DNA of 64,000 nucleotides. It comes from Asparagopsis taxiformis (Eukaryota > Rhodophyta > Florideophyceae > Bonnemaisoniales > Bonnemaisoniaceae). Both the position numbers and the translations under genes were made by a program. The notes below the pieces were generated by a model, which ran no database searches, had not been told where the DNA came from, and saw only the letters and a list, made by a program, of their open reading frames with translations. The DNA lies in assembly GCA_030407315.1 (NCBI GenBank), contig JALQPE010002551.1:1-64000 (forward strand). Reading direction: 5' to 3'. How positions within the stretch are numbered: position 1 is the first letter of the stretch; each line of letters begins with the position of its first letter. Shown piece after piece: positions 1 through 64,000 of this stretch.

Positions 1-967
1 CCTCGAAGGGGACGCCCGACGTTCTACGATTCCCATTGTACGACTGGTGTGATCACGACTGATCCGACGAAGAGGTTCTCCGTGGCCTCACGTAATCAAC
101 GCGTTGATCAAACGATACTGCAAGACGATGTGCTGCAGGAGGCCTACGAAAAGGTCACGATGATCACGCAGAGTCCTAACGAGGACGAGAATCAGTACGC
201 TGATAGACTCGACACCGCCACGCGGCGTGTAACTACGTGTTTACGGACCGACTCCTCGTTCACCACTACGTACGTGTGTTTTGCTGCCCTCGACGCGGCA
301 GCCGTGACGGAACGACTCCGGTCACTCCCCGAACGAGAGAGGAACGACCTCACCGTTGTGAGACGATTGGCGACGGCCGAGGAACGACCTTCCGTGCACG
401 TACGGCAGCTGTCGCGTCAGCCGTGAAAACGAAAGTGCGGTTTCCGGTGAAGCCTACGTTGGCTATTTCCGACCACGAGTCGAGGAAGTTCGCGGACTAC
501 GATGAGTCCGCGTACTTACGTAATGAACGGGCTAGCGAGCCCAGTTACCACGATGGTAACCCGAACGTCCCCGCGAGGGACGATGACGACGTATCGCTCG
601 CTGCGGCTCACGTTGCCGAGAATCTAGAGGCGATACTCTTTACGAACGGGCCGCCGCCCAACGATACGAAAACGGCAAACGAAAGCCAGACGAGCATCGA
701 GGCTCGATTGAACCGGCGCATGCGACGGACGTGCCGAAGCTCACGAGCGAGCCAGACGCAATTGGGCGCACTCCGTATCCGAATGATTACTGGACGCTGT
801 CGTGTTGGTCTGCCGTGAAGATGGCCCTCGACGTTACGTGTCCCGTCGACGCCAGATCAACGGATCTTTTTCGCGTACAAGTACTACCTCTTCCACGTGA
901 AGAGCAAACCCACGTCATGCTGAACTTACTTCCCGCCAACGAATGGCAAAGCGTAACCAGGAACGAC
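1..967 (+). pseudogene. Gypsy-1 gag fragment, frameshifted
   Basis: This stretch aligns base for base with the C-terminal half of the intact gag at about 31831-32800 in the second gypsy copy. It runs from the capsid-like region (DDVLQEAYEKV) to the nucleocapsid, where the intact copy has a CX2CX4HX4C knuckle; here the knuckle is out of frame. Against that copy it shows more than ten single-base insertions or deletions, so no long frame survives. The other parts of the same element (15478-19099 and 60240-61455) keep clean frames. Gag would form the particle and package the RNA; this copy cannot. The clustered 1-nt indels could be decay or poor sequence quality. Confidence 0.9.
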
Positions 968-1200
968 CTACGGTGTTGAAAAGGGGGCCTCAGACAGTAC
1001 TGCGAGACAGTGATTTTTACTGTCTGAGACAGTAAAAATCACTATGCGGCAAATGAAAATTAATGCCACACTTGGAGACAGTGATTTGCACTGTCTGGCA
1101 GACAGTACGGAACACTGTCTGCAGACAGTAAAAAACACTGTCTCACAGTACTGTCTGAGGCAGTGAATGGAGACAGTAAAAATTAATGATTTATTCAATA
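968..1200. repeat. Left subterminal repeat array (ACAGTAAA type)
   Basis: At least ten copies of GACAGT or ACTGTC occur here, often paired as GACAGT...TTTTTACTGTC small palindromes. The same motif fills the right end (15100-15460). This fits transposase-binding subterminal repeats. Confidence 0.75.
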
Positions 1201-1325
1201 GTTGGATATGATGTAATTTACTGTACTGGGCAGTGTTGGCGGATAGTGTTTTGTATTGGCCAAGGCAACATGGCCGGATAGTGAAATACGCTGCCTGGGA
1301 CAATAGATGGAACCAACACGGTGCA

Positions 1326-1570
1326 CTGTCCTGGGCAGTACCTGGAGACAGTGATTTTCACTGTCCTGGGCAGTACCTGGAGACAGTGATTTTCACTGTC
1401 CTGGGCAGCACCTGTAGACAGTACTTTGTGCTGCCCTGGGCAGCACCTGTAGACAGTACTTTGTGCTGCCCTGGGCAGCACCTGGAGATAGTACTTTGTG
1501 CTGTCCTGGGCAGCACCTGGAGACAGTATTTCGTGCTGCCCTGGGCAGCACCTGGAGACAGTAAAAGTAG
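1326..1570. repeat. 35-bp tandem repeat, 7 copies
   Basis: CCTGGGCAG recurs at 1330, 1365, 1400, 1435, 1470, 1505 and 1540, an exact 35-bp period. Each unit contains ACCTGGAGACAGT or ACCTGTAGACAGT, so the array looks like an amplified form of the subterminal motif. It gives long shadow reading frames on both strands that are not genes. Confidence 0.9.
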
Positions 1571-2265
1571 TGTCCTGATATAGTAAAATTCGGTGTCTGG
1601 GAGTGGTGGATGAGATGGAGCGTCACGCTGTCGTGGGCATCTTTCTGGGGTAGAGGAAGGCAGTTCTAGCGCTATGAGGATGGGGCATGGACGGTATTCA
1701 TATGGGAATGGACAGAATAGTACGGCTAGGAATTTTTATTTCGTAGTGACTATGAGCTAGCGAGAGGTATACGCGGTAGGATAGGTAGCAATCTAAGAGG
1801 GTGCGATATGGGAAGCTTCACTCTGGATTTGTTTATTTGCGCAGGCTACATTGAGAATAAACAATCCCTATGTTAAAAATGCTACTACAACTAACACTAT
1901 TCCGACGAGTAAAACTAAAACTACTAGAAAAGTCTAGAAATCTATCAACTGATTGAGCTGCATGAATAAGCTAGGAAATGAAGAGAAGAAGAAAAAATGA
2001 TGTATAGAAAGGAAACAAGTTAGTGACGTTGAATTGGAGAGGGAAATTGATGGTGATTAGGAGACTAACGTACCTTAACAAATACCATTGCATCCCAAAT
2101 TGAGATATGTACTCACAGGCAGAAAAGAAAATTAGTGGAGAAGTGGTAAGAGAGAAAGATAAATGAAAGTAGAAGTGGAACACTCACCGACTGGAAACCT
2201 GAGAAAGAGAAAACGAATAGAAAACTGGGTTAGTGGCGTGAGTTGTGGAAACGTACCATCATGGT
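1571..2265. other. AT-rich stretch, no gene seen
   Basis: Purine-rich, AT-rich sequence without a convincing frame, RNA gene or repeat. Confidence 0.5.
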
Positions 2266-2404
2266 TCATATCCGTCGGAGACAAAGCAACAACTTTGGCC
2301 TTGGAAGCCGTATTGATGATCTAAAACTTACGCTTTGGAAGCAGTTTAGATGATCTATACGGCTTCCACGGCCAGGGTTGTTGCTTTGTTTCCGACGGAT
2401 ATGA
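2266..2404. repeat. 139-bp hairpin with about 62-bp arms
   Basis: TCATATCCGTCGG at 2266 pairs with its complement ending at 2404. The arms match at roughly nine of ten positions (with AGACAAAGCAACAA and TTGTTGCTTTGTTT opposite each other) around a loop of about 15 bases. It may be a small foldback MITE or a structured RNA. Confidence 0.8.
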
Positions 2405-3442
2405 AGATGGAAACAGGGATTTCCAGAATCTTTCGTTTAAGTAGTACTCTACGGGCGGAAATGACGTGTAGGAGAACAATAGAGGGATGAGTTTGAAACG
2501 GAGCGGTGCGATGGGAGGCCCAGAAAAACGATACCTAGGCTGCGAATTACGCTTGGAAGCACATGATCTGGCAGAGGAGGCGCACATTATCGTATCTTCT
2601 ACCGCCTTTTATTGTCTAGAATGACGTCATCACTACAGAAATATAGGAAAAACACTAGCATATGGGGCCTACAGGACAGGCGGAGGTGAAGAGTAAGAAA
2701 AATGGCGCACTTTCCTGGACGAGGAGTCCGCGCTTCCAGTGATGATGTGGATGGTATATATCGATAACGTCATTGTATGCTCCGAGTACACTTGGCAGGC
2801 AGTCAAAGCGGGCCACGTGGATGGTGGCGGTTAGGAAACAGCAGTGTCGAAGAATTTTTATAATTTTCATGTTTCAAGCGAGCAGTGAGTCTGCATTGCA
2901 ATATAAAAATGTATCCTAATTTAAGATATCACACCGAGTACGATTCAACGAGACATCGTGTTTTCACCTTGTGAATAGGGCCGAGAATATGGTAGAGTAT
3001 ACGAGTAGGAACTACGTGCATGAGAAAATCAGATTCAGTATTAGTGCTTAGAGCATCACTGCGTAACAAACGGAAGTGGATACGTCTTGGCCAGGATGGT
3101 GTTTAGGGAATGCGATACAAGATAGCAAAACGATATTGAGTAGGTCGAGCCCGGATGAAATAGCAATCATTGTGCATAAAGTAATGAGCATAGGAAAAAT
3201 CATTGTGGTGAAACAGTTCATTGGATCGAATGAAAGCCAGGAAAGGTTTCTTAATGGTTGAATTTAGTGGCGGAGAAATATAATTCTGCACTATAGCGGA
3301 GAAGTAGCGGAAAAGAGTAAATCTCCTTCAGCAAGCGAGACATGCATCAATATTGCCCAGTATAGTTCGTCTGAAGTGCAAGTTGAACCTCGCAAAGTGA
3401 ATATCAGAGGTCGTTGGCTAGTGGTTGAAGAAGTCTGCAACG
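2405..3442. other. No gene seen
   Basis: Only short unsupported frames occur here. Nothing was recognised on either strand. Confidence 0.4.
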
Positions 3443-5617
3443 ATGGAGCAATTCTTGAAAACGGATTTGGCTGCAGAAAACTATTCCGAACAGGCCAGAG
3501 TTCGTGCAGTTCTCTTCGACGGAGAATCTGGCTGGGTGTACGGTGAAATTTTTGTTCAACGGATCGTTTAGGGGTGCTCCGGACGTCCAAAATTGTGTCA
3601 ACCTCGAGATGACGGCGTACTACACTTGTAGCCGTTGGTGGGCCGGGCTGAAACCGAACTCGGTTGGTACCATTGGGCAGGAATGGATTGCTGGTTTGTT
3701 GGAAATCTTCGGGTACGTGAAGGAGGTGGCCGAGTATTGGAACGTTTCGGATGTGTTGAGGATGCTGGATGGCTCCATTCCCAGCGTGGGTGACCCGAGC
3801 AAGAGCTTCGACATTCACTCACGCGTTGTCGAAGTTTTTGCGCTGATGGTGCCCAAGAAGGGGTTCTGAGCGGACTTACATCCCAAGGAAGGCCCTCCCA
3901 ATGGCTCCAAGTTTGAGAACATCTTTCCCAATCGGAAGTCTATGTTTTGAAAGGACGCCAGGAAAATGCTCCTGCGCGTAACTGGCTACCGCGACATGTA
4001 AATGCGGAAACAATTTTACGTGGTGGACCCACACATCCCACATGCTGCGCTCCCAGTCACATGTGGTCATGATTCCGCCAACCCTTCCCCTTCCATTTCC
4101 CTGACCATCCCTTCATCCTCCATTCCTTTGCCTTTGAAGAATCCAATTTAGGTAGTACCACCTCAATTAGATTCTTCCAGCTATTCCTAGGCTGCCTCTG
4201 TTTCTGCCACTACCCCTGTCGTGTCTGCATCGTCCGGAGTGGAAACTTCTGGGAAAGTGATGCCCAAAAGGAGTACCTGCCTGAAAGAGAGTCGTTCCGG
4301 TCGTGGTGGAACAGCGACGGCGGGTGGTGCGAGCCCTGTTCAGGTCGTCGAGCTGGAGAGCGCACCCAAGGATGCGGGTAAAAGCTCCATCCTTGGGAAG
4401 CGCAACTGGGAAACCGCTTCTGCGACGCCCGAGCCCTCTACCAAATTTGGTACTTTTAAAAGAGGAAGCTCAGTGAGACTTCATCAAAGTCGTCGTCAAA
4501 GAAATCCAAGTCGGCTTCCAGAGGACGTTCTCGGGAGCCGATTCTCCAGTTCGACGACGCCCATGAAAATCCTATTCCCGACAGTATCGTCGATGAGAAT
4601 GTGGCCGCCGTTCTCCCCAGCGCAATTGCGTCTGGTAGCCCGATGAAGTACTACATGGAAATTACGACGGTAGAGACGGTGCGGGCGGAAATAAAGGCGG
4701 CAGCATTCCTGGCAGCTGCATCGCCAGGTGCTGAGGACTCGGTGGTGGAATAGTACTTTGCGGTGAAGCGGCGTTGCTGGACAACATGGGGGTGGTTGTT
4801 GTGGAAGGCCTCTTGCAGTCGTCCACGGCTGGTAGCGCGACGCATGACCTCTTCAGTCACTTTTCTCGACAGTTCCAGCTGGTTGAGGAGGTTGAAAAGC
4901 CACAGAAACCCTCCCAGCAGTCTGATTCTGATTATGAAGACAGGAAACCACAGGACGAGCCCCCAGATTTCGCCAAGCCCGGTTTTGATACTTCGCCGTG
5001 GCATTTCATCCACAACGTGGGTGCTGCGAAGGACCGCATAGATGGTGGTCGTGGGCGACTCCCCCTGCCGCGGTGTGAATTGTGCGACAAGCTGGAGGAG
5101 GGGAATTTGGATATGTACAGGAACAAGTTGGTGGCAGAGCTTGCTCTTGGTGTTTGTGCGGATTTCTTGAAGTTGGGAATGGAGGGTGAGGATCCTGTCT
5201 TTTTCCCGAAGACAGGATTACGGCTGCTTCTTAAAACAGATGGGGCTGCGGACCAGGATGGGCACACGGACTTCTGAGTATCCCAATTTTGAGGAGTCGG
5301 ACCTACCCAATCCCCATCCTATTTCATGATGTCGAGCGGATCCGATGGGTTCTTTATAGTAGCTGCACCTTATAGTCATGTATGCCTGGTCCATACGGAC
5401 GCCGACATGTGGAAGGTTCCCGTTAACCACTTTTATGTGCCACCCTATTCCGTCTTAGTTGATCGCGGTGACCTTTACCATTACGGGGTCGGCTTCAGGT
5501 GAGGAGATCTTCCTGTGGGAGCAGAATTTAGTCTATGGTCTGCCCACGCGCGGCCACATCTACTTGAAGACTGAGAAGGACGTCCTCACGGACCACATCC
5601 ACACCGTCGAATATTAA
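3443..5617 (+). pseudogene. Decayed gene, possible Fe(II)/2OG dioxygenase-like C-terminus
   Basis: A chain of open segments in shifting frames reads as one protein. It starts at ATG 3443 (MEQFLKTDLAAENYSEQ), shifts near 3560, ends a segment at 3869, passes through a Ser/Thr-rich linker and continues from 4774 to a stop at 5615-5617. The C-terminal part contains QDGHTDF near 5258-5275 and, after in-frame stops, DRGDLYHYG near 5460-5490. HxD followed by a distant H in a G-D-x-x-H-x-G setting is the iron-binding layout of jelly-roll Fe(II)/2-oxoglutarate dioxygenases; this assignment is inferred from motif shape alone. At least four frameshifts or stops make it non-functional. It could be the cargo or accessory gene of the surrounding transposon. 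Confidence 0.45.
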
Positions 5618-5964
5618 AAGTATGACAGGAGCAATAGATAGCATACGAGAAGTATTAAAACCTATGCTATTGTTCCCTGCTATGAAGTTCTGTCTTTCTC
5701 ATCTCAACATTATTCGCTTAGCCCACCTTTCTATTTTCATCTATACATCTGACCTTCATGTCATAGTTTAGTGCTACTAAGCCTATTGATTGCTACATTT
5801 TTGTATTAGTCTACAACTTTACATGATTTCACTAGCTAGACCGTAGGGGGGACTAGTTTTAGACCTTGACAACCCGTGAGGTTCGACTATAAGAGACGTT
5901 GCTGAGATAACACATGACACAGAATGCTCCAGGAAGCCACTCACAGCCGTACAAACGTTCTGCT

Positions 5965-6575
5965 GAGCCATGTTCCTGACTTCCCAATTCCTTGCTCACC
6001 CTTCCCTAGGTGGGAGGGGGACGGAACTCTCAGCCCCTTACAGCGGAAGCCGTTTACCGGGGATTCTTACAGCAAAGTCATCGTTACGATGACTTTGCTG
6101 TAAGAAAGCGTTTCCATTACAGTGGCCAAGAATTTTTTCACCGGGTAAAAAAATCATGGCAGCTGTAATGATTTATTTTCTTACAGCAAAGTCATCGTAA
6201 CGATGACTTTGCTGTAAGGAAACGTTTCCATTGCAGTGGCCAAAGAAATTTTACCGGGTAAAAAATCAGCAAGAATTTTTACCGGGTGAAAAATCGTGGC
6301 TGCTGTAATGATTTATTTTCTTACAGCAAAGTCATCGTTACGATGACTTTGCTGTAAGAAAGCGTTTCAATTACAGTGGCCAAGAATTTTTTTACCGGGT
6401 AAAAAATCATGGCTGCTGTAATGATTTATTTTCTTACAGCAAAGTCATCGTAACGATGACTTTGCTGTAAGCATCCCTGGTAAATTGCTTCCGCTGTAAG
6501 CGGCAGGGACTTCCGTCCTTTTCCGACCTAGGGAAGGGTGAGGAAGGAATTATGAAGTCAGGAAACAGGGTATAG
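5965..6575. repeat. Large foldback element A
   Basis: The left arm (TTCCTGACTTC, CTCACCCTTCCCTAGG, then CTTACAGCGGAAG) is repeated inverted at the right end. Arms exceed 100 bases. Between them lie four 39-bp palindromes (6066-6104, 6180-6218, 6320-6358, 6433-6471), separated by ACCGGGTAAAAA and CTGTAATG modules that are themselves inverted. The whole block is a nested palindrome of about 600 bp. Confidence 0.85.
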
Positions 6576-7332
6576 GAATGGTATGGACGGCTGTAGGCGG
6601 CATTAGGTAACACATTGTGTTGTTTACACCCGGTTTGAGCTGGGTGTTGTGTCTAGTATGGTTGGAGGAGTGTACGAAATTTCTACCACGTGGTCGGAAA
6701 TGGTTCAATTTTCTCACGACAGAGATTCTGACTTTCGAAATTCAAACTCGTTAAAGTGGGCTGGAGTTGGTGTGAACACCTCCAGGACCTCTGGGAAGGA
6801 TCTGGTAACACATGTCCTGTGACTGCACGCGGTTATCCTCTCTGAAATCAACCATAGATTATCGGAGGGCAAAATCTACTCTTGGTGCCTTGTGGCACAT
6901 TGACAATACAAAACCGTCTGTTTCCAGTTTTTATATACTTTACTCTCGAGTAGATAGGATTTCAGCTGTCCAAGTAAAGAATGGGCCATATAAATGTTTC
7001 ATTTCAACACAAGCATTGTGCAATTCAACCTCTTCCAGGTCCAAAAACTTGTCCAGAGTACACTTCCAGGCCATCGCCTGGGAGCGTACTCTGGACAATT
7101 TTTTGGACTAAGTGCACTTTCAAGTGCATGCACTTGGAGGCATCCAGTCCAAATCTACGTCGTTCCGACAAAGTTGAATTTTGGCCATGGCCGAAATTCA
7201 TCATATCTGCAGTTGTGAGAATCTGATGACCAAAAATCGATGCATTCTGCCAGCCCTAATGCGCAAGCCAGAAGCTTTACGGACAGATAAAACACCTTTC
7301 TGTAATCCCCAGAGCCACTCCAGCCCTTATAC
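6576..7332. repeat. Higher-order repeat flank, copy 1
   Basis: Sequence with GTGTGAACACCTCCAGGACC and neighbouring blocks that recurs near 8100 and 9170. It includes a diverged unit of the 172-bp satellite near 7150-7325 (GTTCCGACAAAGTTGAATTT). No gene is seen. Confidence 0.65.
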
Positions 7333-7390
7333 ACTACGGTGTTGAAAAGAGGGCCTCAGACAGTACGGTGAGACAGTGATTTTTACTGCC
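7333..7390 (+). repeat. Second copy of the insertion's left terminus
   Basis: CTACGGTGTTGAAAAG followed by GGGCCTCAGACAGTAC repeats the outer left end at 968-1020 with few changes. A matching right end was not found nearby, so this may be a truncated or nested relative. Confidence 0.7.
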
Positions 7391-7635
7391 TCACTGTACA
7401 ATGATCTTCAGGAAGTAGGATATTCTCTAAGCCTAGCACGGGAGAGAAAGATGGAAGCGTAGGCATGCAGAAGTATAGAGGCAATAGTATGTGTAGACTA
7501 TGGCAGTGGTAGAAAAGTATTTCATGCACGAAAAGGACTGGTAGAGTGACACTAGAGAAGTGATGCTTAGCAGGAAGGGATGTGGAGATGATGAAGGAGG
7601 ACAACAGACATGAGATCGAGGGTTGAGACCAACGG

Positions 7636-7855
7636 CTTACAGACGGAGCAGTTTACCAGGGATGTTTACAGCAAAGTCATCGTTACGATGACTTTGCTGT
7701 AAGAAAGAAAACAATTCATTACAGTAGCCATGATTTTTTTACCGGGTAAAAAATTCCTGGCCACTGTAATGAAAACGTTTTCTTACAGCAAAGTCATCGT
7801 AACGATGACTTTGCTGTAAGCATCCCTGGTAAACTGCCTCAGCTGTAAGCGGCTG
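7636..7855. repeat. Foldback element B
   Basis: Ends GCTTACAG...GCAGTTTACCAGGGATG and the inverse CATCCCTGGTAAACTGC...CTGTAAGC. It contains 39-bp palindromes at 7665-7703 and 7782-7820, separated by TTTTTTACCGGGTAAAAAA. Confidence 0.85.
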
Positions 7856-8535
7856 GGAGCTTGGTCCCTCCCTCACCTTGGGAAGGGTGAGCAAGGAATT
7901 GTGAAGCCGTAAAACATGGCAGAGGGATGGTTTGGACGGCTGTTAGCGGTGTTGGGGAGCACTCTGCGTCGTGCTAACCCAGTCTGGGCTGGGTGCCCTG
8001 CCTGGTACGGCGGGAGGAGTGTACAAAATTTCAAACACAATTTCCTCAAGAGTGAAATTCTGATTGTCGAAACTCAACCTCCCTAAAATGAACTAGAGCT
8101 GGCATGAGCACCTCCAGGACGTCTGGAAAGGTACTGACAGCACATTTTCGGAGCATTGGCGCAGCTGTTCTCTCTGAGATCAAGCATAGAGTATCCGTGG
8201 CCAGATTCTATTCCTGGTGCCGTGTGGCACAGTGACCACACCAAATCGCCCTTTTTAGCAGACTATAGATTTGAGTTATTAGGAATCTAGCTGCCTTCAA
8301 TACCAACATAGTTGGTAAGTAGGCTAGCCTAGGATTGTAGGGAAATCAGGAAGGATGGGAGGGTAGGTATGCAGCAACATGAAGGGGATAGTATGAGTAG
8401 ATTATGGCGGTGGTAGAGAAGGATTGCACTCACTGAAGGGTCGGCTGGAGTGACACCGGAGTCGACATAGAAGGGAGGTTGGGATAGGCTGGGATGAAGG
8501 AAGACAAGAGACATGAGAGAGAGGGTGAAGCCAGA

Positions 8536-8920
8536 CCGCTTACAGCTGAGGCAGTTTACCGCGGGTGCTGACAGCAAAGTCATCGTTACGATGACTTTGC
8601 TGTAAGAAAAGAAAACATTACAGCAGGCACGTTTTTTTACCCGGTAAAAAAATTCTTGGTGATTTTTTACCCGGTAAAAATTCTTCGCCTACTGTAATGT
8701 TTCCTTTTCTTACAGCAAAGTCATCGTTACGATGACTTTGCTGTAAGAAAACGTTTCATTACAGTAGCCACGATTTTTTACCCGGTAAAAAAATTCTTGG
8801 TGATTTTTTCACCCGGTAAAATCCTTCGCCCACTGTAATGTTTTCTTTTCTTACAGCAAAGTCATCGTAACGATGACTTTGCTGTAAGCATCCCTGGTAA
8901 ACTGCCTCAGCTGTAAGCGT
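8536..8920. repeat. Foldback element C
   Basis: Terminal CGCTTACAGCTGAGGCAG is present inverted at 8900-8920. Internal 39-bp palindromes lie at 8568-8606, 8709-8747 and 8850-8888, with ACCCGGTAAAAA pairs between them. Confidence 0.85.
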
Positions 8921-9802
8921 CTGGTACCTTGGTCCCTCTCTCACTTTGGGAAGGGTGAGATAGGAATTTTGAAGTCGGGAACATTGTGGAAGGATGGTTT
9001 CGACGGCTTCGGGCGGCTTTGAAGAGCAATCTGTGTCTTGTTCACCCGGGCTGAACTACCTAAAAAGTTCAGTATTGGGAGAGCAGCACGGTAAATTTCG
9101 ACCACCATTTTCTCACGACAGAGATTCTGGCGGTCGAAATTCAAACTCGTTAAAATGGACTAGAGTTGGTGTGAACACCTCCAGGACCTCTGGAAAGGTA
9201 CTACCTGCACATTTTCCGAGGCTACAAGAAGCCGGTCTCTCCAATATCAAGCATAGATTATCGGTGCGCAAAATCTACTCCTGGTGCTGTGTAGCACATT
9301 GACTATACAAAACCGTCCGTTTTCCGTTATAATAAACTATACTCTCAAGTAGGTAGGAATCTATATATTCACCTTACATCGATGGTTATGAAGTAGGTTA
9401 GCCTAGGACTGAAGGACAGAAGGTAAAGGATAGGATGGTAGGCATGGGGTAAAATGAAGGTGGTGGTATGAGTAGAATACGGAAGTGGTAGACAGGTATT
9501 TAATGCACAGGAGGGGCGTGTGAAGTGACACCAGAGGCGCGGTGCGTCACAGGAAGGAAGACTGGAATGATGAAGGAGAACTAGAGGCATGAGAGATAGG
9601 TTGTTGAGGCATGCTTCTAGCTCTATTATATAACTACATTGCTCCTCTATAGGCTACGCAATCCATTCCAGCAGTTCTAGTTAAAAATGGACTATATGAA
9701 TGTTTCATTTCAATATCAGCATTGTGCAGTTGAGCCTCTTCAAGGTCCGAAAACTTGTCCAGAGTACGCTTCCAGGCCACTTGAAGGCATCCAGAACACT
9801 TG

Positions 9803-10490
9803 CACTTCGTTCTTGCAAAGTTCAATTTTGGCTATCACATCTCCAGTTGTGGGAGTCTGGTGACCAAAAGTCGATGCATTCTGGAATCCCTACCACGCAA
9901 TTCAACAGCTTTACGGACACATAAAACAATTTTCCGTACTCCCTAGAGCCACTCCAGCCCTTACGGATCACTTACACTTCGTTCCGACAAAGTTCAATTT
10001 TGGCCATCACATCTCCAGTTGTGAGAATCTGGTGACCAAAAATTAGTGAACTCCGGAAGCTGTACCTCGCAAGCCACCAGCTTTCAGGGCAAATAAAACC
10101 CATTACAGTACTCCCCAGACCCACTCCAACCCTTACAGACCACTTGCACTTCGTTCCGACAAAGTTCAATTTTGGCCATCACATCTTCAGTTGTGGGAAT
10201 CTGGTGACCAAAACTCGATGCATTCTGTCAGCCCTAATGCGCAAGCCAGCAGCTTTACGAACTCATAGAACACTTTTCCGTACTCCCTAGACCCACTCCA
10301 ACCCTTACAGACCACTTGCACATCATTCGGACAAAGTTCCATTTTGACCATCACATCTCCAGTTGTGAGAATCTGATGACTAAAAATCGATGAATTATAC
10401 CAACCCTTCCACGCAAGCGAGAAAGCTTGAGTGCAATTAAAACAAGTTTTAGTGCTCCCTAGAACCACCCCAACCGTTTCAGACCACTTT
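9803..10490. repeat. 172-bp tandem satellite, 4 copies
   Basis: The landmark CACTTCGTTC (CACATCATTC in the last copy) falls at 9803, 9975, 10147 and 10319, an exact 172-bp spacing. Each unit has GTTGTGAGAATCTG or a variant, and CCCACTCCAACCC. Units differ by point changes. Confidence 0.85.
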
Positions 10491-10562
10491 GCAGCCTTTT
10501 TCGCGAGGTCCGAAATCGTCTCCTTCTTCTTCCCGAGTGAGAAACATCAGTCCCTCTCATAT

Positions 10563-10760
10563 GCTTACAGAGAAGTTGGTTTACCATGGTTTCTTACAGC
10601 AAAGTCATCGTTACGATGACTTTGCTGTAATGTTTTGTTTTCTTACAGCAAAGTCATCTTAACGATGACTTTGCTGTAATGTTTTGTTTTCTTACAGCAA
10701 AGTCATCGTTACGATGACTTTGCTGTAAGCAACCGGGGTAAACTGCCTTTGCTGTAAGAA
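10563..10760. repeat. Foldback element D with three 39-bp palindromes
   Basis: Palindromes lie at 10593-10631, 10642-10680 and 10691-10729, spaced by ATGTTTTGTTTT. The flanking GGTTTACCATGG and GGGGTAAACTGCC are the inverted outer arms, as in elements A-C. Confidence 0.85.
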
Positions 10761-10772
10761 AACTGAATAGCA

Positions 10773-10940
10773 GTTCCGACAGCTTGTCCTGAGAAAGCAA
10801 ATCCGCCTTAACGATGACTTTGCTGTAAGAAAACAGAGTACTTACAGTTCTGACAGCTTGTCCTGAGAAAGCAAATCCGCCTTAACGATGACTTTGCTGT
10901 AAGAAAACACAGTAATTACAGTTCCGACAGCTTGTCCTGA
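10773..10940. repeat. 74-bp tandem repeat of half palindromes
   Basis: GACAGCTTGTCCTGA recurs at 10778, 10852 and 10926. Each 74-bp unit ends with the right half of the 39-bp palindrome (ACGATGACTTTGCTGTAAG). Confidence 0.8.
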
Positions 10941-13900
10941 AAACCCGTCCTCCCACATAAGTTTATATTCTGTTACCTACCCTAGAGCTCTAATGACGTG
11001 CCCAGTCCCAAGTTTCGTACCTGGTGCTGGGCAGAATGGCTAATTAGCGTACTTCATTCTAAGGATGAAGTCGACATTCTGTCGCGTCTGCAGCCATAAC
11101 ATGCTGTTGGCGCCGATTACAGCGGTGATTACACCGTTTGTGACGTAGCCATCGGCGCCGATGATTTATGCGCCGTAACACTTCAACGCGCCTACCACAC
11201 ACGCAATGTACTGTCATATTAGGTTTTCTCAAATCCTCGTCCGCCCACACGCTCAATTCATGCATGCATTCCCTCACCGCCTTCCACTCGCGTCACACGC
11301 ACCCTTTCGCCCGTCTAAATGCCCCCTTGCCTTGACATCCCTCATATATCAACTGGTTCGACTCGCACCGCGTTGGTCCACTTAGCATGACCATAGTCGC
11401 CGCGCCCATTCTTCGACCACATTCGCCGTCCAGTCGCGCCCAATCCCAACTGCCGCACACATACATAAACGAGCTTCCCATGATCACTTCCGCCCGGGCT
11501 GTCCCAACGGGCATACGATGCCATCCATACTCTGTCCGCAGATGAGCTCAACTCCCTTGTGCCAATCACTTGACGCCATTCGCACCTTCCACACACCCAC
11601 CTCGCTGTTTCTTACTATCCTTCACACACACCTCGCTCCTGCCCAATCACATCTTCCAGTCTGTCACACTCGGTGATGCCAATCCGTCCCAGTAACGAGG
11701 TCGCAATATCGTCGACCTCGCTATTGAGACAATGTAAACAAAGAGGTTTTTCACCACACCCTGTGATCCATGACTTGACCAACTGAGACCGTGAGCCGGA
11801 TAACGTTGAAATGTTTATTCTTGAACTGCATCTTGAGATGTATTGAACACTTGCACAGCAGTCCCCCATCCCTGGACAGCGAGCCAGTCGTTGCACTCGG
11901 GTGTCAATCAAGTGAATGCAGTGTGTCAACGTGCCTTGTACAAAAACTTGGACCGGCTCTTGCGCCCCTGCCACTGCTCAAGCGTATCCAGATACTTGAG
12001 TGTGCCAGTCCAGAGTCTTAATATTCAGGTTGATGCATGTGAGCTGCCAAAATAGTCCAAATGGAACATATGACGATTTACGCCGAACAAACATGTTGTC
12101 CTGCACAGCGTTGTTCTCTAGTGTTGCGCACTACACCATCTATCCCTTACTATCTAAACGAACAGCTTAAAAATGCTACATCTACAAGCACCAGTGGTGG
12201 ACTGGGCTCGTCTGTCTTCCAAGAGTTTCCAGAATGGGATGTGGATATGGTTATGACTTCAACGACAACAGCGTGTGGTGAATGATGAGCGAAAAGTTTG
12301 TTTACTCGTTGCTTTCACTCGCAGTCTGCCCTGCGTCATGGTGCAATGCGATACAAATTGCTACTGGGAAAGAAGCTTTACAGAGTGAGGCAATGGTAAG
12401 GTGTCGGATACATACCGACGCTTCTCATACAAAGCTATATTTGTAAAAGTCAGTAGTATACAGTGTACGTGAGCATTGCATTGCATCGCATCTAGTAAGC
12501 GCGCACACGAACGCACAAATACAGATGCACGCACTGGCGATTGATTCACAACGAGCGCAACTAGTCCACAACAACCATTTGATTGAAGCTCTCCGGGTGA
12601 TTCTAGCAGCAACGCATCTGCAATGGTTACGACACTAAGCTGTTGGAAAGGACCTGCAAGCAAGTTTCAAACACAAGGCCACACCAGCAGCAGAAAGAAA
12701 AAGTACATTTGTAATGAAATGCCACCGATATATTGCCTCCATCTTGGTTTCAGTGTTAGTTTGTGTAGAGCTGCCGCTGTGGTGAATAAGAGCGTTCCGT
12801 GTTTCAACAAGCGTATTAAGAAATACATATGTGACTGTGAGCGACATGCGGTGGCATGTTGTTGCGTTACAGACGGTTAGATGATGATGTGAGGGAAGCA
12901 GCGATGCAAGAACTAGGCGCACATGTAACGCCAACAAAGATGCACACTGTGTTGCATTGAGAGTGCTGCGCGATGTTGGGGCGAGAGAGGAGGTCGACGT
13001 GGTGCAGACATCACACATCATTCCATTCAATTATATTCCACCAATACCCGTCAGGTGTATAGAAACTGTATGATTTCTCCCCAGACTCATCTCCCATCAC
13101 TCCAGTAATCCCACTATCACCATTCCCACTCACGTTTCCATGGTACTCATGTACGTCACACATAGCGTAACCCGTCATCTTCTTAGGACCAGGATTGGAC
13201 AAAGCAGTGGCGTCTTGGAGTCACCGGGACACCATCTGAGAGGTAGGAGTCTCCCCGACTGGTACTGTGACGAATGTGAACCACATCGGGGGTCATCGTA
13301 GTTGACTGTGTAGAGCTCATCGCCATCCCCTCGCTTAGTATCGAGCATAGCTTGTGAAATTCTAGGAAGCTTACTTGAATTAGATACATTTTTCAGTCCT
13401 AATGTTTGTCCATAAAGCTAGGCTCCTCTTCGGCAGTAGGCACGAGACCGAAATGGGTGAATTGACTCGTGAGAAAGCGAGCAGACGTATCAATCTTTCC
13501 GTAACTAGTGACATCGTAATCATATCGTTGAAATAACACGTGTGAGATTAATGGTGTGACCAGTAAAGATGCATGTACAAACGGATTGCAATGACAGTTG
13601 GAAGAACTGCCGGGTCGCTCGAATAGGCCTTCCAGGCTTGCAAAAAAGTGAGAACGGCACGCGCATTACGCAACGCCGCACGGTTGAGACAGGCGGGAAG
13701 ATTGACATGCAAAATGGCCAGCATAAACAGGGAGGTCTGCAGAACAACGTGGACATTTTGTGCACAAAAGCGGTGCAAAAGCTGTGTCTCGGCGTGTCGA
13801 AACTCGAGCACGACCGCCGACATGACGTGAAAAATGTGCACGTGTTCCTCAGAGAAGACGCGACGGAGGTCGAGCCACCTAGAGTCGCGCAGTGACGATC

Positions 13901-15069
13901 ACACATTTGCCATCGCAAAGTGGCACGCGTGCGCGAAGAAAAAGAGCCCGGAGGTGGTGAAGGGGGAGCGCGAGCGCGAGAAGCGGGATTCAAAAGGCGT
14001 CAATGCGCTGTGCGTCATCGGTGAACATCAACCAATCGGTTTGGAAGCGACGATGCAGCGTGGTAGCGACGAACAGAAGCGCGTGTGGCGTCGCATTGGT
14101 GTCAATCAATTGCGTGCGTATGGACTGTGCGGATTGCCAACTACGCAAGGCGATGAGATAACGATCCGCTTGCGATACTTGTTTGCCACGGTCGAGTGTG
14201 GTCAATTGACCACACTAGCATTAATGCTACTTGCACATTGGCGAGAGTGAACTGATGATTGGTTGTCATGAATTGTGGTTGGCGGCTTGATCCATGAAAT
14301 TTTTTGTTGGATATATTGTTGAAAGCGTGTGTTTTGTGGTGTGAGGCGTTTGGAAAATCTTGCAATCAGCCTTTCTGTGCGCCAGAAAAACCCATTTCCG
14401 AACAGCTGTCTCAACACACGTTCTGCTCGACAATTGGCTGTTTCGCATACCGGCGATGTTCACATTGTCAGCATCTCTCACACATGTACAAGTCGCAGGA
14501 TTCAACATGGAGACGGCACCAGAGGAGATAACAGCTGTTTACGCTTTGGTTCACTCGGCGCATCGCGACTATGATCGCAAATAGCTCTCGAATTGAGAAA
14601 GTAATCAACTACGGAACACTCTTCCGTATCTGTTTCAGTTCCTTCACGGAAGCCTCAGTGATTAGCTCGAAAAGCTCTTTCTGCACCAATTTTGTGCATC
14701 GCTGCTCCCATTCGTGAACTCCTATTTATTCCCAACTTCCGTTCGGAAATTGAGGAATATGACGTCACATTCCTCAGCGATTGCAGGCCCTTCAGCACGA
14801 TTCTAATTGTCATCGCACTAAAATCGATAGTGTCATCTCCTATCCCAACTGACATAAACATGATTCTATTCTCTATTGGCAGAATAGGCTTCACTGAGAC
14901 TAGAAACCTCAATCCCATTCTAGGTCGGTCGATCTGCTATCCTCTTTCATTTATCCTCCCTCGTACTAACTTCGCTACCTACAAATATCTGTAAAGCTCG
15001 ACCACAATTACTATCTTCGTATACCACACACCATTACACCATTCCAATATTTACCTTCACACCAACACT
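10941..15069. other. 4.1 kb without a recognisable gene
   Basis: Many short frames occur on both strands but none is long, conserved within the window or recognisable. Examples are a minus frame at 11615-11974 and a minus frame at 12635-13030 with a hydrophobic stretch. No tRNA or rRNA was seen. This may be decayed transposon coding sequence or captured DNA. Confidence 0.4.
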
Positions 15070-15470
15070 ATGCTCCATATTTCCTCTCAAGTCCACTCCA
15101 CGAGACAGTGTTGTGAACCAATACACGGTACTACCCGCAGACAATACAATTTGCTATCTACACTACTGTCTACAGATTTACCCAGACAGTGCAGTAATAC
15201 AATACAATGCACTGCCTCAGACAGTAAAATGTACTGTCTGCACATACTGTCTGGCGGCAACACTTCCGGACAGTAAAATTTACTGTTCTGGACAGTAAAT
15301 TTTACTGTTTTTGGTACTGCCCAGATTTCGTGCCAGTTTATTGCTGCAGCAGTATTCTGAAATTTCCAGACAGTAAATTTTACTGTCTCCGCGCACTGTC
15401 TTGGCCAGACAGTAATTTTTACTGTCTCAGACAGTAAATTTACTGTCTTTTTTCATTCCCAACACCGTAG
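15070..15470. repeat. Right subterminal repeat array and TIR
   Basis: Repeated GACAGTAAATTTACTGTC-like palindromes (for example 15270-15310 and 15365-15450) lead to the terminus CAACACCGTAG, the inverse of the left end at 968. Confidence 0.8.
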
Positions 15471-18400
15471 TCGACCTGATGAGCGAGGGAACGTGACCCC
15501 GCGGAGGTACGGCACGCCGCCTACGATACTCCGAAACCCCAATCGTGACGGGGGAAGGCCCTTCGACAGGCGCCGCGGCGATTTTCGTAATGACCGACGT
15601 GACCCCCGCCCGTGGGCGAACGAACGAAATGGCCAGCGTAATGGCCGCAGCGGAGTCTACGTGACGACCTCCGCTGACGAAACACCACTCGAGGTGGAAA
15701 CGAGTCACGATGACGAACGAGCTTCGTGGGCTCACGACGACGACGTGTCGAACGGCCCCGCGCCGGAAAACGACCAGGCGATGTAGGTCACGAGCCACCC
15801 ACATCGCCTGAACCCTTACGTAAAAGGGGGACGACCGACGTCGATGATTGGTCCTCCGCAGGCTCGCTGATGAACGAGAGTTACGTAAAGCTCACGGCCG
15901 CGAAGGCCAACTCGAGTCACACGACACCCGACGTGGGGGAAGAAACGAAGTCCGACGGGACGAACGAACCTCACACGAAGAGGAAGCCTCGCAGACGGGC
16001 GAGACGCGCTACCCGGAAGCACGACGCTTCCGAGCGCGAGAAAGCCAAGCACGCGGCTTATACGAAGCGTGTCGACGCAAAAGAAGCCATACGGGCTCAT
16101 ACGGTGAAGCGACGAACCGCTAGCGAAGACGTAGACCGCGCGCCGGTCAGGACCGAACCGTTGGTCCTCGACGGGCATACGTGCCTACTTGCGTCGAAGC
16201 ATTATATCGTATCCGGAACGATCGGACTAGACCTCAACGTGATGAGGGCGATTACCATCGCGATGGACACGTGCAGCGGCTACAACTTGATACGAACAAG
16301 GTTACTGCCCTACGACTGGGTCGACCGCTGTCTACGTGACGAAGAGCTGCCGAAGCTCGGAGACGCCAACGGGCGACGTTTGCCTATCGAAGGCGCCATC
16401 CTGCTTCGTGTCAGGTTAGGGAACTCGCTGTTCCGCGTAAAATTCTTCGTAGCCAACACGCTGGCTGTTCCCGTTATAATGGGCACGTCGTTCATGTCGA
16501 AGCATGTCGATGCTATACGCTGTCGAGCGCAGACAATCGACCTCCATCGGGGGGATACGATACCCATTATCGCGGAGGGTGATACGACGGCTCCGTACGA
16601 GGAGGGGGAAGAGACGAACCCAAACGTGGAGCCCCCGAAACGCCGCGAGCGTAACGCGGCCTCGAATAGGCCGAGCCGAACGTTCTCGGTTCGCCTGACG
16701 AAGTACACGCGTGTACCGGCGATGTCGCAACGGACCGTCAACGTGACGACGGATGCGACCGGAATCGTGTTCCTCGAACCGAAAGCGTCGGTGCAATTCC
16801 GGCATGGGCTACGCACAGCCAACGGAGTGGTCGACGTAGGACCCAGAGAGACGTTCTCTATTATCGTGTCGAACTTCACGAAGAAGGACCGCGAATTGCC
16901 GAAAGGCGCGACGATTGCGTACGCGGTACGCTCCCCGTTGGGAATCGTCCCACTCAAGCGTAAGGGCGGCGAAGCCCTCGCGAAGGTCTTGAACCTACCG
17001 CTAGTCGACGTGACGACACGGACGAATACGAACGGGTTGGGCGACGAAACGCCAGACCCGTTGGTCAACGAAAAGGGGAACGACCCCGCCACGGATTGGC
17101 AGTCGACAATCGATTTGTCGCACCTCGACGACGAGGATTTACGAAAGCGCATCAACGAGATGCTAGCTACACATTCGTCAATGTGGACGAGCGGACGCCT
17201 CGGCGAAATCAATGCTACGGAGCATCGAATCGAACTCGAACCGGGCACGCGGCCCATACGTTCAATGCCCTATCGTCAGGGTCCGGCTCTACGTACGATA
17301 GCCGAGGAGCAGATCACGAAGATGCTCAACGAAGGGGTTATCGAACCCGCGTCCAGCGAATGGGCGTCACCAATCGTGTTGGTGCCGAAGAAGGACGGAT
17401 CCTTACGCTTCTGTGTCGACTACAGACGTTTGAACGCGAAGACGATCGCTGATTCGTACCCGCTTCCTCGTATGGAAGATTGCCTCGATTCGCTTGGCGA
17501 CGCCGCCATCTTCACGACACTCGACTGTAACGCCGGTTACTGGCAAGTGCCCGTCTCCGCCGAGGACCGTGATAAGACAACGTTTACGTCTTTCATGGGA
17601 ACGTATCGCTACGTGCGAATGCCATTCGGGCTACGAAATGCCCCCGCTACGTTTCAGCGGACGTTGGACATCATCCTCTCCGGAGTACGTTGGCAATCGT
17701 GCCTGGTCTACTTAGACGACGTAATCGTCTTTTCGAAAGACCTCGAGTCTCACCTGGGTCACGTTGACCAGGTGCTTTCCCTGCTACGCGCAGCGGGAGT
17801 AACGTTAAAGCTCACGAAGTGCTCGTTCTTTCAACCACGAGTTGACTACCTGGGGCACGTGATCACCCCAGGGAAGCTGCACGTCGCAGCACGGAACAAG
17901 GAAGCCTTTCGTACGGCTACGTTCCCACGAGACAAGACGCAATGTCGATCGTTTTTGGGCGCGGCCAACGTTTACCGCCGTTTCGTAAAGGCGTATGCCG
18001 AGATCGCTCGGCCACTCAACACGATGTTGAAGAAGGACGCTTCCCCCGATTGGACGAACCCAACGGACTCGCAAACGAATGCGTTCGAAACGTTGAAGAC
18101 AATACTGGTGTCGCCACCAGTATTGCACCTTCCGAAGGCGGGACGTCCGTTCATGATCGATACCGACGCGTCGGCGTATCAGCTGGGAGCTACGTTGCTC
18201 CAACAGCAGAACGAAGATAAACCCAACGAATGGGTGCCGATTGGGTACTGGTCGAAGACCCTTAACGAAACCGAACGTGGTTATTCGGCGACCGAGCGCG
18301 AGTGCTACTCCGTCGTTTGGGCGATAACGTCGCTCCGACCCTACGTAGAGGGTCAGCGGTTCACCGTACGTACGGACCACGAAGCCTTACGTTGGCTGAT

Positions 18401-19099
18401 GACGTTAACGGACGCGTCCGGACGACTCCTACGATGGAGGCTACGCGTTGCCGAATTCGATTTCGAAGTTACGTACAGGCCTGGGCGCGTGCACCAGGTA
18501 CCTGACGCTTTATCACGTGTGATATCTACGTATGACGACGGTCGACCCGTCGACGACGACGTACCATCGTACGGAGACGCGGTCCTCGTGACGACTCGCA
18601 GTCGTCGACAACCCACACGAAATGGGCAAGGACGAACGACGTCCGTACGTAAAAAGGCAACGAATGCCAGGGGTCACGACGACCCGTCGAACGAGACTCG
18701 TGATGAACGAACATCAGCCACGACGGCTGGCCGCGATGGCCTCGAGTTCAACCGCGACGCGTCGCTCGATGACGTTCTTGACGAGGAACCGGACTTCCTC
18801 GACGAACAGCGCGCTGCTGAAGACGATTCGGCACGCGTGCCACCAGCTGACGTTCAGCTTCCCATTACGAGGGACGAGCTTATCGAAGCTCAACGCGAGG
18901 ACGCGTTCTGTCAAACGATACTGACACGACAGTCCGAGACGCAGGACGCTGCATTCTTCGAAGGCCACGATGGCCTACTCCGACGCCGGAACCCTCACGA
19001 TGAGGAACGTACACAAATCGTTGTGCCGGCTTCGTTACGGCCGCGGCTGCTGGAGTTAACGCACCACCACGTCCTCGCTGGACATCCCGGGCAAACGCG
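15471..19099 (+). pseudogene. pol: Gypsy-1 gag end and pol (PR-RT-RH-partial IN), split by insertion
   Basis: The gag frame ends at 15784-15786. The pol frame, in the -1 phase relative to gag and open from at least 15726, runs through an aspartic protease (DTCSG near 16266), reverse transcriptase (SEWASPIVLVPKKDG near 17360, YLDD near 17709), RNase H (IDTDAS near 18158) and the histidine part of the integrase zinc finger (HHHVLAGHPGQTR, 19060-19099). The nominal ORF reaches a stop at 19118 only inside the inserted element. No frameshift is visible in 3.4 kb, so the polyprotein was probably intact before the insertion. The remaining integrase continues at 60240. Gypsy-2 has a 5-nt loss at the RT/RNase H border that this copy lacks. 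Confidence 0.93.
19096..19099. repeat. Left 4-bp target-site duplication CGCG
   Basis: In the uninterrupted gypsy-2 the sequence reads GGGCAAACGCGTATGTAC. Here GGGCAAACGCG is followed by the TIR, and CGCGTATGTAC resumes at 60236. CGCG is palindromic, so the exact TSD/TIR border is slightly ambiguous. Confidence 0.85.
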
Positions 19100-19145
19100 A
19101 ACACTGATTTCGCTATGAACAGAACGTACTTTCCAAACCAGAATC
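19100..19145 (+). repeat. Left terminal inverted repeat
   Basis: 46 bases beginning AACACTG. They match the reverse complement of 60190-60235 except at positions 8, 14 and 35. Confidence 0.92.
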
Positions 19146-19154
19146 CAACTTTCT

Positions 19155-19222
19155 GAAGTTGATTGAACATGAGAGATGTTTTTTCATATTGATTGAATAG
19201 GATAACAAAGTTGATTGAACTA
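19155..19222 (+). repeat. Left subterminal TTGATTGA iterons
   Basis: Three spaced copies of (G/A)TTGATTGAA lie just inside the TIR. Two related copies (GTTGATTGA on the minus strand) occur at 60145-60175. Such repeats usually bind the transposase. Confidence 0.65.
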
Positions 19223-19248
19223 CTCGTGTCGTCGAAGACGAGGCGTTT

Positions 19249-21477
19249 TTACTTCGGAATAGACGCCAGGCCTGACCTGATCTCTTTCTCTACCCCAACT
19301 CTTATCATCTTGTTTGTTAGTGAAGGGAACTCTGCAATGACGGTGTCAACCGAAATATGTCCCTTCCAAGCCACTGTTGTTCTCCCCTTGCGAAGCATGG
19401 CAGGCCTATACTTACCTGACCATGCGTCTCTTCCATCGTAGACCTCGTACCACCGAACACACAGCTGACAAATAACCCCTTCGTTGTTTTTCTTACAACT
19501 CATAATTTGTCCTAGCCAGAACGGCATCTCAGTAGTACAGTCTTCTCCATTTACAGCCACGAAGCGATTCACCGAGTAGGGCAAGTCTGATAGTGGTATG
19601 CAATCTGCAGTCGACATGAGTTCCTCCTCCATCGGGACGACGTTCCGATTCCCTTTTCGATACATGCCATTCATCTCGAAACATTCGGTGAGGTTCCAAT
19701 GAAAAGAATCTTCCCTTTCCTCATAAACCTGTCGTAGAAGCTCATGTAGCTGATCCATTTTAGAATTGTTATTGACCCTGCTCTCTTCCGAACGAAAACG
19801 GAGCAGGAACTCATGTTGATCTGGAGGAGAACGTATGATATTACTCGGTGTTCGTTTCAGTTCAGGAGGCTTAACCAGGAAACCATTCAGCCCCGGAGTG
19901 AGAACTGGGAGAGGCTTCCAGTTGTCTTCACAAAATATCTTAACATCGCATGCAGTTCTGTAGAAGTCATAACTTTTTCCTGTATCTTGGGATCGGTGAA
20001 ACCTGAAGTATCTGAATTTTGAGAAAGCATGCACTTTTCCAACCGAATTCTCACTCCGGCAGAGACCGGAGAAGTTTGCCACGTGCAACATACGAGAGAC
20101 AGAGGGTTCCGGAGTATAGGACACTCTGAGTTGTTCAACTAAATCTTCCATAGTGACGGCGTTGTGGGAACGTAGCCTGCGAGAGGTACAGCTAAAGGCC
20201 TGGTCGATGTCTGCATGGGTGTGGCCGATGGGTAGGAAAGAAGCGTGTACTTCTTCAAACACACCCCAAGCAACGAGACATTCTAGATAGCAAAACAGAA
20301 ACGTGTTCTTGTTCTCTCTTGTGCAATTGTCTACCTGCAAGTACAGTGTTCCCTGAAGACTCGAACCCATAGCCTTTTTGGTAAGAGTCCTGTGAATTGC
20401 CTCGATGATATGATTTGCCCCAGTTTCGAATTCAGCAGTAAGTGTGTACAACGAAAGATGCTTTCGGACACCATGTTCGAGAACACCTATGAGTCTCACC
20501 TTCAAACTATGACCAACAGTCGCTTTTGTACATACCGTGAAATGGGGAAGACCGTATCCTGATTGATCAGCCCCGTCTACGATCAGAGACGTGAACCTGG
20601 AGGAATATAGTGACGCTTCTTCACACTTCTTTTGATACTCCCTGCGTTCCCGTGCCACCATCTCGATATGACGCTGGCGACGTTCCAGAAGCGGAGCAGT
20701 GCGTTGAATATCTGTCCCGATGGCTTCCAGTTTATCACGTATGTACTCACATTCCGAACATTTCGTGAACCTCTGGACACGCCGAACCTTGATATTCGCG
20801 CAAAACGTGTTCCAGGTGTTGTAGAAGTAGCTCAAAGTTGGTGGGTTCCGGTTCGAGTATAATAACGTAAATTGGTCGCAGAACATCTCGTACACAGCCT
20901 TCTTCTCGAAAAGAGGCAGATGCTTCTCTCCACTGTCTGGCATCATATCGGCAGTCGAGGCAGACAAGCGTTCAAGGAAGCAGATCACTGCATCTCTATG
21001 TGGAGAGCCAGAAATTCGTTTCGGAGAAGCCATAAATGGAAGACTCCCATTCTGGCAAGCTTTCTTTACCGAGGTCTGCAGGTGTCGTGAAAACTTGAAG
21101 CTGAACTCGAGGAATTCGCAACACACAGGCTTCCCAGAGAAGTAGAACCGGTTACTGTTTGGTTCCAGTAGAGCGTGCAGATACCTGCGGCGATCGTCCC
21201 TGTTGTACAACAAAACTCGTTCTGCTTCATTCCGAAGGAAAACATGGTCGGTTTTTCTGAAGCATCCCGTATTGCAGCATGGTATTCTTCTTATATCTGT
21301 TTTGGGCAGTGACAAACTGAACTTCACCCGCCTCTCTAGCATGCTGCTCTTTCGACGAACTGAACTGGACCTCGTCACACTTTCATAATTCTTCCTGTGT
21401 TGTAGTCGTGAAAATGGTTTATACATCGAAGCCGTGGATCGGAAAGAGTCGGAAGAAGTACCCACTATTCCATGCAT
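19249..21477 (-). CDS. DUF7869-like protein, putative DDD transposase
   Basis: 742 aa from the first ATG at 21477; eight further codons up to a GTG at 21501 are open. The N-terminal third has CCNTGCF and a VCCEFLEFSFKFSRH segment. A CX2C pair (KCSEC, about residue 240) precedes a charged helix rich in R and E. The core has IVDGADQSGYG (D about 301), LQVDNCTRENKN (D about 383) and GHTHADIDQAF (D 423, D 425). The order D...D...HxHxDxD matches the DUF7869 group, which looks like an RNase H-fold nuclease; catalysis is inferred. A C-terminal module (PFWLGQI...VRWYEVYDG) resembles an SH3/BAH-like fold. The stop lies about 105 bp inside the left TIR, as expected for a transposon's own gene. A copia-2-type solo LTR lies 62 bp upstream in the same orientation. 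The frame is intact. Confidence 0.8.
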   Translation of the reverse strand: MHGIVGTSSDSFRSTASMYKPFSRLQHRKNYESVTRSSSVRRKSSMLERRVKFSLSLPKTDIRRIPCCNTGCFRKTDHVFLRNEAERVLLYNRDDRRRYLHALLEPNSNRFYFSGKPVCCEFLEFSFKFSRHLQTSVKKACQNGSLPFMASPKRISGSPHRDAVICFLERLSASTADMMPDSGEKHLPLFEKKAVYEMFCDQFTLLYSNRNPPTLSYFYNTWNTFCANIKVRRVQRFTKCSECEYIRDKLEAIGTDIQRTAPLLERRQRHIEMVARERREYQKKCEEASLYSSRFTSLIVDGADQSGYGLPHFTVCTKATVGHSLKVRLIGVLEHGVRKHLSLYTLTAEFETGANHIIEAIHRTLTKKAMGSSLQGTLYLQVDNCTRENKNTFLFCYLECLVAWGVFEEVHASFLPIGHTHADIDQAFSCTSRRLRSHNAVTMEDLVEQLRVSYTPEPSVSRMLHVANFSGLCRSENSVGKVHAFSKFRYFRFHRSQDTGKSYDFYRTACDVKIFCEDNWKPLPVLTPGLNGFLVKPPELKRTPSNIIRSPPDQHEFLLRFRSEESRVNNNSKMDQLHELLRQVYEEREDSFHWNLTECFEMNGMYRKGNRNVVPMEEELMSTADCIPLSDLPYSVNRFVAVNGEDCTTEMPFWLGQIMSCKKNNEGVICQLCVRWYEVYDGRDAWSGKYRPAMLRKGRTTVAWKGHISVDTVIAEFPSLTNKMIRVGVEKEIRSGLASIPK

Positions 21478-21538
21478 CACTTCATCGTGGCTACGCGGCA
21501 CAGATATGGTTTCAACAGAAGGAGCGTGTTCTGATTCG

Positions 21539-22030
21539 TGTTGAAACGAAATGGTCGCTTACCGAGCGTTTATTGAATCTGCGAGCTCACTACATTATTT
21601 GTATTCTCGCCGAGGTGCGCCGGCGGTGCTAAGGACAGCCTGTTAATAGCTGCTCCAGACAGTCTGTCACTGACAGTCTGTCCTGGTAAACACCCGCTGC
21701 CAATCTGGTACACGTGGGCTTCTCTATCATATCGTCCACACGTGTACACTAATCATAACATTTTCCCTGTGCCATGATGGCAACCCATCCTGGCTTTTCT
21801 AATTACTAATTGAAAGTATGACAAACAAATTGAAACTTCAGACGCTGTTATCTCCGTGAAGAAAGGTCGTAGAAGCTTCGGAGAAGTTGCTACCCGACTA
21901 ATTCGGGCACGCTGAACATGATGAGATAGGTTTCGGAGCGCCTAGAGCACTCCTTCTAGGAGAAATCGAGGGTTAAAGTTTTCTCACGTAACTGAGCCCC
22001 TCAGGGCCTATTACAGTGAGTGCTTCAACC
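21539..22030 (-). repeat. Solo LTR of the copia-2 family
   Basis: About 490 bp matching the reverse complement of the copia-2 LTR (43723-44210), from TGTTGAAACGAA at 21539 to GTGCTTCAAC at 22029, with several changes. No matching target duplication is seen (attcg before, gtttt after). It is probably an LTR-LTR recombination product. It lies directly upstream of the DUF7869-like gene and may replace its promoter. Confidence 0.88.
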
Positions 22031-22584
22031 GTTTTTCAACGAGGAACACGATGAGCCATATTTCAAGGCTCCTAGAGGACTCCTTCATCGAGATTTTCAC
22101 AGGATATTCTCGAGATTGAGTGCTTCTGTTGCTGCGACTCAATTATTCGCAACAATTCGGAGTCCCTAGAAAGAGATTTCATGTATGATTCGGCTTCCTC
22201 CAGTGCGTCATTCCTAGCTTTGGCGAGATGAAAACGCGGAGCCATCTGCAGTGGGAGCAGAACGAATTATCTCTGAACGGTAGTTAGATTTGCAGGTAGC
22301 GTGGAAAAGAGATGGCTGCAAGACGAGTATATCGGTTGATCAAGATGCATGGTGAGTAGGAATGACACCGGTGAGACGTTCATCTAATATGGATGCAGAG
22401 TGGCCTCCTCGACGGCGATAGTTGGCCCAGGATACAGCGCCAAATACCTATGTCAAATCAATCTCTGTTGTGAATGGAGTACGGCTGATTGGTTGATTTG
22501 TCCTCTTCATGCGCCCATGATTACGGGGAAAAATGACAACAATCTTTCCTCTCTGAAGGCCGAGCGAAACTATACGTAATAAGA
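22031..22584. other. Spacer between two transposon genes, nothing recognised
   Basis: About 550 bp between the solo LTR and the 3' end of the methyltransferase gene. No frame, RNA gene or repeat was recognised. It probably held the promoter of the DUF7869-like gene and the terminator of the methyltransferase gene. Confidence 0.45.
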
Positions 22585-22913
22585 CTAAGACAACGGCCTC
22601 ATCTTGTTCAAGTCCCATGCGAATATCCCGTTCAGCCCTTTCAAAGTTCCAGGAGGAGGTTCAATACCACCGTATTTGTACGGGTAAGGACAATCCAAAC
22701 AACATTCGTTCGGTTCGAACATATAACAAGATACAAGTTTCTGATCCTCACCTTGAAAGTTCGCTAGAGGTACATTGTGTATTGTAGTTTGGAACCTCTC
22801 ATCACTAGTTCCTGCACAAAGGAGAGACGCTTTTCCGACGACCTGATCCAAAATGTATAGTTCAACAGAATCTCCTCCTTTCAGTACTCTCTCTATTCCT
22901 TCGATAGTGGATT
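22585..22913 (-). pseudogene. ParB-methyltransferase gene, fragment 4 (C-terminus)
   Basis: Residues 904-1010 of the reconstructed 1,010-aa protein. Bases 22908-22585 are open and in the frame reached after removing copia-1 and one GGATT copy. It contains ECCLDCPYPYKYGG, a Cys-rich segment that may bind metal, and GIEPPPGTLKGLNGIF near the end. The stop is at 22587-22585. Nothing here identifies a separate domain. Confidence 0.85.
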
Positions 22914-23388
22914 TGTGAGAATCAAAATGGTCGCTTACCAGTGTTTACTAAAAATTGCGAGCTCACCAGATTATTTCTACTACTGGCGAGATGCGCCAAC
23001 GGTGAGTCGGACAGCCTGTTCTTGGTTTGTCCAGACAGTCTGTCGTTGCCATCACCACCTGCCAATCTGGTACACGTGTGATTTCTATCATGCCATCGCC
23101 ACGTGTACATATATCATAACATTTTTCCCAGTGCCAGGACCTCAACTCGTCCTAGCATTTCTAATTACTAATTTGAATTATGACAAACAAATTAAAACTT
23201 CTGAGGCTAGTTACTCCGTAATGGAGTGTCGTAAGAGCCCCGGAGAAGTTGCTACCCGACTAATTCGGTGACGCTGAATACAATGAGATAGGTTTCGGAG
23301 CGCTCAGAGCACTCCTTCATAGAGAAATCGAGAGTCAAAGTTTTCTCACGGAATTAGGCCTTCGAGGCCTATTCGCAGTGATTCAACA
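22914..23388 (-). repeat. Copia-1 3' LTR
   Basis: 475 bp, identical by eye to 28957-29431. On the minus strand it begins TGTTGAATCAC and ends in TCTCACA. Confidence 0.95.
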
Positions 23389-23403
23389 CTCCCCCTCTTT
23401 GGC

Positions 23404-26400
23404 TTACTCGATTGATGACAGTGCTGACACACCCATAAGTTCTCGGAGCTTCATGAACTGAACGCGTTGCAGAGGCTTAGTCAGCAGGTCGGCTATCATT
23501 TCAGATGTTGGGCAGTAGTCAATTGCAAACATCTCCTTCAGTAGACAATCTCGGACGAAATGATATTGGATGTCGATATGTTTGGTTCGAGTTCCCGATG
23601 CGTCATTCTTGGCCATCTTGATTGAGCCTTGGTTATCGACATTGATGAGAATCGGATCTGCGGAGCTGTTCCCGCTGCCGAAACCAACTATATTGCTGAG
23701 CCAAATAGCCTCCTTTACAGCAGCACTCAGGGCCATGTATTCAGCCTCGGAGGAAGACTGAGCTACACAGCTTTGCTTGCGAGACTTCCAGCTCACAGCT
23801 GCGCCAGCCATCATGAAGACGTAGCCGCTGGTAGATTTCCGATTTATTGTGCAGCCTCCCCAATCTGAGTCGCTAAATCCTACCGGTGATAGATCCTCTG
23901 AGGCCTTGTAAAGTACCCCAAAACCTTTAGTACCTGAAACATATCGTAGAACGCGCTTCACAGCTACCCAGAGAGATTTGGTTGGAGTCTCGACGAACTG
24001 AGCAAGTCTTCCGACTGCAAACGCGATGTCAGGACGAGTTCCCACAGCTAGATACATTAGGCTTCCAATGGCTTTGCGGTAGAGTGTGGAGTCAATTGCC
24101 TCTGTTTCGGTATCCCCAATCGAGATCTGAGCTTGCATTGGAGTTGTAACAGGGCTGGAGTTTTCCATTCCGAATCGTTCCAATACCTTTTCGGCGTATC
24201 GGGTTTGATTCAAGTGCAACAGCCCTCTGGAAGGGTCTCGTACAATTTCTAGTCCAAGGCACACTCGAGCTCTGCCACAGTCTTTCATCTCGAAGCGTTT
24301 GCAGAACTCTTCCTTTAGTTCGTCCAATAAGTCTCTGCTGCTAGAGGCCAGCAACAAATCATCCACGTAAAGTGCAATGATCATCATAGAATCCTTACTG
24401 TTCCTAACATAGAAGCATGGATCGTACGGGGAGCTCTGGAATGTGAGTTCAGATATGAGAAACTCGTCAATTTTAGCGTGCCACTGCCTTGGAGCCTGTT
24501 TGAGACCGTAAAGTGCTTTCTGAAGTTTACAGACATGGTTGGGATACGCTGGACTCACAAACCCCTCAGGCTGCTCCATGTATATTTCTTGTTCGAGGTC
24601 ACCATAGAGAAAGGCTGTCTTCACATCCATCTGATCGCAGAAAAGATCGTGATGAACAGTCAGAGCGAAGAACATGCGTAGAGTGCAGAACTTGACAACA
24701 GGTGCGTATGTTTCGGCATAGTCAATGCCATATTTCTGCTCGAATCCTCGCGTTACGAGCCGAGCTTTATGCTTTATTGAGTGCTCTCCGTTGTCGTTGA
24801 TGATATCTTTGCGTTTGAAGACCCATTTTGAAGAAAGAAGGTTGACAGCTTCACTGCGGGGGACCAGAATCCAAGTGCGATTTGCATGGAGAGAATCCAT
24901 TTCGGATTGGATTGCTTCGATCCATAGACCTTTCTCCTCCCCCTTGGTCACCTCAGTGAAGGTGAGGAGGTGTTCTGGAGTGGAATCAGCCGCAGCAGAA
25001 ACGATGGCAGTGGTTTTCCACCATTCACCCGGAGGTTTTCGAGCACGGGAAGATTTTCGAGGAGCATTCATAATGGAAACGTCAGGTCCTGAAGCAGATG
25101 TGGGTGGAGGAGATTGTGGCTGTGATGTGATATGTTCAGTAGAGGGACTTGAGGGTGGAGAGGGAGGAGAGTTCTTTTGTGTACGAGAACCTGGAGAGTT
25201 CTCAGATGTGTGGTTCTCAAAAGTCTCATAAGAGAAAGTGTCAAATTCTGTGTAGTCAGACTCCTTAGTCACCGTTTTCGATTTCGTCTCGTCGAAGATC
25301 ACATCTCGAGACACTACTATTTTCTCATTTGTAAAGTCCCATAACTTGTATGCTTTCTGTGCTTCTGCGTACCCAAGCATTATCGCTTTGACTGAACGGT
25401 AGTCTAGCGTCTGTAGATGTTTATCTGGAATTTTATACCAGCAATTACTGCCGAACGTGCGCAAGTGCGCGATGTTTGGTTTTCGGCCGTGCCAGATTTC
25501 AAAAGGAGTCGTTCCAGATGGAAGAGAACGACTAGTAATTCGATTACGAATGTAGGCAGCACAAGAGAGTGCCTCTGCCCAGAACTCCAATGGAGTAGAG
25601 TTGTGATGAAGCATGGTTCGAATGTGATCCTTCAGAGTTCGATTCATACGTTCTGCTACGCCGTTCTGTTGTGGAGTGTATGCACAAGTCGTCTGCCGTT
25701 TGATGCCTTTCATTTCAAGGAAAGAGCGGAACTCATTGGAGAAATATTCTCCCCCTCCGTCGGAGCGTAATTGACGAAGTACTCGCCCTGTTTGTGTTTC
25801 AGCCAAACACAGAAATCGCTGGAATGCATCGAAGCAATCAGACTTCCGATGCAACGGATAGACAGTGAGCCAACGAGACTTGTCGTCAATGAAAGTAACG
25901 AAATATCGAGCTCCCCCTTTTGAGCGTGGTTCTATAGGCCCTGCTAGGTCTGTGTGAACTAAATCAAGTATCTCAAAGGCTCTCGTCAGAGAAGATTTCG
26001 GGATCGCTACACGAGGCATTTTACCGGTAACGCACCCTTCACACAGATGGGTTTTCGGGGATGAGTCGTTTTTGATTCTGAGTCCATTCACCGCGGAGAT
26101 TTGTGCCATTCGAGATATTCCATTTTTGTCGAAGTGGCCTACTCGTTCATGCCATAGTTGCAGAGAAGCAACACAAGCAGATTCTATTCCAATATCCCTT
26201 TCTTTAGGAGGAACATTGAGATCGATAGCATAGAGTCCGTTACGTTTGTGTCCGGTGGCTATCGCGCCTCCGTCTTTAGTTAAGATGACTCCATTGTTCG
26301 TAAACTGTACCGATATTCCACGAGCAGTGAGAGTACTCACTGATATGAGGGAAAAAATAAATGACGGAACATGAAGGACATCTTTAAGTAGGTAAACTCT

Positions 26401-27480
26401 TTCTTTCCCGTTTACTAGGATTGAAAGTTTAACATCGCCACATCCCACAGCTAGTGCAGTTGATTTGTCTCCTAGAGTCACACTGAAAGGTTTTAATTTC
26501 TTGTAGGAAACAAACATTGTTCGATCGAACGTCATATGAGAAGTAGCTGCGGAGTCGATGTACCAGGTAGATGCGATGTGTATCTCCTTGAGCGACTCAG
26601 AATATGATGAGAGTAGACAAACATACTCTTTTCCTTCATCATCTTTGTTCTGTTCAGTGTCCATCGCTACGGCAGCCATAGAGGTTAAGTTCGACTCTCG
26701 TTGAGATATGTGAGCAGAAGTGCGAGGTTTGTTCGAGCGGGAGCGGGGAGGTCGGCCATACTTCTGCCAACAATACGGCTCTGTATGGTTCGTACGCCCA
26801 CAGTGGGTACATTTCTTCCTGTTGATGTTTCCAGAAGGCTTTCCACTTGTGGAAACCAAAGCAGCTGTATCCGAAGACGACCCTCGAGGTTTCTGGATCG
26901 CAGCTCGACGCTCCTCTTGGAGAAGGAGACTGCGTACTTTGTCGAACGTAAAGGTGGGGTCCTCATCCCCGATAGCATCAAGAGCAGTAATAAGCGTTTG
27001 GAAAGACGAGGGAAGTCCATTGAGAACAGCCATGGCCATTTCTTTATCGTCAATGTTGACACCCATGGAGGTCAATACTGTTGCCATTTGTCGAACCCGG
27101 TTGATATAAACCAGCATTTGCTCACCTGGTCTCATCGTAGCAGTATAGAAGTCCCGCCTCGCGGCTAGTTTGTTGAGCAATGTATGCCTTTGATGCACGT
27201 TACAAATCTCTTGCCACATTTCTAGAGCAGTAGTGGTGTGTGTAACATTCTTGAGCATCTCGTCGGACAACGTGATTCCGATGGCCATTCGGGCAGTTTT
27301 ATCCTTCCGTAGCCATTTCGAAAGCTCTTCTGGGTCTGTAGGGCGAGGAGGACAAAGTTCCGAGTCAATCATTTCGTCTACCTCTCGATGACCGAGGATG
27401 AGTTCCATCTTTTGTTTCCATGAATGGAAGTTGGAGTAGTCCAGCTTCTCTATTCGGATCCCAGATGTATTGCTCTCCAT
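23404..27480 (-). CDS. Copia-1 Gag-Pol polyprotein
   Basis: 1,358 aa, single frame, ATG at 27480. Domains in order: Gag (UBN2-like, WKQKMELILGHREV), CX2CX4HX4C knuckle (CTHCGRTNHTEPYC), protease with DSAATSHM, integrase with HERVGH and CEGC zinc ligands and a D-D35-E core (SDGGGEY, GVAERMNRT), a proline/serine-rich linker, reverse transcriptase with YVDDLLLAS, and RNase H (SDSDWGGCTINRKSTSG). The PR-IN-RT-RH order defines Ty1/copia. Length is usual for the family. It is about 80% or more identical to the copia-2 polyprotein over most of its length, with the linker diverged. It has no internal stop, so it is probably functional. Confidence 0.97.
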   Translation of the reverse strand: MESNTSGIRIEKLDYSNFHSWKQKMELILGHREVDEMIDSELCPPRPTDPEELSKWLRKDKTARMAIGITLSDEMLKNVTHTTTALEMWQEICNVHQRHTLLNKLAARRDFYTATMRPGEQMLVYINRVRQMATVLTSMGVNIDDKEMAMAVLNGLPSSFQTLITALDAIGDEDPTFTFDKVRSLLLQEERRAAIQKPRGSSSDTAALVSTSGKPSGNINRKKCTHCGRTNHTEPYCWQKYGRPPRSRSNKPRTSAHISQRESNLTSMAAVAMDTEQNKDDEGKEYVCLLSSYSESLKEIHIASTWYIDSAATSHMTFDRTMFVSYKKLKPFSVTLGDKSTALAVGCGDVKLSILVNGKERVYLLKDVLHVPSFIFSLISVSTLTARGISVQFTNNGVILTKDGGAIATGHKRNGLYAIDLNVPPKERDIGIESACVASLQLWHERVGHFDKNGISRMAQISAVNGLRIKNDSSPKTHLCEGCVTGKMPRVAIPKSSLTRAFEILDLVHTDLAGPIEPRSKGGARYFVTFIDDKSRWLTVYPLHRKSDCFDAFQRFLCLAETQTGRVLRQLRSDGGGEYFSNEFRSFLEMKGIKRQTTCAYTPQQNGVAERMNRTLKDHIRTMLHHNSTPLEFWAEALSCAAYIRNRITSRSLPSGTTPFEIWHGRKPNIAHLRTFGSNCWYKIPDKHLQTLDYRSVKAIMLGYAEAQKAYKLWDFTNEKIVVSRDVIFDETKSKTVTKESDYTEFDTFSYETFENHTSENSPGSRTQKNSPPSPPSSPSTEHITSQPQSPPPTSASGPDVSIMNAPRKSSRARKPPGEWWKTTAIVSAAADSTPEHLLTFTEVTKGEEKGLWIEAIQSEMDSLHANRTWILVPRSEAVNLLSSKWVFKRKDIINDNGEHSIKHKARLVTRGFEQKYGIDYAETYAPVVKFCTLRMFFALTVHHDLFCDQMDVKTAFLYGDLEQEIYMEQPEGFVSPAYPNHVCKLQKALYGLKQAPRQWHAKIDEFLISELTFQSSPYDPCFYVRNSKDSMMIIALYVDDLLLASSSRDLLDELKEEFCKRFEMKDCGRARVCLGLEIVRDPSRGLLHLNQTRYAEKVLERFGMENSSPVTTPMQAQISIGDTETEAIDSTLYRKAIGSLMYLAVGTRPDIAFAVGRLAQFVETPTKSLWVAVKRVLRYVSGTKGFGVLYKASEDLSPVGFSDSDWGGCTINRKSTSGYVFMMAGAAVSWKSRKQSCVAQSSSEAEYMALSAAVKEAIWLSNIVGFGSGNSSADPILINVDNQGSIKMAKNDASGTRTKHIDIQYHFVRDCLLKEMFAIDYCPTSEMIADLLTKPLQRVQFMKLRELMGVSALSSIE

Positions 27481-27663
27481 CGCTCTTTAATATATTTTAT
27501 CTGTTCGACCTTTCCCAAGTAGACGACTGATAGTCGTCGAGGACCAAGCTGGGGTCTATAGGATAGAAACTTCTAGCTAAGAGCGAAGAAAGAAGGAGAA
27601 CAAGTGAACAAGGTTTATGGATGCGAAATCAGCTAGATTCCTAGAGTATAGAAACGAAATTAT

Positions 27664-28182
27664 CTAATCGGAAGTGGAGGAAGAAGCTTTAGAAGCTTTG
27701 GAGATTTTGAGTGCCTTCTCAATTCCTAGATGGCGACGGCCGCGGAGGTGGTTGTCGAATTCACTTTTCGTGCGGACGATGACTCCACACGGTCGGCAAA
27801 CCTTTAGACCTCCTTCTTTAAGACGTTCGACTGTCTTTTTATGTCTTGCGCCGTTGTAATGAGCGACCCTCGACTCGGCAGAATTGAGATAAACGTTGCA
27901 ATCTTTGCACCTAGAGCGATTCGCGTCCTTGTGCGCAGCGTACTTCGTCTTGTTATCTCTCCTCTCGGCAATGCTATAAGCCTTCCGGAAGACGCGATCG
28001 CGGAGAGATTCTCCTTCCCGGCGAAGCCTTGGACGAGGTTCTTCAAGTCGTGGCTGAACACGATCTTCTTCGTCACTGCTAGACACTGCAGGAGAAGTAA
28101 AGGCGAAAGGTTAGGAGTTATACCGATCTTACTAAGGTCTAAACCTTGAAAATGACCGAAAGATGAAAGGTATTAACGTACT
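27664..28182 (-). CDS. Copia-1 double zinc-finger accessory protein (spliced)
   Basis: 139-140 aa upstream of gag-pol on the same strand. It has two fingers of the form CX2CX12HX5H (CKDCNVYLNSAESRVAHYNG..H and CRPCGVIVRTKSEFDNHLRG..H), the spacing of matrin/U1-type fingers that bind RNA or double-stranded RNA. The N-terminus is acidic then basic, and the tail is Ser/Lys-rich. No ATG starts the frame. A predicted intron at 28181-28086 (donor GTACGT, acceptor TTCTCCTGCAG) joins ...CAAAA to TGTCTAGC and so makes ATG at the junction. The copia-2 copy shows the same arrangement. Possible roles are RNA packaging or export; these are inference. Confidence 0.8.
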
Positions 28183-28359
28183 TTTGATAGAGTTGATGAG
28201 ACGAAAACCAATGTATTTTAGTTGATGTGTAGTGAAGGCTATAATGCTATACCGATCAGGACAAGGTTGCTGACTTACAAGAGCAGAACCGAGTTGAGAA
28301 AGGTTTAGACGAGCCAAGATAGAAGCAGCCGGTAGATCCAATAGGTTGGGCAAAAACAG

Positions 28360-28433
28360 CCCAGTTGCTCAGTCGTTAATACTGTGCAGACCAAGAATTA
28401 TTGGTCGTGCGTTCGAGTCCCCAACGGAACGCC
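28360..28433 (+). ncRNA. tRNA-like sequence in copia-1 leader (antisense)
   Basis: TTGCTCAGTCGTT resembles an A box and GCGTTCGAGTCC a B box, spaced as in a tRNA. GACCA/TGGTC can form an anticodon-type stem. The T-stem pairs poorly, so it is probably tRNA-derived rather than a working tRNA. Copia-2 has a clearer counterpart in the same place and orientation. Confidence 0.5.
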
Positions 28434-28598
28434 GTATTACTTTTTTCTTTGAGTTGCCTCAAGTGTCTTGAGATATTCCAAGTATGTCGCAAACTGCCAG
28501 GATGTCACCTGTAGTGATGACACAGTGTCAATGTGACAGTTATAGTTGACAATTGATGTCAAGATGACAGAAAAGTTTTGTCCGGAGTGCGCCGAGCG

Positions 28599-28724
28599 GA
28601 GCGAGGCGTACAGGCGCCGGGGAGCGAGGCGTACAGGCGCCGGGGAGCGAGGCGTACAGGCGCCGGGGAGCGAGGCGTACAGGCGCCGGGGAGCGAGGCG
28701 TACAGGCGCCGGGGAGCGAGGCGG
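28599..28724. repeat. 23-bp tandem repeat in copia-1 leader
   Basis: Five full units of GAGCGAGGCGTACAGGCGCC plus three G and a partial sixth. The period is exactly 23 bp. The units read as repeated GC-rich peptides in shadow frames that are not genes. Confidence 0.92.
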
Positions 28725-28935
28725 AGTGCAACGCGCAGAAAGAAACGAGTAAGAACGCGCGGGAAGAATGGGCAATACGAGCGAGCGAGCGAGAGGAGAA
28801 GCACGCAACGAGCGGAGAGCGTGGGTACCGAGTAACGCAAAATGAACGAGGAGCGAGGGCTGCTGGAAATATATGTTCGCGCGCGCCGGCGAAATTACTC
28901 ACCACTGCGCCAAAATAAAATTGAAACGACCACGA

Positions 28936-28956
28936 AAGCGTGCTGGGCCCATAACC
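28936..28956 (-). promoter_or_regulatory. Copia-1 primer-binding site, half tRNA-iMet
   Basis: Directly next to the 5' LTR. On the minus strand it reads GGTTATGGGCCCAG..., the complement of the anticodon arm of eukaryotic initiator tRNA-Met ending at nucleotide 39. Drosophila copia is known to use a 39-nt tRNA-iMet fragment as primer. 21 of 21 bases fit the tRNA as I recall it. Confidence 0.85.
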
Positions 28957-29431
28957 TGTGAGAATCAAAATGGTCGCTTACCAGTGTTTACTAAAAATTG
29001 CGAGCTCACCAGATTATTTCTACTACTGGCGAGATGCGCCAACGGTGAGTCGGACAGCCTGTTCTTGGTTTGTCCAGACAGTCTGTCGTTGCCATCACCA
29101 CCTGCCAATCTGGTACACGTGTGATTTCTATCATGCCATCGCCACGTGTACATATATCATAACATTTTTCCCAGTGCCAGGACCTCAACTCGTCCTAGCA
29201 TTTCTAATTACTAATTTGAATTATGACAAACAAATTAAAACTTCTGAGGCTAGTTACTCCGTAATGGAGTGTCGTAAGAGCCCCGGAGAAGTTGCTACCC
29301 GACTAATTCGGTGACGCTGAATACAATGAGATAGGTTTCGGAGCGCTCAGAGCACTCCTTCATAGAGAAATCGAGAGTCAAAGTTTTCTCACGGAATTAG
29401 GCCTTCGAGGCCTATTCGCAGTGATTCAACA
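28957..29431 (-). repeat. Copia-1 5' LTR
   Basis: 475 bp, identical by eye to 22914-23388. It ends beside the GGATT duplication at 29432. Confidence 0.95.
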
Positions 29432-29945
29432 GGATTTACCGGCATTTGTATTATCATCTTTTCCCTTTTTCTGTAGCGAACAGATTTTCGGTTGGCTTAG
29501 CAGAACGCCATACTCTGCATGATTCCCTGTTCTCCTCTTCTTCGATCCGATACGTGATCTCAGATCATTATGATACAAAGCATCGGCAATAGAACGAAGT
29601 CTTTCATGAGCGAGACGGAAAATCTTGGTACTAGCTTCCACAACCACACATGAACGGGCTGTCTTCATCGCTGCGATCGCAGTAGTAAGTGTTCCTCCGT
29701 AAACATCAATAACTGAACCCCTCTCAGGACAAAACGTGTTGATTATCTCGGATAACATTCCAATATGTTTCTCTTCTGTTAGAACAGGAGATTTTGTTCC
29801 TGGTGTGAGAAGTTTGTCTTTCGAAACGGGAATTCTGGACATTGCAGCGAATTTCCGTTTCGTTTCTGTTGGGACGAGGTGATATTGGCTTCGAAGGTCT
29901 GGCTTGAAACCGTCCTTACGATGTCCGGGAGCCCTGGCAACAACT
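29432..29945 (-). pseudogene. ParB-methyltransferase gene, fragment 3 (motifs X and I)
   Basis: Residues about 734-903 of the reconstructed protein. KSPVLTEEKHIGMLSEIINTF fits motif X (compare KP..L...li..f), followed by VIDVYGGTLTTAIAAM (D about 812), the AdoMet-binding motif I, usually DPFxGxGTT in this family. ARSCVVVEAS follows as motif II. The order DPPY first, then X and I, is that of beta-class amino-methyltransferases acting on adenine N6 or cytosine N4. Motif I is atypical (DVYGGTLTT). It is cut off by gypsy-2 upstream and copia-1 downstream. Confidence 0.85.
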
Positions 29946-30607
29946 TGTAGTATACGTGGCAATTCCGAAATTGCAAATATTTACGTTTCCCGCGGAATTC
30001 GAATTTCGGCGGATACGACCGGCGACAGCAATGAACGAACATTGCTGGCGCATGCGCGCGCGCAACCTGCACACGTGTGCAACGAACGTATTGGCAACGG
30101 CCAACGGACCAACGGGTCCCTACGTGTGACCCACAAGGTCCTTTCCCATTCGGGGACGTTACGAGCAGTGTTTACACTGTAAAGCGATGCCATCGTGGCC
30201 ATATAGGTATTGGCATCGTGCCGGGAGGGAAAGGGGACAAGACAACGATCGAGCAACGGCTCTAGTCTACGACTGACTTCTACGTTTTACGTTTACGTTC
30301 TGCCTAACGAGGCTTCGTCTCCGTCGAGCTGCGTACTCCCTACCCATCGCCGCACGTAAGGCTGATTGCGTGTAGTGCCTCCGGGCTTGGTTGAGAGCGC
30401 CTCCGGTGACGTACCACCTCGTTTGCTAACGTAATCCTCGCGTGGATTGTTGCGTCGTGACGCTCGTGTCTACTCGCTAACCACTCTACCTTCTACCGTT
30501 CTAACAATACAGTCAAACACCAGCGGGTGGACTGCTCGTTTCGTTTCGTTAAGGACAGCGTGTCCGTGGCTCGTACCAGCTACTTCTAGAACTAACGTTG
30601 TTCCACA
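29946..30607 (+). repeat. Gypsy-2 5' LTR
   Basis: 662 bp from TGTAGTATACG to GTTGTTCCACA. It is matched by 42705-43366. Confidence 0.95.
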
Positions 30608-30608
30608 C

Positions 30609-30621
30609 TGGTCTCTCGACC
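30609..30621 (+). promoter_or_regulatory. Gypsy-2 primer-binding site
   Basis: TGGTCTCTCGACC begins one base after the LTR and is complementary to a tRNA 3' end GGTCGAGAGACCA. Which tRNA this is cannot be told from the window. The rest of the leader to 30706 shows nothing else. Confidence 0.65.
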
Positions 30622-30706
30622 TAGAAGTTGCTACGAGCATAACGACAACCAACGAGGTTGAGCTCTTTTACGTTAACGAAAAGCTACGTGCTACAGACGA
30701 CGGTCT

Positions 30707-33109
30707 ATGAATTACGCTGTGTCGAATTCCAGCGCGTCGCCCAGGCAACCGTTGCCAACGTCAGCGGACGCCGAAGCCGACGTGGCCTTGTCAGCAGAAG
30801 CGATCTTCGCGACTGATCGATCTATCCCGCCGGATATCGAGGCGATCGGCCAGCTACCACGTACGGTAAGCCCGTTTGAGTCCGTGAGTATGGACCCCGC
30901 AACGCGCGGTCAGCTCAACGAAGGGAACGTGACTCCCACGGCACTACGTGTAGTGTACGAAGACCTTCGAGGTCACATCGAAAGGGCGAGCGACGCGGCC
31001 GTCGACGAAGCCGTAAGGCAGAGACTCGGAGTCTCGGAGCGCGAAGCTCGTGCGTTACGTGAACGCTCAGCGACCCTCGAACGGGAAAACGAAGATTTAC
31101 GAAACCGCCTCTCCGCCGTGGAGGGAAGACTCGACTCGTTTGTCGTAGTATTCAACGAAATCGTCGCCGGACGTTCCGCTCCGCCGAGCGGAAGCGATCC
31201 GAATTACGAAGGCTCGCGCGCCTATAACTCGCAATCCTCCCCGGCCGTTCCGGGAGGATACCCACCAACACCCGGTCCGACGACCCCGACAACGTACGGA
31301 AGGGGGGCGACAGTGCAACGAGCCATCGCCCACCCCGACGAGACGCCACGAAGGCAATTACGTTTTAACGATACGCCAGACCACGCGCGGTCGGCGGACG
31401 CAGCACGTGCTGCGCAATTCGATACGAGAGCTCCCCCGCCACGTGAAACGTACATTCCGTGGCTGGGTACGTTCGGCACGACGGACACGCGAGTCCACGA
31501 AAACGAACGTGCCGACGCGGTACGCTTACCAGGGAACGCCCTCGGACCCGTTTGCCACGCGTTGGCAGAGCACACGACAATGCTCGACGCATTTGCGAAC
31601 GTGGTATCGTACCGCATGTACCGACTTAACGATGTACGTGAACATCTCTACGTGAACGAGAGTCAAAGCGTACATAAGCTCAAACGTGAGCTGGAGGGAC
31701 TTTTCCCTACGTTGAAGCCGTTCTCCGGCCGGAATCCGATTACGTTACTCGGATTCCTCGCCCAAATACGTGATGGGTTCAGCACACTCGGAGTGTGCGA
31801 GGGAGTGGCAGTACGTGCGCTGCACTTCTTCCTCGAAGGGGACGCCCGACGGTTCTACGATTCCCAGTGTACGACTGGTGTGATCACGACTGATCCGACG
31901 AAGAGGTTCTCGTGGCCTCACGTAATCAACGCGTTGATCAAACGATACCTGCAAGACGACGTGCTGCAGGAGGCCTACGAAAAGGTCACGATGATCACGC
32001 AGAGTCCTAACGAGGACGAGAATCAGTACGCTGATAGACTCGACACCGCCACGCGGGCGTGTAACTACGTGTTTACGGATCGACTCCTCGTTCACCACTA
32101 CGTACGTGGTTTGCTGCCCTCGACGCGGGCAGCAGTGACGGAACGACTCCGGTCACTCCCCGAACGAGAGAGGAACGACCTCACCGTTGTGAGACGATTG
32201 GCGACGGCCGAAGGAACGACCTTCCGTGCACGTACGGCAGCTGTCGCGTCAGCCGCGAAACCGAAAGTGCGGTTTCCGGTGAAGCCTACGTTGGCTATTT
32301 CCGACCACGAGTCGAGGAAGTTCGCGGACTACGATGAGTCCGCGTACTTACGTAATGAACGGGCTAACGAGCCCAGTTACCACGATGGTAACCCGAACAT
32401 CCCCGCGAGGGACGACGACGACGTGTCGCTCGCTGCGGTTCACGTTGCCGAGAATTTGGAGGCGATCCTCTTCACGAACGGGCCGCCGCCCAACGATACG
32501 AAAACGGCAAACGAAAAGCCGGACGAGCTCGAAGCTCGATTGAACCGTCCATGCGAGGACGTGCCGAAGCTCACGAGCGAGCAGACGCAATTGGCGCACT
32601 CCGTAATCCCGAATGATTACTGGACGCTGTCGTGTTGGTCATGCCGCGAAGATGGCCACTCGACGTTTACGTGTCCGCGTCTGACGCCAGATCAACGGAT
32701 CTTTTTCGCGTACAAGTACTACCTCTTCCACGTGAAGAGCAACCCACGTCAGGCTGAGTACTTCCGCCAACGAATGGCCAAGCGTCACCAGGAACGACCT
32801 GATGAGCGAGGGAACGTGACCCCGCGGAGGTACGGCACGCCGCCTACGATACTCCGAAACCCCAATCGTGACGGGGGAAGGCCCTTCGAGAGGCGCCGCG
32901 GCGACTTTCGTAATGACCGACGTGACCCCCGCCCGTGGGCGACCGAACGAAATGGCCAGCGTAATGGCCGCAGCGGAGTCTACGTGACGACCTCCGCTGA
33001 CGAAACGCCACTCGAGGCGGAAACGAGTCACGATGACGAACGAGCTTCGTGGGCTCACGACGACAACGTGTCGAACGGCCCCGCGCCGGAAAACGACCAG
33101 GCGATGTAG
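30707..33109 (+). CDS. gag: Gypsy-2 Gag
   Basis: 800 aa, ATG at 30707. A coiled-coil segment (VRQRLGVSEREARALRERSATLERE, about residues 100-150) is followed by a Pro/Gly-rich region, a retrotransposon gag domain (LEGLFPTLKPFSGRNPITLLGFLAQI, then FFLEGDARRFYDSQ), and a CX2CX4HX4C knuckle (CWSCREDGHSTFTC, about residue 643) before a basic Arg-rich tail. It would form the particle and bind RNA. It is intact and long for the family. The stop at 33107 lies within the pol frame, which is in the -1 phase and overlaps by at least 60 bp. Confidence 0.93.
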   Translation: MNYAVSNSSASPRQPLPTSADAEADVALSAEAIFATDRSIPPDIEAIGQLPRTVSPFESVSMDPATRGQLNEGNVTPTALRVVYEDLRGHIERASDAAVDEAVRQRLGVSEREARALRERSATLERENEDLRNRLSAVEGRLDSFVVVFNEIVAGRSAPPSGSDPNYEGSRAYNSQSSPAVPGGYPPTPGPTTPTTYGRGATVQRAIAHPDETPRRQLRFNDTPDHARSADAARAAQFDTRAPPPRETYIPWLGTFGTTDTRVHENERADAVRLPGNALGPVCHALAEHTTMLDAFANVVSYRMYRLNDVREHLYVNESQSVHKLKRELEGLFPTLKPFSGRNPITLLGFLAQIRDGFSTLGVCEGVAVRALHFFLEGDARRFYDSQCTTGVITTDPTKRFSWPHVINALIKRYLQDDVLQEAYEKVTMITQSPNEDENQYADRLDTATRACNYVFTDRLLVHHYVRGLLPSTRAAVTERLRSLPERERNDLTVVRRLATAEGTTFRARTAAVASAAKPKVRFPVKPTLAISDHESRKFADYDESAYLRNERANEPSYHDGNPNIPARDDDDVSLAAVHVAENLEAILFTNGPPPNDTKTANEKPDELEARLNRPCEDVPKLTSEQTQLAHSVIPNDYWTLSCWSCREDGHSTFTCPRLTPDQRIFFAYKYYLFHVKSNPRQAEYFRQRMAKRHQERPDERGNVTPRRYGTPPTILRNPNRDGGRPFERRRGDFRNDRRDPRPWATERNGQRNGRSGVYVTTSADETPLEAETSHDDERASWAHDDNVSNGPAPENDQAM

Positions 33110-36100
33110 GTCACGAGCCACCCACATCGCCTGAACCCTTACGTAAAAGGGGGACGACCGACGTCGATGATTGGTCCTCCGCAGGCTCACCGATGAACGA
33201 GAGCTACGTAAAGCTCACGGCCGCGAAGGCCAACTCGAGTCACACGACACCCGACGTGGGGGAAGAAACGAAGTCCGACGGGACGAACGAACCTCACACG
33301 AAGAGGAAGCCTCGCAGACGAGCGAGACGCGCTACCCGGAAGCACGACGCTTCCGAGCGCGAGAAAGCCAAGCACGCGGCTTATACGAAGCGTGTCGACG
33401 CAAAAGAAGCCATACGGGCTCACACGATGAAGCGACGAACCGCTAGCGAAGACGTAGACCGCGCGCCGGTCAGGACCGAACCGTTGGTCCTCGACGGGCA
33501 TACGTGCCTACTTGCGTCGAAGCATTATATCGTGTCCGGAACGATCGGACTAGACCTCAACGTGATGAGGGCGATTACCATCGCGATGGATACGTGCAGC
33601 GGCTACAACTTGATACGAACAAGTTTACTACCCTACGACTGGGTCGACCGCTGTCTACGTGACGAAGAGCTACCGAAGCTCGGAGACGCCAACGGGCGAC
33701 GTTTGCCTATCGAAGGCGCCATCCTGCTTCGTGTCAGGTTAGGGAACTCGCTGTTCCGCGTAAAATTCTTCGTAGCCAACACGCTGGCTGTTCCCGTTAT
33801 AATGGGCACGTCGTTCATGTCGAAGCATGTCGATGCTATACGCTGTCGAGCGCAGACAATCGACCTCCATCGGGGGGATACGATACCCATTATCGCGGAG
33901 GGTGATACGACGACTCCGTACGAGGAGGGGGAAGAGACGAATCCAAACGTGGAACACCCGAGACGCCGCGAGCGTAACGCGGCCTCGAATAGGCCGAGCC
34001 GAACGTTCTCGGTTCGCCTGACGAAGTACACGCGTGTACCGGCGATGTCGCAACGGACCGTCAACGTGACGACGGATGCGACCGGACTCGTGTTCCTCGA
34101 ACCGAAAGCGTCGGTGCAATTTCGGCATGGGCTGCGCATAGCCAACGGAGTGGTCGACGTAGGACCGAGAGAGACGTTCTCTATCATCGTGTCGAACTTC
34201 ACGAAGAAGGACCGCGAATTGCCGAAAGGCGCAACGATTGCGTACGCGGTACGCTCCCCGTTGGGAATCGTCCCACTCAAGCGTGAGGGCGGCGAAGCCC
34301 TCGCGAAGGTTTTGAACCTACCGCTAGTCGACGCGACGACGCGGACAAATACGACCGGGTTGGGCGACGAAACGCCAGACCCGTTGGTCAACGAAAAGGG
34401 GAACGACCCCGCCACGAATTGGCAGTCGACAATCGATTTGTCGCACCTCGACGACGAGGATTTACGAAAGCGCATCAACGAGATGCTAGCTACACATTCG
34501 TCAATGTGGACGAGCGGACGCCTCGGCGAAATCAATGCTACGGAGCATCGAATCGAACTCGAACCGGGCACGCGGCCCATACGTTCAATGCCCTATCGTC
34601 AGGGTCCGGCTTTACGTACGATAGCCGAGGAGCAGATCACGAAGATGCTCAACGAAGGGGTTATCGAACCCGCGTCCAGCGAATGGGCGTCACCAATCGT
34701 GTTGGTGCCGAAGAAGGACGGATCCTTACGTTTCTGTGTCGATTACAGGCGTTTGAACGCGAAAACGATCGCTGATTCGTACCCGCTTCCTCGTATGGAA
34801 GATTGCCTCGATTCGTTGGGCGACGCCGCCATCTTCACGACACTCGATTGTAACGCCGGTTACTGGCAAGTGCCCGTCTCCGCCGAGGACCGTGATAAGA
34901 CAACGTTTACGTCTTTCATGGGAACGTATCGCTACGTGCGAATGCCATTCGGGCTACGAAATGCCCCCGCTACGTTTCAGCGGACGTTGGACATCATCCT
35001 CTCCGGAGTACGTTGGCAATCGTGCCTGGTCTACTTAGACGACGTAATCGTCTTTTCGAAAGACCTCGAGTCTCACCTGGGTCACGTTGACCAGGTGCTT
35101 TCCCTGCTACGCGCAGCGGGAGTAACGTTAAAGCTCACGAAGTGCTCGTTCTTTCAACCACGAGTTGACTACCTGGGGCACGTGATTACCCCAGGGAAGC
35201 TGCACGTCGCAGCTCGGAACAAGGAAGCCTTTCGTACGGCTACGTTCCCACGCGACAAGACGCAATGTCGATCGTTTTTGGGCGCGGCCAACGTTTACCG
35301 CCGTTTCGTAAAGGCGTATGCCGAGATCGCTCGGCCACTCAACACGATGTTGAAGAAGGACGCTTCCCCCGATTGGACGAACCCAACGGACGCGCAAACG
35401 AATGCGTTCGAAACGTTGAAGACAATACTGGTGTCGCCACCAGTATTGCACCTTCCAGGGCCGTCCGTTCATGATCGATACCGACGCGTCGGCGTATCAG
35501 CTGGGCGCTACGTTGCTCCAGCAGCAGAACGAAGACAAGCCCAACGAATGGGTGCCGATTGGGTACTGGTCGAAGACCCTTAACGAAACCGAACGTGGTT
35601 ACTCGGCGACCGAGCGCGAGTGCTACTCCGTCGTTTGGGCGATAACGTCGCTCCGACCCTACGTAGAGGGTCAGCGGTTCACCGTACGTACGGACCACGA
35701 AGCCTTACGTTGGCTGATGACGTTAACGGACGCGTCCGGACGACTACTACGATGGAGGCTACGCGTTGCCGAATTCGATTTCGAAGTTACGTACAGGCCT
35801 GGGCGCGTGCACCAGGTACCTGACGCTTTATCACGTGTGATATCTACGTATGACGACGGTCGACCCGTCGACGATGACGTACCATCGTACGGGGACGCGG
35901 TCCTCGTGACGACTCGCAGTCGTCGACAACCCACACGAAATGGGCAAGGACGAACGACGTCCGTACGTAAAAAGGCAACGAATGCCAGGGGTCACGACGA
36001 CCCGTCGAACGAGACTCGTGATGAACGAACATCAGCCACGACGGCTGGCCACGATGGCCTCGAGTTCAACCGCGACGCGTCGCTCGATGACGTTCTTGAC

Positions 36101-37633
36101 GAGGAACCGGATTTCCTCGACGAACAGCGCGCTGCTGAAGACGATTCGGCACGCGTGCCACCAGCTGACGTTCAGCTTCCCATTACGAGGGACGAGCTTA
36201 TCGAAGCTCAACGCGAGGACGCGTTCTGTCAAACGATACTGACACGACAGTCCGAGACGCAGGACGCTGCATTCTTCGAAGGCCACGATGGCTTACTCCG
36301 ACGCCGGAACCCTCACGATGAGGAACGTACACAAATCGTTGTGCCGGCTTCGTTACGGCCGCGGCTGCTGGAGTTAACGCACCACCACGTCCTCGCTGGA
36401 CATCCCGGGCAAACGCGTATGTACTATACCCTACGGAGGACGTACTACTGGCCCGCGATGGCCGCCGACATCCACGCAACGGTACGAAACTGCGTTGGAT
36501 GTGCGAAGAACCGCGTGAAGCTTCGCAAACGGACGAACCCGTTACGTTTATTTCCGGCTACGGAGCCGCTGCGAGACCTATGTATCGACATACTAGGTCC
36601 GCTTACGAAGACCACGCGTGGCAACCGATTTATTCTCGTGATAACGGACCGCTTCACGAAGCTGACTAGAGTCGTACCTCTACGAAATATCGATTCCGCC
36701 AACGTGGCGAGCGCGTTCGTCAACGCGTGGGTCTTCTCGTATGGACCCCCACGGACGCTCATAAGCGATAACGGAAAGCAGTTCGCTGCTAAGTTTTTCC
36801 AGCGCGTTTGCAACGAGATTGGCGTAACGAACGTCTTCACGTCGACGTACCACCCCCAAACGAACGGGCAGGTGGAGCGCTACAACAGGACGATCCTGGC
36901 GATGCTGCGCAATTACGTGAACGAAAACCAGAACGACTGGGATCGATACGCATCGGCGTTAACGTTTGCGTACAACACGCATGTGCATTCGAGCACGGGC
37001 ACGACGCCCTTCGACTTGATTCTCACGAATCCACCGCCACCGTTGGCGCTACACACGTCGGTAACGAACCGCGAACTACCCGACGGGGGAGGGCGAGCCA
37101 CTTACGTTCGTGAGCTCGCCACAACGATGGATAACGCGTATCGAACGCTGAAGGCCGCGCAGGCACGTTATAAACGAAATTTCGACAAGCGAGTCCGTGT
37201 CTCGAATCGAAACATCCGCGCGGGAGAATACGTATTCATCGACCCGACGGACGGGACCACGAAGGGCACGAAGCTCGGCAACCACGCGTTGGGACCGTTC
37301 CGCGTACTACGTAACGACGTACGAACGTTCGTCATCCAACGAGGAGACGTAGTTGAACGTGTCAACTCGGACCGCGTTGCGTACGCGCCAACGCCGGCGA
37401 ACGCGCCCCCGCCGGAGCCATACGATGCCACCGAGGCAGACCTCGACAAGAACCGCGACGGTCCGGCGTATGTAGTAGACGACCTACTCAACCACCGCGT
37501 GAACGAGGACGGAACGTTAGACTTCCTCGTGAAGTGGGTCGGGTATCGTAACCCTACGTGGGAACCCCGCCGGAACGTATCTGAAGAGAGCGTCTCTCGA
37601 TACTTCGCACGCGTGCGACGAGCAACAACGTGA
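33049..37633 (+). pseudogene. pol: Gypsy-2 Pol with a 5-nt deletion
   Basis: Protease (DTCSG, 33589), reverse transcriptase (YLDD, 35032), RNase H (IDTDAS, 35471 on), integrase (HHHVLAGHPGQTR...CVGC, then a D-D-E core: CIDILGP, SDNGKQF, GQVERYNRT) and a C-terminal chromodomain (YVVDDLLNHR...FLVKWVGYRNPTWEP). The frame breaks near 35456: gypsy-1 has CCTTCCGAAGGCGGGACG where this copy has CCTTCCAGGGCCG, a net loss of 5 nt. The two halves are otherwise open. Pol starts either by -1 frameshift in the gag overlap or at ATG 33193. The chromodomain places it among chromoviruses, which integrate into chromatin carrying particular histone marks. Confidence 0.95.
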
Positions 37634-39880
37634 AAGGCCACGACGGCCCCCGAAAACGCACACGAGCGTCGGGTTAAGCGCACGCGTGCGCGACGTTGCA
37701 CGATGCAACAAACGAAGGCGACGAGCCGCACGAACGAGAAGCGAAGGCACAACGAGTGGCCGGGACGTCCACCCTTGCGTTGGGGGGGGGCGCGATGCGT
37801 GCTAGAGCCGTCGCTCTTTTCGTTTTCGACACCATACGTTGGTGGAGGCACGAGCGCCAACGAAAGATTGGACGACGAGTCCACGCGCGGACGATTCACA
37901 CGATGTGAAGAGCCACGACTGGCTCGACAGTGTTGACCGCCCCACGGGCAAAGGTGACGACACCACGGGCCACGGACGGACAACACGTCAGATTTTTCGC
38001 GCGAAAAATTATACGTGGGCCAGCGGGCCATGGACGCACGGTACGAAAAATCGGGCCGATTACAGTGCGCTAATCCGGCCAAATCTCGGGACACGCGTGC
38101 CCCGAAAATTTCGTAATTTTGGCACGTCACGTGAGCCATCGTACGTCCCCGTGGACAGCCGCTGACAACGAGTCGCATCGACCAACGAGGTCAACGCCAA
38201 ACAGCTCGCGAGCTAACGGCAACGTGACGCCGGTAGGCGGAGAAACGACGTAGGACGGACGCGTCCCCAGCGAAGATGGCAACGGCCTCATTACGAAACT
38301 CCCCGCACGAAGCGGAACGAAGCTATACGTTAGCCGACGAATTAGACCAACGGGTCTCAGCGCACGAAGCGCGCGAGTAAAGCGTGCGAAAGACGAGCCA
38401 ACGAGGCCGCGACGACGGACGGCGAACCGTATCGCCATCGTGAGGCACGACGCCGAACGCGGTAGCCACGTACGGCAACCACGGAACGACACAACGGTGT
38501 CCTGCCACGCGGGCATAACGAACGACGCGCGAAAGCGAAAAGCCCGCCGGCCAGTCGAACGCACGTAACGAAACACGAATACGCAACGGCGTACAAGCTG
38601 GTAGCCAACGTAAACGGCACAGCTGAAGGCAACAAGCCGACGAAAAGTTGGCTCACGTAACAGCCTCAAACGCCCGCGGGCATGCGAAACGACTTCGTCA
38701 ATCGCGTCCCCGTCGGGTTCGCAAGTCGAATGAACGAATACGCAACGGCGTAAAGGTCGAGCATTACGTATGCCCAGGTGCACGTCGCACCACATAACGA
38801 ACGAGCTAACGAAACGCTCCTCGGACGCCGCGGCGAACGACGCCGCCACGCGAAACGGACTAGCGCAGCGATTGCGCCACCGGCTAACGTGAAGCCGCGG
38901 CAACGCGAAGCGCGACGGCGCTAATGACGTCAACGGCTATACGAAAAGCCAAGCCCGCCGGCCACCACGTCGTCAACGAAACCGCAACGTACTGCGACGA
39001 ATTACTGCGTACACGCCGCGGCGTAGAACGTCAAGCCGACTCACGCGCGAGTCGGCCTGACGTTCGACGAATTTTCCGCCAGCTCATCGGAGCAAAATTA
39101 AAATTGGCACCGACGTGCTACGTGCCAGAGAGCTCGAATGCTCAACGGAATTCGACACCCGACGGGGTTATCCGCACGAGGAACGACGGCGGAAACGAAT
39201 TCCGAGATAGTTACAAAATGATAACGCCACTGGCCAACGTGAAGCCGCGGCAACGCGAAGCGCGACGGCGCTAATGACGTCAACGGCTATACGAAAAGCC
39301 AAGCCCGCCGGCCACCACGTCGTCAACGAAACCGCAACGTACTGCGACGAATTACTGCGTACACGCCACGGCGTAGAACGTCAAACCGACTCACACGCGC
39401 GTCGGTCTGACGTTCGACGAAATTTTCGCCCAGCTCATCGGAGCAAATTAAAATGGGCACCGATGTGCTACGCGCTAAGGAGCTCGAATGCTCAACGAAA
39501 TCCGACACCCGACGGGGTTATCCGAACGAGAAACGACGGCGGAAACGATTTGCGAGTTAGTTACTAAATGATACGCACGCCAACGGGCTCTAAGATCGAG
39601 GTTAACGTACCACTCGCAGTGAAAAGCCGCCGCTACGCGCCGCCGCGAACTCGAAACACGGGCTACGTAAGCCTTACGACACCCGACGGGGTAGACGCCA
39701 CAACAAAAAAAATTGTGGGGAGGGGCTTAACGCTAAACCCCTCCTCTGCTGCAGACGACCTGCCAAACGCAAATTACGAAGCTCAACGGAGCCATGCGAT
39801 TACGCAAAGAAAAAAGACGAAGTTTACGAAGCAATACGATGCTAGAGCCGACGTGGCCTACGAACTAACCTAGGAACGAC
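37634..39880 (+). other. Gypsy-2 non-coding 3' region
   Basis: 2.2 kb between pol and the antisense gene, without a credible gene. It is conserved with gypsy-1 (61456-63396) but with indels. It holds an 18-bp perfect palindrome ATTTTTCGCGCGAAAAAT at 37992-38009, also present at 61814-61831. Confidence 0.7.
38885..39590 (+). repeat. 350-bp tandem duplication in gypsy-2 3' region
   Basis: GAAGCCGCGGCAACGCGAAG occurs at 38891 and 39241, and the following 340 bases align with about 10% difference. Gypsy-1 has one copy (from about 62708), so copy number varies between family members. Confidence 0.9.
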
Positions 39881-42109
39881 CTAGTAGCGACGAGAACGCT
39901 TGCCCGCAGGGTCATACGGACCAGGGCCTTCGCCGCGGCTATCGTGGCTGCGGCTGCGAGTGGGCTGAACGAAGCCCGGCGCGTACGGATCGACGGTCTG
40001 CGTGACCACGGGGGCTCGCTCGCGACGAGACGCGGGATCCCTAGCGTAAGGATCCGCAGTCCCGTGACTGCGCGTATCCGAAGGGCGCGCCGGAGCGGGG
40101 TCGCGTGGCAGGTACGCCGCTGCGTGACCATACCCGACGGGGTCGCCGAAGCCGCCGCCACTCGCGTAACCGTACGGTTCATTACGAACGCCAACGGGCG
40201 GCGCGTAACTACGAGTCGCCGCGGCGAGACGCTCGGAAATCGCGCGTTCCGTTGCCAAGCGGGCAGTCAGGTCCAACGTCTGGGCCCTGAACTCTTCGGC
40301 TGCGCGAGCCACGGACGAGAGGAGGGAACGGATAACCCAGCCGTCCGCACGAGGCGGAGCGGACATCGACGTACCGAGAAGCCGGCGGGCATCCTCATCG
40401 GAGACGCGGTCGTCCAGGCTAACGAAGCGTGGCGCGCGTTCGGCCGGCGTGGCCACATTCGGACGACCGACCTGGGCAACGTTGCCCTGTTCCGTAGCCT
40501 CGCGTGGCACGATCTCTCGAGGATCCGGCGCACGCGGCGCTTCGTTTTGATGGCCACGACGGCCAGAACGCGTCCCTCGGGGGCGCTCGTTGCCCCCGAG
40601 GCCGCCGAAATAACCGGCACGATTGCCACGACGGCGTTCGGAACGGGAAGCGACCCGCGGCACGTAAGCCCCATCGCTACGAACGGAGACGAACTCCTGG
40701 TTATCGCCGCTTGCGTAATCGGGACGTATAACCCGATACTCCGGCCCCAACGCAAGGGCGCCGCGAACCTCAGCCAACGCGCTGGTGACGGAGACAAACG
40801 TGTCGGAACCGTCAACCGGGATTGCACGAAGCATCTCGTAATCGGCCAGGAAGTCCAACGTGGACTCCGGCAGTAGGCACGCGCGCCCGAACACACGACG
40901 TTCCACGAATAGCGAGCACGCGAGCATCGCTGCGTGTTCGATGTCCACGGCCATAAGGAAACGTTCCTTCACGGGGGCAGGCGCGTCCTTCACGGCATCG
41001 GTGAAATAATGTACCACGCGTGGTAATAACGTGGACGACCCACGGGGGTACGGAAACTCCTCGACTACTTCCGGCAACGGCGGGAAGTAGAGCTCGCTCG
41101 GGACGACCCACGGAGCTGACGCGTGCGACACACGATAGTCGTCCGCGTTCACGTGGCGGAGAGCGAAGTGGTCATCGTACGACACGACGCTTTTGGAGAT
41201 GACGCTCAACGAAAGAGCAGTCTTCCATTCGGCACGTTGCCTTTCGGAAAGTGTCCGCGGACATACGAATACGGACGACACCGAGATGAACGGCGGTTCC
41301 TCGGGCGTCCCCTTCCATAAGTATGCGTCCATACGGTCGACGTAGATCGCGTCGTTGACGTCACGCAACCACGAGCGGTCGCAACGTATCGACGCCGGGA
41401 TCTGGTAACGTTCCGATCCCGGCGGCCCGTTGGCGAAACGACGCCCGGCTGCTCGCCCCCACGTATCTTCGGCGGAACGCATATAGTCGACGACCGCGCG
41501 GGCGTCCAGACGATCTCTAGCCAACGTGGCGAGATCGTCATCCGTGATACCCACGCGAGGCAACGCAGCCCACGCGTGGGTCAGGACGCCTACGTTTAGC
41601 GCCGCACCGCCACGTGAGGCGGTGCCGACTGTCCCAACGGGGTCACCACCCTCCGGCGAGGGGTCCTGGCGAGGAGAACGCGGCGAGCCATCACGACGAG
41701 GCACGCCCGTGCGGGCCGCCGCCACAGCACGACGCGAACGAGCGGCCGCTGCCATCGCGGCTACACCCATCGAAGGGGGCGTGGCATCCGGAATGATGGG
41801 TGACGAATTCCCCGAGTCGGACGCCGTTGCGTCATCATCACGTGGGACGACGGCCCTAGCAGCCTCGGCAGGCGTCACGGAAGCCACCAGGCGAGACGGA
41901 GCCATGGGGCGAGACGAAGAGGCGACGGCCTGCGAAGCAACGGCTTCTCCCGCCCTCACGGATGGGGCGGGCGCGACGGACGCTTCCGTCGCTGGCGGCG
42001 CACCGGCCCCGACGAGGGAGGGAGCGCCCTGCGAAGGGGTTCTCGCTCCACCTCCAGCAGAGCCGGCGGGCCGCGGGGTGTTAGCATCGGTACTGCGAGT
42101 CGTAACCAT
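39881..42109 (-). CDS. Antisense ORF of gypsy-2, unknown function
   Basis: 742 aa from ATG 42109, antisense to gag-pol and placed between pol and the 3' LTR. The frame stays open upstream to 42253 with a hydrophobic run, but without an ATG. The N-terminal 150 residues are Ala/Pro/Ser/Thr-rich and probably disordered. A more folded middle follows (ITDDDLATLARDRLDARAVV, LELYFPPLPEVVEEF-like stretches), then an Arg/Gly-rich segment (GYFGGLGGNERPRGTRSGRR), a helical SSVARAAEEFRAQTLDLTAR part and a Pro/Tyr/Arg tail ending KRSRRY. Gypsy-1 holds the same frame at 63397-64000, with about seven synonymous and three conservative amino-acid changes and no indel in 600 bp. Antisense genes at this place are known in some plant Tat-lineage elements; I recognise no homology. 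Confidence 0.8.
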   Translation of the reverse strand: MVTTRSTDANTPRPAGSAGGGARTPSQGAPSLVGAGAPPATEASVAPAPSVRAGEAVASQAVASSSRPMAPSRLVASVTPAEAARAVVPRDDDATASDSGNSSPIIPDATPPSMGVAAMAAAARSRRAVAAARTGVPRRDGSPRSPRQDPSPEGGDPVGTVGTASRGGAALNVGVLTHAWAALPRVGITDDDLATLARDRLDARAVVDYMRSAEDTWGRAAGRRFANGPPGSERYQIPASIRCDRSWLRDVNDAIYVDRMDAYLWKGTPEEPPFISVSSVFVCPRTLSERQRAEWKTALSLSVISKSVVSYDDHFALRHVNADDYRVSHASAPWVVPSELYFPPLPEVVEEFPYPRGSSTLLPRVVHYFTDAVKDAPAPVKERFLMAVDIEHAAMLACSLFVERRVFGRACLLPESTLDFLADYEMLRAIPVDGSDTFVSVTSALAEVRGALALGPEYRVIRPDYASGDNQEFVSVRSDGAYVPRVASRSERRRGNRAGYFGGLGGNERPRGTRSGRRGHQNEAPRAPDPREIVPREATEQGNVAQVGRPNVATPAERAPRFVSLDDRVSDEDARRLLGTSMSAPPRADGWVIRSLLSSVARAAEEFRAQTLDLTARLATERAISERLAAATRSYAPPVGVRNEPYGYASGGGFGDPVGYGHAAAYLPRDPAPARPSDTRSHGTADPYARDPASRRERAPVVTQTVDPYAPGFVQPTRSRSHDSRGEGPGPYDPAGKRSRRY

Positions 42110-42253
42110 CGTGGTTACGCTGTACACGATAATTACGACGAGTGCAACGAGCACGACGACGAGAGCCACGCGGGCTAAACGGAACAAGAGAACGAAAGGA
42201 ACGGAGGTAGTAGTACCCAGCGGGGGAAGAGGATAAGGGGGAACGAAAGGCAA

Positions 42254-42704
42254 CGGCCTGGATGACGATGGTGAGAGGAAGGGTGAGCGACGATCGCTAT
42301 TACGTTAAGCCGCCGCTTAAATATCCTTCGGACGACCGTTGTCGACATGCCCGCTGGCAGATTCACGAAAAGGCCGCGGCCTGCGCTCGTATCGCGCTGA
42401 ATTGAAGCACACCCGCGTGGTGGAATTGGACACTGCATCCGTTGCAGGAAAACGCCTAAGCGAGGCATTGACGTACGACGCCGACGGGCGGGCCGCGATG
42501 ATTACGAAAGAGCCGGAGCGCACGCGCGCGCTCCGGCGCCGTGGCGATTCGATCAGCCAACCGGGCCATGTACGTTTCAACGAGATTTTTCGGGACAACT
42601 GCCACGTCCGCAGTTGTACCCGAAAAGGCGCCACGGCCCCGTGTCTCAGGCGCGTCCTGACGGGCCTCGCGTGGCCGGGACGTCCACGTGTGGGGGTGGG
42701 GCTG
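42254..42704 (+). other. Gypsy-2 sequence before the 3' LTR, with polypurine tract
   Basis: It probably contains the promoter of the antisense gene. It ends in GTGGGGGTGGGGC (42692-42704), the polypurine tract for plus-strand synthesis. Confidence 0.65.
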
Positions 42705-43366
42705 TGTAGTATACGTGGCAATTCCGAAATTGCAAATATTTACGTTTCCCGCGGAATTCGAATTTCGGCGGATACGACCGGCGACAGCAATGCACGAACA
42801 TTGCTGGCGCATGCGCGCGCGCAACCTGCACACGTGTGCAACGAACGTATTGGCAACGGCCAACGGACCAACGGGTCCCTACGTGTGACCCACAAGGTCC
42901 TTTCCCATTCGGGGACGTTACGAGCAGTGTTTACACTGTAAAGCGATGCCATCGTGGCCATATAGGTATTGGCATCGTGCCGGGAGGGAAAGGGGACAAG
43001 ACAACGATCGAGCAACGGCTCTAGTCTACGACTGACTTCTACGTTTTACGTTTACGTTCTGCCTAACGAGGCTTCGTCTCCGTCGAGCTGCGTACTCCCT
43101 ACCCATCGCCGCACGTAAGGCTGATTGCGTGTAGTGCCTCCGGGCTTGGTTGAGAGCGCCTCCGGTGACGTACCACCTCGTTTGCTAACGTAATCCTCGC
43201 GTGGATTGTTGCGTCGTGACGCTCGTGTCTACTCGCTAACCACTCTACCTTCTACCGTTCTAACAATACAGTCAAACACCAGCGGGTGGACTGCTCGTTT
43301 CGTTTCGTTAAGGACAGCGTGTCCGTGGCTCGTACCAGCTACTTCTAGAACTAACGTTGTTCCACA
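42705..43366 (+). repeat. Gypsy-2 3' LTR
   Basis: 662 bp, one difference from 29946-30607. It is followed by the CAACT duplication. Confidence 0.95.
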
Positions 43367-43722
43367 CAACTGCAAACTCGCACGCGTTTTGTGGGAACAT
43401 ATCTCCGCGATGTGCTTGTACAGTGTTCGTGTCTTTCATGAATACGAAAGGGTATTCCGGACCGTCGAAACCGACGTTTCTCAGCTCATGCAGGAATGCT
43501 GGAAAGTTTCGGAATGATACAAAACAGAAAAACCAGCCACCTGGCTTCAAGGCTCTCCTTGCAAACTGGCATAATGCATTGATTTCCTTATCACTTATGA
43601 AATTGTTATATGCGGTATTACGAAGGGATTTAGAATTCGGAGTTCCATACGGAGGGTCGGTAAGAACTAAATCCTGAAGAGGGTACTCATCTGTCCATAT
43701 TTCCTTGTCGAAGTCCTGCCAT
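43367..43722 (-). pseudogene. ParB-methyltransferase gene, fragment 2 (catalytic DPPY motif)
   Basis: Residues about 617-734 of the reconstructed protein. LVLTDPPYGTP at 43670-43638 carries the DPPY catalytic motif IV (about residue 637) of amino-methyltransferases. NNFISDKEINALCQFARRALKPGGWFFCFVS is the usual helix and strand after it (KPGG). The frame is continuous with fragment 1 through GCCAT and with fragment 3 through CAACT. The motif is intact, so loss of function here comes only from the insertions. Confidence 0.9.
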
Positions 43723-44210
43723 TGTTGAAGCACTGGAATTGGCCCTGAGGGGCTCAATTACGTGAGAAAACTTTGACCCTCGATTTCTCCTAGAAGGAGT
43801 GCTCTAGGCGCTCCGAAACCTATCTCATCGTGTTCAGCGTGCCCGAATTAGTCGGGTAGCAACTTCTCCGAAGCTTCTACGACCTTTCTTCATGGAGATA
43901 TTAGCGTCTGAAGTTTCAATTTGTTTGTCATAGTTTCAATTCGTAATTAGAAATGCCAAGATGGGTTGCCATCATGGCAGAGGGAAAATGTTATGATAAG
44001 TGTACACGTGTGGATGATATGATAGAGAAGCCCACGTGTACTAGATTGGCAGCGGGTGCTTGCTAGGACAGACTGTCAGTGACAGTCTGTCTGGAGCAGC
44101 CTTGAACAGGCTGTCCTTAGCACCGCCGGCGCACCTCGGCGAGAATACAAATTATGTAGTGAGCTCGCAGATTCAGTAAACGCTCGGTAAGCGACCAATT
44201 CGTTTCAACA
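43723..44210 (+). repeat. Copia-2 5' LTR
   Basis: 488 bp from TGTTGAAGCAC to TTTCAACA. Confidence 0.95.
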
Positions 44211-44230
44211 GGTTATGGGCCCAGTGCGCT
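44211..44230 (+). promoter_or_regulatory. Copia-2 primer-binding site, half tRNA-iMet
   Basis: GGTTATGGGCCCAG immediately after the LTR is complementary to the anticodon arm of tRNA-iMet, as in copia-1. The next six bases carry two mismatches. Confidence 0.82.
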
Positions 44231-44359
44231 CGCTCGGGTCGTTTCTTATTCTCTAGCGCTTCGGTAAGTGCGTCGTTTGCGTCGGCGTTCTCGTACCTAT
44301 TTCGTCTCGTTCTCGCCTCGTTCTCTCTTCTCTTCGTCTACTCGCTTTTCTTCCGTTCT

Positions 44360-44440
44360 ACGCCTTCCCGCGCACCTCTGTCGCCGCCGCGCACCTCTGT
44401 CGCCGCGCCGCACCTCTGTCGCCGCGCCGACACTGTGTCA
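44360..44440 (+). repeat. Short tandem repeat in copia-2 leader
   Basis: CGCACCTCTGTCGCCGC is repeated three times. It sits at the position of the unrelated 23-bp array in copia-1. A run of CTGTCAT/GACACTG repeats follows to 44510. Confidence 0.8.
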
Positions 44441-44588
44441 TCCTGTCACTGACACTGACATCCTGTCATCCACACTGTGTCATACTGACACTCTGTCATC
44501 TTGCCATCCGTTTCCGGGTCATCGTCATCAGGTGACATCATTCTTTTATTTGGGGTTCGCGTGTGAAGGAAAAAGTTTGGCCAGCGTC

Positions 44589-44660
44589 GCTGCTGGGACT
44601 CGAACCAAGGATCTATACATCGCCGTGGACCGTCCAACCGACTCGGCTACCGGGCCATTC
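44589..44660 (-). ncRNA. tRNA-like sequence in copia-2 leader (antisense)
   Basis: On the minus strand TAGCCGAGTCGGTT is a near-perfect A box and GGTTCGAGTCC a B box, with tRNA-like spacing. The full cloverleaf is not clear to me and the anticodon cannot be assigned. It is antisense to the element, as in copia-1. Confidence 0.6.
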
Positions 44661-44836
44661 AAGGCCCAATTACTGGAATCGACCTTTGCTTTTATATTGG
44701 CTAGTCTATACCTTTCTCAACTCGGTCCTGCTCTTGTAAGACAGTGACCTTGTCCTGATCGGTATAGCGTTATAGCCTTTACATATCACCGAATAAACTC
44801 ATCAAACGTTTGGTTTTATTGTCAACTGTTTCCACA

Positions 44837-45353
44837 AGTAAGTTTATACCTTTCACCTTTCGGTCTATTTCAAGGTTTAGACCTTAGTATTGATCGGTAT
44901 AACTTCTAACTCTCCTGTTCTCTTCTCTCTGCAGTGTCTAGCAGTGACGAAGACCGCGTGGAACCGCGCACCGACGAGCAGCCTCCCAGGCTTCGTCGCG
45001 AGGGGGAGTCTCTTCAAGACCGGGTCTTCCGCAAAGCCTACAGCATCGCCGAAAGGAGGGATAACAAGAAGAAGTACGCCGCTCACAAGAAGGCAAACCG
45101 CTCGAGGTGCCATCACTGCAACGTCTTTCTCAACTCCGCCGAGTCTAGAGTCGCACACTTCAGCGGCTCTAGACATAAGAAGACTATCGAACGCCTCAAG
45201 GAAGGTGGTCTCAAGGTCTGCAAGCCCTGCGGTGTCATCGTTCGCACCCAGAGCGAGTTCGACAACCACCTCCGCGGTAGTCGCCACCGTGGCATCGAGA
45301 AGACTCTCAAAGCCGCTAAAGCCTCTAAGGCTTCTTCCTCCTCCGATAAGTAG
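44837..45353 (+). CDS. Copia-2 double zinc-finger accessory protein (spliced)
   Basis: 139 aa, about 80% identical to the copia-1 protein. Zinc ligands: C59, C62, H75, H81 and C96, C99, H112, H118, both CX2CX12HX5H (matrin/U1 type). A basic, helical N-terminus (LRREGESLQDRVFRKAYSIAER) precedes them. The frame has no own ATG. An intron at 44838-44934 (donor GTAAGT, acceptor TTCTCTCTGCAG) joins CCACAA to TGTCTAGC and makes the start codon. A second acceptor-like site (CTTACTGCAG, ending at about 45532) lies just before the gag-pol ATG, so alternative splicing might choose between the two proteins; this is inference. Confidence 0.82.
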
Positions 45354-45537
45354 TACTCCTCTTCTCTAGACACAATAGAAATCTAGCTGATTTCTCTTTG
45401 ATAAACCTTGTTTTCTTGTTCTCCACTCATCTTGCTCTTAGCTAAAAGTCTCTATCCTATAGATCCCAGCTTGGTCCTAGACGACTATCGGTTGTCCACT
45501 TGGGAAGGTTCGAACAGATAAGACTTACTGCAGAGCC

Positions 45538-48500
45538 ATGGAGAGCACTTCATCCGGCATTCGCATTGAAAAGCTGGACTACTCCAACTTCCACTCATGG
45601 AAGCAAAAGATGGAGCTCATCCTCGGACACCGCGAGGTGGACGAAATGATCGATCCTGACCTACGTCCTCCACGCCCGGCAGAACAGGAAGCACTGTCCA
45701 AGTGGCTTCGCAAAGACAAAACTGCTCGGATGACCATCGGGATCACGTTGTCTGATGAGATGCTCAAGAACGTCTCACACACCACTACTGCTCTGGAAAT
45801 GTGGCAGGAGATCTGTAACGTGCACCAAAGGCACACTCTCCTAAACAAACTAGCTGCAAGGCGTGATTTCTATACTGCCACTATGAAGCCCGGTGAACAG
45901 ATGCTCGTCTACATTAATCGTGTTCGACAGATGGCCTCGGTCCTCAGCTCTATGGGCGTGATCATCGACGACAAGGAAATGGCTATGGCTGTCCTCAATG
46001 GCCTTCCTTCTTCCTTCCAGACACTCATTACTGCTCTTGATGCTATAGGTGATGAGGATCCTACATTCACCTTCGACAAAGTCCGAAGCCTCCTTCTTCA
46101 GGAGGAACGTAGAGCTTCTATTTTGAAACCTGGAAGCTCTTCTTCTGACTCAGCTGCATTATTATCCAGGTCTGGAAAACAACCCGGCAGTAACCGAAAG
46201 AAATGCACTCATTGCGGTCGTACCAACCACACTGAACCGTATTGCTGGCAAAAGTATGGCCGTCCATCCCGCTCTCGGCCTGCACGGTCTAAACCTTCTG
46301 CCATGGTTACTCTCACCGATTCAGAAGGCAATCCTCCATCAAACTCTGTTTCAGCGTCTACTTTCCATAATGATGAAGAGAAAGAGTATGTTTGCCTCAT
46401 GTCAACTACTCCTGGATCTCTTCATACATCAACTTGGTACATAGACTCTGCTGCCACCTCTCACATGACCTTCGATCGCTCCATGTTTGTTTCCTATAAG
46501 GAAATAACACCGTTCTCCGTAACTCTGGGAGATAAGTCTACCTCAATGGCAGTCGGCCGTGGTGATGTTCGTTTAATGATCTCTCTATATGGGGAAATAA
46601 AACAGTGCATACTTCGTGACGTCCTCCACGTTCCCTCTTTTGTATTTTCTCTCATCTCCGTCAGCACCCTCACTACTCGAGGCATATCGGTGCAGTTCAA
46701 TAACAATACAGTCATCCTGACTCAGAACAACAAACCGATAGCCACTGGACGGAGAAGCAAGGGACTCTATGCCATTGATCTCTTCTCGTCAGAGGCCCCA
46801 AAAGATCATGTGCAGCAAACAGCCTGTGTGGCCTCGCTACAGCTCTGGCACGAGCGGCTCGGGCATGTCAACAAATCCGGTATCTCACGCATGGAGCAGC
46901 TATCTGCTGTGAAGGGCCTTCGAATCAAATCTCAGAAATCAGATGCAGGTGCCCCATGTGAAGGATGCATAACCGGCAAAATGCCCCGAGCAGCTATTCC
47001 AAAGCTTTCCGAAACGAGAGCATCTGAGCTACTCGAGTTGGTTCACACAGATCTGGCAGGGCCGATGGAAGTACTCTCGAAAGGGGGAGCTCGATACTTT
47101 GTGACATTCATCGATGACAAGTCCCGATGGCTAACGGTATACCCGCTCCACCGTAAGTCCGATTGCTTCGACTCCTTCCAGAGATTCCTGCGCATTGCTG
47201 AAACGCAAACTGGTTGTAAACTCCGCCAACTACGCTCGGATGGAGGGGGAGAGTTCTTCTCAAACGACTTTACCTCCTTCCTCGACAGCAAAGGAATCAA
47301 ACGTCAGACCACCTGTGCATACACTCCGCAACAGAATGGTGTGGCAGAGAGAATGAACAGAACCCTCAAAGATCAAATTCGTGCCATGCTCCATCACAGC
47401 AACACCCCATTCGAGTTCTGGGCAGAAGCACTCTCCTGTGCTGCCTACATTCGTAACCGTGTCACCAGCCGCTCCCTGCCAACAGGAAATACTCCGTATG
47501 AGATCTGGTATGGTAGGAAACCGAGTATTGCTCATATGCGAACGTTCGGAAGTAGATGCTGGTACAAAACGCCTGATAAACTTCTTCAGACCCTTGATTT
47601 GCGGGCAAAGGAAGCAATTATGCTTGGATACGCAAGCTCCCAGAAAGCCTACAAACTATGGGACACAGCAAATGAAAAGGTCGTTGTGTCGCGAGACGTA
47701 GTGTTCGACGAGCTGCAGAAGAAGCGTTTACCATCTTCTGATACAGACTACAACAGCGTTGATGCTGCTCCTGAGTCCAATACTGAGCCATGGGATGGAG
47801 ACAGCAAGTCTGGTCTCTCTACCAAACAGGATACTCCTCCTTCATCCCATTCGGACTCTGACTCTGACACCAACGCTCCACAACCTCAATCTCCTCCACC
47901 AACTCCCTCAGCATCTACTGATGAGTCTCTCCTTAACGCTCCGCGTAAATCTTCCCGATCTCGTAAACCTCCGGGTGAGTGGTGGAAAACAACTGCCCTT
48001 GTCTCCACTACTGCTGATACCACTCCGGAACATCTTCTTACCTTCACTGAGGTGACCAAGGGGGAGGAAAAAGATCTCTGGATTGAGGCCATTCAGTCCG
48101 AGATGGATTCCCTCGAAGAAAATGGCACCTGGATTCTGGTCCCTCGCAGTGAAGCTCTCAACCTCCTCACTTCGAAGTGGGTCTTCAAACGCAAAGATGT
48201 TGTCAGTGAAACTGGTGAGCACTCGATCAAACACAAAGCTCGACTCGTAACTCGAGGATTCCAGCAGAAGTACGGCATCGACTACTCCGAGACTTATGCC
48301 CCCGTTGTCCAGTTCTGTACCCTTCGCATGTTCTTTGCGCTCACTGTCCACCACGATTTGCACTGCGACCAAATGGACGTCAAAACAGCCTTTCTCTACG
48401 GAGATCTCGAGCAGGACATCTTCATGGAGCAGCCGGAGGGATTTATCGACTCGAAGCATCCAGACCATGTCTGCAAACTGCAAAAGGCTCTATACGGACT

Positions 48501-49620
48501 CAAACAAGCTCCGAGGCAGTGGCATGCTAAGATCGATGACTTTCTCATTTCACAGCTCGACTTCCAGAGCTCTCCGTACGATCCATGTTTCTATGTCAGG
48601 TATCGTGACGACTCTATGATCATCATTGCACTATACGTCGACGATATTCTTCTTGCTTCAAGCAGTAGAGATATGTTGGATGAGCTGAAAGCAGAGTTCA
48701 GCAAGCGTTTCGAGATGAAGGATTGTGGTAGAGTTCGGGTATGTCTTGGCCTGGAGATTGCGCGCAACACCTCCAAAGGACTGCTACACTTGAATCAGTC
48801 CCGCTACGCTGAGAAGGTATTGGAACGGTTTGGAATGGAAAACGCAAGTCCGGTTGTTACGCCAATGCAAGCTCAGATCTCCGTCGCGGATACCGAAACT
48901 GAGCCCATAGACTCTACGCTCTATCGCAGAGCAATTGGCAGCCTGATGTACCTAGCGGTGGGAACTCGCCCTGACATCGCATTTGCCGTTGGGAGACTTG
49001 CACAGTTCGTTGAGGCCCCGACAAAAGCTCTCTGGGTAGCCGTTAAACGTGTCCTACGCTACATCGCTGGTACACGGGACTTTGGCGTGATGTACAGAGC
49101 TACAGCAACACTTGCACCAGTCGGGTACAGCGACTCGGACTGGGGCGGTTGTACTATCAACCGGAAGTCGACCAGTGGCTATGTCTTCAAGATGGCTGGA
49201 GGAGCGGTGAGCTGGAAGTCTCGTAAGCAAGGCTGTGTAGCCCAGTCTTCCTCAGAAGCCGAATACATGGCTCTCAGTGCAGCAGTGAAGGAGGCAATCT
49301 GGCTGAGAAACATCGTTGGTTTCAGCAGCAGTACAAATCCTGCAGATCCTATCCTCATCAATGTGGATAATCAAGGATCTATCAAAATGGCTAGGAACGA
49401 TGCTTCTGGAACCCGCACAAAGCATATCGACATTCGGTATCACTTTGTCCGGGATTGCCTCCTCGAAGGGATGTTCGATATCGACTACTGTCCAACATCT
49501 GATATGGTAGCGGATGTCCTCACTAAGCCTCTGCAAAGGATTCAGTTCGTCAAGCTTCGTGAACTTATGGGGGTAACTACCAAATCATTAATCGAGAAGG
49601 TCAAAGAGGGGGAGTGTTGA
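45538..49620 (+). CDS. Copia-2 Gag-Pol polyprotein
   Basis: 1,360 aa, single frame, ATG 45538. UBN2-like Gag, knuckle C223 onward (CTHCGRTNHTEPYC), protease with D303 (DSAATSHM), integrase zinc site (HERLGH at 438) and triad D505-D568-E604 with exact 35-residue spacing, RT with YVDD at 1033, RNase H near 1199 (SDSDWGG). The stop codon TGA is formed by the first bases of the 3' LTR. No defect is visible. Gag assembly and Pol maturation would depend on self-cleavage by the protease. Confidence 0.97.
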   Translation: MESTSSGIRIEKLDYSNFHSWKQKMELILGHREVDEMIDPDLRPPRPAEQEALSKWLRKDKTARMTIGITLSDEMLKNVSHTTTALEMWQEICNVHQRHTLLNKLAARRDFYTATMKPGEQMLVYINRVRQMASVLSSMGVIIDDKEMAMAVLNGLPSSFQTLITALDAIGDEDPTFTFDKVRSLLLQEERRASILKPGSSSSDSAALLSRSGKQPGSNRKKCTHCGRTNHTEPYCWQKYGRPSRSRPARSKPSAMVTLTDSEGNPPSNSVSASTFHNDEEKEYVCLMSTTPGSLHTSTWYIDSAATSHMTFDRSMFVSYKEITPFSVTLGDKSTSMAVGRGDVRLMISLYGEIKQCILRDVLHVPSFVFSLISVSTLTTRGISVQFNNNTVILTQNNKPIATGRRSKGLYAIDLFSSEAPKDHVQQTACVASLQLWHERLGHVNKSGISRMEQLSAVKGLRIKSQKSDAGAPCEGCITGKMPRAAIPKLSETRASELLELVHTDLAGPMEVLSKGGARYFVTFIDDKSRWLTVYPLHRKSDCFDSFQRFLRIAETQTGCKLRQLRSDGGGEFFSNDFTSFLDSKGIKRQTTCAYTPQQNGVAERMNRTLKDQIRAMLHHSNTPFEFWAEALSCAAYIRNRVTSRSLPTGNTPYEIWYGRKPSIAHMRTFGSRCWYKTPDKLLQTLDLRAKEAIMLGYASSQKAYKLWDTANEKVVVSRDVVFDELQKKRLPSSDTDYNSVDAAPESNTEPWDGDSKSGLSTKQDTPPSSHSDSDSDTNAPQPQSPPPTPSASTDESLLNAPRKSSRSRKPPGEWWKTTALVSTTADTTPEHLLTFTEVTKGEEKDLWIEAIQSEMDSLEENGTWILVPRSEALNLLTSKWVFKRKDVVSETGEHSIKHKARLVTRGFQQKYGIDYSETYAPVVQFCTLRMFFALTVHHDLHCDQMDVKTAFLYGDLEQDIFMEQPEGFIDSKHPDHVCKLQKALYGLKQAPRQWHAKIDDFLISQLDFQSSPYDPCFYVRYRDDSMIIIALYVDDILLASSSRDMLDELKAEFSKRFEMKDCGRVRVCLGLEIARNTSKGLLHLNQSRYAEKVLERFGMENASPVVTPMQAQISVADTETEPIDSTLYRRAIGSLMYLAVGTRPDIAFAVGRLAQFVEAPTKALWVAVKRVLRYIAGTRDFGVMYRATATLAPVGYSDSDWGGCTINRKSTSGYVFKMAGGAVSWKSRKQGCVAQSSSEAEYMALSAAVKEAIWLRNIVGFSSSTNPADPILINVDNQGSIKMARNDASGTRTKHIDIRYHFVRDCLLEGMFDIDYCPTSDMVADVLTKPLQRIQFVKLRELMGVTTKSLIEKVKEGEC

Positions 49621-50102
49621 AGCACTGGAATTGGCCCTGAGGGGCTCAATTACGTGAGAAAACTTTGACCCTCGATTTCTCCTAGAAGGAGTGCTCTAGG
49701 CGCTCCGAAACCTATCTCATCGTGTTCAGCGTGCCCGAATTAGTCGGGTAGCAACTTCTCCGAAGCTTCTACGACCTTTCTTCATGGAGATATTAGCGTC
49801 TGAAGTTTCAATTTGTTTGTCATAGTTTCAATTCGTAATTAGAAATGCCAAGATGGGTTGCCATCATGGCAGAGGGAAAATGTTATGATAAGTGTACACG
49901 TGTGGATGATATGATAGAGAAGCCCACGTGTACCAGATTGGCAGCGGGTGCTTGCTAGGACAGACTGTCAGTGACAGTCTGTCTGGAGCAGCCTTGAACA
50001 GGCTGTCCTTAGCACCGCCGGCGCACCTCGGCGAGAATACAAATTATGTAGTGAGCTCGCAGATTCAGTAAACGCTCGGTAAGCGACCAATTCGTTTCAA
50101 CA
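49615..50102 (+). repeat. Copia-2 3' LTR
   Basis: 488 bp, one difference from the 5' LTR (GTACTAG against GTACCAG). It is followed by GCCAT. Confidence 0.95.
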
Positions 50103-51951
50103 GCCATTTCATCTGATAGCATTTAATTCCCATTTCAAGAACGTAGTCTTTTCTTTCTGGCTCATTCGTACCAGATGAACCGCGTTTAGAATGAAGGTTG
50201 AGGCGGTCTGAGTTGATACTAGGTGAAGCAGAGACATCGTTCTCTGTTATCATTCGGTCGACTGGAATAGAAGTTTTCGGTCCGGTGATAACCTTTTCAG
50301 AAGCGTCAACTTCATCTTGTACAGATTCTTGCGTTATCTGGCCCATCTTCGGTACCGAGACTATATCCTCATCACATATTTCGGAGCCTAGTTGAGGAAC
50401 ACTATCTTCCTTCGAGACATCTTTTTGTTTCTCTTCTTTCGCGTCCCTTGTATCTGCATTTTCGTTATCGGCTGCCGTCTTGCCAATTTCCTGACAGAAA
50501 GAATCGGGATCTGGGTCTTTTCGATGGCTTTCCCGATACTTCTTTTCCTTCGTGGGAGCAATTTGAGGGCAAACTTTCCGGTACTGCTTCAAAAGAGCAT
50601 CCAGAATATTATAATCGTTTCCCATGTTCTCCATAACATCAGTATCGAACTTTGATGAGCGAAGTAGATTCTGCTTGATTGATTCCATGCCCTTTGGCCA
50701 TACCTGTCCTTCATGAAGAACCTCGAACTTACGCGCTTCTTTCATCGCTGCGCATGTGTATTCGTATTGCTGGAGGGTATCTTTGTATGATACTGGTTTG
50801 AATTTATTCAATCTGGAGATTCCCCGAAGCCTGTAAAGAGTATGAACTTGAACTTCTTCAGCATCAGTACCCGAAGCATTCATGAACTTGGTTGCAGATT
50901 TCAAAGATGTTATATTCACAAATTTGCGATACACGCGACAGTCAACGCTTGTCATTGGGGTATTAGTACCCTTTCTCCGAGTTTTCAATGCCATACTGTT
51001 GCTAGAAGGAGGTTCTGCCAAGTCTGGATGCTCCGAATTCATAATTGTTCCAATCTCTTCGATCACTCGCACAGGAAGGCGCAATGCCGTCGCAGCAGTC
51101 TGTCTGACGGTGTTATCCTTGAGGTGGGAGCAACCATCATATGCGGCAGCAACTTGTTTGGCTGTAGGTGGCTTTGAGGTCATGCTCTGCATCCGGTGGG
51201 CTTCTTCTTTCATTCCGCTCAGGATATCATAGAACGTGGTTTCGACATATAATGTTGCATCATGCTTACGGTTCTGATGTCTGCCTAGTTGTTTCAGAAC
51301 TTGGATAGAATGACCTCCTTTCAGTATCGTGACAGGCCACATAAAAGAGTCCCACCTCTCCGGGTTCTCATCCATTAACTCCTGGATTGCAGTCAGTCTG
51401 TGCATACCGTCAACAACTCCGTACCAAACGGAACGGCATTCGGACTTCTCTTTCGCCTCACTGTCAGAAAGAAAATCACCCTGAGGACCGCGTATCGTTT
51501 TGAAAAAGTCAATAATGTGGCGCTGGAACGACCCGGTCAACTCGACTACGATCGCATTGTCGGAGCCCGAAATGAATCCATCAATTCCGTTTGTTTCATC
51601 TTGTTCTCGACATTGTGCTGACTTTATGTTTCCAGAAAATATCGACTTCAATCGCAACACACCAGAGCGCACTACTTGTCGAACAGCAGTGAGTGGGATG
51701 CATGCCCGCGGATCAACACGTGTGTTCGTAGACCCTTCCATGACGTCTGCAAATAAGGCGGTATTAGTGTGCTTCATGGTGGAAGTACCCGGTTCCTCTT
51801 CTGGAGGACCTGATTTGGAACTGAGTCTGGACCCACTCCTCTTGAAGAATCTCGTCATGTCATCCAGTTCTGAAATAATGAAGTGCCGGGTAAGAAATGA
51901 AGGGGAAACAGAAGCTATAAAACTCTGTATCAATTTCTCGCACTTTCGCAT
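50103..51951 (-). pseudogene. ParB-methyltransferase gene, fragment 1 (ParB-like N-terminus)
   Basis: Residues 1-616 of the reconstructed protein, ATG at 51951. GVVDGMHRLTAIQEL (178-192) matches the V-D-G-x-H-R signature of ParB/Srx-like domains, and KQLGRHQNRKHD follows about 30 residues later, as the ParB box region does. The next part (PPTAKQVAAAYDG, DNTVRQTAATALRLP) looks helical like a ParB DNA-binding middle. Residues about 480-600 are charged and disordered. ParB domains fused to DPPY methyltransferases are known from phages and bacteria. Beyond 50103 the nominal frame runs into the copia-2 LTR. The frame continues in fragment 2 once copia-2 is removed. Confidence 0.85.
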
Positions 51952-52001
51952 GAAGGACTTGAAATGATTGTCATGAACGCCATACTCAAGTACAGTGTAC
52001 T

Positions 52002-52105
52002 TTCACCATGCATAGTACACTGGCCCAAACCCGAAATGACCGTTCACATTGGATCCAATGTGAACGGTCATTTCGGTTTTGAGCCAGTGTACTATGCATG
52101 GTGAA
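52002..52105. repeat. 104-bp near-perfect palindrome
   Basis: Arms TTCACCATGCATAGTACACT... meet at GGATCC (52051-52056). Only two positions per 52-base arm fail to pair. It lies 50 bp upstream of the ParB-methyltransferase ATG. It may be an operator, a centromere-like binding site for the ParB domain, or a small foldback insertion. Confidence 0.9.
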
Positions 52106-52334
52106 GCATCTTGGCCATGCAGGACACGACACGGCTCAAACCGGATTACGACGGCGGTGGTGGCCCGAGTATCGTGGTTACCATTGCTTGGAAGACAATT
52201 GAAGTGGATAGGAGACGCAAGCACTCTCCCAATGATTACCAGTCAGAAATATAAGTAGCGGGGTATTCTAAAAATTATATTGCGCCGGGCCGTGTCCATC
52301 CAGATGATGGAATGATTTGGCAATCTGATTTGCT

Positions 52335-53179
52335 ATGTTGCTCACAACACTTGGCATATTTTTTTTCATATTTCCCAGGAATGGCCCATCTCACCAGGAC
52401 TATTTCCTATACAGGAAATGGGCCGTACACATCATCTTTTCGCTGCTAATAGCAGGAATGTCTGAACAGGTTTCGCCACCTTCCCCTCCGATACCAATAT
52501 TACCGAACAGGTCTGAGTATCTTGCACACCGAAAACCCATTCTCATTTCCCCATTGCAATGCCATTTTTCAGTAAACAGCGCAGCTACCAGGTTTCTTTC
52601 ATCCCTTAATACATTCCATATCCTACATTACACCTTAGAGTACATTCCTACCCACTGCAACTTAGACGATAAACAATGCATATTAGAAATAGAAACTCAG
52701 ACGGAAAGAACATTATTATTGCTTGAACGGTGCACAAAGCAGGCCTGCCGAAAAGTAGTACGTTGTACTGTTCTCAAACTACAGAAGCTTGATTCGATTT
52801 TTGTACAACTAAAATGGTGTTTGCAAGGTTCAGGTGCAATAGCATGCAACTTGATACATATAAATGGTAGAACATTTACATTATGACTCCATTCAATGAA
52901 AAGAATATTGTTCTACCAACATGTGGAATAATAACGGGAGCAGATAATGAATCGTTCCCACCAAGAGTATTCGGATTAGAGATCAGACAGATAACATGTC
53001 TTTCCACAGTCATTGCTGGTTTAACTACGACTGGCACGCTGGAATCCTTCAATTCAAGAGAGTTCCGGGCGTCCAATGAGATCGATGGATTCAAGGCTCA
53101 TAATTCAAGAAGTACATCTCGTTCCGAAAAGTACAGAAAGCGCTCATTTGTGACATATTTACATCCTGAGCGTTTATAA
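52335..53179 (+). CDS. Two overlapping ORFs, unknown
   Basis: 183 aa from ATG 52335 (hydrophobic start LGIFFFIFP, then RCTKQACRKVVRCTV) overlaps by ATGA with a 98-aa frame from 52883 to 53179. I recognise neither. They lie between the palindrome and the deleted DUF7869-like gene on the same strand as the latter, so they may be a diverged or frameshifted upstream part of it, or chance frames. Confidence 0.3.
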
Positions 53180-53268
53180 CTGATTAGAAGCTGGTTCCCG
53201 TTCTGGTATAAAGCAGGACATGTGCTGCAAGTCCCCGACACTTTCGCCCCATACCACCTCCATCAACA

Positions 53269-54350
53269 ATGACCGAATCATCAGGATCTAAAATAGACCG
53301 ACTGTCTTTCGCGATGAAAGGACAGGTGTCCTCTATCAGGAAGAGAAATCTGGACAGGGCAAAAATCATAGCGAAAAAGTTCGAAGATGGAGAATTGCAC
53401 AAGGTACAATGCTGTTCCCGGCGCTGCTTCGAAATTGCTGCCAGCGAAGATCTAGTAAGGGACTCATTTCGAGTCGTTGAGTATGACCGTACGAGACGAC
53501 AGCGCTACTTAGTATCGTTATATGAGCCGGTGTCGGAAATGTACGCATATCGCGGGAGTGCCGTCTGCTATCAATTCTTAACGCAGGTATTCGGCTTCTC
53601 CCGCGAGATGCAGTGGTCAAACAAAAAACCACTGAAAAAAGCTGCGCAACTGGCGATCGAGAAAAAAAGGGGGGAGAGTGTGAACGTTGTGAGCGCTGTA
53701 TGCGACTCCGCTCTCCATCTCCGCACCATCGAGTACGCTTGCCGGCAGACAAAGCGCATCAATCCGCGCCGAAAAATTCGCACATTGACACGTTCAGTGC
53801 ACAGAAATCTGATATGGACAAACATCTAGCGACGCAAACACAGCCGCAATCTCCTACGGACAAAAATGAAGTGTCGCGTGCTGAGCCTACGGACAAAAAT
53901 GAAGTATCGCGTGCTGAGCAGCAGTTTCAACCCTCCAAAGCTACTGAAAAGCCCATCGTGCAACAGTCCGAAAATTCGGAGACGCTTTCGATTCACGAAG
54001 AAACGGCGCCGCCGAGTCTTCTGAGTGCTACACAATCGGGAAAGAAGTTGTTTCTGGTGGTCAAAGGGGATCAGTGTACGGATGAGGAGCCGTTCTGGGT
54101 GGCGAGAACACATAGAATTACGCGCAAGGGAAACCGTATCGCAAAATTGATGGTTCATTGGTACACCAAAACGGACGCTGACTCCTACCGGAGTAGGTAC
54201 AAACCGTGCTTTGTGCTCGGCACTCCTACACCCTGGATTGACACAATTGCGCTTACTTCGGTGATTACAACGTTTGACTCGCTAGTGGACGGAAAGTTAG
54301 ATGGTGCAACCTGTGATCGAGTACGAGAGCAGTTGCCATCGTTTAAATAA
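53269..54350 (+). pseudogene. Internally deleted DUF7869-like gene
   Basis: Two overlapping frames resemble the two ends of the 742-aa protein at 19249-21477. The first has CCSRRCF, RYLVSLYEPVSEMYAYRGSA and CYQFLTQVFGFSREMQ against CCNTGCF, RYLHALLEPNSNRFYFSG and CCEFLEFSFKFSRHLQ. The second ends with EPFWVARTHRITRKGNRI and KPCFV...VITTFDSL, matching the C-terminal PFWLGQI module. The central 400-450 residues with the DDD residues are absent. It is on the opposite strand and opposite side of the transposon. It is either a relic or a catalytically dead companion that keeps the terminal binding domains. Confidence 0.7.
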
Positions 54351-54469
54351 GTTGGTAAGACCGTTCACATAAATGTATGTCGTTCAGAATCTCTTTAATG
54401 CCACTCACTCATTCATAATAATTCATATTGCAAAGTGCAGTGACGTGCATGCACTGTTGCACTGATTGC

Positions 54470-54800
54470 TTCACTGCCGCCACACAGACATGCACACTTA
54501 TTTGTACACCCTTCCGTGCCATCCATGCACGCCACAGACTCATGCACACTTCTTTGTACACCCATCCATGCACGCCACAGACTCATGCAAACATATGTGT
54601 AAATCCATCCATGCTATGCATGCTCCACGCTCCTATACCCCTGTACAATCATACACGCCGTATTGCAAAGTGCCGACGACCATACACTGCTCCACTTATT
54701 GATTCTCGAACACCACACACTTATGTGTACAACCATCCGTGTCATACATGCTCCCCACTCCTATACCCCTTTACAGTCATATGCTCCAGGCATGGACTGC
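54470..54800. repeat. Degenerate minisatellite
   Basis: Imperfect repeats of TCATGCACACTTCTTTGTAC and CCATCCATGCACGCCACAGA, about 55-70 bp apart, with longer repeats of CTCCTATACCCCT. No gene is present. Confidence 0.65.
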
Positions 54801-55087
54801 TATAAGATCCTATTTGCACGTTGAGTGTGTGATGCAGTCCATGCATGGACGTATCACATGCTCCGTCGTGTGCTGATGTCCGCGTCGGCATGCACGCACT
54901 GTTGTGCGTGAATTACAATGAGCACCGCCAAGACATCCACGCCATGGCGTCTCGAGTACACACATGTACACAATCATTGTGCACATTGTGCACATTATGC
55001 TCAAAGTATGCAAAAGAAACACTGCTACTTGTTGGCGGGAGGTACAACATGTCACAGAGGGGTGTGCTTGAAATTGAAGCACAACAG

Positions 55088-55155
55088 GCCGGTACAAAAT
55101 TTTGAGTCACAATTTTGAATTGTGACATGTGATCAAATTTGTACCCGCGGCCGGC
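55088..55155. repeat. Imperfect inverted repeat
   Basis: GGCCGGTACAAAATTTTGA pairs with TCAAATTTGTACCCGCGGCC, with an inner pair GTCACAA/TTGTGAC. It is a small cruciform or a MITE remnant. Confidence 0.6.
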
Positions 55156-55539
55156 GGCTTTCTACTGGAAGCACGCCGGCCATTTAACTGCCAGATGCAC
55201 ATGTTCTGTAAGCCGTGCATGCATGACCCATCAAGGCCATGAAATTATTCCCTCTCCCTCCCGCCTCGCACATCCTCCCTCTGCAATGTGTTCCCTTCCG
55301 CCCTCAACGTCTTCCATGAGTGATAGTCACACATTTCTCAGGTTTTCGCGCGTCGTAAGTGCTCTCTGCGTATTCCGTGCATTCTTCCCCGCCTGTTCAC
55401 CGCAAGTTTCCGTCGCCAACTTGGGCGAAATCAATTCTACTCGAGCGGAAACAATTGTTCTGGCGAATTTTTTTATAATGGCATCACCAGCGACGACCAC
55501 AACTAACACCACCAAATTCTACCGCCCATTCGCATGGCT

Positions 55540-57970
55540 TTCCTCAGCCTTTGTCTGATCAACCAGAGTCACGAGAAAAGCGTTCATATCACTCACAGAA
55601 ACCATTGCGAAAAGTGCAACCTCCACCCAAGCCTACTTCGAAGCGCTTTCGCCATACGTCCCATACTTCAGATGTCGTAACCAAAGAAGGTGGCGCTCGA
55701 ATTCGCCTCTCGGAAGCGCATAATTCGCCAACGGTGCCCTCATCTTCGTCATTTCCTCCAGTGCACACAGCTAAAACACATCGCCAGCTTCCGTGAAATT
55801 TTTCCGAGCGCAGTTCTCAGGAGTCAACTTCTTCCGATGTTCGTGTTGTTGCTCAGGCCACCACCCGTCGCACCTCTGCAACAGCCACTCCTGCCCTTCC
55901 GCCTCGACCACCACTATTATCTGCTCAAGTATTGTCGACAGACACACTTAATCTCAATGACAGTCCTCGCATTCGCTCACCCGATCCTCTCCCCACTCCT
56001 TGCCAGCCCTTGCGTCTTCGTAATGCTTCAAGTGCGAGCCCAACTATTCCTCCACCTTCTACTCATCCGCCAGACACTTCTACCCCACACCAGCTCTTTC
56101 TTCGCGCATTCCAACACGTACATCAATTACAACAGATGACTCTGTGGACGATTGGGGCTAGGATGAACTGTCTGATGACTCTGAAATCGCACCAACCAAG
56201 TTTCCAGCGAAGGGAACTGCCGCTAGCCGAAGCGGATCTATTAGTCGTCTTCACGATCGCATATCACCACCGCAGAAAGCAACCTCTTCAAACAGTGTTA
56301 GGGATCACGGTCCACGCGATACAATTACTCTCACTGCATTTGACGAAGAGTTGGACCAGCACGCCAAATTAGGTGCATCAGATCTTCCTCTTGTGAGTAA
56401 TGTCATTGGTGTGTATGCAGATCCTGCTGCAGAAACAGACGATTGGGGGATGATTTTATCTTGGAACAGCGCCATTCTCCTTCTGGTGATTCTAGTGTGT
56501 ATACGAGTGAAGCACTTTCACCAACAGTCTTTGACAATGATGCACAGGCTAGCCTAGACGAGGATGATTCTGAACAAGTTTCCACTGAAAAACTCATTTC
56601 AGATACAAGCAGTAAGCGCAATTCCTTGGATAAACAGAAGGAAGCCGTCCGCAGCTCAACCCGCAAGAACGCTGAAACTTCTCCCCCGGTTACTACCTGC
56701 CGCTCTGCGAAAATTGCATCATCCCCCCGCCGCACTGAGCGAGTTGCGAAACGCCTGCAATTGAATGATAATGATGGTTCATCCAATGCCACGAATCGTG
56801 ACGACGATAGCAGTCTTACTGATTCTGACGAAGACGTTGATCGAACCAGTGCTGGAATAAAAGGATTAGGCTGCCGATACAACATGGCTAAGAGGGGACA
56901 CTATGTGAGGCTATATCATACAAACATAACGTTGGAAGCGATGCCAACCTTTCACAACATCATCAGGAAGAATTGAGCAGATCGCTGCTCAGATTGCCCG
57001 AGGAGGTTGGTCGAAAACGAGACACTGATAGGTCGTGGTATGAGGAAGGGCTCATGCCATTTATCGTTCTGCCAGTCATCTATGTCAAGCGGGCTGATAA
57101 TTCACCCGAACGCCCCATAGATTAGATGGATACTATGTGGATTAACATTGAACGTGTGGCTGCTTCGGTTGGGAGAGGGATGGTGTCCGCTGGGAAAAAT
57201 TTTGGACGCAAACAACTTTCTACTGCTGGATTAACGTTGGAAAATACGTCATTGTCTCATTTCGACTGATGGTTGAGTACGGCGATGGATCAGAGCAATG
57301 AAGAACAATTTCAAGCACTACTTTTTGCAATGGGTAACACTGAGATGCTTGAACGGCAGACATACTTCCCAGCAGATAAAGAGGCGTTACTGCAAATGGC
57401 TTATCAAGCATTTCAGAGCCCTGATAAAGTGGTGAGGTTGATACCAATCAGTAATTATATGATGAGAGACGAAACTATTTGGAACACTGATGATGAGTGG
57501 CTGGGTGAGTTTGAATGGTGTAGGGAATCAATGCGCTCCAAAGAATCTAACGCTAAGAACCACTCCAAAGATATGCTGGTGCAGTCTGTCGCTGTTGACT
57601 GTTAGAGAGCTTGCTTGATGCTTGCAACAGGTCGAGCAATTCAGGACTCTACAGCAAGGTTACTATCAGACGGAAGTTCCTCGTATAGTGGAGACGGAAA
57701 TACGTCTACTGTCAACCGAAAATGGGCAAGTCAGTAGTACGCATGACAATTTGATCCACGCACCGTCAACATCACAGCTCGCAAGCGACTCATCGATACA
57801 GAAAGCGGCGCAGTTGTCTGCACTGTCGTCGGTTGGAGACCAAAGTGAATCAATCGCAAACATCCAATTCCAACTTTCAGGATTGAGATAAGCTAGTTGT
57901 AGAATTGCGGCAACTAATGGACTGGCTTAGAAAACTTGATGGATCAATTTACTATTGGCGTTTGGCAAAA
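55540..57970 (+). CDS. Possible multi-exon or decayed gene, unknown
   Basis: Successive plus-strand frames lack clean starts: about 55545-55796 (Pro/Ser/Lys-rich), 56443-56976 (acidic and Ser-rich, TDSDEDVDRTSAG), 57273-57605 (QALLFAMGNTEMLERQTYFPADKEALLQMAYQAF) and 57622-57891. TTCCTCAG before 55548 resembles a 3' splice site. The segments could be exons of a disordered nuclear-type protein or a frameshifted pseudogene. No family was recognised. Coordinates mark the region, not an exact CDS. Confidence 0.3.
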
Positions 57971-58370
57971 GTTGAGGAACAAAGAATGAAGTGAGCCGAT
58001 TGAACTTTTACGTAGATTGTTTATCGTATGTACAATTGTAAACGCACAACAGTTCCGCTCTGAGATGACAAAGTTGCCTCCTCACGGCGGATGTCGCTCC
58101 CCACGCGCCGTGATTTACATAAATTTACTTTGCACACAGACGTCTGTTTTGGAGGAGTCAACACGCCACGCCGACAAGCAAAGATGCATCTTTGGACTGA
58201 TGTTCGAGGATCATGATCCTCGAACACTCGTGGGCGACGGCTGGACGCGATTGAGAAACGTCTGCTTCAGTTTCCTCATCCGAAACAGAGGGCAATAGCA
58301 ATGGAGATGGCGAAGCAGAAGCAATTCCGGTCGGGCCCAAAATGGAGTGGGCGACACTGAAGCCGAAACA
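57971..58370. other. Spacer, no gene seen
   Basis: About 400 bp between the unclear plus-strand frames and the minus-strand Ser/Thr/Pro-rich gene. A short palindrome GAGGATCATGATCCTC lies at 58205-58220. Confidence 0.4.
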
Positions 58371-58373
58371 TTG

Positions 58374-59750
58374 TCAGTGGGCGCCGGTGAAATTATAGAG
58401 GCAGAAGGCGTCGCCGATGCTAGTGCCACTGTTATGCCTGCAGATACTGACGGTTGCTGCACGATTGGAGACAAAGTCGGAGACGCGGATACTGTCCGGA
58501 ATTGACTTGCCACGAGAATTGCGCTTTGAGAAGGCTGTGCCAATGGTTTCGCCAGGTATAAAACTTGATGGTGTATCACTCTGTAACGTAATGGTTATAC
58601 CAGTTGACGGTGACGGTGGCGGGGTGTTCGACGCTGTTGGTGACGATGATGTACTTGGAAGCGGAGAACTGGTTGGTGCCGCAGAATTTGAAGAACTAGC
58701 AGACGGCGTTTGCGTTGATGATTTACTCGCCTGTGGAGAACTAGTAAGTGTCGCAGAAGAAGAAGAGCTTGCAGATGGCATCGGCGTAGATGATGTAATT
58801 GCTCGTGGAGAGCTAGTGGGCGCCGCAGAGGACGAAGAACTGGCAGATGGCGTCGGCGTTGATGACGTACTCGCTCTTGGAGAACTAGTCGGTTCTGCAG
58901 AAGACGAAGAACTGGCAGACATAGACGCAGATGGTGTTGTGCTCAGAACTGGAGATGGTGCATCACTCGGTGTGATTTGGCCAGATGACGAGGATGATGG
59001 CGTGACAGAAGTCGAGACGCTCGGATGAGGAGTGGGCGAAACGGGTCGAAGGGGCGTTGGTGTCACAGTCGGTTCAATTGACGCTGCTGACGAGCTCGGA
59101 GTCGGTGTCGATGTTGGCGTCGGTGCAGTAATTGACTTTGTCGGTGATGCAGAAGCTTGTACAGGCACTGGCATCGGCGTCTTTGTGGGCCCTCGGGGCG
59201 ATTCGCTTGGCGATAGCGTCGGCATTGCTGAGGCGCTAGGTGATGCGAGCTCGCTGGTCAAGCTACTCGGACTACCTGTCAATGATGGCGACGGAGAGAT
59301 ACTCGGCTGGAGAAATGAAATGGTACTAATATGGTCAGTTTGGTGTCTTGCAGGCCGATTGATGTTGGAAAGTTGAACGCGGTGCGGGAATCGAACGTAC
59401 TGTTACTGACGCCGAGTCAGAAGGCCTCGGGATATCGTTGAAAAAGTTTTGCACATCCACATCGACTCTGTAATTGCATGTGGATTCGGCTCTGACGGCA
59501 ATCATATAGCGAATGTTACCGTCCAAATTGAGGTTGAGAATGACAGGCCTGGTTTCGATAAAGGTGCGAACTACTTGGAGAGATGTACTTTGGGATTCAT
59601 CCAAGAAGATAAATGTTTCATCTCTACCGAACGACGTTTGCCCGCAAGAACGAGCAGAATCTGCCACAGAAACCCTGTATTTCTTGCAAGAAAGTTGGGA
59701 CGACAGTGATTGGAAGACCGTCATCTTATCAAAGTCATCGCGAATGGAGC
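58374..59750 (-). CDS. Ser/Thr/Pro-rich protein, probably spliced
   Basis: Minus-strand frame 59724-59335 (FLDESQSTSLQVVRTFIETR, ILNLNLDGNIRYMIAVRAES) is followed, in another phase, by an open frame to 58374 with no ATG of its own, which suggests an intron around 59300-59380. The frame before 59724 is open back to TTTCAG, a plausible acceptor, so an upstream exon may exist. The second part is mucin-like, with at least three 24-residue (72-bp) repeats of the form PSASSSSSAAPTSSPRA. Such proteins are often extracellular or cell-wall linked. No signal peptide is visible. It may be cargo of the transposon. The opposite strand gives a long acidic frame that I regard as a shadow. Confidence 0.45.
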
Positions 59751-60189
59751 TCTGAAACTGGGCGAGACGAATACCTATGAGATTGGAAGATTATATAAGC
59801 CTCATTTCACCGCTATCGGTGCATGGGGGTGCTCAGAATTAGTGTGAAAGTCGACATGGCATGGCTGTACAGTCAATAGAAACACGGTGCATAATTAAAT
59901 TTTTGTAAAACATTATGTTAACTATGAGCTCGGAAATGATCATATTTTCTTGGTAACTACCAATAGGGTTGCTGCAGCGCTGGACGGTAGAATCACAAGC
60001 AGTGGAAACAGGCTGTCTGTACAAAATAGCAGAAAGGAAGAAACAGGCTGTCAAACAGCGGATCTGAGCAGGGCCGAACCATACATGGATTTTCAGTGGA
60101 ATTCCAGTCAATCATTATTTCATCGTCGTTGTCATTGGCTACAATTCAATCAACATTTTTCTGGGTCAATCAACATCTCAAAATTTGCC

Positions 60190-60235
60190 GATTCTGGTTT
60201 CGAAAGTACGTTCTGTTCATATCGAAACCAGTGTT
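60190..60235 (-). repeat. Right terminal inverted repeat
   Basis: Ends ...CCAGTGTT. On its inner side GGTTTCGA and TCGAAACC form an additional inverted repeat within the TIR. Confidence 0.92.
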
Positions 60236-60239
60236 CGCG
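60236..60239. repeat. Right 4-bp target-site duplication CGCG
   Basis: It is followed directly by TATGTACTATACC, the resumed gypsy integrase sequence. Confidence 0.85.
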
Positions 60240-61455
60240 TATGTACTATACCCTACGGAGGACGTACTACTGGCCCGCAATGGCCGCCGACATCCACGCA
60301 ACGGTACGAAACTGCGTTGGATGTGCGAAGAACCGCGTGAAGCTTCGCAAACGGACGAACCCGTTACGTTTATTTCCGGCTACGGAGCCGTTGCGAGACC
60401 TATGTATCGACATACTAGGTCCGCTTACGAAGACCACGCGTGGTAACCGATTTATCCTCGTAATAACGGACCGCTTCACGAAGCTGACTAGAGTCGTACC
60501 TCTACGAAATATCGATTCCGCCAACGTGGCGAGCGCGTTCGTCAACGCGTGGGTCTTCTCGTATGGACCCCCACGGACGCTCATAAGCGATAACGGAAAG
60601 CAGTTCGCTGCTAAGTTTTTCCAGCGCGTCTGCAACGAAATCGGCGTAACGAACGTCTTTACGTCGACGTACCACCCCCAAACGAACGGGCAGGTGGAGC
60701 GCTACAACAGGACGATCCTGGCGATGCTGCGCAATTACGTGAACAAAAACCAGAACGACTGGGATCGATACGCATCGGCGTTAACGTTTGCGTACAACAC
60801 GCATGTGCATTCGAGCACGGGCACGACGCCCTTCGATTTGATTCTCACGAATCCACCGCCACCGTTGGCGCTACACACGTCGGTAACGAACCGCGAACTA
60901 CCCGACGGGGGAGGGCGAGCCACTTACGTTCGTGAGCTCGCCGCAACGATGGATAACGCGTATCGAACGCTGAAGGCCGCGCAGGCACGTTATAAACGAA
61001 ATTTCGACAAGCGAGTCCGTGTCTCGAATCGAAACATCCGCGCGGGAGAATACGTATTCATCGACCCGACGGACGGGACCACGAAGGGCACGAAGCTCGG
61101 CAACCACGCGTTGGGACCGTTCCGCGTACTACGTAACGACGTACGAACGTTCGTCATCCAACGAGGAGACGTAGTTGAACGTGTCAACTCGGACCGCGTT
61201 GCGTACGCGCCAACGCCGGCGAACGCGCCCCCACCGGAGCCATACGATGCCACCGAGGCAGACCTCGACAAGAACCGCGACGTTCCAGCGTATGTAGTAG
61301 ACGACCTACTCAACCACCGCGTGAACGAGGACGGAACGTTAGACTTCCTCGTGAAGTGGGTCGGGTATCGTAACCCTACGTGGGAACCCCGCCGGAACGT
61401 ATCTGAGGAGAGCGTCTCTCGATACTTCGCACGCGTGCGACGAGCAACAACGTGA
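60240..61455 (+). pseudogene. pol: Gypsy-1 integrase remainder and chromodomain
   Basis: It continues the integrase cut at 19099: CVGC zinc ligands, CIDILGP, SDNGKQF and GQVERYNRT of the catalytic core, the GPFRVLRNDVRTFVI barrel, and the chromodomain (FLVKWVGYRNPTWEP). The stop is at 61453-61455. It is nearly identical to gypsy-2 36418-37633 (E to K and G to V changes visible). The frame happens to stay open back to about 59950 across the transposon end, which gives a chimeric frame without biological support. Confidence 0.95.
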
Positions 61456-63396
61456 AAGGCCACGACGGCCCCCGAAAACGCACACGAGCGTCGGGCTAAG
61501 CGCACGCGTGCGCGATGTTGCACGATGCAACAAACGAAGGCGACGAGCCGCACGAACGAGAAGCGAAGGCACAACGAGTGGCCGGGACGTCCACCCTTGC
61601 GTTGGGGGCGGGGCGCGATGCGTGCTAGAGCCGTCGCTCTTTTCGTTTTCGACACCATACGTTGGTGGAGGCACGAGCGCCAACGAAAGATTGGACGACG
61701 AGTCCACGCGCGGACGATTCACACGATGTGAAGAGCCACGACTGGCTCGACAGTGTTGACCGTCCCACGGGCAAAGGTGACGACACCACGGGCCACGGAC
61801 GGACAACACGTCAGATTTTTCGCGCGAAAAATTATACGTGGGCCAGCGGGCCATGGACGCACGGTACGAAAAATCGGGCCGATTACAGTGCGCTAATCCG
61901 GCCAAATCTCGGGACGCGCGTGCCCCGAAAATTTCGTAATTTTGGCATGTCACGTGAGCCATCGTACGTCCCCGTGGACAGCCGCTGACAACGAGTCGCA
62001 TCGACCAACGAGGTCAACGCCAAACAGCTCGCGAGCTAACGGCTACGTGACGCCGGAAGGCGGAGAAACGACGTAGGACGGACGCGTCCCCAGCGAAGAT
62101 GGCAACGGCCTCATTACGAAACGTCCCGCACGAAGCGGAACGAAGCTATACGTTAGCTGACGAATTAGACCAACGGGTCTCAGCGCACGAAGCGCGCGAG
62201 TAAAGCGTGCGAACGACGAGCCAACGAGGCCGCGACGACGGACGGCGAACCGTATCGCCATCGTGAGGCACGACGCCGAACGCGGTAGCCACGTACGGCA
62301 ACCACGGAACGACACAACGGTGTCCTGCCACGCGGGCATAACGAACGACGCGCGAAAGCGAAAAGCTCGCCGGCTAGTCGAACGCACGTAACGAAACACG
62401 AATACGCAACGGCGTACAAGCTGGTAGCCAACGTAAACGGCACAGCTGAAGGCAACAAGCCGACGAAAAGTTGGCTCACGTAACAGCCTCAAACGCCCGC
62501 GGGCATGCGAAACGACTGCGTCAATCGCGTCCCCGTCGGGTTCGCAAGTCGAATAAACGGAATTACGCAACGGCGTAGAGGGCGAGCATTACGTATGCCC
62601 AGGTGCACGTCGCACCACATAACGAATGAGCTAACGAATCGCTCCTCGGACGCCGCGGCGAACGACGCCACCACACGAAGCGCAACGATTGCGCCACCGG
62701 CTAACGTGAAGCCGCGGGAACGTGAAGCGCGACGGCGCTAATGACGTCAACGGCTATACGACAAGCCAGGCCCGCCGGCCACCACGTCGTCAACGAAACC
62801 GCAACGTACGGCGACGAATTACTGCGTACACGCCACGGCGTAGAACTTCAAACCGACTCACACGCGCGTCGGTCTGACGTTCGACGAAATTTTCGCCCAG
62901 CTCATCGGAGCAAATTAAAATTGGCACCGACGTCTACGCGCTAAGGAGCTCGAATGCTCAACGAAATTCGACACCCGACGGGGTTATCCGGACGAGAAAC
63001 GACGGCGGAAACGATTCCTGAGTTAGTTACTAAATGATACGCACGCCGACGGGCTCTAAGATCGAGGTTAACGTACCACTCGCAGTGAAAAGCCGCCGCT
63101 ACGCGCCGCCGCTTTGCCGAATAATTGCGTGTGTTACGAACCTGCCAACGGGCACTCGCCGCCGCGAACTCGAAGCACGGGCTACGTAAGCCATACGGCA
63201 CCCGACGGGGTAGACGCCACAACAAAAATTGTGGGGAGGGGCTTAACGCTAAACCCCTCCTCTGCTGCAGACGACCTGCCAAACGCAAATTACGAAGCTC
63301 AACGGAGCCATGCGATTACGCAAAGAAACAAGACGAAGTTTACGAAGCAATACGATGCTAGAGCCAACGTGGCCTACGAACTAACCTAGGAACGAC
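61456..63396 (+). other. Gypsy-1 non-coding 3' region
   Basis: It aligns with gypsy-2 37634-39880 but has a single copy of the 350-bp unit, and an extra segment of about 50 bp near 63110-63160 (TTTGCCGAATAATTGCG...). It contains the conserved palindrome at 61814-61831. No gene. Confidence 0.75.
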
Positions 63397-64000
63397 CTAG
63401 TAGCGACGAGAACGCTTGCCCGCAGGGTCATACGGACCAGGGCCTTCGCCGCGGCTATCGTGGCTGCGGCTGCGAGTGGGCTGAACGAAGCCCGGCGCGT
63501 ACGGATCGACGGTCTGCGTGACCACGGGGGCTCGCTCGCGACGAGACGCGGGATCCCTAGCGTAAGGATCCGCAGTCCCGTGACTGCGCGTATCCGAAGG
63601 GCGCGCCGGAGCGGGGTCGCGTGGCAGGTACGCCGCTGCGTGACCATACCCGACGGGGTCACCGAAGCCGCCGCCACTCGCGTAACCGTAAGGTTCAGTA
63701 CGAACGCCAACGGGCGGCGCGTAACTACGAGTCGCCGCGGCGAGACGCTCCGAAATCGCGCGTTCCGTTGCCAAGCGGGCAGTCAGGTCCAACGTCTGGG
63801 CCCTGAACTCTTCGGCTGCGCGAGCCACGGACGAGATGAGGGAACGAATAACCCAGCCGTCCGCACGAGGCGGGGCGGACATCGACGTACCGAGAAGCCG
63901 ACGGGCATCCTCATCGGAGACGCGGTCGTCCAGGCTAACGAAGCGTGGCGCGCGCTCGGCCGGCGTGGCCACATTCGGATGACCGACCTGGGCAACGTTG
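63397..64000 (-). CDS. Antisense ORF of gypsy-1 (partial, runs off the window)
   Basis: About 200 codons, open to the window edge, ending KRSRRY like the gypsy-2 antisense protein at 39881-42109. Amino-acid differences seen are N to T, L to I and R to H, against about seven silent changes. The flanking non-coding sequence shows several indels over a similar length, while this frame shows none. Function unknown. Confidence 0.8.
   Translation of the reverse strand, partial: NVAQVGHPNVATPAERAPRFVSLDDRVSDEDARRLLGTSMSAPPRADGWVIRSLISSVARAAEEFRAQTLDLTARLATERAISERLAAATRSYAPPVGVRTEPYGYASGGGFGDPVGYGHAAAYLPRDPAPARPSDTRSHGTADPYARDPASRRERAPVVTQTVDPYAPGFVQPTRSRSHDSRGEGPGPYDPAGKRSRRY

What the first reader, a model, noticed from the sequence alone, without database searches (positions are those of the whole stretch)
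19100..60235. A large TIR DNA transposon carrying a ParB-like/DPPY methyltransferase fusion and a DUF7869-like putative transposase
The borders are proven by the split gypsy integrase: CGCG on both sides, TIRs matching at 43/46, iterons inside both ends. Between them are a DDD-type protein next to the left TIR and a fused ParB-like plus amino-methyltransferase gene. A eukaryotic cut-and-paste element that brings its own DNA methyltransferase joined to a ParB-like domain would be an unusual combination. It could mark its own DNA, regulate itself, or target hemimethylated DNA after replication. The system interpretation is inference; the parts and borders are visible.
Basis: partly seen in the sequence, partly recalled or inferred. 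Interest (0 to 1): 0.93.

Follow-up and report, generated by a model that had tools for sequence, protein, structure and literature searches.

The report
Transposon carrying its own DNA methylase
A large jumping gene in an alga carries, beside its transposase, a gene for a bacterial-type DNA-marking enzyme; the pair appears to travel and evolve together, so these elements may chemically mark their own DNA, although similar genes have already been reported in other algal transposons.

Summary
Window 19100-60235 is a DNA transposon with TIRs matching at 43/46 and CGCG on both sides; a second gypsy copy in the window shows the empty site. Its true length is 14.18 kb: the window copy holds four nested LTR insertions that split both genes. 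Open copy C2332 encodes a DUF7869 protein (predicted RNase H-like DDD core, BAH-like end) and one 1027-codon frame joining a ParB-like region to a CcrM-like N6/N4 DNA methylase. A second family in the genome (12.4 kb, TIR AACACAG...) has both genes between TIRs in six of six paired copies, with 4-bp duplications at 4 of 5 sites. Six transposase/methylase pairs diverge in step (r 0.94). The host is probably a red alga; no C5-methyltransferase was found. ParB-methylase genes in algal transposons, including a Sola1 element, are in print, so the kind is known. The transposase fits Sola (DDD, 4-bp duplication), but no Sola sequence was available. Most likely function, inferred: the methylase marks element DNA to control expression or transposition. 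Against: 2 of 5 paired family-1 copies have unmatched duplications; the ParB label is weak; there are no methylation data.

The parts
19096..19099 (.). left target-site duplication CGCG
   Evidence: second gypsy copy at 36402 has one CGCG
19100..19145 (+). left TIR (AACACTG...), 43/46 with the right TIR
19158..19220 (+). subterminal iterons (TTGATTGA, three copies)
19250..22383 (-). DUF7869 transposase gene; interrupted in the window by a solo LTR at 21539-22155; 837 codons stop to stop in copy C2332 (791 aa from the Met of P0003)
21539..22155 (.). nested solo LTR (absent from C2332)
22588..52002 (-). ParB-like + N6/N4 methylase gene in four pieces (22588-22914, 29432-29945, 43366-43723, 50103-52002); single 1027-codon frame in C2332
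22915..29431 (-). nested copia retrotransposon
29946..43365 (.). nested gypsy retrotransposon (includes the uninterrupted integrase site at 36402)
43724..50102 (+). nested copia retrotransposon
53212..54347 (+). core-less transposase paralogue: matches the N-terminal Cys region and the C-terminal BAH-like region of the transposase, lacks the DDD core; one 379-codon frame in copy C2665, two frames here
56162..56974 (+). cargo ORF of unknown function
58215..59791 (-). cargo: Ser/Thr/Pro-rich ORF(s); this right-hand stretch is replaced by other ORFs in copy C2665
60190..60235 (-). right TIR
60236..60239 (.). right target-site duplication CGCG

Best explanation
This is a copy of a large DDD-type DNA transposon family in an alga, probably a red alga. 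A DUF7869 transposase with a predicted RNase H-like core and a C-terminal BAH-like domain inserts the element with a 4-bp stagger. The element carries a dedicated ParB-like + beta-class DNA methylase (predicted N6-adenine or N4-cytosine), inherited together with the transposase. Shown: borders, duplications, empty sites, both genes between TIRs in two families, co-divergence over six pairs, predicted folds. Inferred: the N-terminal ParB-like region brings the methylase to element DNA, and the mark controls the element (expression, or post-replicative gating of transposase access to the ends). The window copy itself is a damaged member with nested insertions. Classification as Sola1 is likely but unproven.
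Against: Of five family-1 copies read at both ends, two (C2665 GTAG/GTCC, C2648 GGAA/AGTG) lack a matching duplication; these have divergent right ends and may be recombinants or assembly chimeras. In family 2 the C2038/C2012 site reads 5 and 3 bp, and 16 of the 28 TIR matches are not in a facing pair. 12 of the 40 scored left ends have no scored methylase beside them (only the best candidates were scored). 10 of 46 methylase rows carry stops; in family 2 the methylase frame is short in C974 (537) and C2255 (494). pN/pS among six recent copies is 0.65 for the methylase, 0.49 for the transposase, single methylase pairs 0.44-1.56. No Pfam ParBc hit, and the ParB part was not covered by the fold comparison. 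Metagenomic homologue P0131 has EPPH in place of DPPY. No methylation data. Same-contig placement of the four metagenomic pairs is inferred from equal contig length and source.
Confidence: 0.72

Rival explanations
1. The methylase is passive cargo: captured once and carried along, without any role in transposition or regulation of the element.
For: pN/pS among recent copies is only mildly below 1 (0.65); right-hand cargo differs between copies C2332 and C2665; 10 of 46 methylase rows have stops.
Against: The same pair lies between TIRs of a second family with a 31% identical methylase, the six pairs co-diverge, and catalytic motifs persist across deep divergence (DPPY in 8 of 9), while the right-hand cargo was replaced in the one other copy examined.
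Confidence: 0.2
2. The methylase protects the element from host silencing or host nucleases (counter-defence) rather than gating transposition.
For: Fungal transposons carry TET/JBP enzymes, proposed to help escape from silencing (PMC12730594, abstract and passages read). The BAH-like domain suggests chromatin contact.
Against: The host genome shows no C5-DNA methyltransferase family match (intron-rich genes could be missed), so escape from 5mC silencing is less likely; no restriction-like target in the host is known to me.
Confidence: 0.3
3. The two genes are independent mobile or host genes that happen to sit between repeats, or an artefact of assembly.
For: Two of five paired family-1 copies have unmatched flanks; allelic contigs inflate counts.
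Against: Near-constant spacing from the left end in 23 of the 28 places with a scored left end; six of six facing pairs in family 2 hold both genes; empty site of C2332 at 40 of 40 scored places.
Confidence: 0.03

Closest known systems
Sola1-1_Ec32 of Ectocarpus (PMC12477816; passages read)
   Same: Giant DNA transposon in an alga with a single gene (1104 aa product) joining a ParB-like domain to an N4/N6 DNA methylase, next to a transposase; Sola is described as DDD with 4-bp duplications (PMC10741241, passage).
   Different: There 21.5 kb with the methylase on the strand opposite to the transposase; in family 1 both are on the same strand (14.2 kb), in family 2 on opposite strands (12.4 kb). 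No Sola sequence was available, so identity of DUF7869 with Sola1 transposase is untested.
Red and green algal transposon ParB-methylases (cited in PMC12477816 as refs 50 and 51; ref 51 looked up and not held; neither read)
   Same: Same gene type, according to the citing paper.
   Different: The citing paper names giant EnSpm elements in red algae; this element begins AACACTG with 4-bp duplications and has a DUF7869 transposase.
CcrM / beta-class DNA methylases and bdelloid N4CMT (PDB 6pbd, 8s9m)
   Different: Joined to a ParB-like N-terminal region and carried by a transposon.
TET/JBP-carrying fungal DNA transposons (PMC12730594; abstract and passages read)
   Same: DNA transposons carrying a DNA-base-modifying enzyme.
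   Different: Demethylating dioxygenase, not a methylase; other transposases; in part of the cases moved between superfamilies, whereas here the pair co-diverges.

Membership tests
Sola superfamily of DNA transposons | 4-bp target-site duplication (PMC10741241) | tested here: met
   Family 1: 3 of 5 paired copies match, 2 do not; family 2: 4 of 5 sites
Sola superfamily of DNA transposons | DDD transposase (PMC10741241) | tested here: met
   D350, D432 and D472/D474 invariant in 60 of 60, placed on an RNase H-like predicted core; catalysis not tested
Sola superfamily of DNA transposons | transposase sequence similarity to Sola transposases | not testable with these tools
   No Sola sequence held; Pfam names only DUF7869, and no held paper uses that name
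EnSpm/CACTA | termini beginning CACTA/CACTG directly next to the duplication (recalled) | tested here: not met
   Element begins AACACTG; two bases separate CACTG from the duplication; the only Pfam hit of the transposase is DUF7869
Kolobok / piggyBac | TTAA duplication (PMC9587614 passage) | tested here: not met
   Matched duplications CGCG, CCCA, AACC, GTCC, GTAT, CATT, ACTT
beta-class N6/N4 DNA methylase | PF01555 above cut-off, DPPY before the glycine motif, fold | tested here: met
beta-class N6/N4 DNA methylase | methylation activity and target | not testable with these tools
   needs assay or modified-base sequencing
ParB/Srx-like superfamily | DG.HR motif | tested here: met
   DG.H in 9 of 9, R in 8 of 9; that this motif marks the superfamily is recalled
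ParB/Srx-like superfamily | profile or fold match | tested here: inconclusive
   No ParBc hit; DndB in 3 of 9 members (best E 0.0084); GmrSD_N E 0.13; fold comparison did not cover this region

The most novel reading that the evidence does not exclude
In a eukaryote without detectable C5 DNA methylation genes, DUF7869 transposons have kept an obligate two-part system: a BAH-tipped transposase and its own co-evolving ParB-like DNA methylase that writes N6A/N4C on the element's ends, with the methylated or hemimethylated state licensing transposition (as Dam does for bacterial IS10, recalled) and a core-less transposase copy acting as repressor. Together with the other methylase genes of this genome (150 scored above cut-off, more not scored, some fused to SET domains), transposons would be the main writers of DNA methylation here.
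Probability: 0.2. Interest if true: 0.88.

Novelty: new member of a known kind. Interest (0 to 1): 0.6.

Why it matters
ParB-methylases in algal transposons have been noted, but the paper seen gives only a suggestion for their role. Here two TIR-bounded families in one genome, an open copy, exact borders, empty sites and co-divergence with a named transposase domain (DUF7869, which no paper in the held library names) make the question directly testable: does a eukaryotic transposon write its own DNA methylation, in a host without detectable C5 methylases?

Tried and rejected
Viral origin: scans of IMG/VR with both alignments confirmed no relative. Phages: 68 of 50,697 records match, none over 80% of the query; the 10 rows listed match only the methylase domain (22-26% identity), so a recent phage origin of the fused gene is not supported. 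The 379-codon core-less paralogue has one database relative, 99% identical over 71% and probably the same organism. A second DUF7869 gene about 13 kb from the left end (C3119, C673, C991) was suspected to be part of the element; I examined C3119 only: its right end, at C3119:21435, lies before that gene. C-terminal region of the methylase: no convincing Pfam family in five homologues; my impression that it resembles a domain of plant CACTA proteins is recalled and unsupported. MT-A70 search found nothing, but no control genome rang either, so it says nothing. The host species was not identified (paper search did not help). No held paper names DUF7869; in the listings of searches I recognised no further report of ParB-methylase transposons beyond PMC12477816. 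The fold list of the methylase model shows only methylases; absence of ParB folds there is not evidence.
Full report
WHAT IS THERE. The window element runs from 19100 to 60235, flanked by CGCG, with TIRs matching at 43 of 46 positions. The flanks are a gypsy integrase; another copy of the same gypsy inside the window reads through the site with a single CGCG at 36402.

THE REAL SIZE. Copy C2332 of the same genome (L039+L040) is 14,182 bp with AACC on both sides. Aligned to it, the window copy is 99.3-100% identical in five blocks and carries four extra stretches: a solo LTR (21539-22155), a copia (22915-29431), a gypsy (29946-43365) and a second copia (43724-50102). The first splits the transposase gene, the others split the methylase gene. 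The window copy is thus a damaged member; open copies exist elsewhere.

MANY COPIES, NEW SITES. The family TIR has 178 matches in the genome with up to 2 mismatches, none for the reversed pattern. Five family-1 copies were read at both ends: C2423 CGCG, C3054 CCCA and C2332 AACC match; C2665 (GTAG/GTCC) and C2648 (GGAA/AGTG) do not. The last two have right ends only about 80% identical to the window's, and C2665 has an unrelated right-hand cargo in place of positions 9,224-13,806 of C2332; recombination between copies, or assembly error, may explain this. The joined flanks of C2332 match 40 of 40 scored places over the whole query at 98-99% (1373 candidates), so that copy sits in a repeat whose empty form is common. 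Some contigs are allelic duplicates (same or nearly the same flanks: C2532/C500, C1962/C265, C384/C98, C2042/C222, C3048/C3047), so counts are not independent insertions.

CO-OCCURRENCE. Of 45 genome places with the methylase (3291 candidates, 45 scored), 28 have a scored left TIR end in the right orientation, 23 of them at 2867-2930 bp and 5 (truncated matches) at 3271-3828 bp; only 40 of 350 left-end candidates were scored, and 12 of these 40 have no scored methylase nearby. 36 of 46 match rows have no stop, though some are partial.

A SECOND FAMILY. Methylases next to other DUF7869 genes led to C2012, with a 730-codon DUF7869 frame and a 1106-codon ParB-like/methylase frame on the opposite strand, 31% identical to P0002 over an 819-column alignment that includes the ParB-like region. 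Comparing copies gave the end ...CTGTGTT. The TIR AACACAGTATACTAGCAGAAAA occurs 28 times, 0 in control. Six contigs have facing pairs (C974, C609, C2255, C2616 at 12.37-12.40 kb; C2038 and C2012 longer), 12 of the 28 matches; both genes lie inside all six, although the methylase frame is short in C974 and C2255 (537 and 494 codons). Duplications: GTCC, GTAT, CATT, ACTT match; the site shared by C2038/C2012 reads 5 and 3 bp. Both families begin AACAC(T/A)G.

TRAVELLING AS A PAIR. Of nine database relatives of P0002, one (P0123, 100%) is taken as the window genome's own; four of the other eight share contig length and source with a DUF7869 relative (7926, 8748, 8109, 7140 bases). With own and family 2 this gives six pairs; the identity matrices correlate at 0.936, reached by 3 of 720 permutations including the true one. 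Same-contig placement is inferred from the lengths, not read.

SELECTION. Among six family-1 copies, pN/pS is 0.49 (transposase) and 0.65 (methylase), single pairs from 0.39 to 1.56. Recent copies are too alike for a strong statement; the case for function rests on motif conservation and co-inheritance.

OTHER CARGO. A 379-codon frame (C2665; two frames in the window and C2332) matches the first Cys region and the BAH-like end of the transposase but has no catalytic core: a candidate repressor, by analogy with core-less transposase derivatives (recalled).

HOST. Phycobilisome genes (13 matches, 11 on contig C469), with two equal-scoring matches 177,170 bp apart on C469, point to a plastid of a red alga; a contaminant plastid or a glaucophyte is not excluded. 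No PF00145 candidate at all, whereas 10 of 14 control genomes ring; introns could hide a gene.

COMPARISON. [quoted passage not shown] PMC10741241 (passage) gives Sola as DDD with 4-bp duplications. The present elements fit those two features; sequence membership is untested. I therefore file this as a new member of a known kind. What I did not find described in the papers seen is the DUF7869 identity with its BAH-like end, the core-less paralogue, the co-divergence of the pair, and the setting without detectable C5 methylases.

MECHANISM. Shown: insertion with a 4-bp duplication; both genes inside; predicted folds. Inferred from established families: DDD cleavage and joining; methylation by a beta-class enzyme. 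Inferred only: self-targeting through the ParB-like region, and a regulatory use of the mark. Passive cargo and counter-silencing remain open rivals.

Noticed in passing
L043:971-4528 (C116) and L044:577-3816 (C1937): Open 1186- and 1080-codon frames joining a DNA methylase (PF01555) to a C-terminal SET domain (PF00856, 27.5 and 29.5 bits), the first with a ParB-like DGAHR motif. One search lists many equal-scoring places; which transposon carries them was not determined.
   Followed up: partly
L050:126-3896 (C116): 1257-codon frame with a ParB-like DGSHR motif and a C-terminal stretch that by eye resembles a 2-oxoglutarate dioxygenase; no Pfam hit.
   Followed up: no
whole genome G000: PF01555 gives 2605 first-look candidates, all 150 scored rows above cut-off; PF25273 502 candidates, 150 scored, all above cut-off: methylase and DUF7869 genes are very numerous in this alga.
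   Followed up: partly
whole genome G000: No C5-DNA methyltransferase (PF00145) candidate, while 10 of 14 control genomes ring.
   Followed up: no
L045:1490-4318 (C197) and L042:1282-4599 (C2012): ParB-like/methylase proteins ending in a Cys/His cluster that looks PHD-like by eye; no Pfam hit for it.
   Followed up: no
C2665 (L003, L041) and C163 (L012): The left flank of C2665 (GTAG) equals the right flank of C163 (GTAG), while C2665's own ends do not match: possible exchange between copies, or chance in 4 bases.
   Followed up: no
window about 55278-59860 against L041:3385-7463: Right-hand cargo of copy C2665 differs wholly from that of C2332 and the window, while the methylase protein is 97-100% identical in the listed copies.
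   Followed up: partly
L048:1887-4340 (C3119): A different 818-codon DUF7869 frame starts about 1 kb beyond the right end of a family-1 copy: neighbouring or nested DUF7869 elements.
   Followed up: partly
window 39881-42304: Inside the nested gypsy stretch, beyond its pol frames, a long open frame (807 codons, - strand) of unknown kind.
   Followed up: no
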